DNA of 58,971 bases. Origin: an uncultured Bacteroidales bacterium. Its GTDB lineage: Bacteria > Bacteroidota > Bacteroidia > Bacteroidales > Bacteroidaceae. Location: the NCBI GenBank assembly GCA_902799985.1, contig CADCCR010000015.1, positions 1 to 58,971 of the forward strand. The letters run 5' to 3'. Shown here in pieces: positions 1 to 58,971 of the stretch. The translations under genes were made by a program, and so were the position numbers. Each line of letters begins with the position of its first letter. The first letter of the stretch is position 1. The notes beneath the pieces are model-generated. The model was not told where the DNA came from, ran no database searches, and saw nothing but the letters and a program-made list of their open reading frames with translations.

Positions 1-2361
1 CATAAGAACTTCGACCTGCTCATCTCGTCCCTGCAGGCGTTGCAGGAACAGGACTACGACCTTTATGTGCTGGCCGACAGCCGCAAGCAGACCGACCGCC
101 TGGAGAGCATCTTCCACGACAAGGAGACCGGCATCCGCTTCACGCCCGTTGACCGCACCCTGCGCGGCGCCTTCAGCGACGATGACCTGCGTGTCGCCTT
201 CTACACCGACCACCAGATATTAGACCGCTTCCATAAGTACAATCTGCGCAGCGAGCGTGCCATGAGTGGTAAGGTGGCACTGACGCTGAAGGAGTTGCAG
301 CAGTTTGAGGTGGGCGACTATGTGGTGCACATCGACTATGGCGTGGGTCGCTTCGGCGGACTGGTGCGCATGCAGAACGGCGACAGTGTGCAGGAGGTCA
401 TCAAGATTATCTATTCCGGTGACGATACAGTCTACGTCTCCATTCACGCCCTCCATAAGGTGTCGAAGTACAAGGGTAGGGAAGGTGAGCCACCGCGCAT
501 CAGCCATCTGGGGACTGGTGCCTGGGAGCGCATGAAGGAGCGCACGAAGAAGAAAATCAAGGACATCGCCCGCGACCTGATACTGCTCTACAGCCGTCGG
601 CGCGAAGAGAAGGGCTTTGCCTTCAGTCGCGACAGCTTCATGCAGCATGAGCTGGAGGCAAGTTTCCTCTACGAGGACACGCCCGACCAGCTCAAGGCTA
701 CGCAGGATGTGAAGGCCGATATGGAACGTCAAAGACCGATGGACCGCCTCGTCTGTGGGGACGTGGGCTTTGGCAAGACAGAGGTGGCTGTCCGCGCTGC
801 CTTCAAGGCGTGTGCCGACAACAAGCAGGTGGCTGTCCTTGTGCCGACCACCGTGCTTGCCTACCAGCACTACCGCACCTTCACAAGCCGACTGAAGGAC
901 TTCCCCGTGAAGATAGAGTATCTGACGCGTGCCCGTTCGCCACTAAAAGCGAAGCAGGTGCTGGATGGACTGAAGGACGGCTCGGTGAACATCGTCATAG
1001 GCACGCACAAGCTCATTGGCAAGTCGGTGCGGTTCAAGGACCTCGGTCTGCTCATCATCGACGAGGAACAGAAGTTCGGTGTCTCGACGAAAGAGAAGCT
1101 CCGGCAACTGAAGACCAACGTGGACACGCTGACTCTGACTGCCACGCCTATCCCGCGCACCCTGCAATTCTCGCTCATGGGAGCCCGTGACCTCTCTGTC
1201 ATTCAGACGCCACCCCCCAACCGCTATCCCATCCAGACACAAATCTGCACATTCAGTGCCGAAGTGATAGCAGAGGCTGTCGGCTTCGAGATGAGTCGCG
1301 GCGGACAGGTCTTCCTCGTCAACAACCGTATCAGCCAGCTGCCTGAACTGGCAGAACTCATACGGAAGCATGTGCCCGATGCCCGTGTGGCTGTTGCTCA
1401 CGGACAGATGCCGCCCGAAGAGCTGGAGAAGACCATGCTGGCCTTTGCCGACTATGACTATGATGTGCTGGTTTCCACCACCATCGTGGAGAGCGGACTG
1501 GACATCCCCAATGCCAATACCATCATCATCAACGGTGCCCATAACTACGGTCTCTCCGACCTCCACCAGATGCGTGGTCGTGTGGGACGTTCGAACAAGA
1601 AAGCTTTCTGCTACCTGCTGGCACCGCCGCTTTCTGCCCTCAATATCGAGGCCCGCCGCCGCTTGCAAGCCATCGAGAACTTCAGCGACTTGGGCAGCGG
1701 CATCCATATTGCCATGCAGGACCTCGACATTCGTGGGGCAGGCAATCTGCTCGGTGCCGAACAGAGCGGCTTCATTGCCGACCTTGGCTACGAGACCTAC
1801 CAGAAGATACTCTCGCAAGCTGTCACCGAACTGCGCAACGATGAGTTCCACGAGCTCTATGCCGAAGAGGTAGAGGGGGGAAAGGTGGTGGAAAGCACCA
1901 GCGTGGTGGACGAGTGCCAGCTGGACAGCAATCTGCCGATGTACTTCAGTGAGGACTATGTGCCGACCAGCAGCGAGCGCATGCTCCTCTACCGCGAACT
2001 GGATGCCATGGAGAGGGACGAGGATGTGGAGCAGTTCAGATTGCGGCTCATCGACCGCTTCGGACCTCTTCCGCAGGAGGCAGAGGACCTGCTAAAGGTT
2101 GTAGCGTTGCGCAGGTTGGGCAAACACTTTGGCTGCGAGCGCATTGTATTGAAAGGCAGACACATGCGTCTCTTCTTCGCACCCGATGACGACAATCCCT
2201 TCTACCAGGGACTCGTCTTCGGCCAAATCGTTGACTATGCCAAGGTCAATGCCTACCGATGTCATTTCAAACAAGACAAAGGGAAGATAAACCTGCTCAT
2301 CGACGAAGTGAATGACATCAGCCAAGCTGTTGCACTCTTGAAGAAGATTGCCGACAGTTAG
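1..2361 (+). CDS. mfd: Transcription-repair coupling factor Mfd (5' truncated by the window)
   Basis: SF2 DNA translocase that pushes stalled RNA polymerase off DNA and hands the lesion to UvrA. The frame is open from base 1, so the N-terminal third (UvrB-like part) lies outside the window; the TTG at 40 is not a real start. Seen in order: CarD-like polymerase-binding domain (FEVGDYVVHIDYGVGRF near 305-355), Walker A GDVGFGKTE (about 757-785), DEEQ box (LLIIDEEQKFG near 1048-1080), TATPIPRTL (near 1138-1165), lobe 2 with STTIVESGLDIPNA and the QMRGRVGRS arginine motif, and the C-terminal regulatory domain to the stop. The CarD-like domain plus TATPIPRTL separate it from RecG. recN follows 52 bp downstream on the same strand, so a DNA-repair transcription unit is plausible. 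Confidence 0.97.
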   Translation, partial: HKNFDLLISSLQALQEQDYDLYVLADSRKQTDRLESIFHDKETGIRFTPVDRTLRGAFSDDDLRVAFYTDHQILDRFHKYNLRSERAMSGKVALTLKELQQFEVGDYVVHIDYGVGRFGGLVRMQNGDSVQEVIKIIYSGDDTVYVSIHALHKVSKYKGREGEPPRISHLGTGAWERMKERTKKKIKDIARDLILLYSRRREEKGFAFSRDSFMQHELEASFLYEDTPDQLKATQDVKADMERQRPMDRLVCGDVGFGKTEVAVRAAFKACADNKQVAVLVPTTVLAYQHYRTFTSRLKDFPVKIEYLTRARSPLKAKQVLDGLKDGSVNIVIGTHKLIGKSVRFKDLGLLIIDEEQKFGVSTKEKLRQLKTNVDTLTLTATPIPRTLQFSLMGARDLSVIQTPPPNRYPIQTQICTFSAEVIAEAVGFEMSRGGQVFLVNNRISQLPELAELIRKHVPDARVAVAHGQMPPEELEKTMLAFADYDYDVLVSTTIVESGLDIPNANTIIINGAHNYGLSDLHQMRGRVGRSNKKAFCYLLAPPLSALNIEARRRLQAIENFSDLGSGIHIAMQDLDIRGAGNLLGAEQSGFIADLGYETYQKILSQAVTELRNDEFHELYAEEVEGGKVVESTSVVDECQLDSNLPMYFSEDYVPTSSERMLLYRELDAMERDEDVEQFRLRLIDRFGPLPQEAEDLLKVVALRRLGKHFGCERIVLKGRHMRLFFAPDDDNPFYQGLVFGQIVDYAKVNAYRCHFKQDKGKINLLIDEVNDISQAVALLKKIADS

Positions 2362-2364
2362 CTT

Positions 2365-2411
2365 TGAATTTTGAATCTATCAATTTTGAATTTATTAATT
2401 TTGAATTTACC
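2365..2411. repeat. A/T-rich AATTTTGAATTT tandem units before recN
   Basis: The mfd-recN spacer is made of near repeats of TTTTGAATTT with variants. Related AATTCATAATT-type stretches occur at 7641-7678, 13107-13138 and 44702-44742. They look like simple-sequence spacer DNA, and no promoter box is evident inside this one. Confidence 0.6.
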
Positions 2412-2413
2412 TC

Positions 2414-4084
2414 ATGTTAACTCATCTGACCATCAATAATTACGTCCTCATCGAGGAACTTGATATCGACTTGCAGCCAGGCTTCTCGGTCATGACAGGC
2501 GAGACAGGTGCGGGCAAGTCCATCATCCTCGGCGCATTGGGTTTGCTCATGGGTCAGCGTGCAGACTCGGCAAGCATCATGCCCGGTGCAGCGAAGTGCA
2601 CCGTGGAGGGCATCTTCGGCATCGAAGGGTATGGCATGCAGACGCTTTTCGAGGAGAACGGCCTCGACTATGAACCAGCGGAGTGCATCCTGCGTCGCGA
2701 AGTGACAGCGGCAGGTAAGAGCAGAGCCTTCGTCAATGACAGTCCGGTCAGTGTTGCCACCTTGCGGCAGATAGCCCTTAGGCTCCTTGACATACACTCG
2801 CAGCACAGCAATCTCCTGCTCGAGAATCCCACCTTCCAGCTTGGCATCCTCGATACTGTAGCTGCTCACCTCGACCTGCTCCACCAGTATCGTGACTGCT
2901 ACGCGCGTCTGACGCAAGCCCGCCGACAGCTCCGACAGGCAGAGGAGGACTTGGCAAAGCGACAGGGCGATGAGGATTATCTCCGTTTCCAGCTCGACCA
3001 GCTCGATGAGTTCAGTCCACAGCCTGGCGAGGACGAAGAGCTGCACCAACAGCAGAGTGCGCTCTCGCATGCGGAGGAGATAAAGATGACGCTTTCTGCC
3101 ATCTCGGAACTGTTCGAGGGAGATGATGACAGGGCGGGCGTCACCGATTCCCTGCGCCATGCTTGTCAGCAGATGCAGCAGATAGCCCGTGTCTATCCTG
3201 CCATCGAGGACTATCTGGAGCGCTTGGAGAGTGTCAGCATCGAGGTGCGCGACATTGCCGACGACCTCAACAGCCAGGCAGAAGATGTGGAGTACAACCC
3301 ACAGCGTTTGCAGCAGGTCACGGAGCGATTGGACAAGCTCTATGCCCTCGAACAGAAGCATCATGTCAACTCGGCAGAAGAGCTCATCAGCATAGCCGAC
3401 GATATCCGTTCGCAGCTGGATTCGCTCACCGATTCAGCCGACAACATCCAGGCTCTGCAGCAACAGATAGCGGTCGAAACAGAACAAGCCACAAAACTTG
3501 CCGAAAAGCTTTCTGTCGGTCGCTTGAAGGCAGCCAGGCAGGTGGAGAAGCTGGTGGGTGAGGCCCTCAAGGCGATGGATATGCCTGCGGCCAGATTCAG
3601 CGCAAGTGTGACGAAATCGGATGAGCTCCTCCCCATGGGAACAGACCTCGTCACCTTCCTCTTTTCAGCCAACAAGAGCATGGAGCCCAGACCGTTGGCC
3701 GATGTGGCGAGCGGCGGCGAGATGTCGCGTGTGATGCTTGCGCTAAAGGCATTGACCAGCCGACAAATGCATCTGCCCACGATTATCTTCGATGAGATTG
3801 ACACGGGTGTGAGCGGTAAGGTGGCAAGCTCGATGGCTCAAATTATGCAGCAGATGTGCAGCAGCGGCGGACAGGTGTTTGCCATCACCCACCTACCGCA
3901 GATTGCCGCGAAAGGCCGCACGCACTACTTTGTCTATAAGGAAGAAGAGGCAGGCCGGACCTTGACGCATATTCGTAAGCTCGACCAGGAACAGCGCATC
4001 ACCGAACTGGCCCACATGCTCAGCGGCAGTACGGTTACAGAAGCTGCTCGGGAGAATGCAAGACAACTTTTGAGGGAAGAATGA
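2414..4084 (+). CDS. recN: DNA repair protein RecN
   Basis: SMC-like ATPase used in double-strand-break repair. The 556-aa length fits the family (about 550). Walker A is MTGETGAGKSIILGAL near residue 30; the middle third is rich in Gln, Glu and Arg and looks like the usual coiled-coil arm; the ABC signature VASGGEMSRVMLALK and Walker B TIIFDEIDTGVSG lie near residues 430-470. The ATG at 2414 opens directly into the conserved LTHLTINNYVLI start. It sits between mfd and tilS on the same strand. The downstream spacer to tilS is a simple repeat rather than a terminator. Confidence 0.97.
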   Translation: MLTHLTINNYVLIEELDIDLQPGFSVMTGETGAGKSIILGALGLLMGQRADSASIMPGAAKCTVEGIFGIEGYGMQTLFEENGLDYEPAECILRREVTAAGKSRAFVNDSPVSVATLRQIALRLLDIHSQHSNLLLENPTFQLGILDTVAAHLDLLHQYRDCYARLTQARRQLRQAEEDLAKRQGDEDYLRFQLDQLDEFSPQPGEDEELHQQQSALSHAEEIKMTLSAISELFEGDDDRAGVTDSLRHACQQMQQIARVYPAIEDYLERLESVSIEVRDIADDLNSQAEDVEYNPQRLQQVTERLDKLYALEQKHHVNSAEELISIADDIRSQLDSLTDSADNIQALQQQIAVETEQATKLAEKLSVGRLKAARQVEKLVGEALKAMDMPAARFSASVTKSDELLPMGTDLVTFLFSANKSMEPRPLADVASGGEMSRVMLALKALTSRQMHLPTIIFDEIDTGVSGKVASSMAQIMQQMCSSGGQVFAITHLPQIAAKGRTHYFVYKEEEAGRTLTHIRKLDQEQRITELAHMLSGSTVTEAARENARQLLREE

Positions 4085-4153
4085 AAGGATTAAAAAATGA
4101 AAGAATGAAAGAATGAAAGAATGAGAAAGAATGAAATAATGAAATAATGAAAG
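4082..4153. repeat. GAAAGAAT octamer tandem repeat between recN and tilS
   Basis: Roughly 70 bp of GAAAGAAT/GAAATAAT units begin at the recN stop and run to the tilS start. The same motif, inverted (ATTCTTTCATTTT), recurs at 16508-16543 after the ABC-F gene. No stem-loop is obvious in this copy. Confidence 0.75.
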
Positions 4154-4154
4154 G

Positions 4155-5474
4155 ATGCTCAATAAGGTACGCACATATATTGAACGTGAGATAGGAATCG
4201 CCTCGGGGGACCTTGTGTTCGTTGGGCTTAGCGGAGGTGCCGACTCCACGGCCTTGCTGCTCATTCTGAAGGAATTGGGCTACAGACTTCATGCCATGCA
4301 TTGCAACTTCCATCTGCGTGGCGAAGAGTCGGACCGCGACCAGACCTTTGTTGAGGAACTTTGCCGGCAGCAAGATGTGCCCCTTTCCGTGCATCATTTC
4401 CAAACGAGGGAGGAGGCCCGTCGGCGTGGCATAAGCATTGAAATGGCAGCTCGCGACCTTCGTTATGACTGGTTCCGTTCTGTCCTTAATCCCCAATCAC
4501 CTGTTCTCAATCCCCAGTCACCTGTCCCCGATTCGTTATCCTCGGTTCCCGATTCTCTTAACAATCAGACCTTTGTTGCTGTTGCACACCATCTTGAAGA
4601 TCAGGCAGAGACGCTTCTTCTTAACCTGCTTCGTGGCACAGGTCTTCGCGGAATGGCTGGCATGCATCCACGGCACGATGGCATCATCCGTCCGCTGCTT
4701 TGTGTCAGCCGCGACGAGATTCTACAGTATCTGGAGAGTCGCAATCAGACCTACGTCACCGACAGCACCAACAACGAGCGCGATGCCCTTCGCAATCGTC
4801 TTCGGCTCGACCTTTTCCCCTTGCTTCGGGACCTCAATCCTGCTGCTGTCCAGCATCTGTGCCGAGCTTGTGACAACGTTCGTCAGAGTCTTCCTTATTA
4901 TATAAAAGGTGTGGAGGCAACTTTTGCCGAACTTGGTATCTCCGAGGAAAACTTCCCGCTGTCAGCTCTTCCCTCTCGGACTTTATTGCACGAATGGCTT
5001 GCAGACAAGGGCTTCAATGCTACACAAGAGTCGGAGATGCTCAGAGCCACAGACATGGAGACAGGAAAGCTTTGGCATTCGGACACATACCAAGTGCTGA
5101 GAGACCGTCAAGCCTTAATACTTTCCCCTTTGTTGTTGAAGCAGGCGCCGCCGCAGCTCGGGCAAGAAATAGTGGCCTGCATGCAAGAACAGGGTCCGAA
5201 TGTGGCATATTTCGATGCAGACCTGCTTGATGGCCCCATTGAGGTGCGTCCCATTCGCCAGGGCGATGCCTTCGTTCCCTTTGGCATGAAGGGGCGCAAG
5301 CTGGTGAGCGATTATCTGACTGACCGCAAGGTGAATCGTTTGCAGAAGGCTGAGCAGTATGTTGCCACCTGTGGCGACGACATTATCTGGCTGATAGGTC
5401 ATCGTAGTGACAATCGTTTCCGCGTCAGCGAGCATACCAAACGCATCCTGAAGCTCACCTGCATTAGCTTCTAG
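4155..5474 (+). CDS. tilS: tRNA(Ile)-lysidine synthase TilS
   Basis: ATP-dependent enzyme that converts C34 of tRNA(Ile2) to lysidine so that the tRNA reads AUA. The PP-loop GLSGGADSTALL is near residue 25; the following region (HCNFHLRGEESDRDQ, VAHHLEDQAETLLLNLLRGTG) is typical of TilS and the C-terminal domain is present. Length 439 aa is normal. Odd: residues about 110-138 (4485-4570) are a low-complexity insertion of repeated NPQSPV and VPDSL units that splits the N-terminal ATPase domain in frame. The gene ends head-on into rel, overlapping its stop by 11 bp (5464-5474). Confidence 0.95.
   Translation: MLNKVRTYIEREIGIASGDLVFVGLSGGADSTALLLILKELGYRLHAMHCNFHLRGEESDRDQTFVEELCRQQDVPLSVHHFQTREEARRRGISIEMAARDLRYDWFRSVLNPQSPVLNPQSPVPDSLSSVPDSLNNQTFVAVAHHLEDQAETLLLNLLRGTGLRGMAGMHPRHDGIIRPLLCVSRDEILQYLESRNQTYVTDSTNNERDALRNRLRLDLFPLLRDLNPAAVQHLCRACDNVRQSLPYYIKGVEATFAELGISEENFPLSALPSRTLLHEWLADKGFNATQESEMLRATDMETGKLWHSDTYQVLRDRQALILSPLLLKQAPPQLGQEIVACMQEQGPNVAYFDADLLDGPIEVRPIRQGDAFVPFGMKGRKLVSDYLTDRKVNRLQKAEQYVATCGDDIIWLIGHRSDNRFRVSEHTKRILKLTCISF
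4485..4570. repeat. In-frame low-complexity insertion inside tilS
   Basis: Imperfect tandem units (AATCCCCAGTCACCTGT and CCCGATTC types) encode repeated NPQSPV and VPDSL peptides. The reading frame stays open. The insertion falls between AARDLRYDWF and the conserved VAVAHHLEDQAE strand, where TilS proteins normally have only a short linker. Confidence 0.7.
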
Positions 5475-7597
5475 AGATGTTCTTCACGCCTTTTACTGTC
5501 TTGAGCTTCTTGATGATTTGTTGCAGTCGGCTGGTGTCGTCGAGCATGACGGTGAGTGTGCCGCTGAAGAGTCCGTCGTGACTGTCGATGCTGATGCTGC
5601 GGAGCAGAACTTTCTCTTCCTTGCTGATGATGTTGGTGATGTTGTTGACGATGCCGATGTCGTCGTTGCCAATGACACGAAGGGTGATGGGGTACTGACT
5701 GCCGCGCTTGCCTGCCCACTTGGCTCGGACAATGCGGTAGCCGAAGCGCTGACGCAGCTGTGGAGCGTTGGGGCAGTTCTCGCGATGTATCTTGATGCCG
5801 CCGCCACTGGTGACAAAGCCAAAGACATCGTCGCCATAGACAGGCTGGCAGCATTTCGCCATTTGGAAGTCGATACCCTTCAGGTTCTGGTCGATGATGA
5901 GGACGTCGGACCCTCCAGCTCCCTTTAGTGGAAGCTCATTGTCTGGCAGCACAAACTGGTCGGCAGAAAGCCCTTCAGGTGTTTGGGGTAAGGCTTTTCC
6001 GTGGTCGAAGCGTTGCTGCTGGGCATAGGCTTCGAGCACCTCGTTCATGTCGAGCTTACCGTCGGCCAGAGCTGCGTAGAAGTCTGTGACGATGCGGTAG
6101 CCGAGCTTCGTCATGGTGTGCATCAGGACGGGCTCTTCGTAGTCCAGCTTCTTGTTCTTCATCTTGCGCTCCAGCTCTTCCTTGGCCAGGAGTGCCTGTC
6201 GGCTCTCCATCTCCTTCAGGCTCTGCCGCACCTTGGCACGGGCTCGTGTTGTAGTGACGATGCCCAGCCAGTCCTGCTTGGGCGACTGATTGCTGTTGGT
6301 CAGGATTTCCACCTGATCGCCGCTTTGCAGCTTCTGCCGGATGCATCGGAAGTTTGAAGATGTCGCCCTTGGGTGTGAAGACGAAGACCTCATCCTCCTT
6401 CAGGTCGAGGCGGAAGTGGTCCATGAGCTGAGCGTCGTCGTTAGTTTCCAAGGCACTACGAACACCTGCCAGCCATTCTTCTACGCCACTTTGTCCCGAC
6501 TTCACACCTTTGTAGCGCCAATGGGCAGCAAGGCCATGCTCGGCGATGTCGTCCATGCGCTCTGTCCTAATCTGCACCTCCACCCACTTCTGTTCGGGGC
6601 CGAGCACGGTGATGTGGAGGCTTTCGTAGCCGTTGCTCTTGGGCACGGAGAGCCAGTCGCGCATGCGCTTCGGATTGCTCTGATACATGTCGGTGATGAT
6701 GCTGAACACCTGCCAGCACTCCATCTTCTCGCGCTCCGGTGCCGATTGCAGGATGATGCGGATGGCAAAGAGGTCGTAGACGCCATCTACGTCGACATGC
6801 TGCTTCTGCATCTTCTGCCAGATGGAGTGGATGCTCTTTGTGCGCCCCTTCATGTGATAGTGCAGGCCGGCAGCCTTGAGTTTCTCGTCGAGAGGCTTCA
6901 GGAAGCGTTCGATGTAGGCATCGCGGCTGCGTTTCGTCTCGTTCAGCTTCTCCTTGATGTGGTAGTATGCATCGTGCTCGAGGTACTTCAGACTGAGGTC
7001 CTCCAGTTCGCTCTTCAGCTTATAGAGGCCGAGCTTGTGAGCCAGCGGCGCATATAGGTAGGCCGCTTCCATCGATACCTTGCGTTGTGCCTCGATGTTC
7101 TCCGTGTCCTTTATCTGTCGCATGATGCAGACGCGGTTGGCTATCATGATGAGAATGACGCGCATGTCCTCGGCAAAGGTGACGAGCAGGCTGCGGAAGT
7201 TCTCGCTGCTCACGGTAGCGCTCTTGGCATAGAGTTCGCGGATGCGCATCAGTCCATGCAGGATGTGGGCCACCTCTTCGCCAAAGTCGCGCCGGATGTC
7301 ATCGAGCGATGCCGCTCCGCTCTTGACTATCGACCAGAGCAGAACGCTCAGCACAGTTCCTCGCGACAGACCAATCTCCTCGCCAACGATGAGTGCCGTC
7401 TCCAGGTCCTTGACAATGGGATTGATGCCGAAGGCATCGCGTTGGAGCATGCCTTGCTCTGTGGCTCGTCGCAGGTACTGGGAGAGCTTTGCTTCGTCTC
7501 CCTCCTGAATCACATCGGCAGCAAGCTGGAAGAGTTGGCGCTGGGCAGTCGAAATCCGTCCGCGTTCCTCGTCGGTAAATGTGTCGGTAATCTCCAT
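5464..7597 (-). pseudogene. Rel/SpoT (p)ppGpp synthetase/hydrolase, disrupted in the TGS domain
   Basis: Bifunctional alarmone enzyme of the stringent response. Reading leftward from the ATG at 7597: HD hydrolase region, RelA_SpoT synthetase domain (VDGVYDLFAIRIIL; SNGYESLHITVLGP; VEVQIRTERMDDIAEHG), then the start of the TGS domain (VFVFTPKGDIFKLP, ending at 6347). The frame then goes out of register and stops at 6056. The rest continues in another frame from about 6342 (IRQKLQSGDQVEIL) through the helical, CC and ACT regions to the stop at 5464. About 30 TGS residues normally found between these pieces are absent, so a deletion of roughly 95-100 bp with a frameshift is inferred. The N-terminal piece could still make an active but poorly controlled enzyme. 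A TATCTTTG box at 7627-7634 (minus strand) fits a promoter. Sequencing or assembly error is the main alternative. Confidence 0.85.
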
Positions 7598-8050
7598 TTC
7601 CTATAATAGCATTACTTATTTGTTGCAAAGATACACAAATAAATTCACAATACATGATGCACAATTCATAATTATATTTCTTTAACGCAGAAACGGCGGG
7701 ATTATGTCGAGTGCGAGTCCGGTGCCTGAGACGAGCATGATGCATCAATCGCACACATGTGACATTTTGTACATCGCAGCCTGCAAGTCTACCCGAATGA
7801 GGTGCATGTGCCTTATATCCTGTCTGTTAGATGCGCGTTGGCAAAGCTAAGTCGTGTAGGCAAAAGGGTGTTTTCTGCGTTTTCGGAAAGTGTGATGACG
7901 TTTTCTTGCTGTTTCAACCTCGGCTCGACTTCGTCGGACTAAAGCTTCTTTTGCGTCCTTCAACAAAAATAAAAGCTATTTTATTTTGTATTGTGCGCGT
8001 TTTCCCGTATCTTTGCAGAGCTATTGAATAAACTAATAACTAAAAGAAAT
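7598..8050. other. Divergent intergenic region, rel / DUF4301 gene
   Basis: About 450 bp between two divergent genes. It holds a leftward TATCTTTG box (7627-7634), an A/T-rich simple stretch (7641-7678) and the rightward promoter at 7985-8015. No ORF, tRNA or known riboswitch is recognised in the remainder (7680-7980). Confidence 0.6.
7985..8015 (+). promoter_or_regulatory. Bacteroidetes-type promoter of the DUF4301 gene
   Basis: TTTG at 7985-7988, 19-bp spacer, TATCTTTG at 8008-8015, the form used by the Bacteroidetes primary sigma factor. It places the transcription start near 8022, which rules out the upstream in-frame start at 7991 and supports the ATG at 8051. Confidence 0.8.
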
Positions 8051-9577
8051 ATGTTCAGCAAAGAAGACATCCTGCAGATGCAGCAGAAGGGAATTAGTGA
8101 GGCGCAGATAGAAGCGCAGTTGGAGAGTTTCCGCAAGGGGTTCGACTACCTCAAGTTGCGCGGAGCAGCAGCCGTGGGCGACGGCATCATTGCCCCGACT
8201 AACGATGAGGCAGAAGCTTACGTCCAGGCATGGAACGACTACAAAGCCGAAGGGCACACCATCACGAAGTTCGTGCCTGCCAGCGGCGCAGCCAGCCGCA
8301 TGTTCAAGAATATGTTCGAGTTCCTCGATGCCGACTACGACATTCCCACCACCGACTTCGAGAAGACTTTCTTCGCCCGCATCCACAACTTCGCTTTCTT
8401 CGATGCCCTGAACGACGCCTGCTTCCTGAACGAAGGCAAGGGCGTAGATGCCCTCATCGAGGAAGGAGACTACAAGGCCGTTGTTGCCAACATGCTTGGT
8501 GCAGACGGACTGAACTACGGACAACTGCCGAAGGGCCTTTTGCAGTTCCATGCCTACGACGACTGCGCCAAGACTCCCGTCGAAGAACACCTCACCGAAG
8601 CTGCTCTTTACGCCAGCAGCAAGGGAGAGGCAGAAGTGCATTTCACGGTCAGCAGCGAGCATCGCGAACTCTTCCAGGAACTCATCGAGCGCGTCCTGCC
8701 AGAGGTGCAGCAGAAGTATGGCATCACCTGCAAGGTCAGCTTGAGCGAGCAGAAGCCCAGTACCGACACGATTGCCGTGAACATGGACAACACACCTTTC
8801 CGCACAGCCGACGGCAAGCTTCTCTTCCGCCCAGGTGGTCACGGAGCGCTTATCCAGAACCTCGATGACCTGCAGAGCGACATCGTCTTCATCAAGAATA
8901 TTGATAATGTGGTGCCCGACCGCCTGAAGGCCGATACCGTGCTGTGGAAGCAAGTCATAGCCGGCGCACTCGTCCAGGCACAGAAGCAGGTGTTTGCCTA
9001 CCTGCGCCTGCTTGATAGCGGCAAGTACAGTCATGCCGACCTGGAGGACATCATCCGCTTTGTGCGCCATACACTCGGGTGCGACATGCCCGGTTTGAAG
9101 GAGATGGAGGATGCCGACCTGACCATCTTCCTCCGCAAGAAACTCAATCGTCCCATCCGTGTCTGTGGCGTGGTGAAGAACGTGGGCGAACCCGGCGGCG
9201 GTCCTTTCCAGGCCTACAACCCCGATGGAAGCGTCTCGTTGCAAATCCTCGAGAGCAGTCAGATAGACAAGAACAACGAAGCCTACATGAAGATGTTCAC
9301 CCAGGGCACCCACTTCAATCCCGTCGACCTCGTCTGTGCCATTCGCAACTACAAAGGCGAGAAGTTCCATCTGCCCGACTTCGTTGACCCTGCAACGGGC
9401 TTCATCTCGTACAAGAGCAAGGATGGCAAGGAGCTGAAGGCCCTTGAGCTGCCCGGTCTTTGGAACGGCGCCATGAGCGACTGGAGCACCATCATGGTCG
9501 AAGTTCCCCTCTCGACCTTCAATCCCGTCAAGACTGTCAACGACCTGTTGCGCCCACAGCATCAGCCGGAAGACTGA
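8051..9577 (+). CDS. DUF4301 family protein
   Basis: Cytoplasmic protein of about 508 aa matching the Bacteroidetes family DUF4301 by overall sequence (FVPASGAASRMFKNMFEFL near residue 80; PFQAYNPDGSVSLQILESS; EPGGGPFQ). The early Ser/Gly/Ala-rich segment with Arg-Met recalls a nucleotide-binding turn, but the biochemical function is unknown to me. The start at 8051 is chosen over the longer frame (7991) because the promoter lies inside that extension. It has no signal peptide or membrane segment. It converges on the AraC-type regulator gene, with a 22-bp repeat array filling the gap. Confidence 0.85.
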   Translation: MFSKEDILQMQQKGISEAQIEAQLESFRKGFDYLKLRGAAAVGDGIIAPTNDEAEAYVQAWNDYKAEGHTITKFVPASGAASRMFKNMFEFLDADYDIPTTDFEKTFFARIHNFAFFDALNDACFLNEGKGVDALIEEGDYKAVVANMLGADGLNYGQLPKGLLQFHAYDDCAKTPVEEHLTEAALYASSKGEAEVHFTVSSEHRELFQELIERVLPEVQQKYGITCKVSLSEQKPSTDTIAVNMDNTPFRTADGKLLFRPGGHGALIQNLDDLQSDIVFIKNIDNVVPDRLKADTVLWKQVIAGALVQAQKQVFAYLRLLDSGKYSHADLEDIIRFVRHTLGCDMPGLKEMEDADLTIFLRKKLNRPIRVCGVVKNVGEPGGGPFQAYNPDGSVSLQILESSQIDKNNEAYMKMFTQGTHFNPVDLVCAIRNYKGEKFHLPDFVDPATGFISYKSKDGKELKALELPGLWNGAMSDWSTIMVEVPLSTFNPVKTVNDLLRPQHQPED

Positions 9578-9601
9578 TACCTCTGGGCTCGTTCTGATTT
9601 C

Positions 9602-9721
9602 TCACGCGTGATAAAATGTTTTGTCACGCGTGAGAAATTATTTTATCACATGTGATAAACTGATTCTTCACACGTGATGAATTGTCTCGTCACGTGTGAC
9701 AAACTGATTCGTTACACGGTT
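9602..9721. repeat. 22-bp-period palindrome array A (TCACGCGTGA class)
   Basis: Five copies of a 10-bp palindrome (TCACGCGTGA twice, then TCACATGTGA, TCACACGTGA, TCACGTGTGA) start at 9602, 9624, 9646, 9668 and 9690, exactly 22 bp apart, with unlike 12-bp A/T-rich spacers. A degenerate sixth unit at 9712 overlaps the stop codon of the AraC-type gene. The array fills the convergent junction between two genes. Confidence 0.92.
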
Positions 9722-10833
9722 GTGTCGCGCATCCAGGTTGTTACGGTCTGTCCCATGCGCTGCTTGAAGGCAAGGCTGAAAGTGCTGTAGCTGTGGTAGC
9801 CGCTTTCGCGGGCCAACTGTTGGGCGGTGAAGGGACGCTTGGCAGCAACCGTCTCGCGATAGAGATTGACAAAATGATTGATGCGCAGATTGTTGATGTA
9901 GGCGTTGTACGACGTGCCCTGTTGGGAGAAATACTGGCTGAGATAGGAGCGGTTGGTGCCAATGGCATGGGCCAGCTGGCTGACGCTCAGGTCGTACTGC
10001 AGGTAGAGTTGCGTGTCTATGCAATGTTGCTGCAGCAAGGGAGCCATTTTGTCGTTGATGGCTTGTGGAAGACTGTTGTCCTCCTGCTCCTCTTCGGCGG
10101 CAGTCTCCTCTTCGGCAGGAAGGGCCAAAGACTGAGAAATACTCAGGTCGCTTAAGGTCTCCACTCGCCACAGGAGATAGCAGACAATCAACATGCCACT
10201 CACCTGAACGATGTATTCGTAAGCCGACCACCCTATGCCATAAATATAGAAGCTGAACAACAGAAAGATGAAGGCCAGTACCACGAAGCTCTGCCACACC
10301 TCCTTGTGCTCAAGGTCGGCATAGTTGTTGCGCAGCCAACGTCCATACTGCTTGACAGCATGCACCATATATATGATGAAGCCAATGCCCAGGAGCAGAA
10401 ACGTGATGTATAGCAATGGCAGGATTATATTGCAAGGATTGAATAATCCATAAACAAAGATTGCAACGAGTGGCGCTACCATCGCGAAGGTAGTCCATAG
10501 CGGCCGACGGCGGTCCTGCAGCATACAGAGCATGACGTTTATTGCCAAAGGAATAACCAGCAAGCTGTCGAGCAGTCCGCCTATCGTATTAAACAGCATT
10601 TTGTCCTCGGGCGAAGTGTAGAAAGCGGCCGGCATGTACCATACATGACTCAAAAATACGGAGAAAAAGAAGGCAGCCGTCCAACGTCGCAACCGTTTGG
10701 ATGACGTGATTTCTGTTGCAAAGGCGTTGCCCTTACGGAAAAGCAGGTAGAAGCCAGCTATTACAGCCAACGTTGCCACCCCTGCATAAAGCATATAGAA
10801 CCAAATGTTTTCCGGAACCCTTAAGTCGTACAT
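9712..10833 (-). CDS. Membrane-anchored AraC-family transcriptional regulator
   Basis: 373 aa. The N-terminal 240 residues hold about seven hydrophobic segments (for example YMLYAGVATLAVIAGFYLLF and VVLAFIFLLFSFYIYGIGW). A Glu-rich linker follows (around residues 250-270), then a C-terminal AraC HTH domain (LSVSQLAHAIGTNRSYLSQYF and ARESGYHSYSTFSLAFKQRM). Such 7-TM plus HTH_18 proteins are common in Prevotella and Bacteroides and are thought to sense a signal at the membrane; the ligand and targets are unknown. A leftward promoter is visible at 10885-10915. The stop codon lies inside the last unit of repeat array A. Confidence 0.88.
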   Translation of the reverse strand: MYDLRVPENIWFYMLYAGVATLAVIAGFYLLFRKGNAFATEITSSKRLRRWTAAFFFSVFLSHVWYMPAAFYTSPEDKMLFNTIGGLLDSLLVIPLAINVMLCMLQDRRRPLWTTFAMVAPLVAIFVYGLFNPCNIILPLLYITFLLLGIGFIIYMVHAVKQYGRWLRNNYADLEHKEVWQSFVVLAFIFLLFSFYIYGIGWSAYEYIVQVSGMLIVCYLLWRVETLSDLSISQSLALPAEEETAAEEEQEDNSLPQAINDKMAPLLQQHCIDTQLYLQYDLSVSQLAHAIGTNRSYLSQYFSQQGTSYNAYINNLRINHFVNLYRETVAAKRPFTAQQLARESGYHSYSTFSLAFKQRMGQTVTTWMRDTTV

Positions 10834-10884
10834 GGTTGGATGTTGTTATTTCATGATTTAAATGTTCGCGTCCGAATCGCTTTG

Positions 10885-10915
10885 CAAAATTACAAATTCT
10901 TTTTCAAATTACAAA
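10885..10915 (-). promoter_or_regulatory. Promoter of the AraC-type regulator gene
   Basis: On the minus strand TTTG (10915-10912), 19-bp spacer, TAATTTTG (10892-10885). This is exact Bacteroidetes spacing, about 50 bp upstream of the start codon. Confidence 0.78.
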
Positions 10916-11229
10916 ATGATGATTCATGGATTCTGTCCCTTTTGAATATATTCAACAGTAAAATGCAAAGTTGGACGCTTGGTATTACCCCCCCCCTCCC
11001 CGTTTGCGGAATTCGTCTTGCTTCGGCATGTCGATGTCCCAAGCGAGAGGAAAGTGCTGAAATGGTAGCACTTGTGCTTCGTCGTTAAGCTTTCGTGCCA
11101 TGTGTCACTCCTGATGCCGGATGGTGAATCAGGGTCGGTTCGATAGCCTGCAGCATGTTCTATTGTTAAATAATCGTAAAAGTTTGGCAAGCGAACATAT
11201 ATTATAATGTATAGTAGGAAGAAATGTTG

Positions 11230-11237
11230 TATCTTTG
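11230..11237 (+). promoter_or_regulatory. -7 box of rpsA
   Basis: TATCTTTG followed by C, 64 bp before the rpsA start. No clear TTTG lies 19 bp upstream, so only the -7 element is supported. Confidence 0.55.
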
Positions 11238-11301
11238 CCGCGCAAATAAAGATATTTGCAAGCGATAATTAACTTATTTATTAACTCTTTAATTAATCTG
11301 T

Positions 11302-13095
11302 ATGGCAGATTTGAAGAATGTTGCTCCTCTGGAAGACTTCGATTGGGAAGCCTTCGAACAGGGTGACAGCAATGCAAACGTGAGCCGCGAGGCTCAGACA
11401 GAGGCCTACGAGGGCTCTCTGAACAAGGTAAGTGACCATGATGTAGTCGACGGTACCGTCATCTCGATGAACAAGCGCGAGGTGGTGGTTAACATCGGCT
11501 TCAAGAGCGATGGTATCATACCTATGAGTGAATTCCGCTACAATCCCGACCTCAAGGTGGGCGATACAGTAGAGGTTTACATCGAGAATCAGGAAGACAA
11601 GAAGGGTCAGCTCATCCTGTCTCACAAGAAGGCACGTGCATCTCGCTCTTGGGATCGTGTGAACGAGGCTCTCAACAACGAAGAAATCATCAAGGGCTAC
11701 GTGAAGTGCCGCACAAAGGGTGGTATGATTGTCGACGTCTTCGGCATCGAGGCATTCCTGCCCGGCAGCCAGATTGACGTCAAGCCCATCCGCGACTATG
11801 ATATCTTCGTGGGCAAGACGATGGAGTTCAAGGTGGTCAAGATCAACCAGGACTTCCGCAATGTCGTTGTCAGCCACAAGGCTCTCATCGAAGCAGAGCT
11901 GGAGGCTCAGAAGAAGGAAATCATCGGCAAGCTCGAAAAGGGTCAGGTGCTCGAGGGTACCGTCAAGAACATCACCAGCTACGGCGTCTTCGTCGACCTG
12001 GGTGGCGTGGACGGTCTCATCCACATCACAGACCTCAGCTGGGGCCGTGTCAGCGACCCGAAGGAAATCGTCGAGCTCGACCAGAAGATCAATGTCGTTA
12101 TCCTCGACTTCGACAACGAGAAGAAGCGTATCGCTCTTGGCCTGAAGCAGCTCACTCCTCATCCTTGGGATGCTCTTGATCCCAACCTCAAGGTGGGCGA
12201 CCACGTTAAGGGCAAGGTTGTCGTTATGGCCGACTACGGCGCATTCATCGAGATTGCTCCCGGTGTGGAAGGTCTCATCCACGTCAGCGAGATGTCTTGG
12301 AGCCAGCACCTGCGCAGCGCTCAAGACTTCATGAAGGTAGGCGACGAGGTGGAGGCAGTCATCCTCACTCTCGACCGCGAGGAGCGCAAGATGTCTCTTG
12401 GCATCAAGCAGCTCAAGGACGATCCCTGGGAGAACATCGAAGAGCGCTATCCCGTTGGCAGCAAGCATACTGCTAAGGTTCGCAACTTCACCAACTTCGG
12501 CATCTTCGTCGAGATTGAGGAAGGCGTGGACGGTCTCATCCACATCAGCGACCTGAGCTGGACCAAGAAGGTGAAGCACCCCAGCGAGTTCACACAGATC
12601 GGTGCTGAGATTGAGGTTTGCGTCCTCGAGATTGACAAGAACAACCGTCGTCTCTCTCTCGGTCACAAGCAGCTCGAGGAGAATCCTTGGGACGTCTTCG
12701 AGACCGTCTTCACTCTGGACAGCATCCACGAGGGCACTATCATCGAAATGCTCGACAAGGGCGCAGTCGTTCAGCTCGAGTACGGCGTGGAAGGCTTCGC
12801 TACTCCCAAGCACCTCGTCAAGGAGGATGGCACTCAGGCTCAGAAGGGCGAGAAGCTGCAGTTCAAGGTGATTGAGTTCAACAAGGAAAGCAAGCGTATC
12901 ATCCTCTCTCACAGCCGCATCTACGAAGATGTACAGCGTGCTGAGGCTCGCGAGGCCAAGAAGACGACCCGCAAGGCTGCCGCTACTCACAAGGAAGAGG
13001 CTCCCGCTATCCAGAACCAGGCTGCCAGCACCACGCTGGGCGACCTCGACGCTCTGGCTGAACTGAAGGCTAAGATGAAGGCCGGCGAGGAGTAA
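11302..13095 (+). CDS. rpsA: 30S ribosomal protein S1
   Basis: RNA-binding protein that helps load mRNA on the 30S subunit. 597 aa with six S1 (OB-fold) repeats: a first at about 50-115, a second at about 135-200, then four clear copies with the pattern G-V-F-V-(D/E)-x-G-V-(D/E)-G-L-I-H, from residue about 217 (TSYGVFVDLGGVDGLIHITD), 300 (VEGLIHVSEMSW), 390 (FGIFVEIEEGVDGLIHISD) and 475. The C-terminal 60 residues are Ala/Lys/Glu-rich. The start is preceded by an A/T-rich leader, as usual where S1-dependent initiation is strong. High use of AAG, CTC and CGT codons fits a highly expressed gene. Confidence 0.97.
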   Translation: MADLKNVAPLEDFDWEAFEQGDSNANVSREAQTEAYEGSLNKVSDHDVVDGTVISMNKREVVVNIGFKSDGIIPMSEFRYNPDLKVGDTVEVYIENQEDKKGQLILSHKKARASRSWDRVNEALNNEEIIKGYVKCRTKGGMIVDVFGIEAFLPGSQIDVKPIRDYDIFVGKTMEFKVVKINQDFRNVVVSHKALIEAELEAQKKEIIGKLEKGQVLEGTVKNITSYGVFVDLGGVDGLIHITDLSWGRVSDPKEIVELDQKINVVILDFDNEKKRIALGLKQLTPHPWDALDPNLKVGDHVKGKVVVMADYGAFIEIAPGVEGLIHVSEMSWSQHLRSAQDFMKVGDEVEAVILTLDREERKMSLGIKQLKDDPWENIEERYPVGSKHTAKVRNFTNFGIFVEIEEGVDGLIHISDLSWTKKVKHPSEFTQIGAEIEVCVLEIDKNNRRLSLGHKQLEENPWDVFETVFTLDSIHEGTIIEMLDKGAVVQLEYGVEGFATPKHLVKEDGTQAQKGEKLQFKVIEFNKESKRIILSHSRIYEDVQRAEAREAKKTTRKAAATHKEEAPAIQNQAASTTLGDLDALAELKAKMKAGEE

Positions 13096-13106
13096 TCCCT
13101 CCGGTA

Positions 13107-13138
13107 ATTCATAATTATCAATTCACAATTCATAATTC
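13107..13138. repeat. A/T-rich AATTCATAATT repeat after rpsA
   Basis: Three near copies of AATTCATAATT or AATTCACAATT lie between rpsA and rnz. The same simple motif occurs upstream of rel (about 7645-7678) and between rnfD and rnfC (44702-44742). Confidence 0.55.
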
Positions 13139-13198
13139 TGAGGGCCGGATGCTTTCAGGGTTATGAGTTGTGAATTTTCTGTTTCTAAACGAAGTACG

Positions 13199-14110
13199 AT
13201 GAACTTTGAACTGAACATACTTGGATGCGGCTCGGCAAAGCCGACGCGTCGGCATCAGCCTTCGTCGCAGATACTGAACGTGCGCGGCAAGTACTTCATG
13301 ATAGACTGCGGCGAAGGGGCTCAGACGCAGATGCAGATGATGGGACTCTCGATGGCCAACATCGGCCACATCTTCATCAGCCACAATCATGGCGACCACG
13401 TCTTCGGCCTGCCCGGACTCATCGGCACGATGGATCTGCTGGGCCGAACGGCTGAACTGCACATCCATGGACCGCAACAGGTGGGCGAGCTCATCAGCTT
13501 CCTGCTGCAGACCTACTACGCCGACATCCAGTATCGTGTCCTCTTTCATCCCATCGACCCTACCATTCATACACTCATCTACGAGGACCGGAGCATCACC
13601 GTCCACAGCATTCCTCTCCAGCATCGTGTGCCATCCGTAGGCTTCCTCTTCCGCGAAAAGCCGCTTCTGCCACACATCCGACGCGAGATGATTGATGCCT
13701 TTCAGATTCCCTTCAGCCAAATCAACAACATCAAGGCCGGAGCATCGTGGACGTTGGAGGACGGCACAGTCATTCCCCATGAGCGACTCACCACACCTGC
13801 TGCCGCCCCGCGCTCGTATGCCTATTGCTCCGACACCGTCTATCTGCCTCAGCTCAAGGATATTCTGCATGGCGTAACACTCCTTTATCACGAAGCGACC
13901 TATCTGCACGAACGGGCTCTCCGAGCTGAGCAGACGCGCCACTCCACAGCTATACAGGCGGCTATGCAGGCTCGCGATGCCGAGGTGGGACAACTTTGTA
14001 TCGGTCACTTCAGCGCCACGGTCAAGGACGAGAGTCTTCTTCTTCAAGAAGCACAGAACATCTTCCCCAACACCGTCCTTGCCCGAGAAGGACTTGTCAT
14101 CAGTATTTAA
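13199..14110 (+). CDS. rnz: Ribonuclease Z
   Basis: Zinc endonuclease that trims the 3' end of tRNA precursors. The start at 13199 (MNFELNILGCGSAKPT) is chosen because it gives the family-typical 303 aa; the in-frame ATG at 13163 would add 12 unconserved residues. Metal motif SHNHGDHVFGLPG is near residue 62; the later ligand region TLLYHEATY, and GHFSATVKDES near the end, match the metallo-beta-lactamase fold of RNase Z. It converges with the M13 peptidase gene. Repeat array C begins 3 bp after its stop and a strong hairpin follows. Confidence 0.95.
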   Translation: MNFELNILGCGSAKPTRRHQPSSQILNVRGKYFMIDCGEGAQTQMQMMGLSMANIGHIFISHNHGDHVFGLPGLIGTMDLLGRTAELHIHGPQQVGELISFLLQTYYADIQYRVLFHPIDPTIHTLIYEDRSITVHSIPLQHRVPSVGFLFREKPLLPHIRREMIDAFQIPFSQINNIKAGASWTLEDGTVIPHERLTTPAAAPRSYAYCSDTVYLPQLKDILHGVTLLYHEATYLHERALRAEQTRHSTAIQAAMQARDAEVGQLCIGHFSATVKDESLLLQEAQNIFPNTVLAREGLVISI

Positions 14111-14112
14111 GA

Positions 14113-14244
14113 ATAAGCTCCCTGCGCTTCCGAAATAAGCGCCCCGCGCTTCCGAGATAAGCGCCCCGTGCTTCCGAGATAAGCGCCTAGCGCTTCCGAG
14201 ATAAGTGCCCTGCGCTTCTGAGATAAACCTTTGCGATGATACGA
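14113..14244. repeat. 22-bp-period palindrome array C (AAGCGC-GCGCTT class)
   Basis: Units begin ATAAGC at 14113, 14135, 14157, 14179, 14201 and (degenerate) 14223, exactly 22 bp apart. The best unit reads AAGCGC-CCC-GCGCTT, a 6-bp-arm palindrome, followed by CCGAGAT. The array starts directly after the rnz stop and ends just before the terminator hairpin. Confidence 0.92.
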
Positions 14245-14245
14245 G

Positions 14246-14283
14246 GAGAGGGTGTGCCATTTATTCTGACACACCCTCTCTTC
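14246..14283. terminator. Terminator hairpin between rnz and the M13 peptidase gene
   Basis: Perfect 11-bp stem GAGAGGGTGTG / CACACCCTCTC with a 13-nt loop, followed by TTCTGT. It lies in the convergent gap and may act on both strands, although neither side has a long T run. Confidence 0.75.
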
Positions 14284-14332
14284 TGTATCTATGCCACAGA
14301 TTCGGGCTAAAAGGCGATGCTTGCTTTTCCCC

Positions 14333-16375
14333 TTACCAGATGGTGACGCGCTCTGCCTTAGGCACGAACATCGGGTCGTCCTCGGTGATGCCGAATGCCT
14401 CGTACCAAGCATCGATGTGCGGCATCTGACCGTTCACGCGCCACATGCCCAGCTGGTGCGGGTCGCTCTTGACGCGCTTCTGTATCTCTTCGTCGCGGAT
14501 GTTCTGCCCCCAGACGTTGGCGTAGGCGAGGAAGAAGCGTTGTTCGGGCGTGAAACCGTCGATGTCGGGCAGGGGAGCATCCTTGGTGGCGTTCTTGAAG
14601 GCTTGGAAGGCAACCATCAGACCTCCGTGGTCGGCCATGTTCTCGCCAAGGGTGAGGGAGCCGTTGGCATGCAGTCCTGGCAGCACTTCGATGCTGTCGT
14701 GGAAGGCACGCATCACTTGGATGCGCTCTTCGAATTGCTTCGTGTCCTCCTCGCTCCACCAGGTAACGAGGTTGCCGTTCTTGTCGTACTTGCTGCCTTG
14801 GTCGTCGAAGCCGTGCGTCATCTCATGGCCGATGACGACGCCGATGGCTCCGTAGTTGAATGCATCGTCGGCCTGCATGTCGAAGAATGGCGGTTGCAGG
14901 ATGCCTGCGGGGAAGCAAATCTCGTTGGTCGTGGGGTTGTAGTAGGCGTTGACCGTCTGTGGCGTCATGTACCATTCGTCGCGGTCGACGGGCTTGTTGA
15001 ACTTCGTCCGGATCATGTCCTTTATCTCCCATTCGCCCACGGCAAGCATGTTGAGGAGGTAGCTGTCGCCAATTTCGAGGTCGCTGTAGTCTTTCCATTT
15101 GTCGGGATAGCCCACTTTGACGTAGAAGGCATCGAGCTTCTCGTGAGCCACTTTCTTTGTCTCGTCGCTCATCCATTCCTGCACGTCGATGCGCTCGCCG
15201 AGTGCCACTTGCAGGTTGGCAATGAGCTTCTCCATGCGAGCCTTTGCTTCGGGCGGGAAGTACTTGGCCACATAGAGCTGACCAAGAGCTTCGCCAAGAC
15301 CGCCTTCAACAGCAGCCACAGCACGCTTCCAGCGCGGACGGTCCTCCTCCTTGCCGCTCAGCACCTTGCCGTAGAAGCCGAAGTTGAGGGCGCGACTCTC
15401 GTCGTCGATGAAGGACGATGCCATGTCCATGGCGTGCCAGAGATAGATGTTCTGCAGGGCTTCGGGCGTCTCTTCCTTCAAGACATTCTCCACCTCGTGA
15501 ATGCTGGCAGGCTGGCCGAGGCACACTTCCTTCACGCCTTCCATGCCGAAGTTCTGGAAGAAGCCGTCCCAGTCAATGCCAGGGAACTGCTCTTTCAGCT
15601 CTGCGTAGGAAATCTTATTGTAGTTGGCCTCCGGGTCGCGAAGCTCTGTACGGCTCTTGCTTGCCTCTGCAATCCGCGTCTCAATGCGGAGGACGTCCTC
15701 ACTAATGCGCTTGGCATCTGCTTCACCAAAGCCCGAATGCTGGCTGAGGTCGACGATGTACTTCTGGTAGGCCTTGCGAATCTCCTCCGACCGCTCGTCC
15801 TTGTCAACGTAATAGTCTTTCTGTCCGAGCGTCAGGCCACCTTGAACGATGGTCACGAGGTTGTTCTTCGAGTCCTTCTCGTCGGCAGAGATGTACATGG
15901 CGAACAAGCCGGGCACACCTTGCCTCTGCATGCGTGGCCAAACATCCTTGAGCCAGTTGTTCGTGATTTCGCGGGTGTTCTGGTAACCGTCGCAGAGCAG
16001 GAAGCCTTCGAGGTCGTACCAACAGTATTCGCCGTTCAGCTTCGCGCTGTCCATCGCCGAGTTGTAGAGGTCGGCAATCTTCTGCGCGATGGAACCCTTC
16101 TCGTTCTCCTTTGCAGAGACTTCCTCGATGAGCGAGCGCAGACGCTCGTTGTTGTTCTCCTGTAGCACGTCGAACGAGCCGAAGCGACTGTACTCGGCAG
16201 TCAAGGGATTTGCTTTCTGCCATCCGCCTGTGGCGTACATGTAGAAGTCCGTGCCGGGCAGATAAGTTGTGTCGAGGTTGGCGAGGTCGATGCCAGACGC
16301 CAGTTGCTTGCCGCCAGGTGTGCAAGCCGCAGCCATTGCAGCAAGTGCATAGACTGTAAAGAGATGCTTCTTCAT
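14333..16375 (-). CDS. M13 family zinc endopeptidase (neprilysin/PepO-like), lipoprotein
   Basis: 680 aa. The signal peptide ends in a lipobox with Cys18 (ALAAMAAAC), so it is probably a lipoprotein in the periplasm or outer membrane. Peptidase_M13_N fills the first two thirds. The catalytic core has the substrate-binding NAYYNP motif, the zinc motif VIGHEMTHGFD and the third ligand in ENMADHGG. The protein ends in a conserved Trp (VTIW) as in the family. It cleaves oligopeptides. It is the last gene of the leftward rhamnosidase, ABC-F, peptidase group, but 165 bp of repeats separate it from the ABC-F gene, so co-transcription is uncertain. Confidence 0.95.
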   Translation of the reverse strand: MKKHLFTVYALAAMAAACTPGGKQLASGIDLANLDTTYLPGTDFYMYATGGWQKANPLTAEYSRFGSFDVLQENNNERLRSLIEEVSAKENEKGSIAQKIADLYNSAMDSAKLNGEYCWYDLEGFLLCDGYQNTREITNNWLKDVWPRMQRQGVPGLFAMYISADEKDSKNNLVTIVQGGLTLGQKDYYVDKDERSEEIRKAYQKYIVDLSQHSGFGEADAKRISEDVLRIETRIAEASKSRTELRDPEANYNKISYAELKEQFPGIDWDGFFQNFGMEGVKEVCLGQPASIHEVENVLKEETPEALQNIYLWHAMDMASSFIDDESRALNFGFYGKVLSGKEEDRPRWKRAVAAVEGGLGEALGQLYVAKYFPPEAKARMEKLIANLQVALGERIDVQEWMSDETKKVAHEKLDAFYVKVGYPDKWKDYSDLEIGDSYLLNMLAVGEWEIKDMIRTKFNKPVDRDEWYMTPQTVNAYYNPTTNEICFPAGILQPPFFDMQADDAFNYGAIGVVIGHEMTHGFDDQGSKYDKNGNLVTWWSEEDTKQFEERIQVMRAFHDSIEVLPGLHANGSLTLGENMADHGGLMVAFQAFKNATKDAPLPDIDGFTPEQRFFLAYANVWGQNIRDEEIQKRVKSDPHQLGMWRVNGQMPHIDAWYEAFGITEDDPMFVPKAERVTIW

Positions 16376-16390
16376 AGTTGTCTTTTCTTT

Positions 16391-16543
16391 GTTTCGTTAT
16401 GTTGTGATTGCGTTATTACGATATTTCGTTATTACGATGTTTCGTTATTACGTTATTTCGATGTTTCGTTATTACGATGTTTCGATGTCTCTTTATGACG
16501 ATTCGTCTTTTCATTCTTTCATTTTTTCATTCTTTCATTTTTA
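16391..16543. repeat. Octamer repeats (CGTTATTA / CGATGTTT), then ATTCTTTCATTTT repeats
   Basis: 16391-16505 is built of 8-bp blocks CGTTATTA and CGATGTTT (or close variants) in irregular alternation, about eleven blocks. 16508-16543 then holds inverted copies of the GAAAGAATGAAA motif also seen at 4082-4153. Together they fill the gap between the ABC-F and M13 peptidase genes. Confidence 0.75.
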
Positions 16544-18454
16544 TATCAGCGCTTCCCATTCCTCTTCGGCTTGTTTGAGCTGTGCCTTCAGGCGGCCATG
16601 CTTCTCGTAGAGCGAGACGTCCTGACTGCCTTCGGGCGTTGACATCTGGTCTTCGAGGATGCGGATGGCAGCTTCGAGCTGCGTCACCTTGTCCTCTGCC
16701 TCTTGCAGGGCTTTCTCTTTCCGCTTCTGTTCGCGGGCAAGGGCTTTCTGCTCGGCATATGTAAGTGAAGAGTGAAGAGTGAAGAGTGAAGAATCAGAGT
16801 TACTTTTGCCTTCTGATTGGTTACTATTATTCTTCACTCTTCGTTCTTCGTTCTTCACTTTTTCTGTCCAATCGTAGATGCCTCCCAAATGCTCCCTGAC
16901 CTTGCCGCCGCCGAACTCATAGACCTTCGTTACGAGACCATCGAGGAACTCGCGGTCGTGGCTCACCACGATGACTGTGCCGTCGAAGTCGCGGATGGCA
17001 GCCTTGAGCACGTCCTTCGAGCGCATGTCCAGGTGGTTCGTCGGCTCGTCGAGGATGAGGCAGTTGACGGGTTCGAGCAGGAGTTTAATCATGGCCAAAC
17101 GGGTTCGCTCTCCGCCGGAAAGGAACTTCACCTTCTTGTCGCTGGCCTCTCCGCCGAACATGAACGCGCCGAGGATGTCGCGTATCTTGGTGCGGATGTC
17201 GCCCCTTGCCACGCGGTCGATGGTGTCGAAGACGGTCAGCTCGCCGTCGAGCAGTTGTGCCTGGTTCTGTGCGAAGTAGCCTATCTGCACGTTGTGCCCG
17301 ACCTTGAGCATGCCGTCGAAGGGAATCTCGCCCATGATGCACTTCACGAGTGTCGTCTTTCCCTCGCCGTTTCGCCCGACGAACGCCACCTTCTCGCCTC
17401 GCCTGATGGTGAGGTTGACGCCGCGGAACACGCAATGGTCGCCGTACGTCTTGCCCACCTCGTCGCAGATGACTGGGAAGTCGCCGCTGCGCACCGAGCA
17501 GGTGAACTTGAGGTGCAGGGCGCTGTTATCCACTTCGTCCACCTCGATGGGCACAATCTTCTCCAGCTGTCTTATCTTCTGCTGCACCTGAATGGCCTTC
17601 GTGGCTTGATAGCGGAAGCGTTCGATGAAGGCTTTGGCATCAGCAATCTCGCGTTGTTGGTTTTCCAGGGCGCGAAGTTGCTGCTCGCGACGTTCGGCAT
17701 GAAGCGTGACGTACTCGTCGTACTTCACTTTATAGTCGTATATCTTGCCGCAACTGATTTCGATGGTGCGGTTCGTTACATTATTAATAAACGCGCGATC
17801 ATGGCTGACGAGCACGACGGCGTTCGCGCTTGTGGCAAGGAAGTTCTCGAGCCATTGGATGCTCTCGATGTCGAGGTGGTTCGTAGGCTCGTCGAGGAGA
17901 AGGACGTCGGGGTGCTGCAGCAGGAGCTTTGCCAGTTCGATGCGCATGCGCCAGCCGCCGCTGAACTCGCTCGTCGGGCGGTCGAGGTCTTCGCGTCGGA
18001 AGCCGAGTCCCTGCAAGGTGCGCTCCAATTCGGCCTGATAGTTCATGCCTCCCATCATCTGGAAGCGTTCGTTGAGGTGCGTGAAGCGTTCCACGAGCGA
18101 CATGTACGCATCGCTCTCATAGTCTGTACGCTCTGCCAGTTGGCTGTTCAGGCTGTTGAGCTCGTCCTCCATCTCTGTGATGTGGTCGAAGGCACGCCCG
18201 GCTTCCTCGCGTACGGTGCGTTCGTCGGTGAGCACCATCACCTGCGGCAGGTAGGCAATCGTTGCGTCGCGCGGGACGCTGACGGAGCCGCTTGTGGGTT
18301 GTTGGATGCCTGCTATTATCTTCAGCATCGTGCTCTTGCCGGCCCCGTTCTTGCCGACGAGGGCGATGCGGTCGTGGTCGTTGATGACATAGCTAACGTC
18401 CGTAAAGAGTGGACGTGCGCTGAACTCTACGCTTAAATTATCTATCGAAACCAT
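16541..18454 (-). CDS. ABC-F family ATPase (ribosome-associated, Uup/EttA-like)
   Basis: 637 aa, two ABC domains and no membrane segment. Domain 1: Walker A VGKNGAGKSTMLKI (near residue 35), signature SGGWRMRIELAKLL, Walker B LLLDEPTNHLD. Then a charged linker (residues about 240-290), and domain 2: VGRNGEGKTTLVKC, SGGERTRLAMIKLL, LILDEPTNHLD. The C-terminal tail is Lys/Glu-rich and probably coiled coil. ABC-F proteins act on the ribosome in translation or antibiotic protection; the exact branch cannot be fixed here. Odd: between domain 2 and the tail is a ~33-residue insertion encoded by a palindromic repeat (16763-16861) that is also found in glnS. The start codon is 3 bp from the rhamnosidase stop, so the two are probably co-transcribed. 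Confidence 0.94.
   Translation of the reverse strand: MVSIDNLSVEFSARPLFTDVSYVINDHDRIALVGKNGAGKSTMLKIIAGIQQPTSGSVSVPRDATIAYLPQVMVLTDERTVREEAGRAFDHITEMEDELNSLNSQLAERTDYESDAYMSLVERFTHLNERFQMMGGMNYQAELERTLQGLGFRREDLDRPTSEFSGGWRMRIELAKLLLQHPDVLLLDEPTNHLDIESIQWLENFLATSANAVVLVSHDRAFINNVTNRTIEISCGKIYDYKVKYDEYVTLHAERREQQLRALENQQREIADAKAFIERFRYQATKAIQVQQKIRQLEKIVPIEVDEVDNSALHLKFTCSVRSGDFPVICDEVGKTYGDHCVFRGVNLTIRRGEKVAFVGRNGEGKTTLVKCIMGEIPFDGMLKVGHNVQIGYFAQNQAQLLDGELTVFDTIDRVARGDIRTKIRDILGAFMFGGEASDKKVKFLSGGERTRLAMIKLLLEPVNCLILDEPTNHLDMRSKDVLKAAIRDFDGTVIVVSHDREFLDGLVTKVYEFGGGKVREHLGGIYDWTEKVKNEERRVKNNSNQSEGKSNSDSSLFTLHSSLTYAEQKALAREQKRKEKALQEAEDKVTQLEAAIRILEDQMSTPEGSQDVSLYEKHGRLKAQLKQAEEEWEALI
16763..16861. 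repeat. Palindromic GTGAAGA element inside the ABC-F gene
   Basis: Plus-strand left arm: four GTGAAGA heptamers followed by ATCAGAGTTACTTTT. After an 18-nt middle comes a right arm of CTTCACTCTTCGTTCTTC type. The arms pair to form a long hairpin. Read on the gene strand it is open and encodes VKNEERRVKN... followed by SNSDSSLFTLHSSL. The same element lies in glnS at 31406-31483. Confidence 0.88.
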
Positions 18455-18457
18455 AGT

Positions 18458-21067
18458 TTAATCGAACCTATATGTGCCTTGCTCCACGTTGATGGTGTCC
18501 GACGGCAGGTAGATGGTGGCTGTGCTGCCCACGGGGACGCGGACTTCCAGACTGCGCAACTGTCCCTCTTTGCTGATAACTTTCGATGCGAGCAAGCCTT
18601 GGGGCGTGTTCAGGGAGTAGGCGACGGTGTCGACACCTACGGCAGGGACGGGCCGCACCTCAAAGTGCCGGTAGCCGGCTCCCTGTTCGGTGACGTTGAC
18701 GCCTGCCAGTCGTCGTGCCAGCCACGTCAGTCCTCCGCCGTACATGGGATGGTTGTGCGAGTTCTGACCATCCCATTGTTCCCACGTCACGGTGGCGCCT
18801 TGTGCTATCCAATGCCCGAAGCTTGGGTAGTCGGTCTTCAGCATGGCGGTTGTTGCCACATCGTGCAGTCCGCAGTCTGTCAGGGTCTCGAAGAAGAACT
18901 TCGACGTGACGAAACCTGTGTTGATGTGTCCGTCGTGCACGTCCATTATTTCGTGTCGGAGGGTTTGGATGACAGCTTCGCGTCGTTCGGCCGGTACGCC
19001 CATGTAGAGGGCCAGGATGTTGGGGCCGAAGTCGCCATAGCTGGCAGCCTTGGCATCGTAGAACTTGCTGTGGAAAGCCTGCTTTGTCCGCTCGGCTATG
19101 GCACGGCATTCCTCCTCGCCCTGAGTGTCGCCCAAGACGTGTGCTGCCTTTGCTGCATTCGTCGCGCAGAGCCAGAGGTAGAAGGTATGCACTATTTCGT
19201 CGGATGGCATGCCGTAGGGCGGCACCCAGTCGCCCAGGTTGAGCCAGTAGCAGACCTGGCCCGTCTCATAGTTGAGCTTCTGCTGATACATCGTGCCGTC
19301 CGCGGTGAGCCAGGTGAGCATGTGCCGCAGCTGTTCCCTCATGTGCCGGTAGCAGAGCTCGAGCTGCTGGCGGTCGCCGTACTGGAGGTAGTATTCCCAT
19401 GGGATGACGTTCATGGCAGCACCCCATGCCACGCCGCCGCCGCAGGTCGGTTGCCAAGGCGCTCCGTTGGGGACGTACCCGCTTACGGGGTTCTGGGCAT
19501 CGCGCATGTCGCGCAACCACTTCTGATAGAAGGCCGCTGCATCGAAGTTGAGCATCACCATGGCCGCAGCTATCTGTCCGTCGCCCGTGTAGGGGAGGCG
19601 TTCGCGATGCGGGCAGTCGCTGGCGATGCAGCCGTGCATGTTGTCCAACTGCGAGCGTTGCCAGATGCTGTTGATGCGGCAGAGCAACGGGTTGCTGCAG
19701 TAGAAAGTGGAGGCAAGCGGCACGTCTGTGTTCACAGCCTCTGCTTGTATCTGGCTGGCGGAAAGGGCATTGAGCCCGCGGACGATGACCTTCGAGAAGA
19801 CGTACCACGTGAAGCGTGGCGCATAGCTTTCCTTGTCGGCTCCCTTGCAGTAGTATTCTTCGATGCCGAGAGGCGATTCGCTGAGGTACTTGACGCTGAC
19901 CTTCTGACCCGCTGTGCCGTGGATGTTCTTCAGTCGCACCCAGCCGGCAATCTCCTTTTCGAAGGTGACGATGCAGCCGCTGTCCGTCTGTTCAATGCTC
20001 ACGGGCTGCATGATTTCCGTGATGCGGTCGGTGGGCGAGGAGTGTGCCGACAGTTGTCCGACGGGTGCTTCGGCCAGCGTGACGCTCTTCCATCCGCTCT
20101 CGTCGCAGTCGGCTTCCGCCCATCGCGGTGTCTCGCGGCGTGCGTCGTACACCTCGCCGTCGTAGACTCCCGTCAGGGTTATCGCGGAGGGTCGTGTGAG
20201 CCACGACTGGTCGGTGTAGATACGTTCGCGTGTTCCGTCGTCGTAGGTTATTTCGAGTTGGACGAGCAGACAGGGCTCGCCGAAGCTGCCGACGTGGTAG
20301 CTGGTGGAGCGATAGAAGCCGTCGCCCAGGAGCGCGCCGATGGCATTACGGCCCTGGTGCACTTGGGCTGTCACGTCGTAGCAGAGGTAGAGGATGCGAT
20401 AGGCCGTGAACTGCGGGTCGAGGGCAATGCCGCCCTTGTCGAGACCCTCGCGGGTGGTGTAGTTCGTGAAGTTCGGCACCAGGTAGTCCTCGCCGACGCG
20501 CTGGCCGTTCATGTACAGCTCGAAGTAGCCGCCGGCCGTGACATAAGCCTGTGCCTTCGCTATCTTCCGGCTGAGACTGAACGCCTTGCGGAACATCGGG
20601 GCGCCCTTTGCCTGCCGGGCTGTAATCCAACGGGCATGCCAGTCGCTGGGCTTGAGCAGTCCCATGGTCCATCGCGAAATGGGACTCCACTTGGAGCGTT
20701 GCCCCCGGACGTTCCATGTCTGGACGCGCCAGAAGCATTCCTGTCCCGAGGTGAGCTCGCGGCCCTCATACGGCACCAGCACACTTCTGTCCGACGGCAC
20801 ACGTCCGCTGTCCCAGAGGTCGTAGTCGCCTCGCTTCAGACGGTCCTCGGAGGAGGCCACCACGATGCGGTAAGCCGTCTGACGCTCCCCGCGAACTCGC
20901 TCGTTCTTCGGTTCGTTTATCCACGACAGACGGGGCTGTGGCACGTCTATCACACAGGGTTTCAGGTTGTGTTCCACTCGCAGGGAGTGAACTTGCAGGG
21001 CTGCTCCGATGGCAGAGACTGACTTCGTCAGCAGCAAGAAAGCGAGCCAGAGTATCTTGTTCTTCAT
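18458..21067 (-). CDS. Alpha-L-rhamnosidase, GH78 family
   Basis: About 869 aa. It removes terminal alpha-L-rhamnose from plant or bacterial glycans. The ATG at 21067 is chosen because it opens a signal peptide (KNKILWLAFLLLTKSVSA); the longer TTG start at 21142 would overlap the promoter. Seen in order: N-terminal Ig-like domain (SLRVEHNLKPCVIDVPQPRL), the two beta-sandwich domains, the catalytic (alpha/alpha)6 barrel with the signature ASDCPHRERLPYTGDGQ, the conserved GATVTWEQWDGQNSHNHPM segment, and a C-terminal beta-sandwich. It is secreted, presumably periplasmic or surface. It leads the leftward group with the ABC-F gene. No SusC/SusD pair is nearby, so this is not a classical polysaccharide utilisation locus. 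Confidence 0.95.
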   Translation of the reverse strand: MKNKILWLAFLLLTKSVSAIGAALQVHSLRVEHNLKPCVIDVPQPRLSWINEPKNERVRGERQTAYRIVVASSEDRLKRGDYDLWDSGRVPSDRSVLVPYEGRELTSGQECFWRVQTWNVRGQRSKWSPISRWTMGLLKPSDWHARWITARQAKGAPMFRKAFSLSRKIAKAQAYVTAGGYFELYMNGQRVGEDYLVPNFTNYTTREGLDKGGIALDPQFTAYRILYLCYDVTAQVHQGRNAIGALLGDGFYRSTSYHVGSFGEPCLLVQLEITYDDGTRERIYTDQSWLTRPSAITLTGVYDGEVYDARRETPRWAEADCDESGWKSVTLAEAPVGQLSAHSSPTDRITEIMQPVSIEQTDSGCIVTFEKEIAGWVRLKNIHGTAGQKVSVKYLSESPLGIEEYYCKGADKESYAPRFTWYVFSKVIVRGLNALSASQIQAEAVNTDVPLASTFYCSNPLLCRINSIWQRSQLDNMHGCIASDCPHRERLPYTGDGQIAAAMVMLNFDAAAFYQKWLRDMRDAQNPVSGYVPNGAPWQPTCGGGVAWGAAMNVIPWEYYLQYGDRQQLELCYRHMREQLRHMLTWLTADGTMYQQKLNYETGQVCYWLNLGDWVPPYGMPSDEIVHTFYLWLCATNAAKAAHVLGDTQGEEECRAIAERTKQAFHSKFYDAKAASYGDFGPNILALYMGVPAERREAVIQTLRHEIMDVHDGHINTGFVTSKFFFETLTDCGLHDVATTAMLKTDYPSFGHWIAQGATVTWEQWDGQNSHNHPMYGGGLTWLARRLAGVNVTEQGAGYRHFEVRPVPAVGVDTVAYSLNTPQGLLASKVISKEGQLRSLEVRVPVGSTATIYLPSDTINVEQGTYRFD

Positions 21068-21111
21068 GTTTGTTTCCTGGTTAATGTGTTCATTTAGGTG
21101 CACAATCTCTG

Positions 21112-21143
21112 CAAAGTTACAGCTTTTTTGCTTCTCTGCCAAA
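21112..21143 (-). promoter_or_regulatory. Promoter of the rhamnosidase gene
   Basis: Minus-strand TTTG (21143-21140), 20-bp spacer, TAACTTTG (21119-21112), 44 bp before the ATG at 21067. Confidence 0.72.
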
Positions 21144-21206
21144 TTTTTGCCGCATCCTTTGCCCTATTGGGGCAAAATAGAATGAAGCAAGCGGCTCGCG
21201 ACACCC

Positions 21207-21404
21207 CTTCTGACTCCAAGCGCCGTCCTCTCAGTCCTCAGGCGACATCCCTTCTGACTCCTGGCCACATCTTCTTTGACTTCAGACCACATCTTCTTTG
21301 ATTCCAGGCTTCAACCTCTCAGATTCCAGACCACATCTTCTTAGACTTCAGGTTTCAACCATTCTGACTCCAAGCGCCGTCCTCTCTGACTCCAAACAAC
21401 ATTC
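21207..21404. repeat. 22-bp-period array F (CTTCTGACTCCAAGCG class)
   Basis: Nine consecutive 22-bp units, typically TCTCTGACTCCAGACCACAT plus two bases, with strong divergence in the second half. It lies in the divergent gap between the rhamnosidase and LRR-lipoprotein genes, upstream of both. Unlike arrays A-E and G, the units show no clear palindrome. Confidence 0.9.
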
Positions 21405-21472
21405 TCCTCTTTCGCCAGCAACCAAATCTCTCACTTTGCACCACAAAATTCTTCATCGCCTGCGATAAAACT

Positions 21473-21556
21473 ATTTCCAAGGCTTTGAAATAAATTTCCA
21501 AGCCTCTGAAATATATTTCCAAGCCTTTGAAATATATTTCCGTGCCACTGAAAAAG
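21473..21556. repeat. 21-bp-period array (ATTTCCAAGCCTTTGAAAT)
   Basis: ATTTCC recurs at 21473, 21494, 21515 and 21536, exactly 21 bp apart. The unit is ATTTCCAAGCCTCTGAAATAT and the last copy is degenerate (CGTGCCACTGAAA). It starts 68 bp after array F ends, in the same intergenic region. Confidence 0.88.
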
Positions 21557-21653
21557 TTTTGACGAATTTGTCCTTGCGCCGAGAAGGAAATTGTTCTGAG
21601 TTAATTATTATTAAATGTCGCCCCTCGATGCGTGTCCTTCTGTGCCTTTTTCG

Positions 21654-21661
21654 TAACTTTG
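21654..21661 (+). promoter_or_regulatory. -7 box of the LRR lipoprotein gene
   Basis: TAACTTTG, 46 bp before the ATG. A matching upstream TTTG at 19 bp is not present, so this is a partial promoter call. Confidence 0.5.
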
Positions 21662-21707
21662 TCTGCCGAAGAAGCATAACACATTATTTATTTATTACCC
21701 AAACACA

Positions 21708-22589
21708 ATGAAAAAGATCATTCTTTTCCTTGCCGTTCCGGCATTATCTCTTTTCGTACTGAGCCTGAGCAGTTGCGGAGGCAAACAGGAAACCAAAGAA
21801 GTGGCCAAGCAGGAAGTGTCCGACGAGTCGGAAGCATCCCAGCAAAGCGAAGAGCCCACGGGCGACATCTTCTACTACACAAGCAAGCATCGTGCCGACA
21901 AGTACGAGCCGACCGAGGAGAAGATGGGCTTCGGCTCGACGATTCTCAGCATCAATACGAACGAGTTCCTCGGCAATAAGAACCTGCGCGAAGTGTGGGT
22001 GAGCCCCAAGATCAAGCACATAGCCAACAATGCCTTCGAGGGTTGCACCTCGCTCGAAAAGGTTCACTTCCAGGGCGACATGCCTGTCATCAACGACGAA
22101 GCCTTCAAGGGATGCTCCGCTTTGAAGAGTCTGAACGTGGACGTCTACACCATCGGCCTCGATGCTTTCCGTGGTTGCAGCTCGCTCGAGAGTGCACGCT
22201 TCGGCGAACACATCTACTGGATTCGCGAAGGAGCCTTTGGCGATTGCCGCAAGCTCCGCAGCATCATCATGGCCATCACGATGGAAAAGCTCGAGGACGG
22301 CGCTTTCGACGGCTGTACAGGTCTCGAGGAATTCTCTATCCCTAACGACTTCAAGAACCGCATGTTCGGGCTTGTACCGTCGGCTTCGAAGTGGAAGAAG
22401 ATCTATCTGCTCAGCACCGAGTACTATGCTATGCCTAAGAACTGCACGCCCCAGAAGGGTTGCACGCTCTATGTTCCCGATGCCTTCCTGGCTCAGTTCC
22501 AGGCCGATGCCGAATGGAGTCAGTTCGGCAGCATCCAGCCACTCAGCAAGAGCAAGTACTTCACGGCCGAAGGTTTCCTGAAGAAATAA
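21708..22589 (+). CDS. BspA-type leucine-rich-repeat lipoprotein
   Basis: 293 aa. The signal peptide ends in a lipobox with Cys23 (LSLSSCGG), followed by a charged Glu/Lys/Ser linker. From residue about 95 to 220 come tandem LRR_5 (BspA/Treponema) repeats with the pattern (A/F)F-x-G-C-(T/S)-(S/A)-L-(E/K), for example NAFEGCTSLEKVHF, EAFKGCSALKSLNV, DAFRGCSSLESARF and GAFGDCRKLRSI. The C-terminal part (CTLYVPDAFLAQFQADAEW) is the usual capping block. Such proteins sit on the cell surface and are often adhesins; the partner is unknown. A terminator follows 14 bp after the stop. Confidence 0.92.
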   Translation: MKKIILFLAVPALSLFVLSLSSCGGKQETKEVAKQEVSDESEASQQSEEPTGDIFYYTSKHRADKYEPTEEKMGFGSTILSINTNEFLGNKNLREVWVSPKIKHIANNAFEGCTSLEKVHFQGDMPVINDEAFKGCSALKSLNVDVYTIGLDAFRGCSSLESARFGEHIYWIREGAFGDCRKLRSIIMAITMEKLEDGAFDGCTGLEEFSIPNDFKNRMFGLVPSASKWKKIYLLSTEYYAMPKNCTPQKGCTLYVPDAFLAQFQADAEWSQFGSIQPLSKSKYFTAEGFLKK

Positions 22590-22603
22590 GAACAAGGATA
22601 AGC

Positions 22604-22641
22604 AAAAGGCCGGGCTTCCGATACGGGAACCCGGCCTTTTT
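22604..22641. terminator. Bidirectional terminator between the LRR lipoprotein gene and ackA
   Basis: Stem AAAAGGCCGGG / CCCGGCCTTTT with a 16-nt loop. A run on one flank and T run on the other suit termination from both the rightward lipoprotein gene and the leftward ackA. Confidence 0.85.
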
Positions 22642-22682
22642 GGTAGTACAGAAGTGAGTCGTCTTTTCTGAATGTGTTGGCC

Positions 22683-23873
22683 TTAGCAGAGAGCCTGTGT
22701 GTCGAGGGCAATCATCAGCTCCTCGTCGGTGGGGATGCAGCACACGGTAACGGGGCTGTCGTCGGCCGAGAGGATGGCTTCCGTAGCACGGCAGCTGCGG
22801 TTCTTTGCCTCGTCCATCTTCACACCCATGTACTCGAGGCCGGTCGTGGCACCTTCGCGAACCTCCCATTGGTTCTCGCCTGCGCCGCCGGTGAAGAGGA
22901 TGATGTCGACGCCACCCATTGCGGCTGCATAGGCTCCGATGTACTTCTTGATGCGATAGGTGTACATCTCTTTTGCCAGACGAGCCTTGTCGTTGCCCGA
23001 AGCGATGCCTGCCAGGATGTCGCGGAAATCGCTGCTCAGCTCGCTCACACCTGCAAGGCCCGACTTCTTGTTCAGCAGGTCGGAGATGCCCTTCGTGTCG
23101 AGCTGGAACTTATCCATCAGGAAGGTGACGGCTCCGGCATCAATGTCGCCGCTGCGTGTGCCCATGATGAGGCCCTCCAGAGGCGTGAGACCCATCGAGG
23201 TGTCCACGCACTTGCCGTACTTCACGGCTGCGATGGAAGCGCCGTTACCGATGTGGCAGGTGATGATGCGCTTGGTCTCGGGCTTGCAGCCAAGGAACTC
23301 GCAGACACGCTGACTAACGTAGCGATGGCTCGTTCCGTGGAAACCGTAACGGCGCACGCCATACTTCGCATAGAGCTCATACGGCAAGGCGTACATGTAG
23401 GCATAGTCGGGCATCGTCTGATGGAAAGCGGTATCGAACACGCCGACCTGCGGAATGTCGGGCAGCAGAGCCTTGACGGCATTCACACCCTTGATATTGG
23501 CGGGGTTGTGGAGGGGAGCCAAGTCGTTGCAAGCGGCAAAGGCTTCCATCACTTCGGGCGTGAGGCGTACCGACTGGTTGAACTTCTCGCCGCCATGCAC
23601 CATGCGGTGACCGACGGCATCCAGCTCGCTCAGGCTTCCGAGCACAGCGTATTCGCCGCTGGTCAGCACCTCAAAGATGTACTGCACGCCTTCGGTGTGT
23701 TCCTTTATGGGGTGCTCCATCTTGTGCTTCTCGCCATTCAGCTTGACGGTTATAAACGAGTCGGGCAGACCAATCTTCTCAATGCCGCCACTGGTGATGA
23801 CAGACCGGTCGTCCATGTTGTAGAGTGCATATTTAATAGAACTGCTGCCACAGTTGAGAACAAGAATTTTCAT
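22683..23873 (-). CDS. ackA: Acetate kinase
   Basis: Converts acetyl phosphate and ADP to acetate and ATP, the last step of acetate fermentation. 396 aa, normal length. ASKHA-fold motifs: KILVLNCGSSSIKY at the N-terminus, the conserved RMVHGGEKF, HLGTS-like FHGTSHRYV, CHIGNGASIAAV, and DTSMGLTPLEGLIMGTRSGD. It pairs with pta, which lies upstream on the same strand. The usual direct pta-ackA adjacency is broken by a 527-bp insert with a four-helix-bundle gene, and one arm of that insert begins only 3 bp from the ackA start codon. Confidence 0.97.
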   Translation of the reverse strand: MKILVLNCGSSSIKYALYNMDDRSVITSGGIEKIGLPDSFITVKLNGEKHKMEHPIKEHTEGVQYIFEVLTSGEYAVLGSLSELDAVGHRMVHGGEKFNQSVRLTPEVMEAFAACNDLAPLHNPANIKGVNAVKALLPDIPQVGVFDTAFHQTMPDYAYMYALPYELYAKYGVRRYGFHGTSHRYVSQRVCEFLGCKPETKRIITCHIGNGASIAAVKYGKCVDTSMGLTPLEGLIMGTRSGDIDAGAVTFLMDKFQLDTKGISDLLNKKSGLAGVSELSSDFRDILAGIASGNDKARLAKEMYTYRIKKYIGAYAAAMGGVDIILFTGGAGENQWEVREGATTGLEYMGVKMDEAKNRSCRATEAILSADDSPVTVCCIPTDEELMIALDTQALC

Positions 23874-23876
23874 TTT

Positions 23877-23940
23877 AGTGAAGAGTGAAGAGTGAAGAGT
23901 GAAGAATAAGAGTTACCTTTTTCTTCCTTCATCACTTTTC
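23877..23940. repeat. Left inverted repeat (GTGAAGA type) beside the four-helix-bundle gene
   Basis: Four GTGAAGA heptamers followed by ATAAGAGTTACCTTTT, the same left arm as in the glnS and ABC-F copies. Its complement (AAAAGTAACTTTGATTCTTC, then CACTCTTC units) lies at 24358-24401 on the other side of the gene. Confidence 0.85.
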
Positions 23941-23950
23941 ACGTTGTTAT

Positions 23951-24337
23951 TTAAGATTTAATAATTATTTGTGCATTTCTCTTTGATGTCTTAAGCGAGG
24001 AAACAAGAATGGAGAGTATTTCGTTGCAATCATCGTCCATGCTTTTGTATTGCTTGAGTGTCAGAACGCTGCCTTCGTGCAAAGCCTTAAGCCATTTGCG
24101 TGTTTCGTTGGCTTCTTTTGCAGCAATATGCAACTTGGTTATGAAATCGGCACGACTCTGTGCAAACTGAGCTTCACCTATGTTGGCCGAGATGGATGTG
24201 CCTGAGCGCAATATTTGATTGTAGAGAGGAGCGAGTGTCTTGTCTTGTTTGCTGTGGAGGTACTGAACCATCTTCACAATTCGCTTGGAAAATGCTTCGC
24301 CCTTCATTGAAAGGATAGACTCACTGTTCTCGTACAT
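23951..24337 (-). CDS. Four-helix-bundle protein (23S rRNA intervening-sequence S23 family)
   Basis: 128 aa from the ATG at 24337 (a GTG at 24349 is possible). Helical throughout, with the family pattern: F-x-x-R-I-V-x-M-x-x-Y-L near residue 20, LRSGTSISANIGEAQFAQS near 50, FITKLHIAAKEANETRKWL near 70, and LKQYKSMDDDCNEILSILVSSLKT at the end. First described as the protein encoded in intervening sequences of 23S rRNA; stand-alone copies are common in Bacteroidetes and their role is unknown. Here it sits between pta and ackA, enclosed by inverted repeats that are also found without a gene elsewhere in the window. This suggests a mobile or inserted cassette. Confidence 0.9.
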   Translation of the reverse strand: MYENSESILSMKGEAFSKRIVKMVQYLHSKQDKTLAPLYNQILRSGTSISANIGEAQFAQSRADFITKLHIAAKEANETRKWLKALHEGSVLTLKQYKSMDDDCNEILSILVSSLKTSKRNAQIIIKS

Positions 24338-24355
24338 ATCAAGAAACACCTGGGT

Positions 24356-24402
24356 TCAAAAGTAACTTTGATTCTTCACTCTTCACTCTTCGTTCTTCAC
24401 TC
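24356..24402. repeat. Right inverted repeat (GTGAAGA type) overlapping the pta stop
   Basis: AAAAGTAACTTTGATTCTTC followed by CACTCTTC and CGTTCTTC units, complementary to the repeat at 23877-23921. Its outer end runs into the pta stop codon (24401-24403). Confidence 0.85.
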
Positions 24403-25411
24403 ATGCTTTTGCCTGCTGTGCTTGGCAAGCGGTGATTGCTATCATGTTGTAGACATCTTCGACGGAGCAGCCGCGGCTGAGGTCGTTGACGGGGCGGGCG
24501 ATGCCTTGCAGGATGGGGCCGATGGCTTCGGCTCCGGCAAGGCGTTGCACCAGCTTGTAGCCGATGTTGCCCACTTCGAGGCAGGGAGCTATCAGTACGT
24601 TGGCCTTGCCTGCGATGTCGCTGCCCGGTGCTTTCTTTGCGCCAACACTCGGCACGAGAGCTGCATCGGCCTGTAACTCGCCGTCGATGCGAAGGGTGGG
24701 GTCCATTTCCTTGGCGCGACGGGTGGCTTCCACCACCTTGTCCACCACCTCGTGGCTGGCGCTGCCTTTCGTGCTGAAGCTGAGCATAGCCACGCGCGGC
24801 TCCGTGAAGCCTGCCACGCTGCGAGCTGTCTGTGCCGTGCATATGGCTATCTGTGCAAGCTGGTTTGCATCGGGCATCGGCGTGACGGCCACGTCGCCCA
24901 TCAGCAGCACGCCATCCTCGCCATACTGCTTTGCGGGTGTAATCATCAGCATGGCACCGCTGACGCAGCTCACGCCTGGAGCACACTTGATGATTTGCAG
25001 GGCCGGACGCAACGTGTCGCCTGTCGTAGAGAGGGCACCTGAGATCTGTCCGTCTGCATCGCCGCTCTTGATGATGAGGCATCCGAAGTAGAGCGGGTTG
25101 AGCACTTGCTTGCGGGCCAGTTCCTCGGTCATGCCCTTGTTCTTGCGCAGGCTGTAGAGCAGCTGGGCATAGGTCTCGGTCTGCGGGCTTGTGGCAGGGT
25201 CGATGATGGTTGCCTTGTCGATGTGTTTGAGCCCCAGCTTTTCGGCCAAAGCAAAGATGTCGCTGCGTGCACCAATCAGGATGATGTCGGCCAGGTCGTC
25301 GGCCAATGCCTTGTCGGCAGCAGTTAGCGTGCGCTCTTCCAGGCTTTCGGGCAGCACGATGCGCTGCTTGCAGGACTTGGCTCGAGCGATGATTTGTTCT
25401 AATAATGTCAT
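24401..25411 (-). CDS. pta: Phosphate acetyltransferase
   Basis: Makes acetyl phosphate and CoA from acetyl-CoA and phosphate. 336 aa, the short form without the N-terminal DRTGG regulatory domain found in enterobacteria. The PTA/PTB fold is seen from IVLPESLEERTLTAADKAL through YFGCLIIKSGDADGQISGAL and MLSFSTKGSA to NDLSRGCSVEDVYNMIAITA at the C-terminus. It acts with ackA. The stop codon is shared with the right arm of the inserted four-helix-bundle cassette. Confidence 0.97.
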   Translation of the reverse strand: MTLLEQIIARAKSCKQRIVLPESLEERTLTAADKALADDLADIILIGARSDIFALAEKLGLKHIDKATIIDPATSPQTETYAQLLYSLRKNKGMTEELARKQVLNPLYFGCLIIKSGDADGQISGALSTTGDTLRPALQIIKCAPGVSCVSGAMLMITPAKQYGEDGVLLMGDVAVTPMPDANQLAQIAICTAQTARSVAGFTEPRVAMLSFSTKGSASHEVVDKVVEATRRAKEMDPTLRIDGELQADAALVPSVGAKKAPGSDIAGKANVLIAPCLEVGNIGYKLVQRLAGAEAIGPILQGIARPVNDLSRGCSVEDVYNMIAITACQAQQAKA

Positions 25412-25452
25412 AGTAAAGGGTTTTGTTTATCGATGTGTTCTGTGTTATTTTG

Positions 25453-25506
25453 GTCTTATGGGTCTTCTGAGCCTTATGGGCCTTCCGGGTCTTCTGAGCC
25501 TTTGCG
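25453..25506. repeat. GGTCTTCTGAGCC repeats between pta and cdaA
   Basis: GGTCTTCTGAGCC occurs twice, separated by TTATGGGCCTTCCG, within the 111-bp gap between the cdaA stop and the pta start. It is low-complexity spacer DNA and no promoter boxes are visible in it. Confidence 0.55.
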
Positions 25507-25522
25507 TAATCTGGATGTTCCT

Positions 25523-26302
25523 TTAGAATTTCCCTTTCATGAGCAAGGTCTCGAGTTCTTCGGCAGAGAGATGGGTGCGCATCATGTCGGCGTAGGCGGC
25601 GCTGATGTTGCCTGTCTCTTCGCTCACCACGATGGCCAGCGCGTCCGACTCCTTGCTGATGCCCTTGGCGGCACGGTGACGCAGACCGAACTCCTTGGGG
25701 ATGTCCAGGTCGTGACTAATGGGCAGGATGCATGCGGCAGCTGCGATTCTTCCCTTAGCGATTATCATAGCGCCGTCGTGCAGAGGGCTGTTCTTGAAGA
25801 AGATGTTCTCTATGAGTCGCTGACTGATTTTGGCTTCCACCACTTCTCCCGTGCGCACGAACTCGGTCAGGGGCAGGTCGTTCTGCAGGATGATGAGGGC
25901 TCCCACGCGCTGTTTGCTCATGTTCATGCAAGCCATGACGATGGGGAAGATGGTGTCGCGCTCGTTGCGGAACTCGCCGTTCTGCTTGTGCTTGTCGAGT
26001 CGGAAGAAGCGCAGGAAGCGATGTGCCTGCTTTCGGGCTCCGAGATAGTAGAAGAAGTGGCGGATGTCTTCCTGGAAGAGAACGATGATGGCAAGGGCAC
26101 CTACGCTCACCAACTGGTCGAGGATGCCGCCAAGAAGCTTCATCTCCAACACCTTGCTAATGATGATCCAGCCGCTGACGAAGAGCAAGACACCATAGAA
26201 GATGTTTACCGAGCGCGACTGTTTCATCAGCTTGTAGCAGTAGTAGAGCACGACTGCCACAAGGAAGATGTCCACCATGTCTTTGAAACTAATGTTCGGC
26301 AC
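25523..26302 (-). CDS. cdaA: Diadenylate cyclase CdaA (c-di-AMP synthase)
   Basis: Joins two ATP into cyclic di-AMP, a second messenger for osmolyte and cell-wall balance. 259 aa. Three N-terminal hydrophobic segments (residues about 10-85) are followed by the DAC domain with the active-site DGA at 176-178 (SPLHDGAMI) and the RHRAA motif at 208-212. This layout is CdaA rather than DisA (no HhH DNA-binding part). folP directly upstream on the same strand is an arrangement seen in other Bacteroidetes. A GdpP-type phosphodiesterase is not in the window. Confidence 0.95.
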   Translation of the reverse strand: MPNISFKDMVDIFLVAVVLYYCYKLMKQSRSVNIFYGVLLFVSGWIIISKVLEMKLLGGILDQLVSVGALAIIVLFQEDIRHFFYYLGARKQAHRFLRFFRLDKHKQNGEFRNERDTIFPIVMACMNMSKQRVGALIILQNDLPLTEFVRTGEVVEAKISQRLIENIFFKNSPLHDGAMIIAKGRIAAAACILPISHDLDIPKEFGLRHRAAKGISKESDALAIVVSEETGNISAAYADMMRTHLSAEELETLLMKGKF

Positions 26303-26370
26303 CGAGGTAATTTACTGTTTGATGATTTACTGTTTATTATTTTCTCTCTCTAAGTGGGCATCGAGTGGCC

Positions 26371-27210
26371 TTATGACTTGCCGTTCAGCATCCCACATAT
26401 CCTGATGCATTCCATTGCTTCCTTCACTTCGTGGACGCGCAGGATGTGCGCTCCCTTTTGCAGGGCAACGGTGTGCAGGACTGTCGACCCGTTGAGCGCC
26501 TGCTCCGGTGTGGTTCCCAGCAGACGGTATATCATGCTCTTGTGGCTGATGCCGACGAGCAAAGGCAGCTGAAGCTCGTGCAGCACTTCCATGTTTCGCA
26601 TGAGGATGTAGTTCTGTTCGAGCGTCTTACCGAAGCCGAAGCCCGGGTCGAGCAGGATGTCGCAGACGCCCATGTCGTGCAGCTTCTCCACGCGTTGTCC
26701 CATGTCGCGGAGGAGGTCGGCCATGAATGTGGCGTCGTCCGAGGCGCTGATTGGCGTGTTGTGTGTCAGCACATAGGGCACGCCGAGCTCTGCCACCGTT
26801 CGCCACATGTCGGCATCCATATTGCCGCCGCTGATGTCGTTGACTATCTGTATGCCGTACTCCTCGATGCACATCCTTGCCACCGAAGCGCGAAACGTGT
26901 CGACGCTCACGGCAGCTTCCAGCGCTTCCTTGCGTACTTCCCCGAGTGCCACCCGCAGCAGCTGCGTCTCTTCCTCCTCGCTGACGGGCGTGCTTCCCGG
27001 TCGTGTGGAACAGGCACCGACGTCGATGATGGCAGCGCCCTCCGCCACGATTTGTCCGACGCGCTGGCGTATGGCATCAGCTCCCTCGTGATGTTGGTAG
27101 AAGGAGTCGGGCGAGACGTTGAGTATGCCCATGACTATCGGCGTGTCCAGTTCGAGCAATTTGCCGCCGACATTGATGGTGTATGTTGATGCAGTGGACA
27201 AGTTTTGCAT
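26371..27210 (-). CDS. folP: Dihydropteroate synthase
   Basis: Condenses p-aminobenzoate with dihydropterin pyrophosphate in folate synthesis; the target of sulfonamides. 279 aa. Signature 1 VMGILNVSPDSFYQ and signature 2 GACSTRPGSTPVSEEEE are present, followed by NDISGGNMDADMW, LDPGFGFGKTLEQN and SHKSMIYRLLG. The start is preceded by a leftward promoter (27222-27253) in the gap shared with murF. cdaA follows 68 bp downstream. Confidence 0.97.
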   Translation of the reverse strand: MQNLSTASTYTINVGGKLLELDTPIVMGILNVSPDSFYQHHEGADAIRQRVGQIVAEGAAIIDVGACSTRPGSTPVSEEEETQLLRVALGEVRKEALEAAVSVDTFRASVARMCIEEYGIQIVNDISGGNMDADMWRTVAELGVPYVLTHNTPISASDDATFMADLLRDMGQRVEKLHDMGVCDILLDPGFGFGKTLEQNYILMRNMEVLHELQLPLLVGISHKSMIYRLLGTTPEQALNGSTVLHTVALQKGAHILRVHEVKEAMECIRICGMLNGKS

Positions 27211-27221
27211 GTATTATCGTA

Positions 27222-27253
27222 CAAAATTATACATTATTTATTTTTTAGGCAAA
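27222..27253 (-). promoter_or_regulatory. Promoter of folP
   Basis: Minus-strand TTTG (27253-27250), 20-bp spacer, TAATTTTG (27229-27222), 12 bp from the start codon, so the leader would be very short. Confidence 0.6.
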
Positions 27254-27271
27254 CATTTCGAAAAAAAGGTT

Positions 27272-27279
27272 TAACTTTG
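27272..27279 (+). promoter_or_regulatory. -7 box of murF
   Basis: TAACTTTG followed by TGG, 34 bp before the murF ATG. No TTTG lies at the expected upstream position. Confidence 0.5.
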
Positions 27280-27313
27280 TGGCGTAAATCGAAACAATGA
27301 ACACCAAACGAAC

Positions 27314-28645
27314 ATGAACATAGAAGAATTATACGGCATATATCTGCAACATCCGCAGGTGACGACGGACAGCAGGAACTGTCCCGAAGGTTCCATCTTT
27401 TTTGCCCTTCGGGGAGCGTCGTTCGACGGCAATCAGTTCGCCATGCAGGCGCTCGAGAAGGGCTGTGCCTATGCGGTTGTCGACAACAAGGAGGTGGCAG
27501 AGCAGGACGAACGTCTCATCCTGGTGTACAATGTGCTGAGGACCTTGCAGCAGCTGGCAGCTCATCACCGTTGTGCGTGGGGCGGACCTGTGCTTCAAAT
27601 CACCGGCACCAACGGCAAGACGACCACCAAGGAGCTCATCGGTGCTGTCCTCGCAAAAGGCAAGAATGTACTCATCACCGAGGGAAACTTCAACAATCAC
27701 ATTGGTGTGCCGCTCACCTTGCTGCGCATCCGGCCCGATGAACACGACTTGGCTGTCATCGAGACGGGAGCCAATCACCCGGGCGAGATAGCACGCCTCT
27801 GCCGACTGGTGCAGGCCGATTGGGGACTCGTCACCAACGTCGGACGCGCTCATCTTGAGGGCTTTGGCAGCTTCGAGGGCGTGAAGCAGACCAAGGGCGA
27901 GCTCTACGACGACCTTCATCAGCGTGGCAAGCAGGTCTTCCTGAATGCCTTGGACGACGATATCCTGCAGATGGCCCTCCAGCGTGGCTTTACCCTCGGC
28001 ACGGATGCCTTGCCCTACGTGGAAGGTCGCGTCAAGGACATTACGCCTTACCTCGTGATAGAATGGCGTGCCGACCCCGACCAAGATTGGCATCGCGTCG
28101 ATACAAAGCTTGTCGGAGCCTACAACATCAGCAACCTGCGGGCAGCCATTACCGTCGGTCTTTACTTTGGCATCTCGCTCGAACAGATTGACGAGGCGCT
28201 GACAGACTACCGTCCCACCAACAGCCGCAGCGAGTATCTTTGGGCAGGGAACAACCGTCTTATCATCGATGCCTACAATGCCAATCCCTCGAGCATGGCG
28301 GCAGCTCTGACTAATTTCTCGCTCTTGAGCAATCCTTATAAGATGGTGATACTCGGTGATATGCGGGAGCTCGGTGAAGATAGTCTCGAGGAACATCGTC
28401 GCGTGGTGAAGCGATTGCAGGAGATGAACCTGGATCGGATTTGGCTTGTCGGTAAAGAGTTTGCAAAGGTTGCGGAGAAAGACATGCGCGTCTTCAAGGA
28501 TGTGGAGGAAGTGAAGGCTGCGCTTCGCGAAGAAACGCCTCAGCATACCACCATTCTCATCAAGGGGAGTAATGGCACAAAGCTCTATCAATTGCGCGAA
28601 ACGCTGATAGAGCTTTTAGAAAAGGACGAGCCGCTTCAGCAATAA
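27314..28645 (+). CDS. murF: UDP-N-acetylmuramoyl-tripeptide--D-alanyl-D-alanine ligase
   Basis: Adds D-Ala-D-Ala to UDP-MurNAc-tripeptide, the last cytoplasmic step of peptidoglycan precursor synthesis. 443 aa. N-terminal domain with DSRNCPEGSIFFALRG, central ATPase with P-loop ITGTNGKTTTKELIGAVL and GNFNNHIGVPLTLLR, and C-terminal ligase domain with IIDAYNANPSSM and LGDMRELGEDS. It stands alone rather than in a dcw cluster, as is common for murF in Bacteroidetes. Its TAA stop is part of the first unit of repeat array D. Confidence 0.97.
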   Translation: MNIEELYGIYLQHPQVTTDSRNCPEGSIFFALRGASFDGNQFAMQALEKGCAYAVVDNKEVAEQDERLILVYNVLRTLQQLAAHHRCAWGGPVLQITGTNGKTTTKELIGAVLAKGKNVLITEGNFNNHIGVPLTLLRIRPDEHDLAVIETGANHPGEIARLCRLVQADWGLVTNVGRAHLEGFGSFEGVKQTKGELYDDLHQRGKQVFLNALDDDILQMALQRGFTLGTDALPYVEGRVKDITPYLVIEWRADPDQDWHRVDTKLVGAYNISNLRAAITVGLYFGISLEQIDEALTDYRPTNSRSEYLWAGNNRLIIDAYNANPSSMAAALTNFSLLSNPYKMVILGDMRELGEDSLEEHRRVVKRLQEMNLDRIWLVGKEFAKVAEKDMRVFKDVEEVKAALREETPQHTTILIKGSNGTKLYQLRETLIELLEKDEPLQQ

Positions 28646-28729
28646 GCACGGGGCGCTTCCGGAATAAGCACGAGGCGCTTCCGAAATAAGCGCGGGGCGC
28701 TTCGGCAATAAGCGCGAGGAGTTTTGTGC
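28642..28729. repeat. 22-bp-period palindrome array D (AAGCGC-GCGCTT class)
   Basis: Four units beginning ATAAGC at 28642, 28664, 28686 and 28708. The third reads AAGCGC-GGG-GCGCTT, a perfect palindrome. The first unit contains the murF stop codon. Same class as arrays C and E. Confidence 0.9.
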
Positions 28730-28801
28730 GGAGGCAAGTGTCTCGGTACGGGTTTTGGCGTTCGGAAGTTATTGTATCATCACTTCCGAGGCGGGCGATA
28801 A

Positions 28802-30280
28802 TCAGGAGAAGGTCTCGTCGTCCAAAGTGTCGGTTGCAGGGAACTGCCCGAAGACATCGCGATAGGCATAGGCGTAGTACTCCTCCGGCGCGACGCCTGG
28901 GTAGCGGTCGCGAAAGAGATGAAGCGTGGCTTCGCGGTTGCAGGAAGGTGCCAGCTGCAGGTATTTGAGGAAGTTCGGCATGTCGTTCTTGCTCAGATAG
29001 CAGTCGGCGAGATAGGGGACGACGAACTTCCCTTCCTGAGTTCCATAGATGGTCCAGACGTCATCGAGCAGGTCGATGGCGCAGTCGTAGTAGCCTGCGT
29101 TGCTGTAAGCCAGGGCAATGTTGAAGAGTGTCTCGCCCTGCTCGGGACTTTCCGACAGGGATTTGGCAAAGAAGTCCTCTGCCTGTTTGGCCTGTCCGTT
29201 CCAGAGATATATCTCGGCCTCAGCGATGTCGAACTGCCAGGACTGCTGTTCTCCGCCGATTTCTCTGGCCCGGGCCATTGCCGTCAGCGCTTCGTGGAAC
29301 TTCTTTTGCCTGCTCAGGGCGTAGGCGCGCATCAGGTAGATTTGCGACAGGTCCGTTTGTCTGTCAGTCAGTTTCCGTGCATATTGCTCTGCCTTGGAGA
29401 GTAGCGCGAGGGCTTCCTCGAAGCGTTCCGTGCTGTTGTAGCAGATGGCCAGCGAGAGTTGTACGCTGAGGTCGTCGGGCTGCTTCTCGAGGTATTGCGT
29501 GTAATGCTGTATGGCCGTTGCCATCTGTTCGTCGCGCATGTAGGCATTTGCCTTCATGAGTAGGGCGTTGCTGTCCTGCGGATTGATGGCAAGCGAGTAG
29601 TCTGCGGCCTCCTGTGCCTCGGGATATTTCTCCAGAGCCACGTAGGTTTCGGCCAGCAGATTCCATGCTTCGGAGTTGTACGGCTCTTCCTCGAGGATGT
29701 CCTGAAGCATGGGCAAGGCCGTCTCGTAGTCGTCGAGTCCCATCTTTATCTCGGCCTCCATGATGGGAAGGCTCGGGTGAGTGGGGTAGGTGTCCTTGAG
29801 TATGGCAGTCCATTCCTCGGCCAGTTCCCATTGGTCGTAGTCCATGAAGATGGCCGCGCAGTCGTAGAGGAAGGTGTCCAGGCTGTCCTGCATCTGCTCG
29901 GCCTGTTCGTGGAGGAATGCCGATGCCTCCTGTGCGCGTCCCTCCTTAATGAGTATTTCGGCGCGAACGTACACGACTTCGCAGTCCTCCTGCTCGGTGA
30001 TGCCGTCGATGATGGCGCGTGCTTCGTCGAGCTGGCCGTAGAACATCTTCTGCCGGGCCAGGAAAATCTGCGGGTCGGGCGCATCGGGATGCATGTCGAT
30101 GGCCGCCTGTATGGCTTGGTTGGCTTTCTCGTCCTGCTTGCCGGTCATGTAGTATTCGGCAATGTCGGTCAGTTCGTCTGCCTCCAGATAGGGCATGTGC
30201 CCTTCGGAGACAGCCTTCTCGTAGCGATGCAGGAGCCGGAGAAAGTGCCGCGACTGGTAGTATCTGTTGTTATCTTCCAT
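28802..30280 (-). CDS. Tetratricopeptide-repeat protein
   Basis: 492 aa, no signal peptide, helical throughout. At least ten TPR-like 34-residue helix pairs can be followed, for example AWNLLAETYVALEKYPEAQ, LSLAICYNSTERFEEALAL and LFNIALAYSNAGYYDCAIDLL. Acidic overall. TPR proteins are scaffolds for protein contacts; the partner is unknown. The gene lies downstream of glnS on the same strand, but array B separates them. Confidence 0.85.
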   Translation of the reverse strand: MEDNNRYYQSRHFLRLLHRYEKAVSEGHMPYLEADELTDIAEYYMTGKQDEKANQAIQAAIDMHPDAPDPQIFLARQKMFYGQLDEARAIIDGITEQEDCEVVYVRAEILIKEGRAQEASAFLHEQAEQMQDSLDTFLYDCAAIFMDYDQWELAEEWTAILKDTYPTHPSLPIMEAEIKMGLDDYETALPMLQDILEEEPYNSEAWNLLAETYVALEKYPEAQEAADYSLAINPQDSNALLMKANAYMRDEQMATAIQHYTQYLEKQPDDLSVQLSLAICYNSTERFEEALALLSKAEQYARKLTDRQTDLSQIYLMRAYALSRQKKFHEALTAMARAREIGGEQQSWQFDIAEAEIYLWNGQAKQAEDFFAKSLSESPEQGETLFNIALAYSNAGYYDCAIDLLDDVWTIYGTQEGKFVVPYLADCYLSKNDMPNFLKYLQLAPSCNREATLHLFRDRYPGVAPEEYYAYAYRDVFGQFPATDTLDDETFS

Positions 30281-30294
30281 TGCCTTTGTGATGA

Positions 30295-30426
30295 CTTTAC
30301 TCGTGATGTTGACTGACTAAGCACGTGTCGTTGGCAAACTAAGCACGTGTTGTTGGCGAACTAAGCACGTGTTGTTGGCAAACTAACCACGCTTAGTTGG
30401 CTGACTATGCACGTGATGTTTTGCTG
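30295..30426. repeat. 22-bp-period array B (CTAAGCACGTG class)
   Basis: Six units starting at 30295 (degenerate), 30317, 30339, 30361, 30383 and 30405, exactly 22 bp apart, with the form CTAAGCACGTGTTGTTGGCAAA. The GCACGTGT core resembles the TCACGTGTGA palindrome of arrays A and G. It lies between glnS and the TPR gene, which run in the same direction. Confidence 0.92.
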
Positions 30427-30445
30427 TGTCGCGCTGGTCTTTTTG

Positions 30446-32260
30446 TTATTTCTTTGCCCAGGTGTCCTTGAGGCCTACGGTCTTGTTGAAGACGAGGTGC
30501 TCGGGTGTGCTGTCGGTATCCACGTTGAAGTAGCCGATGCGCTGGAACTGCAGGTAGGAGAGGGCGGGCATCGTGGCCGCAAACTCCTCGATGTAGCAGT
30601 TCTTGAGGACGGTCAGGCTGTCGGGATTGATGATTTGCTTCATGGCCGTAACAGCGTCGCAGTCCTGTGCTTCGCGAATGGCGGCCATCTCGTCGCGCGG
30701 GTTCTCCACCTTCCAGAGGCGGTCGTAGAGTCTGACTTCGGCTGGGATGGCGTGCTGGCAGCTGACCCAATGCAGGGTCTTGCCCTTTATCTTGCGGTCG
30801 GCGCCGGGCAGTCCGCTCCGTGTCTCGGGGTCGTAGGTGCATTGAATCTCTGTGACGCGACCGTCGGCATCCTTCGTGCAGCCGGTACACATTATTATAT
30901 ATGCGTTCTTCAGGCGCACTTCCTTGCCTGGGGCCAGACGCATGAACTTCTTCTCCGCCTCTTCCTGAAAGTCGTCGCGCTCAATCCATATCTCGCGGCT
31001 GAAGGCAACCTGATGGGTTCCGTCGGCCTCGTTCTCGGGATTGTTGACCGCGGTGAGCTGTTCCACCTGACCTTCGGGGTAGTTGGTGATGACGACCTTG
31101 ACGGGGTCGAGCACAGCGCTGACGCGTATGGCGCGGCTGTTGAGGTCCTCGCGCACGGCACTCTCCAGGAGGGCCATCTCGTTGAGGGCGTCGAAGGTGG
31201 TGTAGCCTATCTTCTTGATGAAGCCGCGGATGCTCTCGGGACTGTAACCGCGACGGCGGAAGCCGCAGATGGTGGGCATGCGCGGATCGTCCCAGCCGCT
31301 GACCAGACCTTCCGTGACGAGTGCCAGCAGGTTGCGCTTGCTCATGAGCGTATAGCTGAGGTTCAGCTTGTTGAACTCCGTTTGGCGCGGACCGTCGTAA
31401 CTATCGAGTGAAGAGTGAAGAGTGAAGAGTGAAGAATCAGAGTTACTTTTATTCTTCGTTCTTCGTTCTTCGTTCTTCACTTCAGAAGCCCACTCCTTTA
31501 TCCAAGTGACAAAGAGGTCGTAGAGGGGACGGTGCTCGACGAACTCCAATGTGCAGAGCGAATGTGTGACGCCCTCCAGGTAGTCGCTCTGTCCGTGGGT
31601 GAAGTCGTACATCGGGTAGGCGTTCCATTTGTTGCCGGTGCGAATGTGTGGGATGTTCATCACGCGGTAGAGAAGTGGGTCGCGGAAGAGCATATTCGGG
31701 TGGGTCATATCGATTTTGGCACGCAGGACAAGCGTTCCGGGCACAGCCTCGCCGCTGTTCATGAAGCGGAAGAGGCGGAGGCTTTCCTCGGCAGGACGGT
31801 CGCGGAAGGGGCTGTTGGTGCCCGCCTTCGTCGTCGTACCCTTTTGCTGGGCGATGACTTCGGCGCTCTGCTCGTCCACATAGGCGCGGCCTTGCAGGAT
31901 GAGCCACTCGGCAAAATCCCATAGCTCCTGGAAGTAGTCGCTGGCGTAGTACACATTGTCCCATTGGAACCCAAGCCATTGTATGTCGTGCTCAATGCTC
32001 TCGATGTACTCGGTGTCCTCCTTGACGGGGTTCGTGTCGTCGAAGCGCAGGTTGCACTTGCCGCCATATTGCTCGGCGATGCCGAAGTCGAGGGCAATGG
32101 CTTTGGCGTGTCCGATGTGCAGGTAGCCGTTGGGTTCGGGCGGGAAGCGTGTCTGTATGCGTCCGCCGTTGAGGCCTTCTGCCAGGTCTTTCTCTACTTT
32201 CTGCTCTATGAAGTTGAGGCTTCTCTTCTCCTCTGCATTGGTGCTGACTGTCTCTGCCAT
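30446..32260 (-). CDS. glnS: Glutaminyl-tRNA synthetase
   Basis: Class I aminoacyl-tRNA synthetase that charges tRNA(Gln). 604 aa, about 30 longer than relatives. HIGH motif in PPEPNGYLHIGHAKAI (near residue 45), KMSKS-type loop LMSKRNLL, and the two C-terminal anticodon-binding beta-barrels with IMCTGCTKDADGRVTEIQC. Odd: the extra length is a ~29-residue insertion (VKNEERRTKN ... SNSDSSLFTLHSSL) just before the PRQTEFNKLNLSYTLMSKR segment, encoded by a palindromic repeat (31406-31483) that also interrupts the ABC-F gene. A TATATTTG box at 32303-32296 (minus) fits a -7 element. Confidence 0.96.
   Translation of the reverse strand: MAETVSTNAEEKRSLNFIEQKVEKDLAEGLNGGRIQTRFPPEPNGYLHIGHAKAIALDFGIAEQYGGKCNLRFDDTNPVKEDTEYIESIEHDIQWLGFQWDNVYYASDYFQELWDFAEWLILQGRAYVDEQSAEVIAQQKGTTTKAGTNSPFRDRPAEESLRLFRFMNSGEAVPGTLVLRAKIDMTHPNMLFRDPLLYRVMNIPHIRTGNKWNAYPMYDFTHGQSDYLEGVTHSLCTLEFVEHRPLYDLFVTWIKEWASEVKNEERRTKNKSNSDSSLFTLHSSLDSYDGPRQTEFNKLNLSYTLMSKRNLLALVTEGLVSGWDDPRMPTICGFRRRGYSPESIRGFIKKIGYTTFDALNEMALLESAVREDLNSRAIRVSAVLDPVKVVITNYPEGQVEQLTAVNNPENEADGTHQVAFSREIWIERDDFQEEAEKKFMRLAPGKEVRLKNAYIIMCTGCTKDADGRVTEIQCTYDPETRSGLPGADRKIKGKTLHWVSCQHAIPAEVRLYDRLWKVENPRDEMAAIREAQDCDAVTAMKQIINPDSLTVLKNCYIEEFAATMPALSYLQFQRIGYFNVDTDSTPEHLVFNKTVGLKDTWAKK
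31406..31483. repeat. Palindromic GTGAAGA element inside glnS
   Basis: Left arm of four GTGAAGA heptamers plus ATCAGAGTTACTTTT, then a right arm ATTCTTCGTTCTTCGTTCTTC continuing to CAC. The arms pair almost fully to form a hairpin. On the gene strand the arm built of GAAGAAC heptamers lacks the TGA triplets of GAAGAGT, so the frame stays open and encodes VKNEERR. Same orientation relative to the gene as the copy at 16763-16861. Confidence 0.9.
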
Positions 32261-32410
32261 TGTGTAATTTGAATTAACGAGTTGTAATTATTATGCAAAT
32301 ATACGGTGTTTTTCCCATATAAGAGGCAAGCAAAGGCAAAAAAAGCACGTTAATGTGTCGATATGCGAAAAAATATCTCTCCAACTTCTTCCTTTTTGCG
32401 TAATTTATTC

Positions 32411-32418
32411 TACCTTTG
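32411..32418 (+). promoter_or_regulatory. -7 box of the DUF389 gene
   Basis: TACCTTTG followed by C, 26 bp before the ATG at 32444. No TTTG at the expected 19-bp distance. Confidence 0.5.
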
Positions 32419-32443
32419 CGCTGATAGACAAACCTGACACAAG

Positions 32444-33808
32444 ATGATGAAGGAAAGTAGAGAGACATTGAGCACACGCTTTCGCAGGCTCATCAACATG
32501 GGGCACGACAAGGCCGCCGAGGAGGAAACCATAGCCGGCATAGCCGAGGGCGTCGGCTTCCAGGGCGCTAAGCTGTGGATTCTGGTGCTGGCTATCTTCA
32601 CCGCTTCGCTTGGCTTGAACACCAACAGCACGGCAGTCATCATCGGCGCGATGCTCATCTCGCCGCTCATGGGACCCATCATCGGCATGGGCCTCGGCGT
32701 GGGCATCTACGACTTCCCGCTCTTCAAGCGAGCCTTCCGCAACTACCTGGTGGCCACCCTCTTCAGCGTGGCCACGGCAACTCTCTACTTCCTTATCACG
32801 CCCATCACGGAGGCTCAGTCGGAACTTCTGGCACGTACTTCGCCCACCATCTACGATGTGGCGATTGCCATCTGCGGCGGTCTGGCAGGCATCATCGCCC
32901 TGAGCAGCAAGAGCCAGCGCACAGGCAACGTCATCCCGGGCGTTGCCATCGCCACAGCACTCATGCCGCCACTCTGCACAGTAGGCTTCGGCATCGCCAC
33001 AGCCAACTGGTACTATGCCGCCGGAGCACTTTACCTCTACCTTATTAATACCATCTTCATTGCCCTGAGCACGTATGTCGGCGTCAGCTTCATCATGCGT
33101 TTCCACAAGCAGACGCTCATCGACAAGCGCCGCGCAAAGCAGGTCAGCCGATACATCACAACGATTGCCGTCCTCACCATCGTGCCCAGCATCTTCATCA
33201 CCTTCGGCATCGTGCGGAAGACTATCTACCAGCAACGGGTGCAACAGTTCATCCATGAGGCCATGAACTTCGAGAACACTCAGGTCCTGAACCATACCGT
33301 AGACTACGGCGACCACGTTATTCGTGTAGTGATGTACGGCGATGAGGTGGACTCCACGCGTATCGAGGAAGCTCGCAAGATGTTGCCTGCCTACCGGCTG
33401 AAAGGGTCGACCCTGCAGGTGGTGCAGTCGAAGTCGGGCATCAAGACAGATGATGTGCAGTCGCTCATCATGAGTCATAGCCGCGAGAAGGAGAAGAATG
33501 CCGAGCTCCTGTCCATTGCAGAGAACAACACGCGCAAGGCCGAGAAGAGTCTGGCGGAATACCAAGAGCCCGAGGCTCTGGCGCGAGAGATACTGCCGGA
33601 ACTCAGGATTCTCTTCCCACAGGTGCGTTCTCTGAGCATGGCCTTAGGTACAACAGCCAGTCAGGCGGACTCCACGCTCACGGAAGGAAAGGAGCATATC
33701 GCAATCGTCCGCACAGAGCATCCTCTGCCGAAGGCCAATCTGTCGCTGCTGCAGGAATGGCTCCGCAAGCGAACTTCCTACGCCGAGCTTCTTATCGTCG
33801 TTGAGTGA
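32444..33808 (+). CDS. DUF389 family integral membrane protein
   Basis: 454 aa. About six hydrophobic segments between residues 45 and 245 carry the family hallmarks (LWILVLAIFTASLGLNTNS, AVIIGAMLISPLMGPIIGMG, GNVIPGVAIATALMPPLC). A soluble C-terminal third of about 200 residues, rich in charged helices, follows. DUF389 proteins are found in many bacteria and archaea; no transport substrate or enzyme activity is established to my knowledge. It converges on the first C10 protease gene, with array E between them. Confidence 0.9.
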   Translation: MMKESRETLSTRFRRLINMGHDKAAEEETIAGIAEGVGFQGAKLWILVLAIFTASLGLNTNSTAVIIGAMLISPLMGPIIGMGLGVGIYDFPLFKRAFRNYLVATLFSVATATLYFLITPITEAQSELLARTSPTIYDVAIAICGGLAGIIALSSKSQRTGNVIPGVAIATALMPPLCTVGFGIATANWYYAAGALYLYLINTIFIALSTYVGVSFIMRFHKQTLIDKRRAKQVSRYITTIAVLTIVPSIFITFGIVRKTIYQQRVQQFIHEAMNFENTQVLNHTVDYGDHVIRVVMYGDEVDSTRIEEARKMLPAYRLKGSTLQVVQSKSGIKTDDVQSLIMSHSREKEKNAELLSIAENNTRKAEKSLAEYQEPEALAREILPELRILFPQVRSLSMALGTTASQADSTLTEGKEHIAIVRTEHPLPKANLSLLQEWLRKRTSYAELLIVVE

Positions 33809-33837
33809 TTGCCTCCATCCTCCGTGCCATTCCATAA

Positions 33838-33985
33838 ATAAGCGCCTTGTGCTTCTTCAATAAGCACAAGGCGCTTCTTCAATAAGCACGAGGCGCTTCC
33901 GCGATAAGCGCAGGGCGCTTCTTCAATAAGCGCGAGGCGCTTCTGAGATAAGCGCCTTGTACTTTTGGAATAAGTTCGCGCTTAT
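33838..33985. repeat. 22-bp-period palindrome array E (AAGCGC-GCGCTT class)
   Basis: Seven units beginning ATAAGC (ATAAGT in the last) at 33838, 33860, 33882, 33904, 33926, 33948 and 33970, exactly 22 bp apart. Units read like AAGCGCGAGGCGCTTCTGAG. The last unit overlaps the stop codon of the downstream C10 protease gene (33982-33984). It fills the convergent junction. Confidence 0.93.
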
Positions 33986-36900
33986 TCCCCTGCCATCAGG
34001 TTGAGTATCATCACAAAGTCTGCGATGTCCACCACGCCGTCCTTGTTGATGTCGGCCAAAGCCTTGTTCGCTTCGGCGTCACCTGCCATTATGTTCAGGA
34101 TGCTGACGGCATCGGCGATGTCTATCACAGCATCGCCATTGATGTCGCCCGACACGATGACGATGGCCTTGGGCACTTCCGGCAAGACGATACTCTCCAG
34201 CCGTAACTCTTCCGGCAGAGTGGTCGTGAAGTACGAGGAGAGTCCGGTCAGCGTCGTGTTGAGTGTCTTGTATTCGAAGGCTGTGCCTTCCCCGTTCATG
34301 ACGTAGCAGTCCTTCATTACCGGAGCATAAGTGACACCATGGAAATGATACTCGGGTGTGGTGACAACCATCTTGTCGGAGCCGGTCTTGAAGAAGGGCA
34401 CGTCGAGCGAACGGAACACGAGGGAACGTCCGGCCATCGTGGAGTCGGCTGCTATGATGTAGGGTGTGTTGCCGCGCAAGATAGTGGCAGGCTGGAAGAT
34501 AATCTCGCCATTGTTGCCTTGAGCAGCGAACTCATAAATCCAGAAGTGGTTGAGGCTGTCGTCGAGCATCACGGGAATGCTGTCCAGGAAGATGGAGTCT
34601 GTCTCGAAGGGCATCGTGAAGGCATGCCAGCCGGTGCCCTTCTCCGTCTCGGGGAAGGTGTAGGTGAAGGATGCGCTGTCAGCATTGAAGTTGACGGGCA
34701 GGTAGTAAGGCTCGTCGTTGACCAGGTTGATGTGGCTGGCATGTCCGCCGCTGACGGCATTCGACTCGAGTATACTTTCCGGCATATCCATGTCGTGGGC
34801 AAAGGCATAGATGGTGTTGGGATTCCTGTTGGGCATCATTCGTATGATGCTTGCACAGTCGGCATAGACACCGCAGACCATCGTGCCCGTTGTCATCGTC
34901 GGACGTCGTGCCAAGCCTGCTATCACGCCGTTGTTCTTCCAAGTCAGCAGTCCGCTGTGCATTTCCCAGGCATGGTCCCAAAGTCCACCATTGGTGAGGT
35001 TGCCGTCTTGGTTGCCGTAGTAGACAGGCAGTCGGTATCTGTAACCCTCGCTGAGACCATCGAAGTCGAAGTCCACGCTGGCTATCCTTCCTGCTGCAAT
35101 GTCGACTGCAACCGTTCTGCTCGAGCCGCTCCATGCCGTATTCTGTCCGTTCTTCTGGCTCCATATCTGGATGCGGAGCTTTCCGTGGAAGTCGGTCGGT
35201 GCATTGTTCTTGATGGATACCTTTCCCACGAGCCGGTTGCCATAGACGGTACCGCTGACGGTATTTGTGATGGTGTAGCTGTTGACGGCAAGGTTGGCCT
35301 TGACTGCCTGCGAAGCCGAGATGATTTCCACCGTGCTCTCCCCGATGAGTCCGCTACCGTCTTTGCCTGTGCAGAGCCACAGTTTGTAGGTTCCGACGGA
35401 GTCGGGCGTGAAGAAGTAGGAGACATCGATGGTCTCGCCCTTCCGTACGGCTACTATCGAGCGGCTCTCTGTGTAGATTTTCTCGTTTGTCTGGCTGGCA
35501 AAGAGACGGACTTCCTTGAAGTATTCGTCGCCGTTGTTGCGGTAGGTCACCTTCACCTCCTGTTCCTTGCCTGCGATGCGCGTACCGGGGAAGGTGATGG
35601 TGTCGATGGTAAGGTCGACCACAGGATTGACCTTGCGCAAGGTCGGAACGCCGGCTGTATCCACCACAGCCTCGATGTATTCGCCCTTCAAGTTGTATTT
35701 TGTTCGCCAGGTCTTCGCTGTTGCAAGCTTGCTGGCAGGGGAGAGCCGGTAGGTTCCCTCGGGCAACTTGCCTTTGATGTTGTACGTCTTGCTTGCAGAG
35801 GCATCGGTAGCCATGCCGGAGATGTTCTGCTGGGTGCCGACAAGGGAGAAGGTGCCGTCTTCCTCGAGCATGACAACGCCTGTGTTGAACGTGCCGACGG
35901 AACCCGTCCTGTTGGTCCATTTGCCCTTGATGATGGTGCCGGTGATGGTCAGATCGTCGAAGGAGAGCTTTGACTGTGAATCGGCCTTGGCCTCATTGGG
36001 AAGGCGAAGGGAGAACAGCGCACCTTGACTCATGCTGTAGCCGTCGCTGCTGCTGCTGGCTCCGATGCCGCTGTTGTCGCCGGGATTGAGGATGCTTACG
36101 AGGAAATAGCCGTTGCTGCCGCCACCCCAACCCCAGTTGACGTGGAAGAGATTGTCGCCGTCGAAGCCATCGAGCACGAAGGCATGTCCGCCGCCCGACG
36201 AGTGACCGGCGAAGAGGACGGGATAGCCTGCCTCCAATTCGTCGTAAATCATGTTGAACCACTGGTCGATGCTGTAGTCGCCACGACCTGCCCAGAATGC
36301 ACTCTTGTCATAGCCGAAGATGTTGACGAAGAAGTCGCGGGAGTTCCCGGTTGACGCTCCGGAGGATGCGCCATAACCCATCTTCACGCCCTGACCGCAA
36401 TAGAGCACCAGGTTGGCAACTGCCGTGTCGGCCCTGTCGTGCTCGTGGCTGTCGTTGCATTGGTACGTGTCGAGCATCTCATCCCACTCGATGACGGTGT
36501 TACGCGGAATGGACTTAAGGGTTACGGTCTTCTTCGTTCCGTCCTTCAGCGTATATGTGCAGGAGTGCGAAGGGATGATAGCCTTGGTCCTTGCGGGGAA
36601 CTTGTAGAAGTTGACGACCTGTGCCATTGCCGTTGCAACACAACCGCTGGCAGGATAGGCCTGCGTGCCGTCCTCCTTATAATATAGTGGGCAGGTGAGG
36701 TTGTAGGGGTGGCCTTGATTCCATCGCGTGCTGAGCAGCTCGGGAATGCTGTGCTTTGTGGCCTGTACCCTGTTGCGTGTCCTGACAGCAGGCGAGCTGG
36801 GCTGGATGTCATTGTCGACGATGTACTTAATCTGGTCGGCATAGAGCTGAAGCCAGGAGCGCATGTTCTCGGGGATGTTGTCAGGGTCGAATGTGCCATG

Positions 36901-37182
36901 TTCAACGTAGCCGAGGATGGACTCTGTGCGGTCGTCACCAGAGACGATGACGTAGCCGCCGTCGCCTCCAGCGTTGAACACATAGTAGTAGGGCATTTCT
37001 TCGTCGGTGGCTTGTACTGTAGCTTTGCGAGCCCTGAATGGTTTCTGTGCCGTGTCGATGTGTTTCCCTTTTGCCAACATGTAGGCTTGCGCCGAATAAA
37101 GCGCTGCTTGCTTGCTGACGGGCTCTGCCGTTGCTGTGATGGCAAGGCAGAGCGTCATGATTATTAAGGTATGTCGTTTCAT
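33982..37182 (-). CDS. Secreted C10 cysteine protease (SpeB/interpain-like) with dockerin-type C-terminus
   Basis: 1066 aa. Signal peptide (residues 1-19), SpeB-type propeptide (about 60-125, DDRTESILGYVEHGTFDPDN), then the peptidase with catalytic Cys181 (PASGCVATAMAQV) and His333 (GGGHAFVLDGFDGDNLFHV) and a conserved Trp-Gly-Trp near 350. The long C-terminal part has beta-rich domains. The last ~55 residues hold two DxNxDGxxDxxD calcium-type loops (DINGDAVIDIADA and DINKDGVVDIADF), a dockerin-like pair. Relatives such as interpain of Prevotella intermedia degrade host proteins. It is 14 bp downstream of its paralogue, so probably one transcript. Confidence 0.94.
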   Translation of the reverse strand: MKRHTLIIMTLCLAITATAEPVSKQAALYSAQAYMLAKGKHIDTAQKPFRARKATVQATDEEMPYYYVFNAGGDGGYVIVSGDDRTESILGYVEHGTFDPDNIPENMRSWLQLYADQIKYIVDNDIQPSSPAVRTRNRVQATKHSIPELLSTRWNQGHPYNLTCPLYYKEDGTQAYPASGCVATAMAQVVNFYKFPARTKAIIPSHSCTYTLKDGTKKTVTLKSIPRNTVIEWDEMLDTYQCNDSHEHDRADTAVANLVLYCGQGVKMGYGASSGASTGNSRDFFVNIFGYDKSAFWAGRGDYSIDQWFNMIYDELEAGYPVLFAGHSSGGGHAFVLDGFDGDNLFHVNWGWGGGSNGYFLVSILNPGDNSGIGASSSSDGYSMSQGALFSLRLPNEAKADSQSKLSFDDLTITGTIIKGKWTNRTGSVGTFNTGVVMLEEDGTFSLVGTQQNISGMATDASASKTYNIKGKLPEGTYRLSPASKLATAKTWRTKYNLKGEYIEAVVDTAGVPTLRKVNPVVDLTIDTITFPGTRIAGKEQEVKVTYRNNGDEYFKEVRLFASQTNEKIYTESRSIVAVRKGETIDVSYFFTPDSVGTYKLWLCTGKDGSGLIGESTVEIISASQAVKANLAVNSYTITNTVSGTVYGNRLVGKVSIKNNAPTDFHGKLRIQIWSQKNGQNTAWSGSSRTVAVDIAAGRIASVDFDFDGLSEGYRYRLPVYYGNQDGNLTNGGLWDHAWEMHSGLLTWKNNGVIAGLARRPTMTTGTMVCGVYADCASIIRMMPNRNPNTIYAFAHDMDMPESILESNAVSGGHASHINLVNDEPYYLPVNFNADSASFTYTFPETEKGTGWHAFTMPFETDSIFLDSIPVMLDDSLNHFWIYEFAAQGNNGEIIFQPATILRGNTPYIIAADSTMAGRSLVFRSLDVPFFKTGSDKMVVTTPEYHFHGVTYAPVMKDCYVMNGEGTAFEYKTLNTTLTGLSSYFTTTLPEELRLESIVLPEVPKAIVIVSGDINGDAVIDIADAVSILNIMAGDAEANKALADINKDGVVDIADFVMILNLMAGE

Positions 37183-37196
37183 TTTATTTGTGAGCT

Positions 37197-40100
37197 TTAT
37201 TTACCTGCCATCAGGTTGAGTATCATTACGAAGTCAGCGATGTCCACCACGCCGTCCTTGTTGATGTCGGCCAAAGCTTTGTCTGCTTCGGCATCGCCAG
37301 CCATTACGTTCAGAATGCTGACGGCATCGGCGATGTCTATTACAGCATCGCCATTGATGTCACCCGTCACGACGACGATGGCCTTGGGCACTTCCGGCAG
37401 GACGATGCTCTCCAGCCGCAGCTCTTCCGGCAGAGTAGTCGTGAAGTACGAGGTGAGCCCGGTCATTGCCGTGTTGAGTACCTTGTATTCGAAGGCTGTG
37501 CCTTCCTCGTTCATGACGTAGCAGTCCTTCATTACCGGAGCATATGTGACACCGTGGAAGTGGTATTCTTCCGTCGTGACAACCATCTTGTCGGAGCCAG
37601 TTCTAAAGAAGGGCACGTCGAGCGAACGGAACACGAGGGAACGTCCGGCCATCGTGGAGTCGGCTGCAATGATGTAAGGTGTGTTGCCGCGCAGGATGGT
37701 GGCAGGCTGGAAGATAATCTCGCCATTGTCGGCCTGTGCAGCGAACTCGTAAATCCAGAAGTGGTTGAGGCTGTCGCCAAGTGTCACGGGAATGCTGTCC
37801 AGGAAGATGGAGTCTGCCTCGAATGGCATCGTGAAGGCATGCCAGCCGGTGCCCTTCTCCGTCTCGGGGAAGGTGTAGGTGAAGGATGCGCTGTCGGCAT
37901 CGAAGGTGACAGGCAAGTAATAGGGATTGTCGTTGACCAGGTTGATGTGGCTGGCATGTCCGCCGCTGACGGCATTCGACTCGAGTATGCTTGTCGGCAC
38001 AGCCATGTCGGGAGCAAAGGCATAGATGGTGTTGGGATTCTTGTTGGGCATCAGTCGCGTGAGGTTCGCACAGTCGGCATATATGCCACAGATTGTTGTG
38101 CCGGCCGTTATTGTCGGGCGTCGTGCCATGCCTGCTATCACGCCGTTGTTCTTCCACGTCAGCAAGCCGCTGCCCATACTCCAACCGCCTAAGTCCCAGA
38201 CGCCGCCGTTACCTAATGCACCATCCTGGTTGACATAGCTGGCAGCAATGTAATACTTGTCTCCCTCATTCAGGCCGTCGAAGTCGAACTCGACGCTGGC
38301 AATCTTTGCCGGACCGATTTCGATGCTGTAAGTGTGGCTCGAACCACTCCAGGCAGAGCCTTGTCCATTGGGCTGCCGCCACAGCTGTAGGCGAATCTTT
38401 CCGTTGAAGTTCACCCTGGCATTGTTCTTGATGGCAGCCTTGCCGACAAGCCGTTTGCCATAGACGGTACCGCTGAGGGCATTGGTGATGGTGTAGGAGC
38501 TGACGGAAAGGTTGGCTTTGACGGCTTTCGCTGCCTCTACGATTTCCACGGTGCCTTGGCCCACTTGTCCGCTACCGTCGCTGCCTGTGCAGAACCACAG
38601 GTTGTAGGTTCCCGTCTCTTCGGGCGTGAAGAAGTATGATATCTCTACTGTCTCGCCCTTGCGTACTGTAACCATCGAACGGCTTTCGGTATAGATCTTG
38701 TCCGATGTCTTGCTGGCGAAGAAGCGAATCTCCCTGTAGTATTCGTTGCCGTAGTTGTGGTAGGTCACTTTCACCTCCTGTTCTGTGCCGGCGATGCGTG
38801 TGCCGGGGAATGTGATGGTGTCGATGCCGATGTATTCTTCGTTTTTGATGTCGATGGGAGTCAAAGTGACATTACCCGTACTGTCCACTACGGCTTCGAT
38901 ATAATGGTTGCGCAGATTGTACTTCGTGCGCCATTCGGTGCTTCTCGTTGTCTTGCTGGCAGGCGAGAGCCTGTAAGTGCCTTCCGGAAGTTTGTTCTTG
39001 ATTATGAAGGTCTTGGTCTGAGAAGAATTGGCTGCCATTCCGGTGATGGTTTGCTGAGCTCCGACGACGGAGAGGCCGCCGTCCTCGTCCTGCTTGACGA
39101 TAGCCGTGTGGTAACTGCCGGAAGTCGTTGTCCTGTTTTCGAAGGTTGCCTTGATGGATGTGCCGCCCGTGACGGCAACGTCCTTGATGAAGAGATAGGT
39201 GTCGGCGTTGTTGTTGTCGGGCAGGCGAAGGTTGAAGAGTGCGCGCTGGCTCATGCTGTAGCCGTCGCTGCTGCTGCTGGCGCCGATGCCGCTGTTGTCG
39301 CCCGGGTTGAGGATGCCGACGAGGAACCAGCCATTGCTGCCGCCTCCCCAGCCCCAGTTGAGGTGGAAGAGGTTGTCGCCGTCGAAGCCGTCGAGCACGA
39401 AGGCATGGCCGCCACCCGATGAGAAGCCGGAGCAGAGCACGGGATAGCCTTGTTCTATCTCGTTGTAAATCATGTCGAACCAATCGTCGATGCTGTAGTC
39501 GCGTCGTTCGCCTACGTAGCAACTGTTATCGTAGCCGAAGTACTTGATGAAGGCTTCGGCACTGAAGTTGGCGCCGGAGGATGGTCCCCAACCCATCTTG
39601 ACAGCTTGTCCGCAATAGAGCATGAGGTTGGCAACAGCTGTGTCCTGCGTGTTAGCATGGTCTATGTCTATCCAGGAATAGGTGTCGCGCATGTTCTCCC
39701 AGTCGATGATGCTGTTGCGAGGTATGGCCTTTGCGGTGACCGTCTTCGAGGTTCCGTTGTCCATGTTGTAGGTATTGGAATGGGCAGGAATGATGGCCTT
39801 GGTCTTTTCGGGGTGCTTGTAGAAGTACATGACCTGAGCCATAGCTGTTGCCGTACAGCCTGTTGCAGGATAATGCTGTGTGCCGTCCTCCTTCTTGTAA
39901 TACTTCGGACAGGTGATGTTGTAGGGACTTCCCTGGTTCCATCGTGTCGTAAGGAGTTCGGGCACGCTGTGCTTGGTGGTGCGAACCCTGTTGCGCTTCC
40001 TCAATGCCGGAGAGTCGGACTTCAGGTCGTTGTCGATGATGTATTTGATTTGGTCGGCATAGAGCTGCAGCCAGGAACGCATGTTCTCGGGAATGTTATC

Positions 40101-40403
40101 GGGGTCGAATGTGCCTTGCTCGACATAACCGAGGATTGGTTCTGTGCGGTCATCTCCAGAGACAATGACATAGCCTCCGTCATTTCCGGCGTTGAAGACA
40201 TAGTAGTAGGTGTCAGCCTCTTCTGCTGCCTGTGCATCCTGTTGAGGAGCAGCCCTGAATGGTTTCTGGACAGCATCGATGCTTTTGCCTTTTGCCTGCA
40301 TGAAGGTTCTTGCTGTGTAGAGTGCTGCCTGCTTCCCGATAGGCTCTGCCGATGTTGCAATGGCAATGCAGAGACCAATGATAAAAACAAAAGTCTTTTT
40401 CAT
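37197..40403 (-). CDS. Secreted C10 cysteine protease, tandem paralogue
   Basis: 1068 aa with the same layout as its neighbour: signal peptide (1-19), propeptide, catalytic Cys183 (PATGCTATAMAQV), catalytic His in GGGHAFVLDGFDGDNLFHL, beta domains and a dockerin-like end (DINGDAVIDIADA, DINKDGVVDIADF). The last ~300 residues are nearly identical between the two proteins, while the N-terminal halves differ more and the middle (about residues 400-560) differs most. This indicates a duplication, possibly kept similar at the 3' end by gene conversion. It is the upstream gene of the pair. The leader region contains repeat array G. Confidence 0.94.
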   Translation of the reverse strand: MKKTFVFIIGLCIAIATSAEPIGKQAALYTARTFMQAKGKSIDAVQKPFRAAPQQDAQAAEEADTYYYVFNAGNDGGYVIVSGDDRTEPILGYVEQGTFDPDNIPENMRSWLQLYADQIKYIIDNDLKSDSPALRKRNRVRTTKHSVPELLTTRWNQGSPYNITCPKYYKKEDGTQHYPATGCTATAMAQVMYFYKHPEKTKAIIPAHSNTYNMDNGTSKTVTAKAIPRNSIIDWENMRDTYSWIDIDHANTQDTAVANLMLYCGQAVKMGWGPSSGANFSAEAFIKYFGYDNSCYVGERRDYSIDDWFDMIYNEIEQGYPVLCSGFSSGGGHAFVLDGFDGDNLFHLNWGWGGGSNGWFLVGILNPGDNSGIGASSSSDGYSMSQRALFNLRLPDNNNADTYLFIKDVAVTGGTSIKATFENRTTTSGSYHTAIVKQDEDGGLSVVGAQQTITGMAANSSQTKTFIIKNKLPEGTYRLSPASKTTRSTEWRTKYNLRNHYIEAVVDSTGNVTLTPIDIKNEEYIGIDTITFPGTRIAGTEQEVKVTYHNYGNEYYREIRFFASKTSDKIYTESRSMVTVRKGETVEISYFFTPEETGTYNLWFCTGSDGSGQVGQGTVEIVEAAKAVKANLSVSSYTITNALSGTVYGKRLVGKAAIKNNARVNFNGKIRLQLWRQPNGQGSAWSGSSHTYSIEIGPAKIASVEFDFDGLNEGDKYYIAASYVNQDGALGNGGVWDLGGWSMGSGLLTWKNNGVIAGMARRPTITAGTTICGIYADCANLTRLMPNKNPNTIYAFAPDMAVPTSILESNAVSGGHASHINLVNDNPYYLPVTFDADSASFTYTFPETEKGTGWHAFTMPFEADSIFLDSIPVTLGDSLNHFWIYEFAAQADNGEIIFQPATILRGNTPYIIAADSTMAGRSLVFRSLDVPFFRTGSDKMVVTTEEYHFHGVTYAPVMKDCYVMNEEGTAFEYKVLNTAMTGLTSYFTTTLPEELRLESIVLPEVPKAIVVVTGDINGDAVIDIADAVSILNVMAGDAEADKALADINKDGVVDIADFVMILNLMAGK

Positions 40404-40708
40404 AGTTGTTAGCTTTAACTTATTTTTCTCTTATCTCTTTTTGCTGAACCGATGGGAATATGTCAAAATCAAAAAGGCCGAGTGTCAGTCCTTAAGTTTC
40501 GAACTTAGAAGCTGCACGTGTGAACTTTGCTTTTATCACGTGTGAACTTTGCTTTTGTCACGTGTGAACTTTGTTCTTGTCACGTGTGATAATTGTCTTT
40601 GTCACGTGTGAACTGAAGTTATATCAAGGCATCTTTCTGCTTCTGACACATTCCCTCGTTCGGTTTAGCGAAAATGTTGTTTTGATGATTTGCTGTTATT
40701 CTTTTCTT
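40404..40708. other. Intergenic region between galE and the C10 protease pair
   Basis: 305 bp on the leader side of the protease genes and the tail side of galE. It contains array G (40514-40623). No other ORF is credible; a 60-aa frame over 40571-40753 runs into galE and looks spurious. Confidence 0.6.
40514..40623. repeat. 22-bp-period palindrome array G (TCACGTGTGA class)
   Basis: Five units with core TCACGTGTGA (first one GCACGTGTGA) at 40514, 40536, 40558, 40580 and 40602, exactly 22 bp apart. The 12-bp spacers are of the type ACTTTGCTTTTG or TAATTGTCTTTG. The core equals that of array A, 31 kb away, but the spacers differ. Confidence 0.93.
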
Positions 40709-41725
40709 TTACTGTTCGTAGCCGTTGGGATTGTTCTTCTGGAAGCGCCATGAGTCGCGGCACATCTCTTCGATGCCGAACTTGGCTTCCCAGCCGAGCT
40801 CGCGCTTTGCCTTGGCGGGGTCGCAGTAGCAAGTGGCGATGTCGCCCGGGCGACGAGGCTTGATGGCGTAGGGAACCTTCAGACCATTGGCTTTTTCGAA
40901 GGCTTTGACAACATCGAGAACGGAATAGCCGTGGCCTGTGCCGAGGTTGTAGATGGCCAGGCCCTTGTTCTCCTGGATGGCTTTGAGGGCACAGACGTGA
41001 CCGTTGGCAAGGTCGACGACATGGATGTAGTCGCGCACACCTGTCCCGTCGTGTGTGTCGTAGTCGTTGCCGAATACGCCCAGTTCCTTGCGGATGCCGA
41101 TGGCGGTCTGCGTGATGTAAGGCATCAGGTTGTTGGGTATGCCGTTGGGGTTCTCGCCAATCAAGCCCGATTCGTGCGCGCCGATGGGGTTGAAGTAGCG
41201 CAGCAGCACGACGTTCCATTCGGGGTCGGCCTTCTGCACATCCATCAGCACTTGCTCAATCATCGACTTCGTCCAGCCGTAAGGATTGGTGCATTGTCCC
41301 TTGGGGCATTCCTCGGTGATGGGGATGATGGCGGGGTCGCCATAGACCGTGGCACTCGAGGAGAAGATGATGTTCTTGCAACCATGCTGCTGCATGACGT
41401 CAACCAGCACGAACACGCCGTTCATGTTTGTTTCGTAGTACATGAGAGGCTTTGCCACCGACTCGCCGACGGCCTTGAGGCCTGCAAAGTTGATGACGGC
41501 ATCAATCTTGTGGTCCGTGAAGACCTTGTCCATAGCTGCGCGGTCGCGAATGTCGGCCTCGATGAAGATGACCTTGTGGCCGATGATTTTCTCTACGCGA
41601 CGGATTGCCTCGGGCTGAGAGTTATAGAAGTTGTCGACTACTACCACGCTGTGGCCTGCTTTGTCTAACTCGATAAGGGTGTGGCTGCCGATGTAACCTG
41701 CGCCACCAGTTAAAAGGATGTTCAT
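40709..41725 (-). CDS. galE: UDP-glucose 4-epimerase
   Basis: Interconverts UDP-glucose and UDP-galactose. 338 aa. Rossmann glycine motif TGGAGYIGSHTLIELDKAG at the N-terminus, catalytic region SSSATVYGDP and the Tyr-x-x-x-Lys pair in NPYGWTKSMIEQ, then the family block RYFNPIGAHESGLIGE and the C-terminal RPGDIATCYCDP. Supplies UDP-galactose for surface polysaccharides or for the Leloir pathway. It lies downstream of rnfA on the same strand, 129 bp away; no functional link with Rnf is evident. Confidence 0.97.
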   Translation of the reverse strand: MNILLTGGAGYIGSHTLIELDKAGHSVVVVDNFYNSQPEAIRRVEKIIGHKVIFIEADIRDRAAMDKVFTDHKIDAVINFAGLKAVGESVAKPLMYYETNMNGVFVLVDVMQQHGCKNIIFSSSATVYGDPAIIPITEECPKGQCTNPYGWTKSMIEQVLMDVQKADPEWNVVLLRYFNPIGAHESGLIGENPNGIPNNLMPYITQTAIGIRKELGVFGNDYDTHDGTGVRDYIHVVDLANGHVCALKAIQENKGLAIYNLGTGHGYSVLDVVKAFEKANGLKVPYAIKPRRPGDIATCYCDPAKAKRELGWEAKFGIEEMCRDSWRFQKNNPNGYEQ

Positions 41726-41854
41726 CTTGATTATTTACTATTTGACAATTTACTATTTACGATTTATTTACTATTTATGCTCACCCTTTAACTCTCCCTC
41801 TTTGGGGAGAAAGCCCTTCCCCATAGAGGGGGAAGGGTTGGGAAGAGGGTCTAT

Positions 41855-42475
41855 CTATAGTCCGAACAATGTCTTCAGCCCGTTGTCCACGCCGCTGAAG
41901 CCCATGAAGGCCATTGCCAAGAGGCCTGCTGTGACGAGGGCGATGCTCATGCCTTGCATGCCTTTGGGCACGTCCATCATGGCAAGTTGTTCGCGGATGC
42001 CTGCAAAGACTACAAGTGCCAAAGCAAAGCCGATGGCTGTGCTAATGGCAAAGACAACACCTGTAAGCAAGTTTGGCTCAAGACCCTGAGTGGCGTATGT
42101 ACCTTGTGCAACGAGGATGGCCACGCCGAGGATGCAACAGTTGGTCGTGATGAGCGGCAGGAAGACGCCAAGTGCCTGATAGAGGGCAGGTGCGCTCTTC
42201 TTCAGGATAATCTCCACCATTTGCACGAGAGCTGCAATCACCAAGATGAAGGCAATCGTCTGAAGGTATTCGAGCCCGAATGCTTCGAGCACATACTTCT
42301 GTATGAGGTAAGTAACGATGGTGGCAAGCGTAAGCACAAAGGCCACGGCTGCACCCATGCCGAGGGCGGAATCTACCTTCTTGCTGACTCCAAGGAAGGG
42401 ACAGATGCCCAGAAACTGCGACAAGACAATATTGTTGACGAATATCGCTGTAATGAATATAAGTATGTAAGCCAT
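41855..42475 (-). CDS. rnfA: Rnf electron transport complex subunit RnfA
   Basis: Integral membrane subunit of the ferredoxin:NAD+ oxidoreductase that pumps ions. 206 aa, about six membrane segments. Diagnostic N-terminal FVNNIVLSQFLGICPFLGVS and, later, TNCCILGVAIL, whose Cys pair is a proposed iron-sulfur ligand shared with RnfE. Last gene of the leftward rseC-rnfBCDGEA set. A TTTACTATTTGACGATTTAC-type simple spacer separates it from rnfE. Confidence 0.95.
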   Translation of the reverse strand: MAYILIFITAIFVNNIVLSQFLGICPFLGVSKKVDSALGMGAAVAFVLTLATIVTYLIQKYVLEAFGLEYLQTIAFILVIAALVQMVEIILKKSAPALYQALGVFLPLITTNCCILGVAILVAQGTYATQGLEPNLLTGVVFAISTAIGFALALVVFAGIREQLAMMDVPKGMQGMSIALVTAGLLAMAFMGFSGVDNGLKTLFGL

Positions 42476-42528
42476 ATCAATTTACTATTTGACGATTTAC
42501 TATTTACTATTTATTCTCCCTAAAGGGG

Positions 42529-43113
42529 TTAGGGGGTCTTTATCTTATTCATTATCGCAATGAGGTAGCCGAGAGCGATGAATGCTCCGGGAGCCAGCAC
42601 GAAGACGAGTGCGCCGTAGTCCTCAGGGAAGAGCGTTGCGCCAAACACCTTGCCTGTGCCCAACAACTCGCGAACCGCACCAAGTAAGGTAAGGGCAATG
42701 GTGAAGCCGATGCCCATGCCGATGCCGTCGCAAATGCTGCTCACCACGCCGTTCTTCGCCGCAAAGGCTTCAGCACGACCCAAGATGATGCAGTTCACCA
42801 CGATAAGCGGGATGAAGAGGCCAAGGCTGGCATCCACTTCGGGAGCATACGCCTTGATGAGCATCTGCAGGATTGTCACCAAAGAGGCTATCACGACGAT
42901 GAACGAAGGAATGCGTACCATGTCGGGTATCAGGTTCTTGATGAGCGAGATGATGAGGTTGGAGAAGATGAGGACAGCCATTGTGGCCAGTCCCATCGAC
43001 ATGCCGTTCATGGCGCTGCTGGTCGTGCCGAGTGTCGGACACATGCCCAGCAGGAGCACAAACGTGGGGTTCTCCTTTATGATGCCGTTAAGCAGGACTT
43101 TCATATTGTTCAT
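42529..43113 (-). CDS. rnfE: Rnf electron transport complex subunit RnfE
   Basis: 194-aa membrane protein, homologous to RnfA in inverted topology. LLNGIIKENPTFVLLLGMCP at the N-terminus and PLIVVNCIILGRAEAFA in the middle are diagnostic; the Cys in each is the likely iron-sulfur site. It lies between rnfG and rnfA on the same strand. Confidence 0.95.
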   Translation of the reverse strand: MNNMKVLLNGIIKENPTFVLLLGMCPTLGTTSSAMNGMSMGLATMAVLIFSNLIISLIKNLIPDMVRIPSFIVVIASLVTILQMLIKAYAPEVDASLGLFIPLIVVNCIILGRAEAFAAKNGVVSSICDGIGMGIGFTIALTLLGAVRELLGTGKVFGATLFPEDYGALVFVLAPGAFIALGYLIAIMNKIKTP

Positions 43114-43214
43114 TTCTATTTCCTCCTATACATTATATATATATTAAAGGTTAAAAGTTGAAAAGGGTTAGGGTTAAATGGGTTTAGGTTTTGTTCTTTT
43201 ACCTTTTTACTTTT

Positions 43215-43733
43215 TCACCTTTCTCCTTTTACTGTTGCGCCGCTCTGAGCATCAGAACTCTCGGAAAGTTTGTCGTAAGCGGCATTGATGCAACGCAAGA
43301 AGGCGCGGCTTGTGATGGTCGATGCCGTGATGGCATCCACCTCGCCTCCGTCTTTGCTGACGGTCAGGTCGCCTGCCGTCTTGCCGATGATGTCGCCCTT
43401 CTGTCCCTTCTGGAACCAGTCTTGCGCCTTAGCGCCGAGTCCCGGCGTTTCGCTCGACTCGAGCACTTTGTAGCCAAGTATTGTGCCGTCTTTGGCAAGG
43501 CCGACCATGACGGTCAGCGCTCCGCCGAAGCCTTTCGGGTCAGTTATCTTGATGGCTGTGCCTTCCTGACCGTTCAGCACTTGCTGCTCAGCCTCTTTCT
43601 CTTGCTGTGCCTTGAGTGCTTCGATGGTGGGAGCGGTGATGCTGTTGACGTAACCAAGTGCTGCGCCTGCAACGACTGCGATGCCTGTCAGCACGAGAGC
43701 CATGTTGTACCAAGTAGATTCAAGCTTCTTCAT
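43215..43733 (-). CDS. rnfG: Rnf electron transport complex subunit RnfG (covalent FMN)
   Basis: 172 aa from the ATG at 43733, which overlaps the rnfD stop by 4 bp (ATGA) and is preferred over the longer frame to 43781. One N-terminal membrane anchor (NMALVLTGIAVVAGAALGYV) and a periplasmic FMN-binding domain. The predicted flavinylation site is the Thr in DAITASTITSRAF near residue 140. It also has the typical ESSETPGLGAKA segment. It acts with RnfD in electron transfer across the membrane. Confidence 0.94.
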   Translation of the reverse strand: MKKLESTWYNMALVLTGIAVVAGAALGYVNSITAPTIEALKAQQEKEAEQQVLNGQEGTAIKITDPKGFGGALTVMVGLAKDGTILGYKVLESSETPGLGAKAQDWFQKGQKGDIIGKTAGDLTVSKDGGEVDAITASTITSRAFLRCINAAYDKLSESSDAQSGATVKGER

Positions 43734-44701
43734 TTCTTTTCCTCCTTTCTGACGACTTCGCCGAAGCGTGTCGGCTTGCAATAAGTGTTGATGAGGGGTG
43801 TGAAGGCATTCATGATGAGGATGGCGAAGGACATGCCTTCGGGATAGGCGCCCCAGTTACGGATGATGACGGTCAGCAGGCCGATGCAGACGCCGTAGAT
43901 GAGTTGTCCCTTGGGCGTCATGGGCGATGTGACATAGTCCGTTGCCATGAAGCAGGCACCGAGAATCAAGCCGCCGCTCATCAGTACGACATGCGGCATG
44001 GCATAAACCGGGTTGATAGTGTGCATGATGCCTGCAAAGATAGCCACCGTGCCGAGAATGATCTTCCTCCAAAGCATGAAGGCACAGCCCAGCAGAAGCA
44101 GCAAGGCGCTGACTTCACCTAAGGAACCTCCCGTCTGACCGATGAGCATCTCTGTGGCATCGGGCAGTTGGTTGAGGACATTCGGGTCGCCGCTTGAGAT
44201 GGCGTTCTGCATGATGAAGAGTGGCGTGGCTGCCGTCTGAGCATCCGTGTAAGCAGTAAGCTGACCGCTGACGGGCCAGGAAGTCATCTGCACGGGGAAG
44301 CTGATGAGCAGGAACACACGACCGACGAGTGCGGGATTGAAGGGGTTCTGACCCAAGCCGCCGAAGGTCATTTTGCCGATGCCTATGGCAACCAGGGCAC
44401 CGACGATGATGAGCCAAAGGGGAAGATTGCTTGGTAGGTTGAAGCCCAGCAGCAAGCCTGTCAGGATGGCGCTGCCGTCGCAGACGGTGCAGGCAGGGCG
44501 TTTGAGCAGGAACTTCGTGATGGCCCACTCGAAGAAGACGCAAGAGGCCACCGATGTGGCAAGCACGATGGCCGCTCCCAAGCCGAAGAACCAAAGGCTG
44601 GCAAGCAGGGCAGGCACAAGTGCGATGCAGACACCATACATGTTCTTCTGTACGGAGTCGCCTCCGTGAACATGGGGTGAAAGGGATATAATAGGTTTCA
44701 T
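43730..44701 (-). CDS. rnfD: Rnf electron transport complex subunit RnfD
   Basis: 323-aa membrane subunit with about eight to nine hydrophobic segments. VCDGSAILTGLLLGFNLPS near residue 80 and GKMTFGGLGQNPFNPALVGR near 130 are family signatures. The covalent FMN is expected on the Thr in AQTAATPLF near 185. The stop overlaps the rnfG start. Upstream, 36 bp of A/T-rich repeat separate it from rnfC. Confidence 0.95.
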   Translation of the reverse strand: MKPIISLSPHVHGGDSVQKNMYGVCIALVPALLASLWFFGLGAAIVLATSVASCVFFEWAITKFLLKRPACTVCDGSAILTGLLLGFNLPSNLPLWLIIVGALVAIGIGKMTFGGLGQNPFNPALVGRVFLLISFPVQMTSWPVSGQLTAYTDAQTAATPLFIMQNAISSGDPNVLNQLPDATEMLIGQTGGSLGEVSALLLLLGCAFMLWRKIILGTVAIFAGIMHTINPVYAMPHVVLMSGGLILGACFMATDYVTSPMTPKGQLIYGVCIGLLTVIIRNWGAYPEGMSFAILIMNAFTPLINTYCKPTRFGEVVRKEEKK

Positions 44702-44742
44702 TGTATTAATTCTTAATTCTTAATTCATAATTCATAATTATC
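44702..44742. repeat. AATTCTTAATTCATAATT repeat between rnfC and rnfD
   Basis: Two copies of AATTCTT followed by two of AATTCAT fill the whole gap. Same simple family as 13107-13138. No promoter boxes are present, so rnfC and rnfD are probably co-transcribed through it. Confidence 0.55.
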
Positions 44743-46084
44743 GGGCAGCGGCTCTGCTGCGGATGATGCCCATGACGGTGGTCTTGCCGACGCGTATCAT
44801 GTCGAGCAGCGGGCGGTTGCTGGGGCAGGTGAACTGGCAACTGCCACATTCTATGCAGCTTACCACGTCGTTCTTCTCTGCGCCTTCCCAGTCGGCCTTT
44901 GCGCTCATCTTGCTGAGCAGGTAAGGCTCCAGACCCATTGGGCAAGCGCTGACGCACTTGGCACAGCGGATGCAGGGCTGCGGTTCGGCACGACGGGCTT
45001 CCTTGTTGTTCATCAGGAGCAGACCGCTGGAACCTTTCGTCATGGGAACGTCGAGGCTGAGCAACGCCTTGCCCATCATGGGGCCGCCGCCGATAATCTT
45101 GCCTGTGTCTTCGGGCAGACCGCCGCATTCGTCGATGAGCTGCTGGAAGGGTGTGCCAAGTCTTGCCAAGAGGTTGCTTGGCTGCTTCACGCTCTTGCCT
45201 GTGACGGTGATGATGCGGTCGATGAGCGGCTTGTTCTTCATCACGGCCTGATAGATGGCGAAGGCTGTGCCGACGTTCTGTACGACGGCTCCCACATTGA
45301 TGGGGATGGCAGGAGGCGCTGGCACTTGTCGGCCGATGACGGCATCGATGAGTTGCTTCTCGCCGCCTTGCGGATACTTCACCTTCAGGGGAACAATCTC
45401 GATGCCCTCGTTGCCCTTGGCTTTCTCTGTCATCAGCTTGATGGCATCGGGCTTGTTGTTCTCTATGCCGATGAAGCCTTTGTTGACGCCCACGGCCTTC
45501 ATAATGAGCTGTAAGCCAACGAGGATTTCCTCGGGATGCTCCAGCATGAGCCGGTGGTCGGCTGTGAGGTAAGGCTCACACTCCACGGCGTTGATGATGA
45601 CGCATTCAGCCTTGCAGCCCGGTGGGGGCGAGAGCTTCACGTGGCAGGGGAACGTGGCGCCGCCCATGCCGACGATGCCTGCGTTCTTTATCTTTTCGAC
45701 GATGGTCTTGCCGTCGAGTTCGGGACGGTCGCTCAGCTTGACGAGGGTAGTGCTTCTGTCGATGCCGTCTTCCCATTCGTCGCCTTCGACGTCCACATAG
45801 ACAGCCATGCGACGTGTGCCGCTGGCATCGAGGGCAACGTCCACCTTCGATACCTTTCCGCTCACGCTGCTATGGATGGGAGCGCTGACGAAGCCGCCAG
45901 CTTCTGCCAGCAGCGTGCCGACCTTCACCTCGTCGCCTTTCTTGACGACGGGCTTGGCAGGCGCTCCGATGTGCTGGAACATGCTGAAGACTGCCTGCTT
46001 GGGCAGAGCTGCCTCGCGAATGGGGCTGGCAGCAGACAGCTTGTTTTCTGCGGGATGAACCCCGCCTATCTTAAATGTCTTCAT
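44738..46084 (-). CDS. rnfC: Rnf electron transport complex subunit RnfC
   Basis: 448-aa peripheral subunit thought to bind NADH and FMN. N-terminal barrel, then the nucleotide-binding part with GMGGATFPCHVKLSPPPG, an SLBB segment, and two 4Fe-4S motifs near the C-terminus (CIRCAKCVSACPMGLEP and CIECGSCQFTCPSNRP). It shows homology to NuoF, as for the family. It lies between rnfB and rnfD on the same strand. Confidence 0.96.
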   Translation of the reverse strand: MKTFKIGGVHPAENKLSAASPIREAALPKQAVFSMFQHIGAPAKPVVKKGDEVKVGTLLAEAGGFVSAPIHSSVSGKVSKVDVALDASGTRRMAVYVDVEGDEWEDGIDRSTTLVKLSDRPELDGKTIVEKIKNAGIVGMGGATFPCHVKLSPPPGCKAECVIINAVECEPYLTADHRLMLEHPEEILVGLQLIMKAVGVNKGFIGIENNKPDAIKLMTEKAKGNEGIEIVPLKVKYPQGGEKQLIDAVIGRQVPAPPAIPINVGAVVQNVGTAFAIYQAVMKNKPLIDRIITVTGKSVKQPSNLLARLGTPFQQLIDECGGLPEDTGKIIGGGPMMGKALLSLDVPMTKGSSGLLLMNNKEARRAEPQPCIRCAKCVSACPMGLEPYLLSKMSAKADWEGAEKNDVVSCIECGSCQFTCPSNRPLLDMIRVGKTTVMGIIRSRAAAR

Positions 46085-46100
46085 GTCTTATTTGTTTTGT

Positions 46101-46216
46101 GGTTAGGGGTTAGAGGGTATTTTGAGGTTAGGGGTTAGAGGTAAGTGGTTAGAGGATTGTTTGGGATGCTGATTAGGGTCCAAAGGTATTCTCTAACCTC
46201 TAACCTCTAACCACTA
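46101..46216. repeat. GGTTAGAG palindromic element between rnfB and rnfC
   Basis: Left side of GGTTAGGG/GGTTAGAG heptamer-like units, a ~36-nt middle (TTGTTTGGGATG ... CAAAGGTATTC) and a right side of CTCTAACC units; the arms pair. The rnfB stop codon lies at its edge. Two more copies are at 47131-47230 and 49256-49345. Confidence 0.85.
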
Positions 46217-47089
46217 ACTTCCAACCTCTTGTTTAACCTCTTCACTTTTCTCCTTCTTTGGCGGGAAGTTGAAGCCGTGGATGGCTCCCTTCGGGCAGGC
46301 TTCTTCGCACTTGCGGCACATCTTGCACTTCTCGGCGTCGATGTAGGCCAGGTTGTTCTCGAGGGTGATGGCCTCGAACTTCTCGCAGGTCTTGACGCAC
46401 TTGCCGCAACCGATGCACGATGCCTTGCAGGCCTTGTTGGCGATGGCGCCTTTGTCCTTGTTGTTGCAAAGCACGACGACGCGACGTCCCTTAGGCCCTT
46501 TCAGTCGAATCTCGATGATGCCTCGCGGACAAGCCTTTGCGCAGGCACCGCAAGCCGTACACTTCTCTTCATCGACCTCTGGCAGACCCGTCTCGGGGTT
46601 CATGTGGAGGGCATCGAACTGACACTTGGCTACGCAGTCGCCGCAGCCGAGGCAGCCGTAGCCGCAACCTGTCTCGCCCATGCCTGTCATCTGCTGGACG
46701 CGACAGCTCTGTGCGCCGTCAAACTGTGCCAAGCGCGGACGGTTCTCGCATGTGCCGTTGCAGCGAACCACGGCCACTTTGGGAGCGGCTGCAGCAACGG
46801 ACAGGCCGAGGATGTCGGCCACCTGTTCCATGACGGGCTGACCGCCTACAGGACAGAGCTTGCCCTCCAGACTTCCGCCGTCGGCTGCCTTGACGCAGGC
46901 AGCAGCAAAGCCCGAGCAGCCCGGATAGCCGCAGCCGCCACAGTTTGCCTGAGGCAGAACGGCACCAACCTTCGCGATGCGCGGGTCTTCATGCACAGCA
47001 AACTTGTGCGAGACAACATAAAGGATTACCGCAGAGGCAAGTCCGATGAGTCCCAACACACATACTGCAATCAGAATTACATTTACCAT
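46214..47089 (-). CDS. rnfB: Rnf electron transport complex subunit RnfB
   Basis: 291 aa. An N-terminal membrane helix is followed by the Fe-S domain with NCGGCGYPGCSGFAAAC near residue 50, and then several 4Fe-4S motifs (GCLGCGDCVAKCQFDALHM, KCTACGACAKACPRGI, SCIGCGKCVKTCEKFEA, KCKMCRKCEEACPKGAI). It accepts electrons from reduced ferredoxin. The last residues and stop come from the edge of a GGTTAGAG repeat. It is the first rnf gene of the cluster, downstream of rseC. Confidence 0.96.
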   Translation of the reverse strand: MVNVILIAVCVLGLIGLASAVILYVVSHKFAVHEDPRIAKVGAVLPQANCGGCGYPGCSGFAAACVKAADGGSLEGKLCPVGGQPVMEQVADILGLSVAAAAPKVAVVRCNGTCENRPRLAQFDGAQSCRVQQMTGMGETGCGYGCLGCGDCVAKCQFDALHMNPETGLPEVDEEKCTACGACAKACPRGIIEIRLKGPKGRRVVVLCNNKDKGAIANKACKASCIGCGKCVKTCEKFEAITLENNLAYIDAEKCKMCRKCEEACPKGAIHGFNFPPKKEKSEEVKQEVGS

Positions 47090-47130
47090 TGTTGATTTAT
47101 TATTTTGACTAATTTCTTTTTGTTTGTTTT

Positions 47131-47230
47131 GTGGTTAGTAGTTAGGGGTTAGAGGTTAGAGAACAGCTTGGGATGTCGGCTTCGGGACCAAAAGTATTCT
47201 CTAACCTCTGACCCCTAACCACTAACTTCT
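47131..47230. repeat. GGTTAGAG palindromic element between rseC and rnfB
   Basis: Arms GTTAGGGGTTAGAGGTTAGAG and CTCTAACCTCTGACCCCTAA around a ~38-nt middle that ends in AAAGTATTC, like the copy at 46101-46216. The rseC reading frame ends inside the right arm. Confidence 0.85.
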
Positions 47231-47603
47231 AATTTGAACTCAAATTTCCTCCCTATCCTGTCGCGAAGCAGGAAGAGCACTCCGTAATAGAGCACCAGGA
47301 CCAGCAAAGCGGCCAGAGGATGAAGAGAGCTATGGTCATGAGGATGAGCGGTATGACGTAAGCCAGCACGCTTGCACGGAGACCTTGACGGACGGAGCCC
47401 TGCAGCGTGACGCTGTCGCCCACCTTGAGGGTGGGGTAGTGCCCTCTGACATCGATGAGCTTCTCTTTGCTCTCGCTGCTGCGGCAGAGCCCACGAGCGC
47501 TGCAACTACTGCAAGCCGAAGCCTGCAGGATGCGTACGGACACGTTGTCCGCTCCGATGCTTTCCACGATGCCCTCGTGTCGTATGGTCTCAGTATGGTT
47601 CAT
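47215..47603 (-). pseudogene. RseC family protein (SoxR-reducing system), frameshifted
   Basis: From the ATG at 47603: N-terminal domain with the Cys cluster ASACSSCSARGLC near residue 32, a beta-rich middle, and the first membrane helix (VLAYVIPLILMTIALFIL). The frame then leaves register near 47305-47325. The second helix continues in another frame (PLAALLVLVLYYGVLFLL, then RDRIGRKFEF) and stops at 47215. Relatives have about 10 more residues between the helices, so a small deletion plus frameshift is inferred. RseC genes commonly precede rnfB in Bacteroidetes. A TACCTTTG box at 47628-47621 (minus) fits the start choice. Sequencing error is possible. Confidence 0.8.
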
Positions 47604-47700
47604 TTTCGAATAAAGATGCACAAAGGTATGTTTTTTTTCGCGTAATACCTAATTATATTTAATAGGATTTTGCGAATTTGTATAAAAATGACTCAAAGTA

Positions 47701-47730
47701 TTTGCTTTTTCTTCGGAATTTTTAACTTTG
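47701..47730 (+). promoter_or_regulatory. Promoter-like pair in the rseC-ispE gap
   Basis: TTTG (47701-47704), 18-bp spacer, TAACTTTG (47723-47730) followed by CAG. It points right, into an A/T-rich segment with only a short ORF. Confidence 0.5.
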
Positions 47731-47749
47731 CAGACGAAAAAGCCGCATA

Positions 47750-47902
47750 ATGACACCTCATTCGCGGCGTGACATCATCATAAAGATGATTCTACAGAAC
47801 CAGACGAAAGCCTTGATTGGCATAATGCTGCTAAAACGAAAGGAACTGCTTGCAATGTGTCAGTTTCCGAAGTGCCTCAAAAACAACGTCCTCAAGTCCT
47901 AA
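47750..47902 (+). CDS. Possible small ORF, unknown
   Basis: 50 codons starting MTPHSRRDIIIKMILQNQ, 19 bp downstream of a good promoter-like pair. Basic and partly hydrophobic, with two Cys. I recognise no family. It may be a real small protein, the leader of an unknown RNA, or chance. Confidence 0.2.
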   Translation: MTPHSRRDIIIKMILQNQTKALIGIMLLKRKELLAMCQFPKCLKNNVLKS

Positions 47903-48277
47903 AATCTCGAAAAACGCACAAAAATGTCTGATTCTGCTAACATCATGTTGCAGAATGGCCTTTAAATACAGGCTGTATGCCATGTGGGGTGATGGATCAA
48001 CGTATTGATAAATAGAGAGTTCTGTAAGTCCTTTCGATTTAAGCGACTTTTTTGTTTTATTTTTAGAAAAGTGCCACCGCGATGATTTTATTCGATTCTG
48101 GCGAGGATGCCTATAATCAAGTTGTAAGCAAAACTGCTTTGTCGCTTGCAATCTGACATTTCTTTTTGTGTGGATGACAAAGTTCATCCCGATGCCGCTA
48201 TTATGGAAAATCCCATGATTTTATCGCGAATTGGCATAAAGTCTACCGGTTCGCCTCCGTATCTCGCGAAATTTGTG

Positions 48278-48285
48278 TAATTTTG
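48278..48285 (+). promoter_or_regulatory. -7 box of ispE
   Basis: TAATTTTG followed by CAG, 30 bp before the ATG at 48316. Its position makes the longer in-frame start at 48283 unlikely. Confidence 0.55.
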
Positions 48286-48315
48286 CAGACAGAGAACCCG
48301 AATGAACCATCAAGC

Positions 48316-49227
48316 ATGAACAAATCCAACTCCGTTAAGACCGGCTGCAAGATAAACCTCGGCCTGAACATCACAGAACGCCGTCCGGACGGCTACCACA
48401 ACCTGCAAACCATCTTCTACCCTGTGCCGCTCTACGACGAGCTGACGATAAAAAGCCTCTCCCGTTCCCTCCGAGGTAAGGGGGAACCGCAGCAAATCAC
48501 CTCCCTCCCTTTAAGTGAAGAATGTGAGGAAGCTGATGTGCTGACGCTTAGCGGCAATCCGTTGGAAGGCGATGTGCGGAACAACCTCGTCTTGCGTGCT
48601 GTGCGACTGCTCCGTCAGGAGGGTTTCTCTGTTCCGCCGCTGCACATCGACCTGCGCAAGGTCATTCCGAGCGGAGCCGGACTTGGTGGCGGCAGTAGCG
48701 ATGCCGCCTGTATGGTCAGGACGATACTCGAGGAGCAGGCATCCTCGGGCAATGGACAAGATGATTCTGTCTCTTTGGAGCAGATGGAAAAGCTTGTGGC
48801 CAGGCTTGGTGCCGACTGCCCGTTCTTCATCAATCCCCGTCCGTTGTATGCTGAAGGAATAGGTGATGTATTCACGCCTATCACGCTGAACCTGAGTGGA
48901 TGGTACTTGATGCTTGTTAAGCCGGAAGTGTTTGTCTCAACCCGCGAGGCATATGCCGGAGTGCATCCGCATGCGCCTGCATTTTCTTTGCTTGAGACGG
49001 CAGCATTGCCCGTCGAACAATGGGAAGGCAGAATGGTCAACGATTTCGAGGAAAGTATCTTCCGGAATCACCCGTTGCTCGCTGAGATAAAGGCAGAGCT
49101 GTACCGCCAGGGAGCCGTCTATGCTGCCATGAGTGGCAGCGGCAGCACAGTCTTCGGCCTGTTCCGCAAGCGCCCAGAATGCGAACAACTCTTTGCCGAC
49201 CACTTCACATTTGTTTGTCAGTTGTAA
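48316..49227 (+). CDS. ispE: 4-diphosphocytidyl-2-C-methyl-D-erythritol kinase
   Basis: GHMP kinase of the MEP pathway to isoprenoids. 303 aa from the ATG at 48316. N-terminal KINLGLNITERRPDGYHNLQT is the substrate-binding block, the ATP loop is PSGAGLGGGSSDAACM near residue 95, and the C-terminal MSGSGSTVFGLF completes the GHMP set. The ATG at 48316 is chosen because it leaves only a short lead before KINLGLNI and lies downstream of the -7 box. It converges with the YihY gene across a GGTTAGAG palindrome. Confidence 0.96.
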   Translation: MNKSNSVKTGCKINLGLNITERRPDGYHNLQTIFYPVPLYDELTIKSLSRSLRGKGEPQQITSLPLSEECEEADVLTLSGNPLEGDVRNNLVLRAVRLLRQEGFSVPPLHIDLRKVIPSGAGLGGGSSDAACMVRTILEEQASSGNGQDDSVSLEQMEKLVARLGADCPFFINPRPLYAEGIGDVFTPITLNLSGWYLMLVKPEVFVSTREAYAGVHPHAPAFSLLETAALPVEQWEGRMVNDFEESIFRNHPLLAEIKAELYRQGAVYAAMSGSGSTVFGLFRKRPECEQLFADHFTFVCQL

Positions 49228-49255
49228 GAGTGGTTGGAGGCAATTCAAAGTTAAA

Positions 49256-49345
49256 AGAGTGGTTAGGGGTTAGAGGATTGTTATGGTCCTTGTTTTTAGG
49301 AGCCACATGTATTCTATAACCCCTAACCTCTCACCCCTAACCTCT
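49256..49345. repeat. GGTTAGAG palindromic element between ispE and yihY-like gene
   Basis: AGTGGTTAGGGGTTAGAG, a ~38-nt middle ending ACATGTATTC, then TATAACCCCTAACCTCT units. The arms pair. It is the third copy of the element, here at a convergent gene junction, where it could end transcription. Confidence 0.82.
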
Positions 49346-49350
49346 ATAAG

Positions 49351-50625
49351 TTATAAGTCAATAAGCAAGGCATCTTTGCACTCGTTGCGGAGGTTGCGCA
49401 GAGCATCCCATTCGGGTGTTCCTGTCTGCCAGACGAGCGAAGGATTCTCTATGCCGTGCGAGTCGATGCGGCGTATCACCATACCCACTGTGATGCGGTG
49501 GATGTCGATGGCCGGCAGGTAATGCAGTTCGTCGCTCTGTTCCAACGGAACCTCTACGAGCAGCTGCATGTCGGTCAGCTCAGTCAGCAGGATGCCCACC
49601 AGGCTGTCGGGCAGATGTGTGTTGACAGCCAGTCGGTGAGCTGTGAAGGGCTTCAGGCCCGAGGCAAAATGTTTGCAGATACGGCTCATGAGCAAGAGGA
49701 TGAGTGTGTCGCGATAGCGGCGGCTCAGTTCATCGCTGACACGTTCGAAAGCGTATGTCAGCAGGCTCTGGTTGGCATAGCTGAGTTGTGCTCCCAGCAG
49801 ACAGATGCACCATGAAATCTGCATCCACAGCATGAACAGAGGGATGGCAGCAAAAGAACCGTAGATGGCATTGTAGGCACTCAGCTTAATCTGGTAGTGC
49901 ACATACACCCATTCCACAGCCATGAAAGCCGCTCCCGTAAGGATAGCCGGCCAGATGGTGTGCCGCCATTTGACGCGGGTGTTGGGCATCATCTTGAAGA
50001 GCAGCATGAAGATGATGATGGCAATGATGACGGGCGATACATGCAGGAAGAAGGACATCGTGCCCGTGAGCAACTGTGTGTCGGGCAGCAGCGTACGGAA
50101 TGTTGCAAGGAAGATGCTCAGGCCGCTGGTGATGACAATGATAAAGGGCATGAACAGGAAGATGCTGATGTAGTCCGTAATCTTGCGGGAGATGGTGCGC
50201 GAACGCTTGACGTACCAGATGGTGTTGAATGCTTCCTCGACGTTCGAGGTCAGCGAGAGCAACGTATAAAGCAGGAATATCAGGCCAATGCCGATGAAGA
50301 CGCCGCCCTTGGTGTGCTGCAGGTAGGAGTCCACGAAATAGAGAATGGTGTCGACAATGTCGGGATTCCCCGCAAGTGAACTCCTCAGCTTCGTCTCGAT
50401 GATGGCATCGAAGCCGAACCCTCGGGCTATGGCAAAGATGATGGCCAGCACAGGAACGGCTGCCAGCATGCTGCTGTAGGTCAGGGCAGACGCATAGCTC
50501 ATGATATGGTTCTTGTTGATGCACTCCCAGGTGATGACAAGACGCTTCAGCGCACCCAGCCCCAGTCGCTCCATGCGATTGAGGTTCTGCTCATTGACGC
50601 TCCATATATGCTCTAAACTTATCAT
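49351..50625 (-). CDS. YihY/virulence factor BrkB family membrane protein
   Basis: 424 aa from the ATG at 50625 (MISLEHIWSVNEQN); the longer frame to 50730 would run into rnpB and is rejected. About six membrane segments between residues 40 and 290, with the family patterns ALTYSSMLAAVPVLAIIFA, FLLYTLLSLTSNVEEAFN, WPAILTGAAFMAVEWVYVHY and YGSFAAIPLFMLWMQISW. A soluble C-terminal domain of about 130 aa resembles a winged-helix region (LLMSRICKHFASGLKPFTA ... LLTELTDMQLLVEVPLE). The family was once called RNase BN by mistake; its function is unsettled. Confidence 0.93.
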   Translation of the reverse strand: MISLEHIWSVNEQNLNRMERLGLGALKRLVITWECINKNHIMSYASALTYSSMLAAVPVLAIIFAIARGFGFDAIIETKLRSSLAGNPDIVDTILYFVDSYLQHTKGGVFIGIGLIFLLYTLLSLTSNVEEAFNTIWYVKRSRTISRKITDYISIFLFMPFIIVITSGLSIFLATFRTLLPDTQLLTGTMSFFLHVSPVIIAIIIFMLLFKMMPNTRVKWRHTIWPAILTGAAFMAVEWVYVHYQIKLSAYNAIYGSFAAIPLFMLWMQISWCICLLGAQLSYANQSLLTYAFERVSDELSRRYRDTLILLLMSRICKHFASGLKPFTAHRLAVNTHLPDSLVGILLTELTDMQLLVEVPLEQSDELHYLPAIDIHRITVGMVIRRIDSHGIENPSLVWQTGTPEWDALRNLRNECKDALLIDL

Positions 50626-50639
50626 ATTATCTAAAAAAG

Positions 50640-51061
50640 AACAGCGAACCTGTAAGCCGGGTTCTGTATGCCCGTTCTGGCCGAAGCCTTTGCGGGGTGC
50701 TTGCCATTTATCTTGGGGCAGCGTCACCACTGTCCTCTATCGTTCTACCCTCCGGCTCGGACGGACAGCCCTCTCTTTGTATGCGCCGGTATACATGAAC
50801 TTTCAACTCCCGGAGTGCACAGCACCGACATCACTGCCGGCCTGGTGAGCTCTTACCTCACCTTCTCACCCTTACCTGCACACGGGCGGAGCAAGTATTG
50901 CTACACCTGGAAGCAGGCGGTTCTTTTCTTCTGCACTGACTGACCCTTGCGGACCTCTTCCTGTTAGGAAGCGGGATGTCCTGTGTTGCCCGGACTTTCC
51001 TCTCGCCTGCAACACCGCAAAGGATGTAGCGGGCCAGCGGCAAGCCGGTTCGCTGCTTTTC
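50640..51061 (-). ncRNA. rnpB: RNase P RNA (class A)
   Basis: Catalytic RNA that matures tRNA 5' ends, about 420 nt. The conserved 5' core GAGGAAAGTCCGGGC (near 51005-50990) and the 3' core (ACAGAACCCGGCTTACAGG, near 50670-50652) are present. The terminal stem pairs GCAGCGAACCGG-type sequence at the 5' end with GGTTCGCTGTTCT at the 3' end, followed by a T run (50637-50632) that would end transcription. A precise promoter sits just upstream (51067-51097), placing +1 near 51061. The downstream gene is the YihY protein. Confidence 0.95.
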
Positions 51062-51066
51062 GTGGG

Positions 51067-51097
51067 CAAAGTTACAAATGTTAATTCAAAATTCAAA
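51067..51097 (-). promoter_or_regulatory. Promoter of rnpB
   Basis: Minus-strand TTTG (51097-51094), 19-bp spacer, TAACTTTG (51074-51067), about 6 bp before the predicted 5' end of RNase P RNA. A textbook Bacteroidetes promoter. Confidence 0.85.
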
Positions 51098-51187
51098 ATT
51101 ATTAAATTCAAAAATGACAAAAGAATGAAGAAAACAACCTAATGTATCGTAAAAGTAAGCATGAAAGCATATTAATTAAGGTTTTGT

Positions 51188-51218
51188 TTTGCCATATTGT
51201 GAAAAAATGCTAAATTTG
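51188..51218 (+). promoter_or_regulatory. Promoter of the first BspA-like gene
   Basis: TTTG (51188-51191), 19-bp spacer, TAAATTTG (51211-51218), 48 bp before the ATG at 51266. Confidence 0.83.
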
Positions 51219-51265
51219 TGGCAAACTAACAATAAACACATTATTATCTGTAAAACTTTATTATT

Positions 51266-54200
51266 ATGGAGAAACGCGACATCTTTAAGCATCTTGTTAT
51301 GCTTGCCGTCATGCTGATAGCATCGAGCGGTACTGTGAGTGCACAAATGAGCGACGCCATAAAAGCAGCTATGGAGTCCGACATGAGCACATGGAACTTC
51401 AGCACCACAAAGACAGTGGATATAGACGGAGTAAACTTCCGCTTCAGGCTCGACGACAATCTTGGCCTCGCAGAGTGGTACTACGTCAACAGCAGCAACA
51501 GCTATCCCGAAGAACTCAACATCCCCGAAACGGTTACCATCGGAGAAAAAGAGTACGTCGTAGTCGCCTCCTATGGTTATGCAACCTACGAGCAGAGAAT
51601 CACCACCAAGATTAACCTGCCCAAGACCATGCGTCGGCTGGGCGACTACACATTCTATCCCTTCTTCAACGTCAAGAGCATCACCATCCCCGAGAATGTA
51701 GAGGTGCTCGGTAACTCCGTGTTCTACACTTGGACGAACCAGAACATCCACTTCACCAGCGTTACGCCTCCTACCGTAGGCTCTCTCACCGGTAACAAGG
51801 ACAGCTACCACGTGAAGGTGTTTGTACCCAGTGCCGGCTTCCGCGACTATGTGAAAGCCGAAGGCATCGAGGGACAGTGCATCATCTCGGAAGACTGGAA
51901 TCAGGAAGGAGCCTTCTCAACCGTCAATACAGGTCAGTGCAGCAGCGGCGAGCTGGGCTACATTGTGGTGAGCGACATACTGCCTGACGTCCGTACCTAC
52001 GCAGAGGTGAATAAACTGATTATCAATAAAGGCACCATCGACAAGACAGACTGGTATGCAATGCGCCAGATGCCTAACCTCATCTATCTCGACCTGAGCG
52101 GCCTGAGCATCGAAGAGATACCTGCAGGAGCCCTGGATAACTGCTGGCAATTGGAGACCATCATCTTCCCCGAGTCGCTGAAGTACATCCGCGAAAGAGC
52201 TCTGCGCTACACCGGTGTGCGTGAGCTGAACTTCCCCGACGGACTCAGTGAAATCTCAGGCAGCGAGAACTTCCGCAGCTGCGACTCGCTGACCAGCGTA
52301 ACCATCCCCGACGGAGTAACCACATTGCCCAACGACTGTTTCTATGACTGCAACAATCTGCATGATGTCAATCTGCCCAACTTCCTGACCTCTATGGGCT
52401 CCTCTTGCTTCGGCTATTGCGACCTGTATGAGCTTCACTTCCCCGGCACGCTGAGAGGCGTGAGCGACTATTGCTTCAGCAATAACAAGAACCTCACCAA
52501 AATCGTCTTCGCAGATGGTCCGACCTATGTAGGTTATTACAGCTTCAGCAATTGCGAGAGACTCGGCGAGTCAGAGCCCGTAACCCTACCCAGTAGCATG
52601 AGGACTCTTTACGATTATTCTTTCCGCGGTTGTACCAATATGATAGCTGTAAACCTCAACGAGGGGCTGGAGAACATCTACAGCTATGCTTTCAATAACT
52701 GTAGGACACTAAAGGAAGTTACCCTGCCCAGTTCACTTATCTATTGTCTGAGCCATCCCTTCTATGGTTGCAGTGGCATCGAATCCATTTCCTCTCTTGC
52801 ATTGCTTCCGCCCACAGTTCGCAACAATGTGATTACATACGAAGCACGGAACATCCAGTTGCGTGTCCCCCTGTGGAGCTTCCAGGAGTACATGACGACA
52901 CCAGGTTGGCTGGAGTTCCAAGCAAACATGGTGATTGACCCCAACATCCGTCCCGACAATGTAGTCATCAATAAGGAGTTCGAGTTTGTGCTGGGCGAAG
53001 ACCAGAACCTCAAGGACTACGAACCCAACATCAGAATGCTCTACAACAGCGACGAGATAGACGACGGCTTCGGCAACAGAAAGTACGAGCGCGGCAACCT
53101 CACCATTAGCAACCGCAGTAAGTTGAAGATTAACGATTTCTCGATGTTCTTCTCCCCCTATGCTAAGTATTATGCCGACTACAGCCTCTTCTACTCTAAC
53201 AGAAACTACGACTCCTACAGGACTGTTTACAATCCCAATTCGTTGATTGTGAAGGGTGAGCTCAGGGCAGAGAACCAGACCATCAACATGATGCTGTACA
53301 ACGACCGCTGGCAGTTCATCTCCTTCCCCTTCGACGTGAAGATGTCGGACATCGTTCCCGAGAACAATCTGACGCAATGGGTGGTTCGTCGCTACGACGG
53401 AGCCGAGCGAGCAGCACAGCACTTCGACAACACCTGGAAGAACCTCACCAAAGACGATATGTTGGAAGCAGGCAAGGGGTACATCATGAAGTGCTACCTG
53501 AACAATCCCGAAGATTATCTGGTGCGCTTCACTGTAACGCCGGATGTGGAGACTGTCAACCGTCAGAGACTCTTCAGCCCCTACGACCATACCACCGAAT
53601 TGGCTGACTATCCGACCGAGAATCCTCAGCTCACTTCCGACCGCAGCTGGAACCTTATCGGCAATCCCTATCCTTGTTACTACGACTCACGCTACATCGA
53701 TACAGAGGCTCCCTTCATGGTATGGGATTCCTACAACGGCAAGTATGTTGCCTTCAGCCCGATAGACGACAACTATGTTCTGAATCCAGGCGAAGCATTC
53801 TTCATCCAGCGTCCCACAGACAGCGATGGCAAGCTGGTGTTCCGCGAAGGCGGACGTCAGACTCATCGCAATCCAAACGACCTGACAGTGGAAGAAGTCA
53901 AAGCATTCGCTTTCGGTGAACGGAACTTGTCTGAGGAGTTGAATCAGCGCATGGTTCTGAACCTTACCCTCATAGGCGAAGAGACGATGGACCGTACCCG
54001 CGTTGTCTTCAACGATAAGGCAGCGATGGGCTATGAAGTAAGCCGCGATGCAGCCCTCTTTGCTCCAGTCAATCCCGATGCAAGTCAAATATGGACAGAG
54101 GCCGATGGCGTGAAGTATGCCATCAATGAGCGTCCTCTTGCGGGCGGCATCGTAGAGCTGTCCATCCGCTGCGGCAAGACTGGCGAATATACGATTGCAC

Positions 54201-54475
54201 TTGGCGACAACAGCAGGGCTGAGAGCATTGTTCTTGTTGACCGTCAGAACGGAAAGAAGGCCGTCATCAGCACCGAACAGGGCTACACCTTCGAGGCACA
54301 TGCAGGTGTTATCACAGGTCGCTTCTACATCTGCGGAGATGAGGCAACTGCTATCAATGGCGTCGCCAAGACCGCAAGTGCGGAAACAGAGACCTACAAC
54401 CTGATGGGCCAGAAGGTTCGTGCCGACGAGCGAGGCATCGTCATCAAGAATGGTAGCAAGATGTTGAACAAGTAA
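51266..54475 (+). CDS. Secreted BspA-like leucine-rich-repeat surface protein
   Basis: 1069 aa. Signal peptide with cleavage near Ala26 (IASSGTVSA). Residues about 60-520 are tandem LRR_5 repeats, for example LGDYTFYPFFNVKSITIPEN, NCWQLETIIFPESLKYI, DCNNLHDVNLPNFL and GCTNMIAVNLNEGLENI. A beta-rich region follows (about 540-1000). The C-terminal end NLMGQKVRADERGIVIKNG resembles the short sorting-like tail of many secreted Prevotella proteins. Such proteins bind host matrix or other bacteria. It is the first of two large surface-protein genes 12 bp apart, probably one operon from the 51188-51218 promoter. Confidence 0.9.
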   Translation: MEKRDIFKHLVMLAVMLIASSGTVSAQMSDAIKAAMESDMSTWNFSTTKTVDIDGVNFRFRLDDNLGLAEWYYVNSSNSYPEELNIPETVTIGEKEYVVVASYGYATYEQRITTKINLPKTMRRLGDYTFYPFFNVKSITIPENVEVLGNSVFYTWTNQNIHFTSVTPPTVGSLTGNKDSYHVKVFVPSAGFRDYVKAEGIEGQCIISEDWNQEGAFSTVNTGQCSSGELGYIVVSDILPDVRTYAEVNKLIINKGTIDKTDWYAMRQMPNLIYLDLSGLSIEEIPAGALDNCWQLETIIFPESLKYIRERALRYTGVRELNFPDGLSEISGSENFRSCDSLTSVTIPDGVTTLPNDCFYDCNNLHDVNLPNFLTSMGSSCFGYCDLYELHFPGTLRGVSDYCFSNNKNLTKIVFADGPTYVGYYSFSNCERLGESEPVTLPSSMRTLYDYSFRGCTNMIAVNLNEGLENIYSYAFNNCRTLKEVTLPSSLIYCLSHPFYGCSGIESISSLALLPPTVRNNVITYEARNIQLRVPLWSFQEYMTTPGWLEFQANMVIDPNIRPDNVVINKEFEFVLGEDQNLKDYEPNIRMLYNSDEIDDGFGNRKYERGNLTISNRSKLKINDFSMFFSPYAKYYADYSLFYSNRNYDSYRTVYNPNSLIVKGELRAENQTINMMLYNDRWQFISFPFDVKMSDIVPENNLTQWVVRRYDGAERAAQHFDNTWKNLTKDDMLEAGKGYIMKCYLNNPEDYLVRFTVTPDVETVNRQRLFSPYDHTTELADYPTENPQLTSDRSWNLIGNPYPCYYDSRYIDTEAPFMVWDSYNGKYVAFSPIDDNYVLNPGEAFFIQRPTDSDGKLVFREGGRQTHRNPNDLTVEEVKAFAFGERNLSEELNQRMVLNLTLIGEETMDRTRVVFNDKAAMGYEVSRDAALFAPVNPDASQIWTEADGVKYAINERPLAGGIVELSIRCGKTGEYTIALGDNSRAESIVLVDRQNGKKAVISTEQGYTFEAHAGVITGRFYICGDEATAINGVAKTASAETETYNLMGQKVRADERGIVIKNGSKMLNK

Positions 54476-54487
54476 GCATCCAGTGTC

Positions 54488-57400
54488 ATGAAACGATATA
54501 TTTATTATGTACTTATAAGTTTGTTGCTGCCACTGAGTGTGGTAGCACAGACCGATGGGTACGACCCCGTCAATCCGCCAGACCCAAACTGGCCGGATGA
54601 TAATACCACCATATATTATAAGGTGGTGCTGGAGGCCATACCCTACGGCTCCGGCCGGTTCTCGCTGAACAACTACAGCAGTTTCAAAGCCGGTGAGACC
54701 GTTACCGTTACAGCCCAGGACCACAACGACTGCTACTTCATCTGCTGGAAAGATGTGGAGGGCAACGAAGTGACAACCGACCGCACTTTGCAGTTCACGA
54801 TGCCTGCATCCGATGTGAAGTACTATGCCATCTACTCTTACGACCCAGCAGGTCCGGGCAATCCGGAATTGGTGAACCGCTACATGCTCTCTCTCAAGTG
54901 CGAGCCGGCTGTGGCAGGTTACTTCTCCTTCAAGGACCAGAAGGTGTTCGAAGGCAGTCAGCAGTCGCTGTATGTTTACAGGAACAGCGGGTTCAAGTTT
55001 CTCTACTGGAAGGATGCCGACGGTATCATCCTCGGTACAGACCAGAGCCTCAATTACCTGATGCCTTCTCATGCAAGCACCGTCACAGCCTATTTTGAGT
55101 ATGCTCCCGATGATCCTATGCAGCCAGGCACAAATGTGTGGGACAAGGAAGGCGGCGAACTGATTGTCGATTACTTCCAGCCAGGTCGTCTGCTTTCGGC
55201 TATGGACAACATGGTGGGCAGCTCTAACCGCGATATGGTGACACACTTCGTGGTGGACGGTGAGATAAACAACAACGACTGGGGCTTCCCATACTATTAC
55301 AAGAACCTCACCTACATCGACTTCTCGCGAGCCTATGGTTCCGATGCCGTTGCATCCCGTTGGCTGGAGAACAACACCAACATACAGGAAGTGGAGTTGC
55401 CTTCGTGCATCGTCAGGATAGGCAGCTATGCCTTCCGCGGATGTACTTCGCTGAGGGCCATCGACTGCTATGCAACGATACCGCCAGTGGTAGACAGCTA
55501 TGCCTTCGACGACCTCTCTGCCGACCTTGTTGTCTTCGTTCCCGAGGAGTCGATAGGCCTTTACGAAGCAGATGCCGCATGGAACCGCTTCACCATCTCG
55601 CCCTTGAAGAGCAAGGTCTGCACCTTAAAGCTCCGTTTGCCCGAAGAGTGCTCCGACGGACGCTACAAGAATGCTTCGCTCGAATTGCTGAATATAAAGA
55701 GTGGCCAGCGCCTTAAGTATGTCATCAGCGACCGTCTGAACTACACCTTCACCAACCTTATCCGCAACACCAAGCACAAGGTCTTCGTGAAGAATCTTAC
55801 GGGCGACATCATCTATGAAAGCGATGTCATTACCATCGACGACGAGAACAAGCAATTCACGCTGACAGGCCTGAAACTGCCCTACGACGTCACCATGCGA
55901 GTGCGTTATGCCAATGGTACGGACGTAACCGATAAGGTGAACATCACATGGACCACAGCCGACAACGTGTTCCTCTGCCAAGGTGCAAACGTAGCAGGCC
56001 AGTTGGAGGAAGCAGTACTCAAGTACAGCATCAGCGTTCCCTCCGACATTGCAGCCGAATACTATGCGCCCCAGCCAGGGAAGCATACTGTTGTCGCAGG
56101 CGAGAACACCGTAACTGTAACTCTTCAGCCCATTCCTACCGTGAAGAGCTTCGGTGTTGTGCTCGACGATTTGACGGGCAAGCCCTTGAGTGGCGCTTAC
56201 GTTGTCTATGAGCAGAGACTCGAAGGCAGCGGCTCAGTAACCGTCAATGCAGAGACAGATGCCGCAGGCCGGTACTCGCTGACATCCAGAGTGGTTCCCA
56301 CCACAGTCCGCATCTCAGCAAGCAGCTATGTTCCCTTCACAAAGGAATATGCCGTCGAGGACATTCAGAACAAGACTGGAGAGAGTGGGGCAGACTTTGG
56401 TAACTTCCGCATCTCTCGCGTGACAGGTGTGACGGCTCACGTCGGTTTCGTCTATACGAGTGCTGTTCCTGAAGGCGAAGTGCCCAGCAGCAACAATTAC
56501 TTCCCGTATCAGGAGAACGTGTCCTATACATTATATAATATAAGTACACAGAGCGCCTTGCAGAACTTCATTGTGGAAGGCAACCGCATCTATATCCTGA
56601 GTGGAGCCAGTGCGGGCGACCAGATAAGGGCCACCTGCACGAGCACCAACGAGAAGTTTGCTCCTGTCACCATCGAGGCTGCCGTGAATGCGAACAAGGG
56701 CCTTGAGCTTCAGTTCCCCATCACCGAGCTTGGCAAAGTGTTTGCACGCTTCCTGGTGACGGACAATACCAGCGTTGAAGGCCTTCTCTACGATGCAGCC
56801 GGACATCTGGTAAGGCATGAGACCTACAACACCAACTTCACGCCCACTGAGAGCGACGAGCTGGGCGACCTCCTCGACCACAACAAGACGCCCAACTTCA
56901 TCTATCTGACCGACCTTCCCGCCGGTGAGTATTCGCTCATCACTATGGGCAAGAGCAACTTCTTCGGCACGCTCAGCACATTGAGCGGTTATGCGGAGGC
57001 TGGCTTGAAGGCAGGAACGGACTATGTCGTCAACAAGATAACCGTTCAGGATGGTACGATTCAGGAGCTTCGCAATGTGGTGATTCCCGTCTTCGAGGAG
57101 AGCAAGTTCTACTACACCGGTCAGAACACGAAGTTCTCTGTCAACAAAGCCAGCATTGTGGAGGGCAACTACCTCACCCTTTCGGCAAAGGTTGACTTCC
57201 AGGACGAATACAAGCAGCGCGTGAGCAACGTCGAACTTGTCTTCAACCTGCATGCCACTTCCCCGATGGTGGAGAACTCTGTGGTGGTGGGCAACCGCCA
57301 GAGCAGCTACGAGTACAGGGACAACAATGTGACGATTCCCCTGGGCGACAACTTCACCGACCGCGTGAAGTTCTGCATCGCTCCCACCTCTCGCGGCAAC

Positions 57401-58864
57401 TACTCGCCCGATGCCTATGTTCGCTTCAAGCTCGACGACAAACAGACCATCCTGCAGCCCATCGGCTCTGTCAACTACACCGTTACCGATGTCTCCATCT
57501 GGACGGCTCCCCTCATCTCGCTGCCCAACATCTTCGTCGATGGCAATGCAGCAGCTATGAGCGAAGTCATCGTCTACGACAACGGTAAGGAGCTGGGCCG
57601 CACCAAAGCATTGGCCGACGGATACTGGTATCTTCAGGCCAACCTCACCGCGTGCAACAATCTCTCCATCCACGAGATACAGGCCAAAGTGACTTCGCCC
57701 TCCGGACTTGTCCGCCAGACGGAGATGCGCCCTGTGGAGTACAACGAGAGCAGCATCCAGGCAAAGGATGTGGATATGCGCTTCTACAATGCTCCGGCTC
57801 ATCGTACAGTATGGGTGGACTTCGACCTGGAGCATGTCAAGGCCAATGTGAAGAGCTATTCGTTCGTACCGGCTACGGAGTTTGTCTTCACCGCCAACCT
57901 GACCAACAACAGTCCTGCTGTGGTTCACAGCTGCGTGATACATGTCTTCACCATCGAGCACGAATGGATAGACCTCGAGGCCGAGTACATCCCCAACATG
58001 GACCGCTGGGTGGCTCACAGCAAGTTCGACTCCAACCAGGCTCCTATGGCTGTTCGTGTCACCGTAGATGCCGACCTGGATACTCATGTCCTCTATCATG
58101 ATATCCAAGTGACGAAGGAGGATGAAGAAGAAAAGCTCCCGACAGCCGAGTTCGTAATTGATCAGACAGACATTCCCGAACTCCCGAACAACCTGCCCAC
58201 CTACAATGTCTCCGTAGTGCCCCTCACCAACCAGTTGCCCGAACCCGACGACCCCGAAGTGGAAGAGACAGACATCGTCTATTGCTACGACAATAATGGT
58301 AATGCCACGATGTGCTACTATCTTGATCCAGCGGGCAATATGCTCATCATGGACACCTGCGAGGGCGTATCTTTCGACATTGTTGTGAACGACAACGACA
58401 ACGGGAACCAGGAGGAGAGCAAGCCTCTCCGTCCCTTCAGGGCTCAGATTGCTACCGAAGCTGTGACACAACTGAAGGAGCGAATCGTCCTGTTGGAGTC
58501 ATCAATCCACCACATGAACACCTTCTTCACCGATGTTGACCTCTCCAAGGATAAGCTCGAGGTGGCCCGCTCGCTGAACACCCTCACACGCTATCTGCAC
58601 GATGGCATCAAGGATGTGAACGCATGGCAGGAGTTCATCTCGCGCCTGCAGCCCTGCAACGGACTGGACGATGCACAGGCCAAGTCGATGCTCTATATCT
58701 CAGAGGAATACAAGAACAAAGTGGCCGTACGCTACCTCTCATGCTGCAATCTGGCAGATATAGCCATCCCTGGCCAGCGCAGCAGCGCGGATCCGTTCCC
58801 ACCGCTTTGTCTTATAGAACGGGTCGGCCCGCTTGTCTCGCATGCTTCGTATGATACATCCTAA
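54488..58864 (+). CDS. Large secreted multidomain protein (InlB-like repeats, LRR, carboxypeptidase-like domains); 3' end chimeric
   Basis: 1458-codon frame. Signal peptide (residues 1-20, LLLPLSVVAQ). Two divergent InlB B-type repeats (about 40-115 and 135-205: GRFSLNNYSSFKAGE ... CYFICWKDVEGN and GYFSFKDQKVFEGSQ ... FKFLYWKDADG), a short LRR_5 block (about 290-350), a carboxypeptidase regulatory-like domain (VLDDLTGKPLSGAYVVYEQR, near 560) and long beta-rich stretches to about 1250, then helices with KERIVLLESSIHHM. The genuine host sequence seems to end near 58745: after residue ~1418 the frame reads through DNA that on the other strand encodes a phage HNH protein. The true C-terminus is therefore missing. 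A surface adhesin or assembly role is likely; no enzyme motif is seen. Confidence 0.82.
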   Translation: MKRYIYYVLISLLLPLSVVAQTDGYDPVNPPDPNWPDDNTTIYYKVVLEAIPYGSGRFSLNNYSSFKAGETVTVTAQDHNDCYFICWKDVEGNEVTTDRTLQFTMPASDVKYYAIYSYDPAGPGNPELVNRYMLSLKCEPAVAGYFSFKDQKVFEGSQQSLYVYRNSGFKFLYWKDADGIILGTDQSLNYLMPSHASTVTAYFEYAPDDPMQPGTNVWDKEGGELIVDYFQPGRLLSAMDNMVGSSNRDMVTHFVVDGEINNNDWGFPYYYKNLTYIDFSRAYGSDAVASRWLENNTNIQEVELPSCIVRIGSYAFRGCTSLRAIDCYATIPPVVDSYAFDDLSADLVVFVPEESIGLYEADAAWNRFTISPLKSKVCTLKLRLPEECSDGRYKNASLELLNIKSGQRLKYVISDRLNYTFTNLIRNTKHKVFVKNLTGDIIYESDVITIDDENKQFTLTGLKLPYDVTMRVRYANGTDVTDKVNITWTTADNVFLCQGANVAGQLEEAVLKYSISVPSDIAAEYYAPQPGKHTVVAGENTVTVTLQPIPTVKSFGVVLDDLTGKPLSGAYVVYEQRLEGSGSVTVNAETDAAGRYSLTSRVVPTTVRISASSYVPFTKEYAVEDIQNKTGESGADFGNFRISRVTGVTAHVGFVYTSAVPEGEVPSSNNYFPYQENVSYTLYNISTQSALQNFIVEGNRIYILSGASAGDQIRATCTSTNEKFAPVTIEAAVNANKGLELQFPITELGKVFARFLVTDNTSVEGLLYDAAGHLVRHETYNTNFTPTESDELGDLLDHNKTPNFIYLTDLPAGEYSLITMGKSNFFGTLSTLSGYAEAGLKAGTDYVVNKITVQDGTIQELRNVVIPVFEESKFYYTGQNTKFSVNKASIVEGNYLTLSAKVDFQDEYKQRVSNVELVFNLHATSPMVENSVVVGNRQSSYEYRDNNVTIPLGDNFTDRVKFCIAPTSRGNYSPDAYVRFKLDDKQTILQPIGSVNYTVTDVSIWTAPLISLPNIFVDGNAAAMSEVIVYDNGKELGRTKALADGYWYLQANLTACNNLSIHEIQAKVTSPSGLVRQTEMRPVEYNESSIQAKDVDMRFYNAPAHRTVWVDFDLEHVKANVKSYSFVPATEFVFTANLTNNSPAVVHSCVIHVFTIEHEWIDLEAEYIPNMDRWVAHSKFDSNQAPMAVRVTVDADLDTHVLYHDIQVTKEDEEEKLPTAEFVIDQTDIPELPNNLPTYNVSVVPLTNQLPEPDDPEVEETDIVYCYDNNGNATMCYYLDPAGNMLIMDTCEGVSFDIVVNDNDNGNQEESKPLRPFRAQIATEAVTQLKERIVLLESSIHHMNTFFTDVDLSKDKLEVARSLNTLTRYLHDGIKDVNAWQEFISRLQPCNGLDDAQAKSMLYISEEYKNKVAVRYLSCCNLADIAIPGQRSSADPFPPLCLIERVGPLVSHASYDTS
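58745..58843 (-). CDS. Phage-type HNH endonuclease, N-terminal fragment
   Basis: 33 codons (MRDKRADPFYKTKRWERIR, then AAALARDGYICQIA) match the start of small HNH proteins encoded before phage terminase genes, where FY-x-x-x-x-W-x-x-x-R and L-x-R-D-G-Y-x-C are conserved. The reading stops abruptly at the junction with the host gene, so the HNH core is missing. It marks phage DNA fused to the host gene. Confidence 0.6.
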
Positions 58865-58971
58865 CACGGATCGACCATGACATTCAATGGCACATTTACG
58901 TTGAGCAGCGCCCGCCCGTGCAGACGGTACACCGTCCGTATGTCGCACGGGATCTCCACGGCGATGGCCTC
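58861..58971 (-). CDS. Partial phage-like ORF at window edge, unknown
   Basis: Open from the right edge to a TAG at 58863-58861. The 36 residues contain PCDIRTVYRLHGRALLNV. It lies just upstream of the HNH fragment on the same strand, with a 17-bp gap. Gene order fits a phage late region, but I recognise no family. Confidence 0.35.
   Translation of the reverse strand, partial: EAIAVEIPCDIRTVYRLHGRALLNVNVPLNVMVDPC

Follow-up and report, generated by a model that had tools for sequence, protein, structure and literature searches.

Tandem repeats in bacterial intergenic DNA are usually taken as products of slippage or as markers for genotyping. One named system comes from Porphyromonas gingivalis, a member of the Bacteroidales. 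As far as the available portions of the sources describe it, BrickBuilt is a minisatellite-MITE of this species, dispersed and always intergenic, in which a 23-nt unit of one sequence occurs in 19 copies with a leader, a tail and small inverted-repeat ends (PMC4596501; also mentioned in PMC5771137). Iterons, according to the part of the account available, are tandem direct repeats of 17–22 bp (22 in R6K and pPS10) located in the plasmid origin, where they are read and cooperatively bound by a Rep protein, and their spacing matters, as separating two iterons by half a helical turn abolishes cooperativity (PMC4980987). In the excerpt covering two Bacteroides operons, the 11-bp direct repeats of LytTR sites lie 11 bp apart, a 22-bp step, and the repeat sequence varies across species with the spacing retained (PMC6193735). 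REP/BIME elements are portrayed in the available text as high-copy, mostly intergenic palindromes of 20–40 bp that carry a tag, are separated by spacers of variable length, prefer the gaps of unidirectional and convergent genes, and in one group have a linked transposase (PMC3733652). The tandem repeats of Borgs are, in the portion at hand, many per genome, scattered and independently arisen, with perfect, A-rich units of varied length (e.g., 18, 20, and 21 nt), about half of them inside genes (PMC9879509), and the accessible part of PMC9426551 reports intergenic tandem repeats for Planctomycetota only. Among the literature matches listed, in which subscription journals were little covered, there was no description of 22-bp arrays in Bacteroidales.

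The window (the whole stretch analysed here, 58,971 bp of an uncultured gut Bacteroidales genome, G000) was scanned for matches to itself over all lags between 10 and 60 bp. Seven segments at lag 22 coincided with the seven places at which an initial annotation had reported arrays of 22-bp period, the hits at lag 44 were the same seven arrays again, and lags 19, 20, and 23 gave no segment. An octamer-type array at ~16375–16521 accounted for lags 16, 24, 40, and 48, and lag 21 marked a single separate element (21453–21569), listed in Table 1 at 94 bp, which belongs to a dispersed family. With indels allowed, TRF also assigned period 22 to all seven arrays, bearing out the reported periodicity, though the array placed at 28642 begins ~20 bp earlier, at 28622 (TRF). 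Arrays are named below by the starts first given. The closest relative compared, G065, has an array at the matching site for three of the seven.

Table 1. Repeat arrays of the window, their settings and the matching sites in the sister genome G065.
Position	Feature	Setting	Matching site in G065
9594..9718	22-bp array, 5–6 units, core TCACGYGTGA	convergent gap, flanked by a DUF4301 gene (+) on one side and by an AraC-type regulator (-) on the other	no array found
14113..14226	22-bp array, 5 units, AATAAGCGC-NNN-GCGCTTCYGAG type, main superfamily	convergent gap; begins 3 bp past the RNase Z stop codon	remnant resembling one unit, plus a different element, hairpin-like by eye
21200..21397	22-bp array, ~9 units of CTTCTGACTCC type, without excess of dyad symmetry	divergent gap	22-bp array not found
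21467..21560	separate 94-bp element, 21-bp period (AAAACTATTTCC ... GAAAAAGTTTT)	outside the 22-bp set	
28622..28719	22-bp array, 4 units, main superfamily	convergent gap, 3' of murF	array kept at the orthologous site, core GCTCTT
30302..30420	22-bp array, 5–6 units, CTAAGCACGTGTYGTTGGC type	tandem gap	unit retained at the orthologous site, 19/22 identical
33837..33974	22-bp array, 6–7 units, main superfamily	occupies the greater part of a ~170 bp convergent gap	retained, changed core
40514..40614	22-bp array, 5 units, TCACGTGTGA and a AACTTTGCTTTTG-type linker	tandem gap	missing; flanking matches ~62 bp apart vs 222

The phenomenon is wider than the seven arrays reported. An ungapped scan (~88 bp, favouring indel-free arrays) of 438,896 bp of G000, about 14% of the genome, recovered 45 arrays at lag 22, 11 at lag 21 and none at lags 19, 20, 23, or 25. 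TRF returned 48 arrays of period 22, 13 of 21 and one of 23, with none at 19, 20, 24, or 25 (arrays of at least 66 bp, units of 19–25 bp, multiples folded), and 40 of the 48 had 0% indels. One block-shuffled copy of the 439 kb contained no arrays at lags 15–30. The density of arrays in this sample is inflated, as its stretches were partly picked from contigs known to carry the main family, and nine stretches (176 kb; L001–L007, L011, L012) off the contigs listed for that family held 10 lag-22 arrays. When unrelated units were counted once in each of three sets (G000, the genus, and 80 named Bacteroidales loci), non-redundant intergenic arrays numbered 52 at 22 bp, 10 at 21, two at 23, and one each at 20 and 24. 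This tally left out arrays with their midpoint in a called gene, with a shorter internal period, or with fewer than three usable units, and L034, a locus of G005, stood outside it. The periods are thus not broadly spread, in keeping with the proposal that spacing is what is kept, and the enrichment of 22 over 20, 21, 23, and 24 that the initial annotation had suggested measuring is found in the tally over the three sets. The relatives it had in mind were Prevotella; among named relatives, MAGs of Bacteroidaceae and Bacteroidales come closest, and nothing in these results marks the genome as Prevotella. Several members of the genus had no arrays in the stretches sampled, including G115 (29 kb) and G088 (56 kb).

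By single linkage of whole units in the 439 kb, 31 of the 45 arrays form one superfamily and the sample contains ~15 unrelated unit groups. The initial annotation had assigned the window arrays to different classes, which holds for 9602, 21207, and 40514, all outside the superfamily, but not for 14113, 28642, 30295, and 33838, all within it. Its picture of palindromes all facing the same side of the helix does not extend to many of the units: the 14 arrays of G000 outside the superfamily, 21207 among them, have no excess of dyad symmetry (mean 4.71 of 8 pairs vs 4.73 for the null), contradicting universal palindromes, while 30 arrays of other species have a mild excess (mean 5.7 vs 4.92; six with at least 7/8 pairs, ~0.6 expected). 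A 22-bp physical wave in AT/GC content is likewise rejected as a common factor. Its power is raised over all 45 arrays (0.42 vs null 0.25) but not in the 14 non-superfamily arrays (0.19 vs 0.25) or in 34 arrays of other species (0.13, below the null of 0.24), so that the wave is a trait of the main family only. The motif ACGYGT, chosen after looking, is shared by eight of the 40 non-redundant units of the genus (null: mean 0.66, at most 4 in 300) and by none of the 13 non-redundant order-level units.

Outside the main family, the arrays tend to combine a conserved core with a variable linker of fixed length. Clustering of conservation along the unit exceeded all 1,000 permutations in the 34 arrays of other species, not all of which are independent, and was reached by 9 of 1,000 permutations in the 14 non-superfamily arrays of G000; with few units in each, 10 of the 34 and 3 of the 14 are significant singly (p < 0.05). 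The main superfamily has no such clustering (984 of 1,000 permutations reach the observed value) and its conservation falls on two arms and not on a single core, with arms 68–99%, loop 27–56%, and linker 54–73% conserved in G000. The core of this family differs genome-wide between the sister species, with GCGCTTCNNNNATAAGCGC numbering 259, 18, and 128 sites in G000, G065, and G079, respectively, and GCTCTTCNNNNATAAG 2, 223, and 162. Loss of the period in close relatives was looked for as well; where a sister keeps the orthologous array the period is kept and the main-family unit is changed.

Hundreds of sites of one palindromic family per genome, species-specific cores, and a location in convergent and tandem gaps, as described for REPs in the available part of PMC3733652, would suit REP/BIME-like selfish palindromes of species-specific sequence spread by a REP-associated tyrosine transposase. 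This origin is nonetheless improbable. The main-family consensus, AAATAAGCGC-NNN-GCGCTTCCG, lacks a GTAG or CGTC tag (as judged by eye, for this family only), and unrelated, non-palindromic units with one period are left unexplained. Matches to Y1_Tnp are weak in the family-rich species (best E 2.8e-6 in G000, 5.9e-5 in G065, and 5.7e-6 in G079, in genomes 75–79% complete, in which a transposase may have been missed), whereas strong matches come from G119, G035, and G013, with 5, 0, and 2 sites of the family pattern, respectively. No correlation of arrays with a RAYT transposase was seen.

Adjacent units diverge by 18–21%, with 862 substitutions between neighbours in G000 and 866 at the other loci, and 385 of 387 single steps are nevertheless exactly 22 bp (205/207 in G000 and 180/180 elsewhere). 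The two exceptions are a 21- and a 23-bp step that neighbour each other and restore the register. Other intergenic DNA compared between G000 and its sisters has 141 indels to 1,194 substitutions (~12 per 100), a rate that predicts about 200 indels in the arrays. For the pooled class of 21- and 22-bp arrays the same comparison gave 227 substitutions and 11 indels, which are not used in the argument. Slippage with a range of periods is disfavoured by the period counts and the scarcity of indels, keeping in mind that the scan favours indel-free arrays. Neutral slippage minisatellites that were homogenised by recombination and inherited their 22 bp from one ancestral repeat could account for the single large superfamily, for G065 main-family units that are closer to each other than to their orthologues, and for array presence that varies between sister species. 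Even so, this history is very improbable given that the genus contributes 40 non-redundant 22-bp units and the order set 13, that indels are nearly absent, and that 560 kb of sampled DNA representing other orders and classes held no comparable arrays.

If copying with a 22-bp ruler, for instance through staggered nicks that are filled in or through a 22-nt intermediate copied in rolling fashion, duplicated any sequence in tandem in these bacteria, the arrays would be a functionless by-product, and the common period of the 52 non-redundant units, counted per set, is what such a process would produce. Consistent with it, both sisters lack a counterpart of the array L017:4294 at the matching site, and near-identical two-copy intergenic pairs at 21 and 22 bp outnumber those at 19, 20, and 23 bp in the genus (13 and 14 vs 1, 0, and 0) and in the named loci (7 and 8 vs 0, 0, and 1). 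In G000, however, such pairs are not special to 22 (5 at 21, 6 at 22, 7 at 24), and summed over the three sets the 28 pairs at 22 bp are far exceeded by 127 at 14 bp and nearly equalled by 24 at 15 bp. Ruler copying also predicts uniform divergence, while conservation clusters outside the main family, and indels after birth at an ordinary rate, while they are nearly absent. Of the two options first offered, binding or copying in a fixed register, the clustered conservation and the scarcity of indels at 18–21% substitution make the second less favoured, and copying as the whole explanation is unlikely.

Among the 45 arrays of G000, 43 lie between called genes, one is inside a called gene and one is at a stretch edge; the gene caller was a home-made codon scorer, and single gene ends may be off. 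Convergent gaps hold 16 of the 43 placed arrays but make up only 31 of 165 gaps of at least 100 bp (binomial p 0.005), and of 18 arrays in tandem gaps, 13 are closer to the stop codon upstream than to the start codon downstream. The arrays lie between transcription units, often beside stop codons and mostly distant from start codons. Such positions would also suit RNA elements, with hairpins in transcribed gene ends acting as terminators or shielding the ends of mRNAs, and seven of ten arrays folded against shuffles were more than 1.5 sd better than the shuffle mean, with z-scores of -5.94 (9602), -1.53 (14113), -4.11 (28642), -2.94 (30295), -6.65 (33838), -2.42 (40514), and -3.23 (L017:12750). 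At two sites a different element, hairpin-like by eye, stands in G065 in place of the G000 array. Hairpins fail as the common factor, though, in that the other three arrays fold no better than shuffles (+1.35 for 21239, +0.95 for L017:4301, and -0.32 for L009:10254) and yet have an unchanged step. The arms of the main family are often mismatched in G065 (position 8 is A in 61% and C in 36%, against T in 92% at the partner position 16), and at the gathering score the sole Rfam match in the window is RNase P RNA, with none on the arrays. A general role as RNA elements is therefore improbable as well.

Near-constant spacing with differing letters hints at a cellular reader of the spacing and not of the sequence. 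The best explanation, held tentatively and with slightly less than even confidence, is that these are iteron-like arrays of phased, putative protein sites whose two-turn spacing is kept by selection. Each array would present four to about a dozen binding sites head to tail at a fixed 22-bp step of roughly two helical turns, along which copies of an oligomerising DNA-binding protein could pack cooperatively. Selection would hold the step and the core (roughly 8–15 bp by eye), leaving the letters of the linker to drift at constant length. The placement between transcription units, near stops and away from starts, suits a candidate role as boundary, terminator, or nucleoid-organising sites. The fixed step, the rarity of indels, the clustered conservation outside the main family, the placement, the core that differs between sisters genome-wide, and the recurrence of ACGYGT in genus units speak for this binding model. 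Several points weigh against it: 22 bp slightly exceeds two turns at 10.5 bp per turn, ~15 unrelated groups in ~14% of the genome mean that it needs either many specificities or a loosely specific protein, the main superfamily does not show the clustering, ACGYGT is missing from the order-level units, and arrays are patchy in G065 and in the genus.

A broader proposal, rather doubtful at present, is that the Bacteroidales have a spacing-reading system without known counterpart that works on chromosomal DNA in two-turn steps and is largely independent of sequence. It would be either a protein able to assemble on any 22-bp array of sufficient regularity, its preferred, species-specific core being rewritten genome-wide in the course of evolution, or an array-building enzyme with a 22-bp ruler. 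Dozens of unrelated arrays in many Bacteroidales species have a near-constant length and not a constant sequence. If they are read by a protein, spacing alone would have revealed a binding system that spans the chromosomes of gut Bacteroidales, and the change of core would be a natural experiment on how a protein and its hundreds of sites co-evolve; if they are built by an enzyme, they would point to a ruler-based DNA duplication activity.

That no named system matches the arrays, as first claimed, is close to right, though BrickBuilt (23 nt; PMC4596501) and plasmid iterons (PMC4980987), as characterised in the available portions of the two sources, come near in form. REP/BIME elements, in the part of PMC3733652 at hand, have no fixed 22-bp step. 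Like the repeats of Borgs, as described in the portion available, the present arrays are many and scattered in one genome; unlike them, they are intergenic and have a fixed period. LytTR sites, in the excerpt of PMC6193735, are pairs just upstream of promoters, in contrast to arrays of many units near gene ends. A 22-bp array lies within ~3.3 kb at 6 of 14 LytTR loci, in L247 at the regulator's 3' side; LytTR regulators are rejected as the general agent based on four of 12 genomes searched (G109, G035, G036, and G005) that bear arrays and gave no match, though at 84–89% completeness single losses could be gaps. With BrickBuilt, as far as its available description goes, the arrays share head-to-tail units of near-equal length, without spacers and in intergenic positions (43 of 45 in G000), but all seven window arrays have a 22-bp and not a 23-nt unit, and many units are unrelated. 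A MITE account finds no inverted-repeat ends on the 22-bp arrays, the inverted match of the 70-bp flanks of 45 arrays averaging 5.69 against 5.86 for mismatched pairs, with none reaching 9 bp (1.05 expected), and it is the 94-bp element of 21-bp period that resembles BrickBuilt more. Compared with iterons, as the accessible account presents them, the arrays occupy many dispersed sites over many contigs and have many sequences; what they have in common with iterons is a build of tandem direct repeats of ~17–22 bp at a fixed helical spacing, in 385 of 387 steps.

The seven intergenic arrays to which the initial annotation had ascribed a strict 22-bp period were recovered, at precisely those sites, as the lag-22 window segments of a self-match scan of every lag from 10 to 60 (the lag being the offset at which DNA matches itself), and the tandem-repeat finder TRF was concordant. 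The scan returned zero window segments at lags 19, 20 and 23 and a single lag-21 segment (21453-21569), an element distinct from the 22-bp arrays. The draft genome, G000 (3.05 Mb in 215 contigs, 79% complete, the window being contig 15), was sampled as the window plus 20 further stretches (about 380 kb; 438,896 bp in all), some picked for known content of the main family of related 22-bp units, such that density is biased, though period played no part in the choice. Under a uniform rule for lags 8-80 (66-bp window, 70% self-match), this sample held 45 arrays at 22, 11 at 21 and two at 24, with lags 19, 20, 23 and 25 unrepresented, and one block-shuffled copy had none at lags 15-30. With indels allowed, TRF identified 48 arrays at 22, 13 at 21 and one at 23 (19-25 bp units, multiples folded, arrays of at least 66 bp). 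Counting each unrelated unit once within each of three sets, there were 52 intergenic arrays at 22, 10 at 21, two at 23 and one each at 20 and 24, with seven in total at all remaining lags within 15-40.

In the 22-bp arrays, spacing is more conserved than sequence. When units were placed, register-free, wherever the array consensus matched, the single step in G000 was 22 bp in 205 of 207 cases, the two exceptions being an adjacent 21 and 23, and all five longer gaps were whole multiples of 22; in arrays outside G000, all 180 single steps were 22 and three of eight longer gaps were whole multiples. Off-register units were few (4/271 in G000, 19/258 elsewhere; one shuffled consensus per array gave five and six chance hits, respectively); neighbouring units diverged at 18.2% of positions in G000 (862 substitutions) and 20.8% elsewhere (866). 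Non-array intergenic DNA, aligned between G000 and its sister species, had 141 indels against 1,194 substitutions, a ratio that predicts approximately 200 indels for the arrays. Because the scan is biased towards arrays free of indels, the true depletion is smaller than it appears, but the TRF result, in which 40 of the 48 arrays of 22-bp unit are free of indels, and the register-free search argue that the depletion is real.

Consensus units were compared in all rotations on both strands, with single linkage at 16 of 22 positions (none of 3,000 shuffled comparisons exceeded 15). The 45 G000 arrays resolved into 14 singletons and one 31-array group linking AAGCGC-NNN-GCGCTT units to CTAAGCACGTG units and to in-register mixtures of both, the remotest members having only 11-14 of 22 positions in common with the AAGCGC-NNN-GCGCTT units. 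Unit type switches within the arrays at L020:3066-3397, L015:3160-3378, L015:8320-8577, L019:2306-2545 and L019:10887-11036, with the 22-bp register unbroken except for a 21/23 slip near the end of the first. Dyad symmetry did not rise in the 14 G000 arrays outside this superfamily and rose slightly in arrays elsewhere. The motif ACGYGT, picked post hoc, was carried by 8 of the 40 non-redundant units of the genus (0.66 expected) and by none of 13 order-level units.

Column conservation in 34 arrays of other species, some of them interdependent, was clustered beyond all 1,000 permutations (10/34 singly below 0.05), and for the 14 G000 singletons 9/1,000 permutations reached the observed clustering (3/14 singly below 0.05). 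Conservation along the main-superfamily unit, in which two conserved arms are set apart by a loop and a linker that both vary, was without clustering (reached by 984/1,000 permutations). It is possible that a ruler-type copying mechanism makes the arrays. Such a mechanism would account more readily than binding for their sequence independence, but would leave the clustered conservation and scarce indels unexplained.

Synteny with the sister species G065 spans almost the entire window. An array was present at the G065 sites matching those starting at 28642, 30295 and 33838, and none was detected at those matching 9602, 14113, 21207 and 40514, with one unit-like remnant at 14113. At six main-family sites, the G065 array matched other G065 arrays at an average of 17.6-20.0 of 22 positions versus 9-17 for its orthologue; the G000 array was likewise nearer to other G000 arrays at five of the six, the exception being 33838 (16.1 versus 17). 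The unit of 30295 was retained in G065 at 19 of 22. For the second sister species, G079, the orthologue was nearer in two of four comparisons (20 of 22) and not in the other two (12 and 9). Genome-wide, GCGCTTCNNNNATAAGCGC had 259 sites in G000, 18 in G065 and 128 in G079, and zero in 132 of 139 genus species searched, while GCTCTTCNNNNATAAG had 2, 223 and 162 sites, respectively, and 0-2 in each of 11 other species searched. A hairpin-like element, AACGGATTAAACGG ... CCGTTTAATCCGTT, was seen by eye at L093:17485-17732 (G065), L209 near 14200-14300 and L210 near 15300; at two gene-end sites it occurs in sister species where G000 has a 22-bp array.

By location, the 45 G000 arrays number 16 in convergent, 18 in tandem and 9 in divergent gaps, one within a called gene and one at the edge of a stretch. 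The background, all gaps of at least 100 bp with array-bearing gaps included, comprises 31, 93 and 41 gaps of these three kinds, respectively. Among tandem-gap arrays, 13/18 are closer to the upstream stop, and for 23/27 arrays of tandem or divergent gaps the start codon is at least 80 bp away. Some convergent gaps, such as that of 33838, are taken up nearly entirely by the array.

Based on ribosomal protein S1, the nearest named relatives (89-92%, G000's own records possibly left out) are Bacteroidaceae, Bacteroidales, Prevotellaceae and Paraprevotella MAGs, some with the source labels yak reticulum and water buffalo caecum. In addition to both sisters, sampled stretches or loci of 12 same-genus genomes had 22-bp arrays (G012, G024, G035, G008, G036, G033, G016, G003, G015, G005, G119 and G109; G033 had an additional array at 20), and none were seen in those of 14 others (G013, G014, G017, G025, G004, G021, G032, G023, G002, G115, G088, G126, G080 and G103). 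Most of the units in genus relatives are unrelated to the G000 units; G036 is exceptional in having a TCACGTGTGA core in common with 40514. A 23-bp array with a GTTAACCT core occurs in G017 (L075:19642-19771), without any 22-bp array across the 40 kb sampled from that genome, and array period may therefore have shifted by one in some lineages. Outside the genus but within the order, one 22-bp array was present in G059, with none in stretches of G055, G057, G051, G043 and G054. Another 120 kb drawn from G051, G057 and G059 also had none. Named Bacteroidales loci around rpsA (n = 80; 1.40 Mb, genes included) had 14 arrays at 22, six at 21, two at 23, one at 24 and zero at 20. In four of the 80, 21- or 22-bp arrays of differing units lie upstream of rpsA at a distance of at most a few hundred bases (L129:9720-9828, L137:9706-9832, L190:9649-9768 and L145:9576-9693). 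Beyond the order, 560 kb sampled from the rest of the class and from further classes of the phylum had zero arrays at lags 10-60.

The majority of the 11 lag-21 arrays are a single AT-rich family, BrickBuilt-like in form, with a length of 94 bp in the five with an exact end-pattern match. This element adjoins a 22-bp array at several sites (L005, L006, L017 and the window), and the L017 copy is found at the matching place in sister species. Heptamer (many) and octamer (some) arrays, including AGTGAAG, GAGTGAA and TTCTTCG, occur in the window at 16764, 23877, 31406, 31452, 44706 and elsewhere; TRF assigned a 7-bp period to 31 of 189 places in the 439 kb sample.

Coordinates of the dispersed 21-bp-period element and the RNase P RNA
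Feature	Position	Strand
21-bp-period AT-rich element, dispersed	window 21467-21560
21-bp-period AT-rich element, dispersed	L017:12566-12686
21-bp-period AT-rich element, dispersed	L005:16026-16141
21-bp-period AT-rich element, dispersed	L208:16911-17020
Bacterial class A RNase P RNA	window 50637-51056	(-)

Collectively, the spacing, scarce indels, clustered conservation and coordinated change point to the 22-bp arrays as candidate protein-site arrays kept at a two-turn step, with all that concerns function being inferred. The 11 + 11 bp layout of two Bacteroides LytTR operons (PMC6193735) made LytTR the one named DNA-binding candidate tested; as a general agent it was rejected, with no match in four array-bearing genomes, subject to the caveat that these are 84-89% complete. 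Iterons, for which PMC4980987 describes cooperativity dependent on helical phase, have the same form as the 22-bp arrays, which differ in being dispersed across the genome and in having many sequences. The closest described repeat found is BrickBuilt of P. gingivalis, at 23 nt with inverted ends (PMC4596501), which differs from the 22-bp arrays in unit length, in its ends and in having a single sequence.
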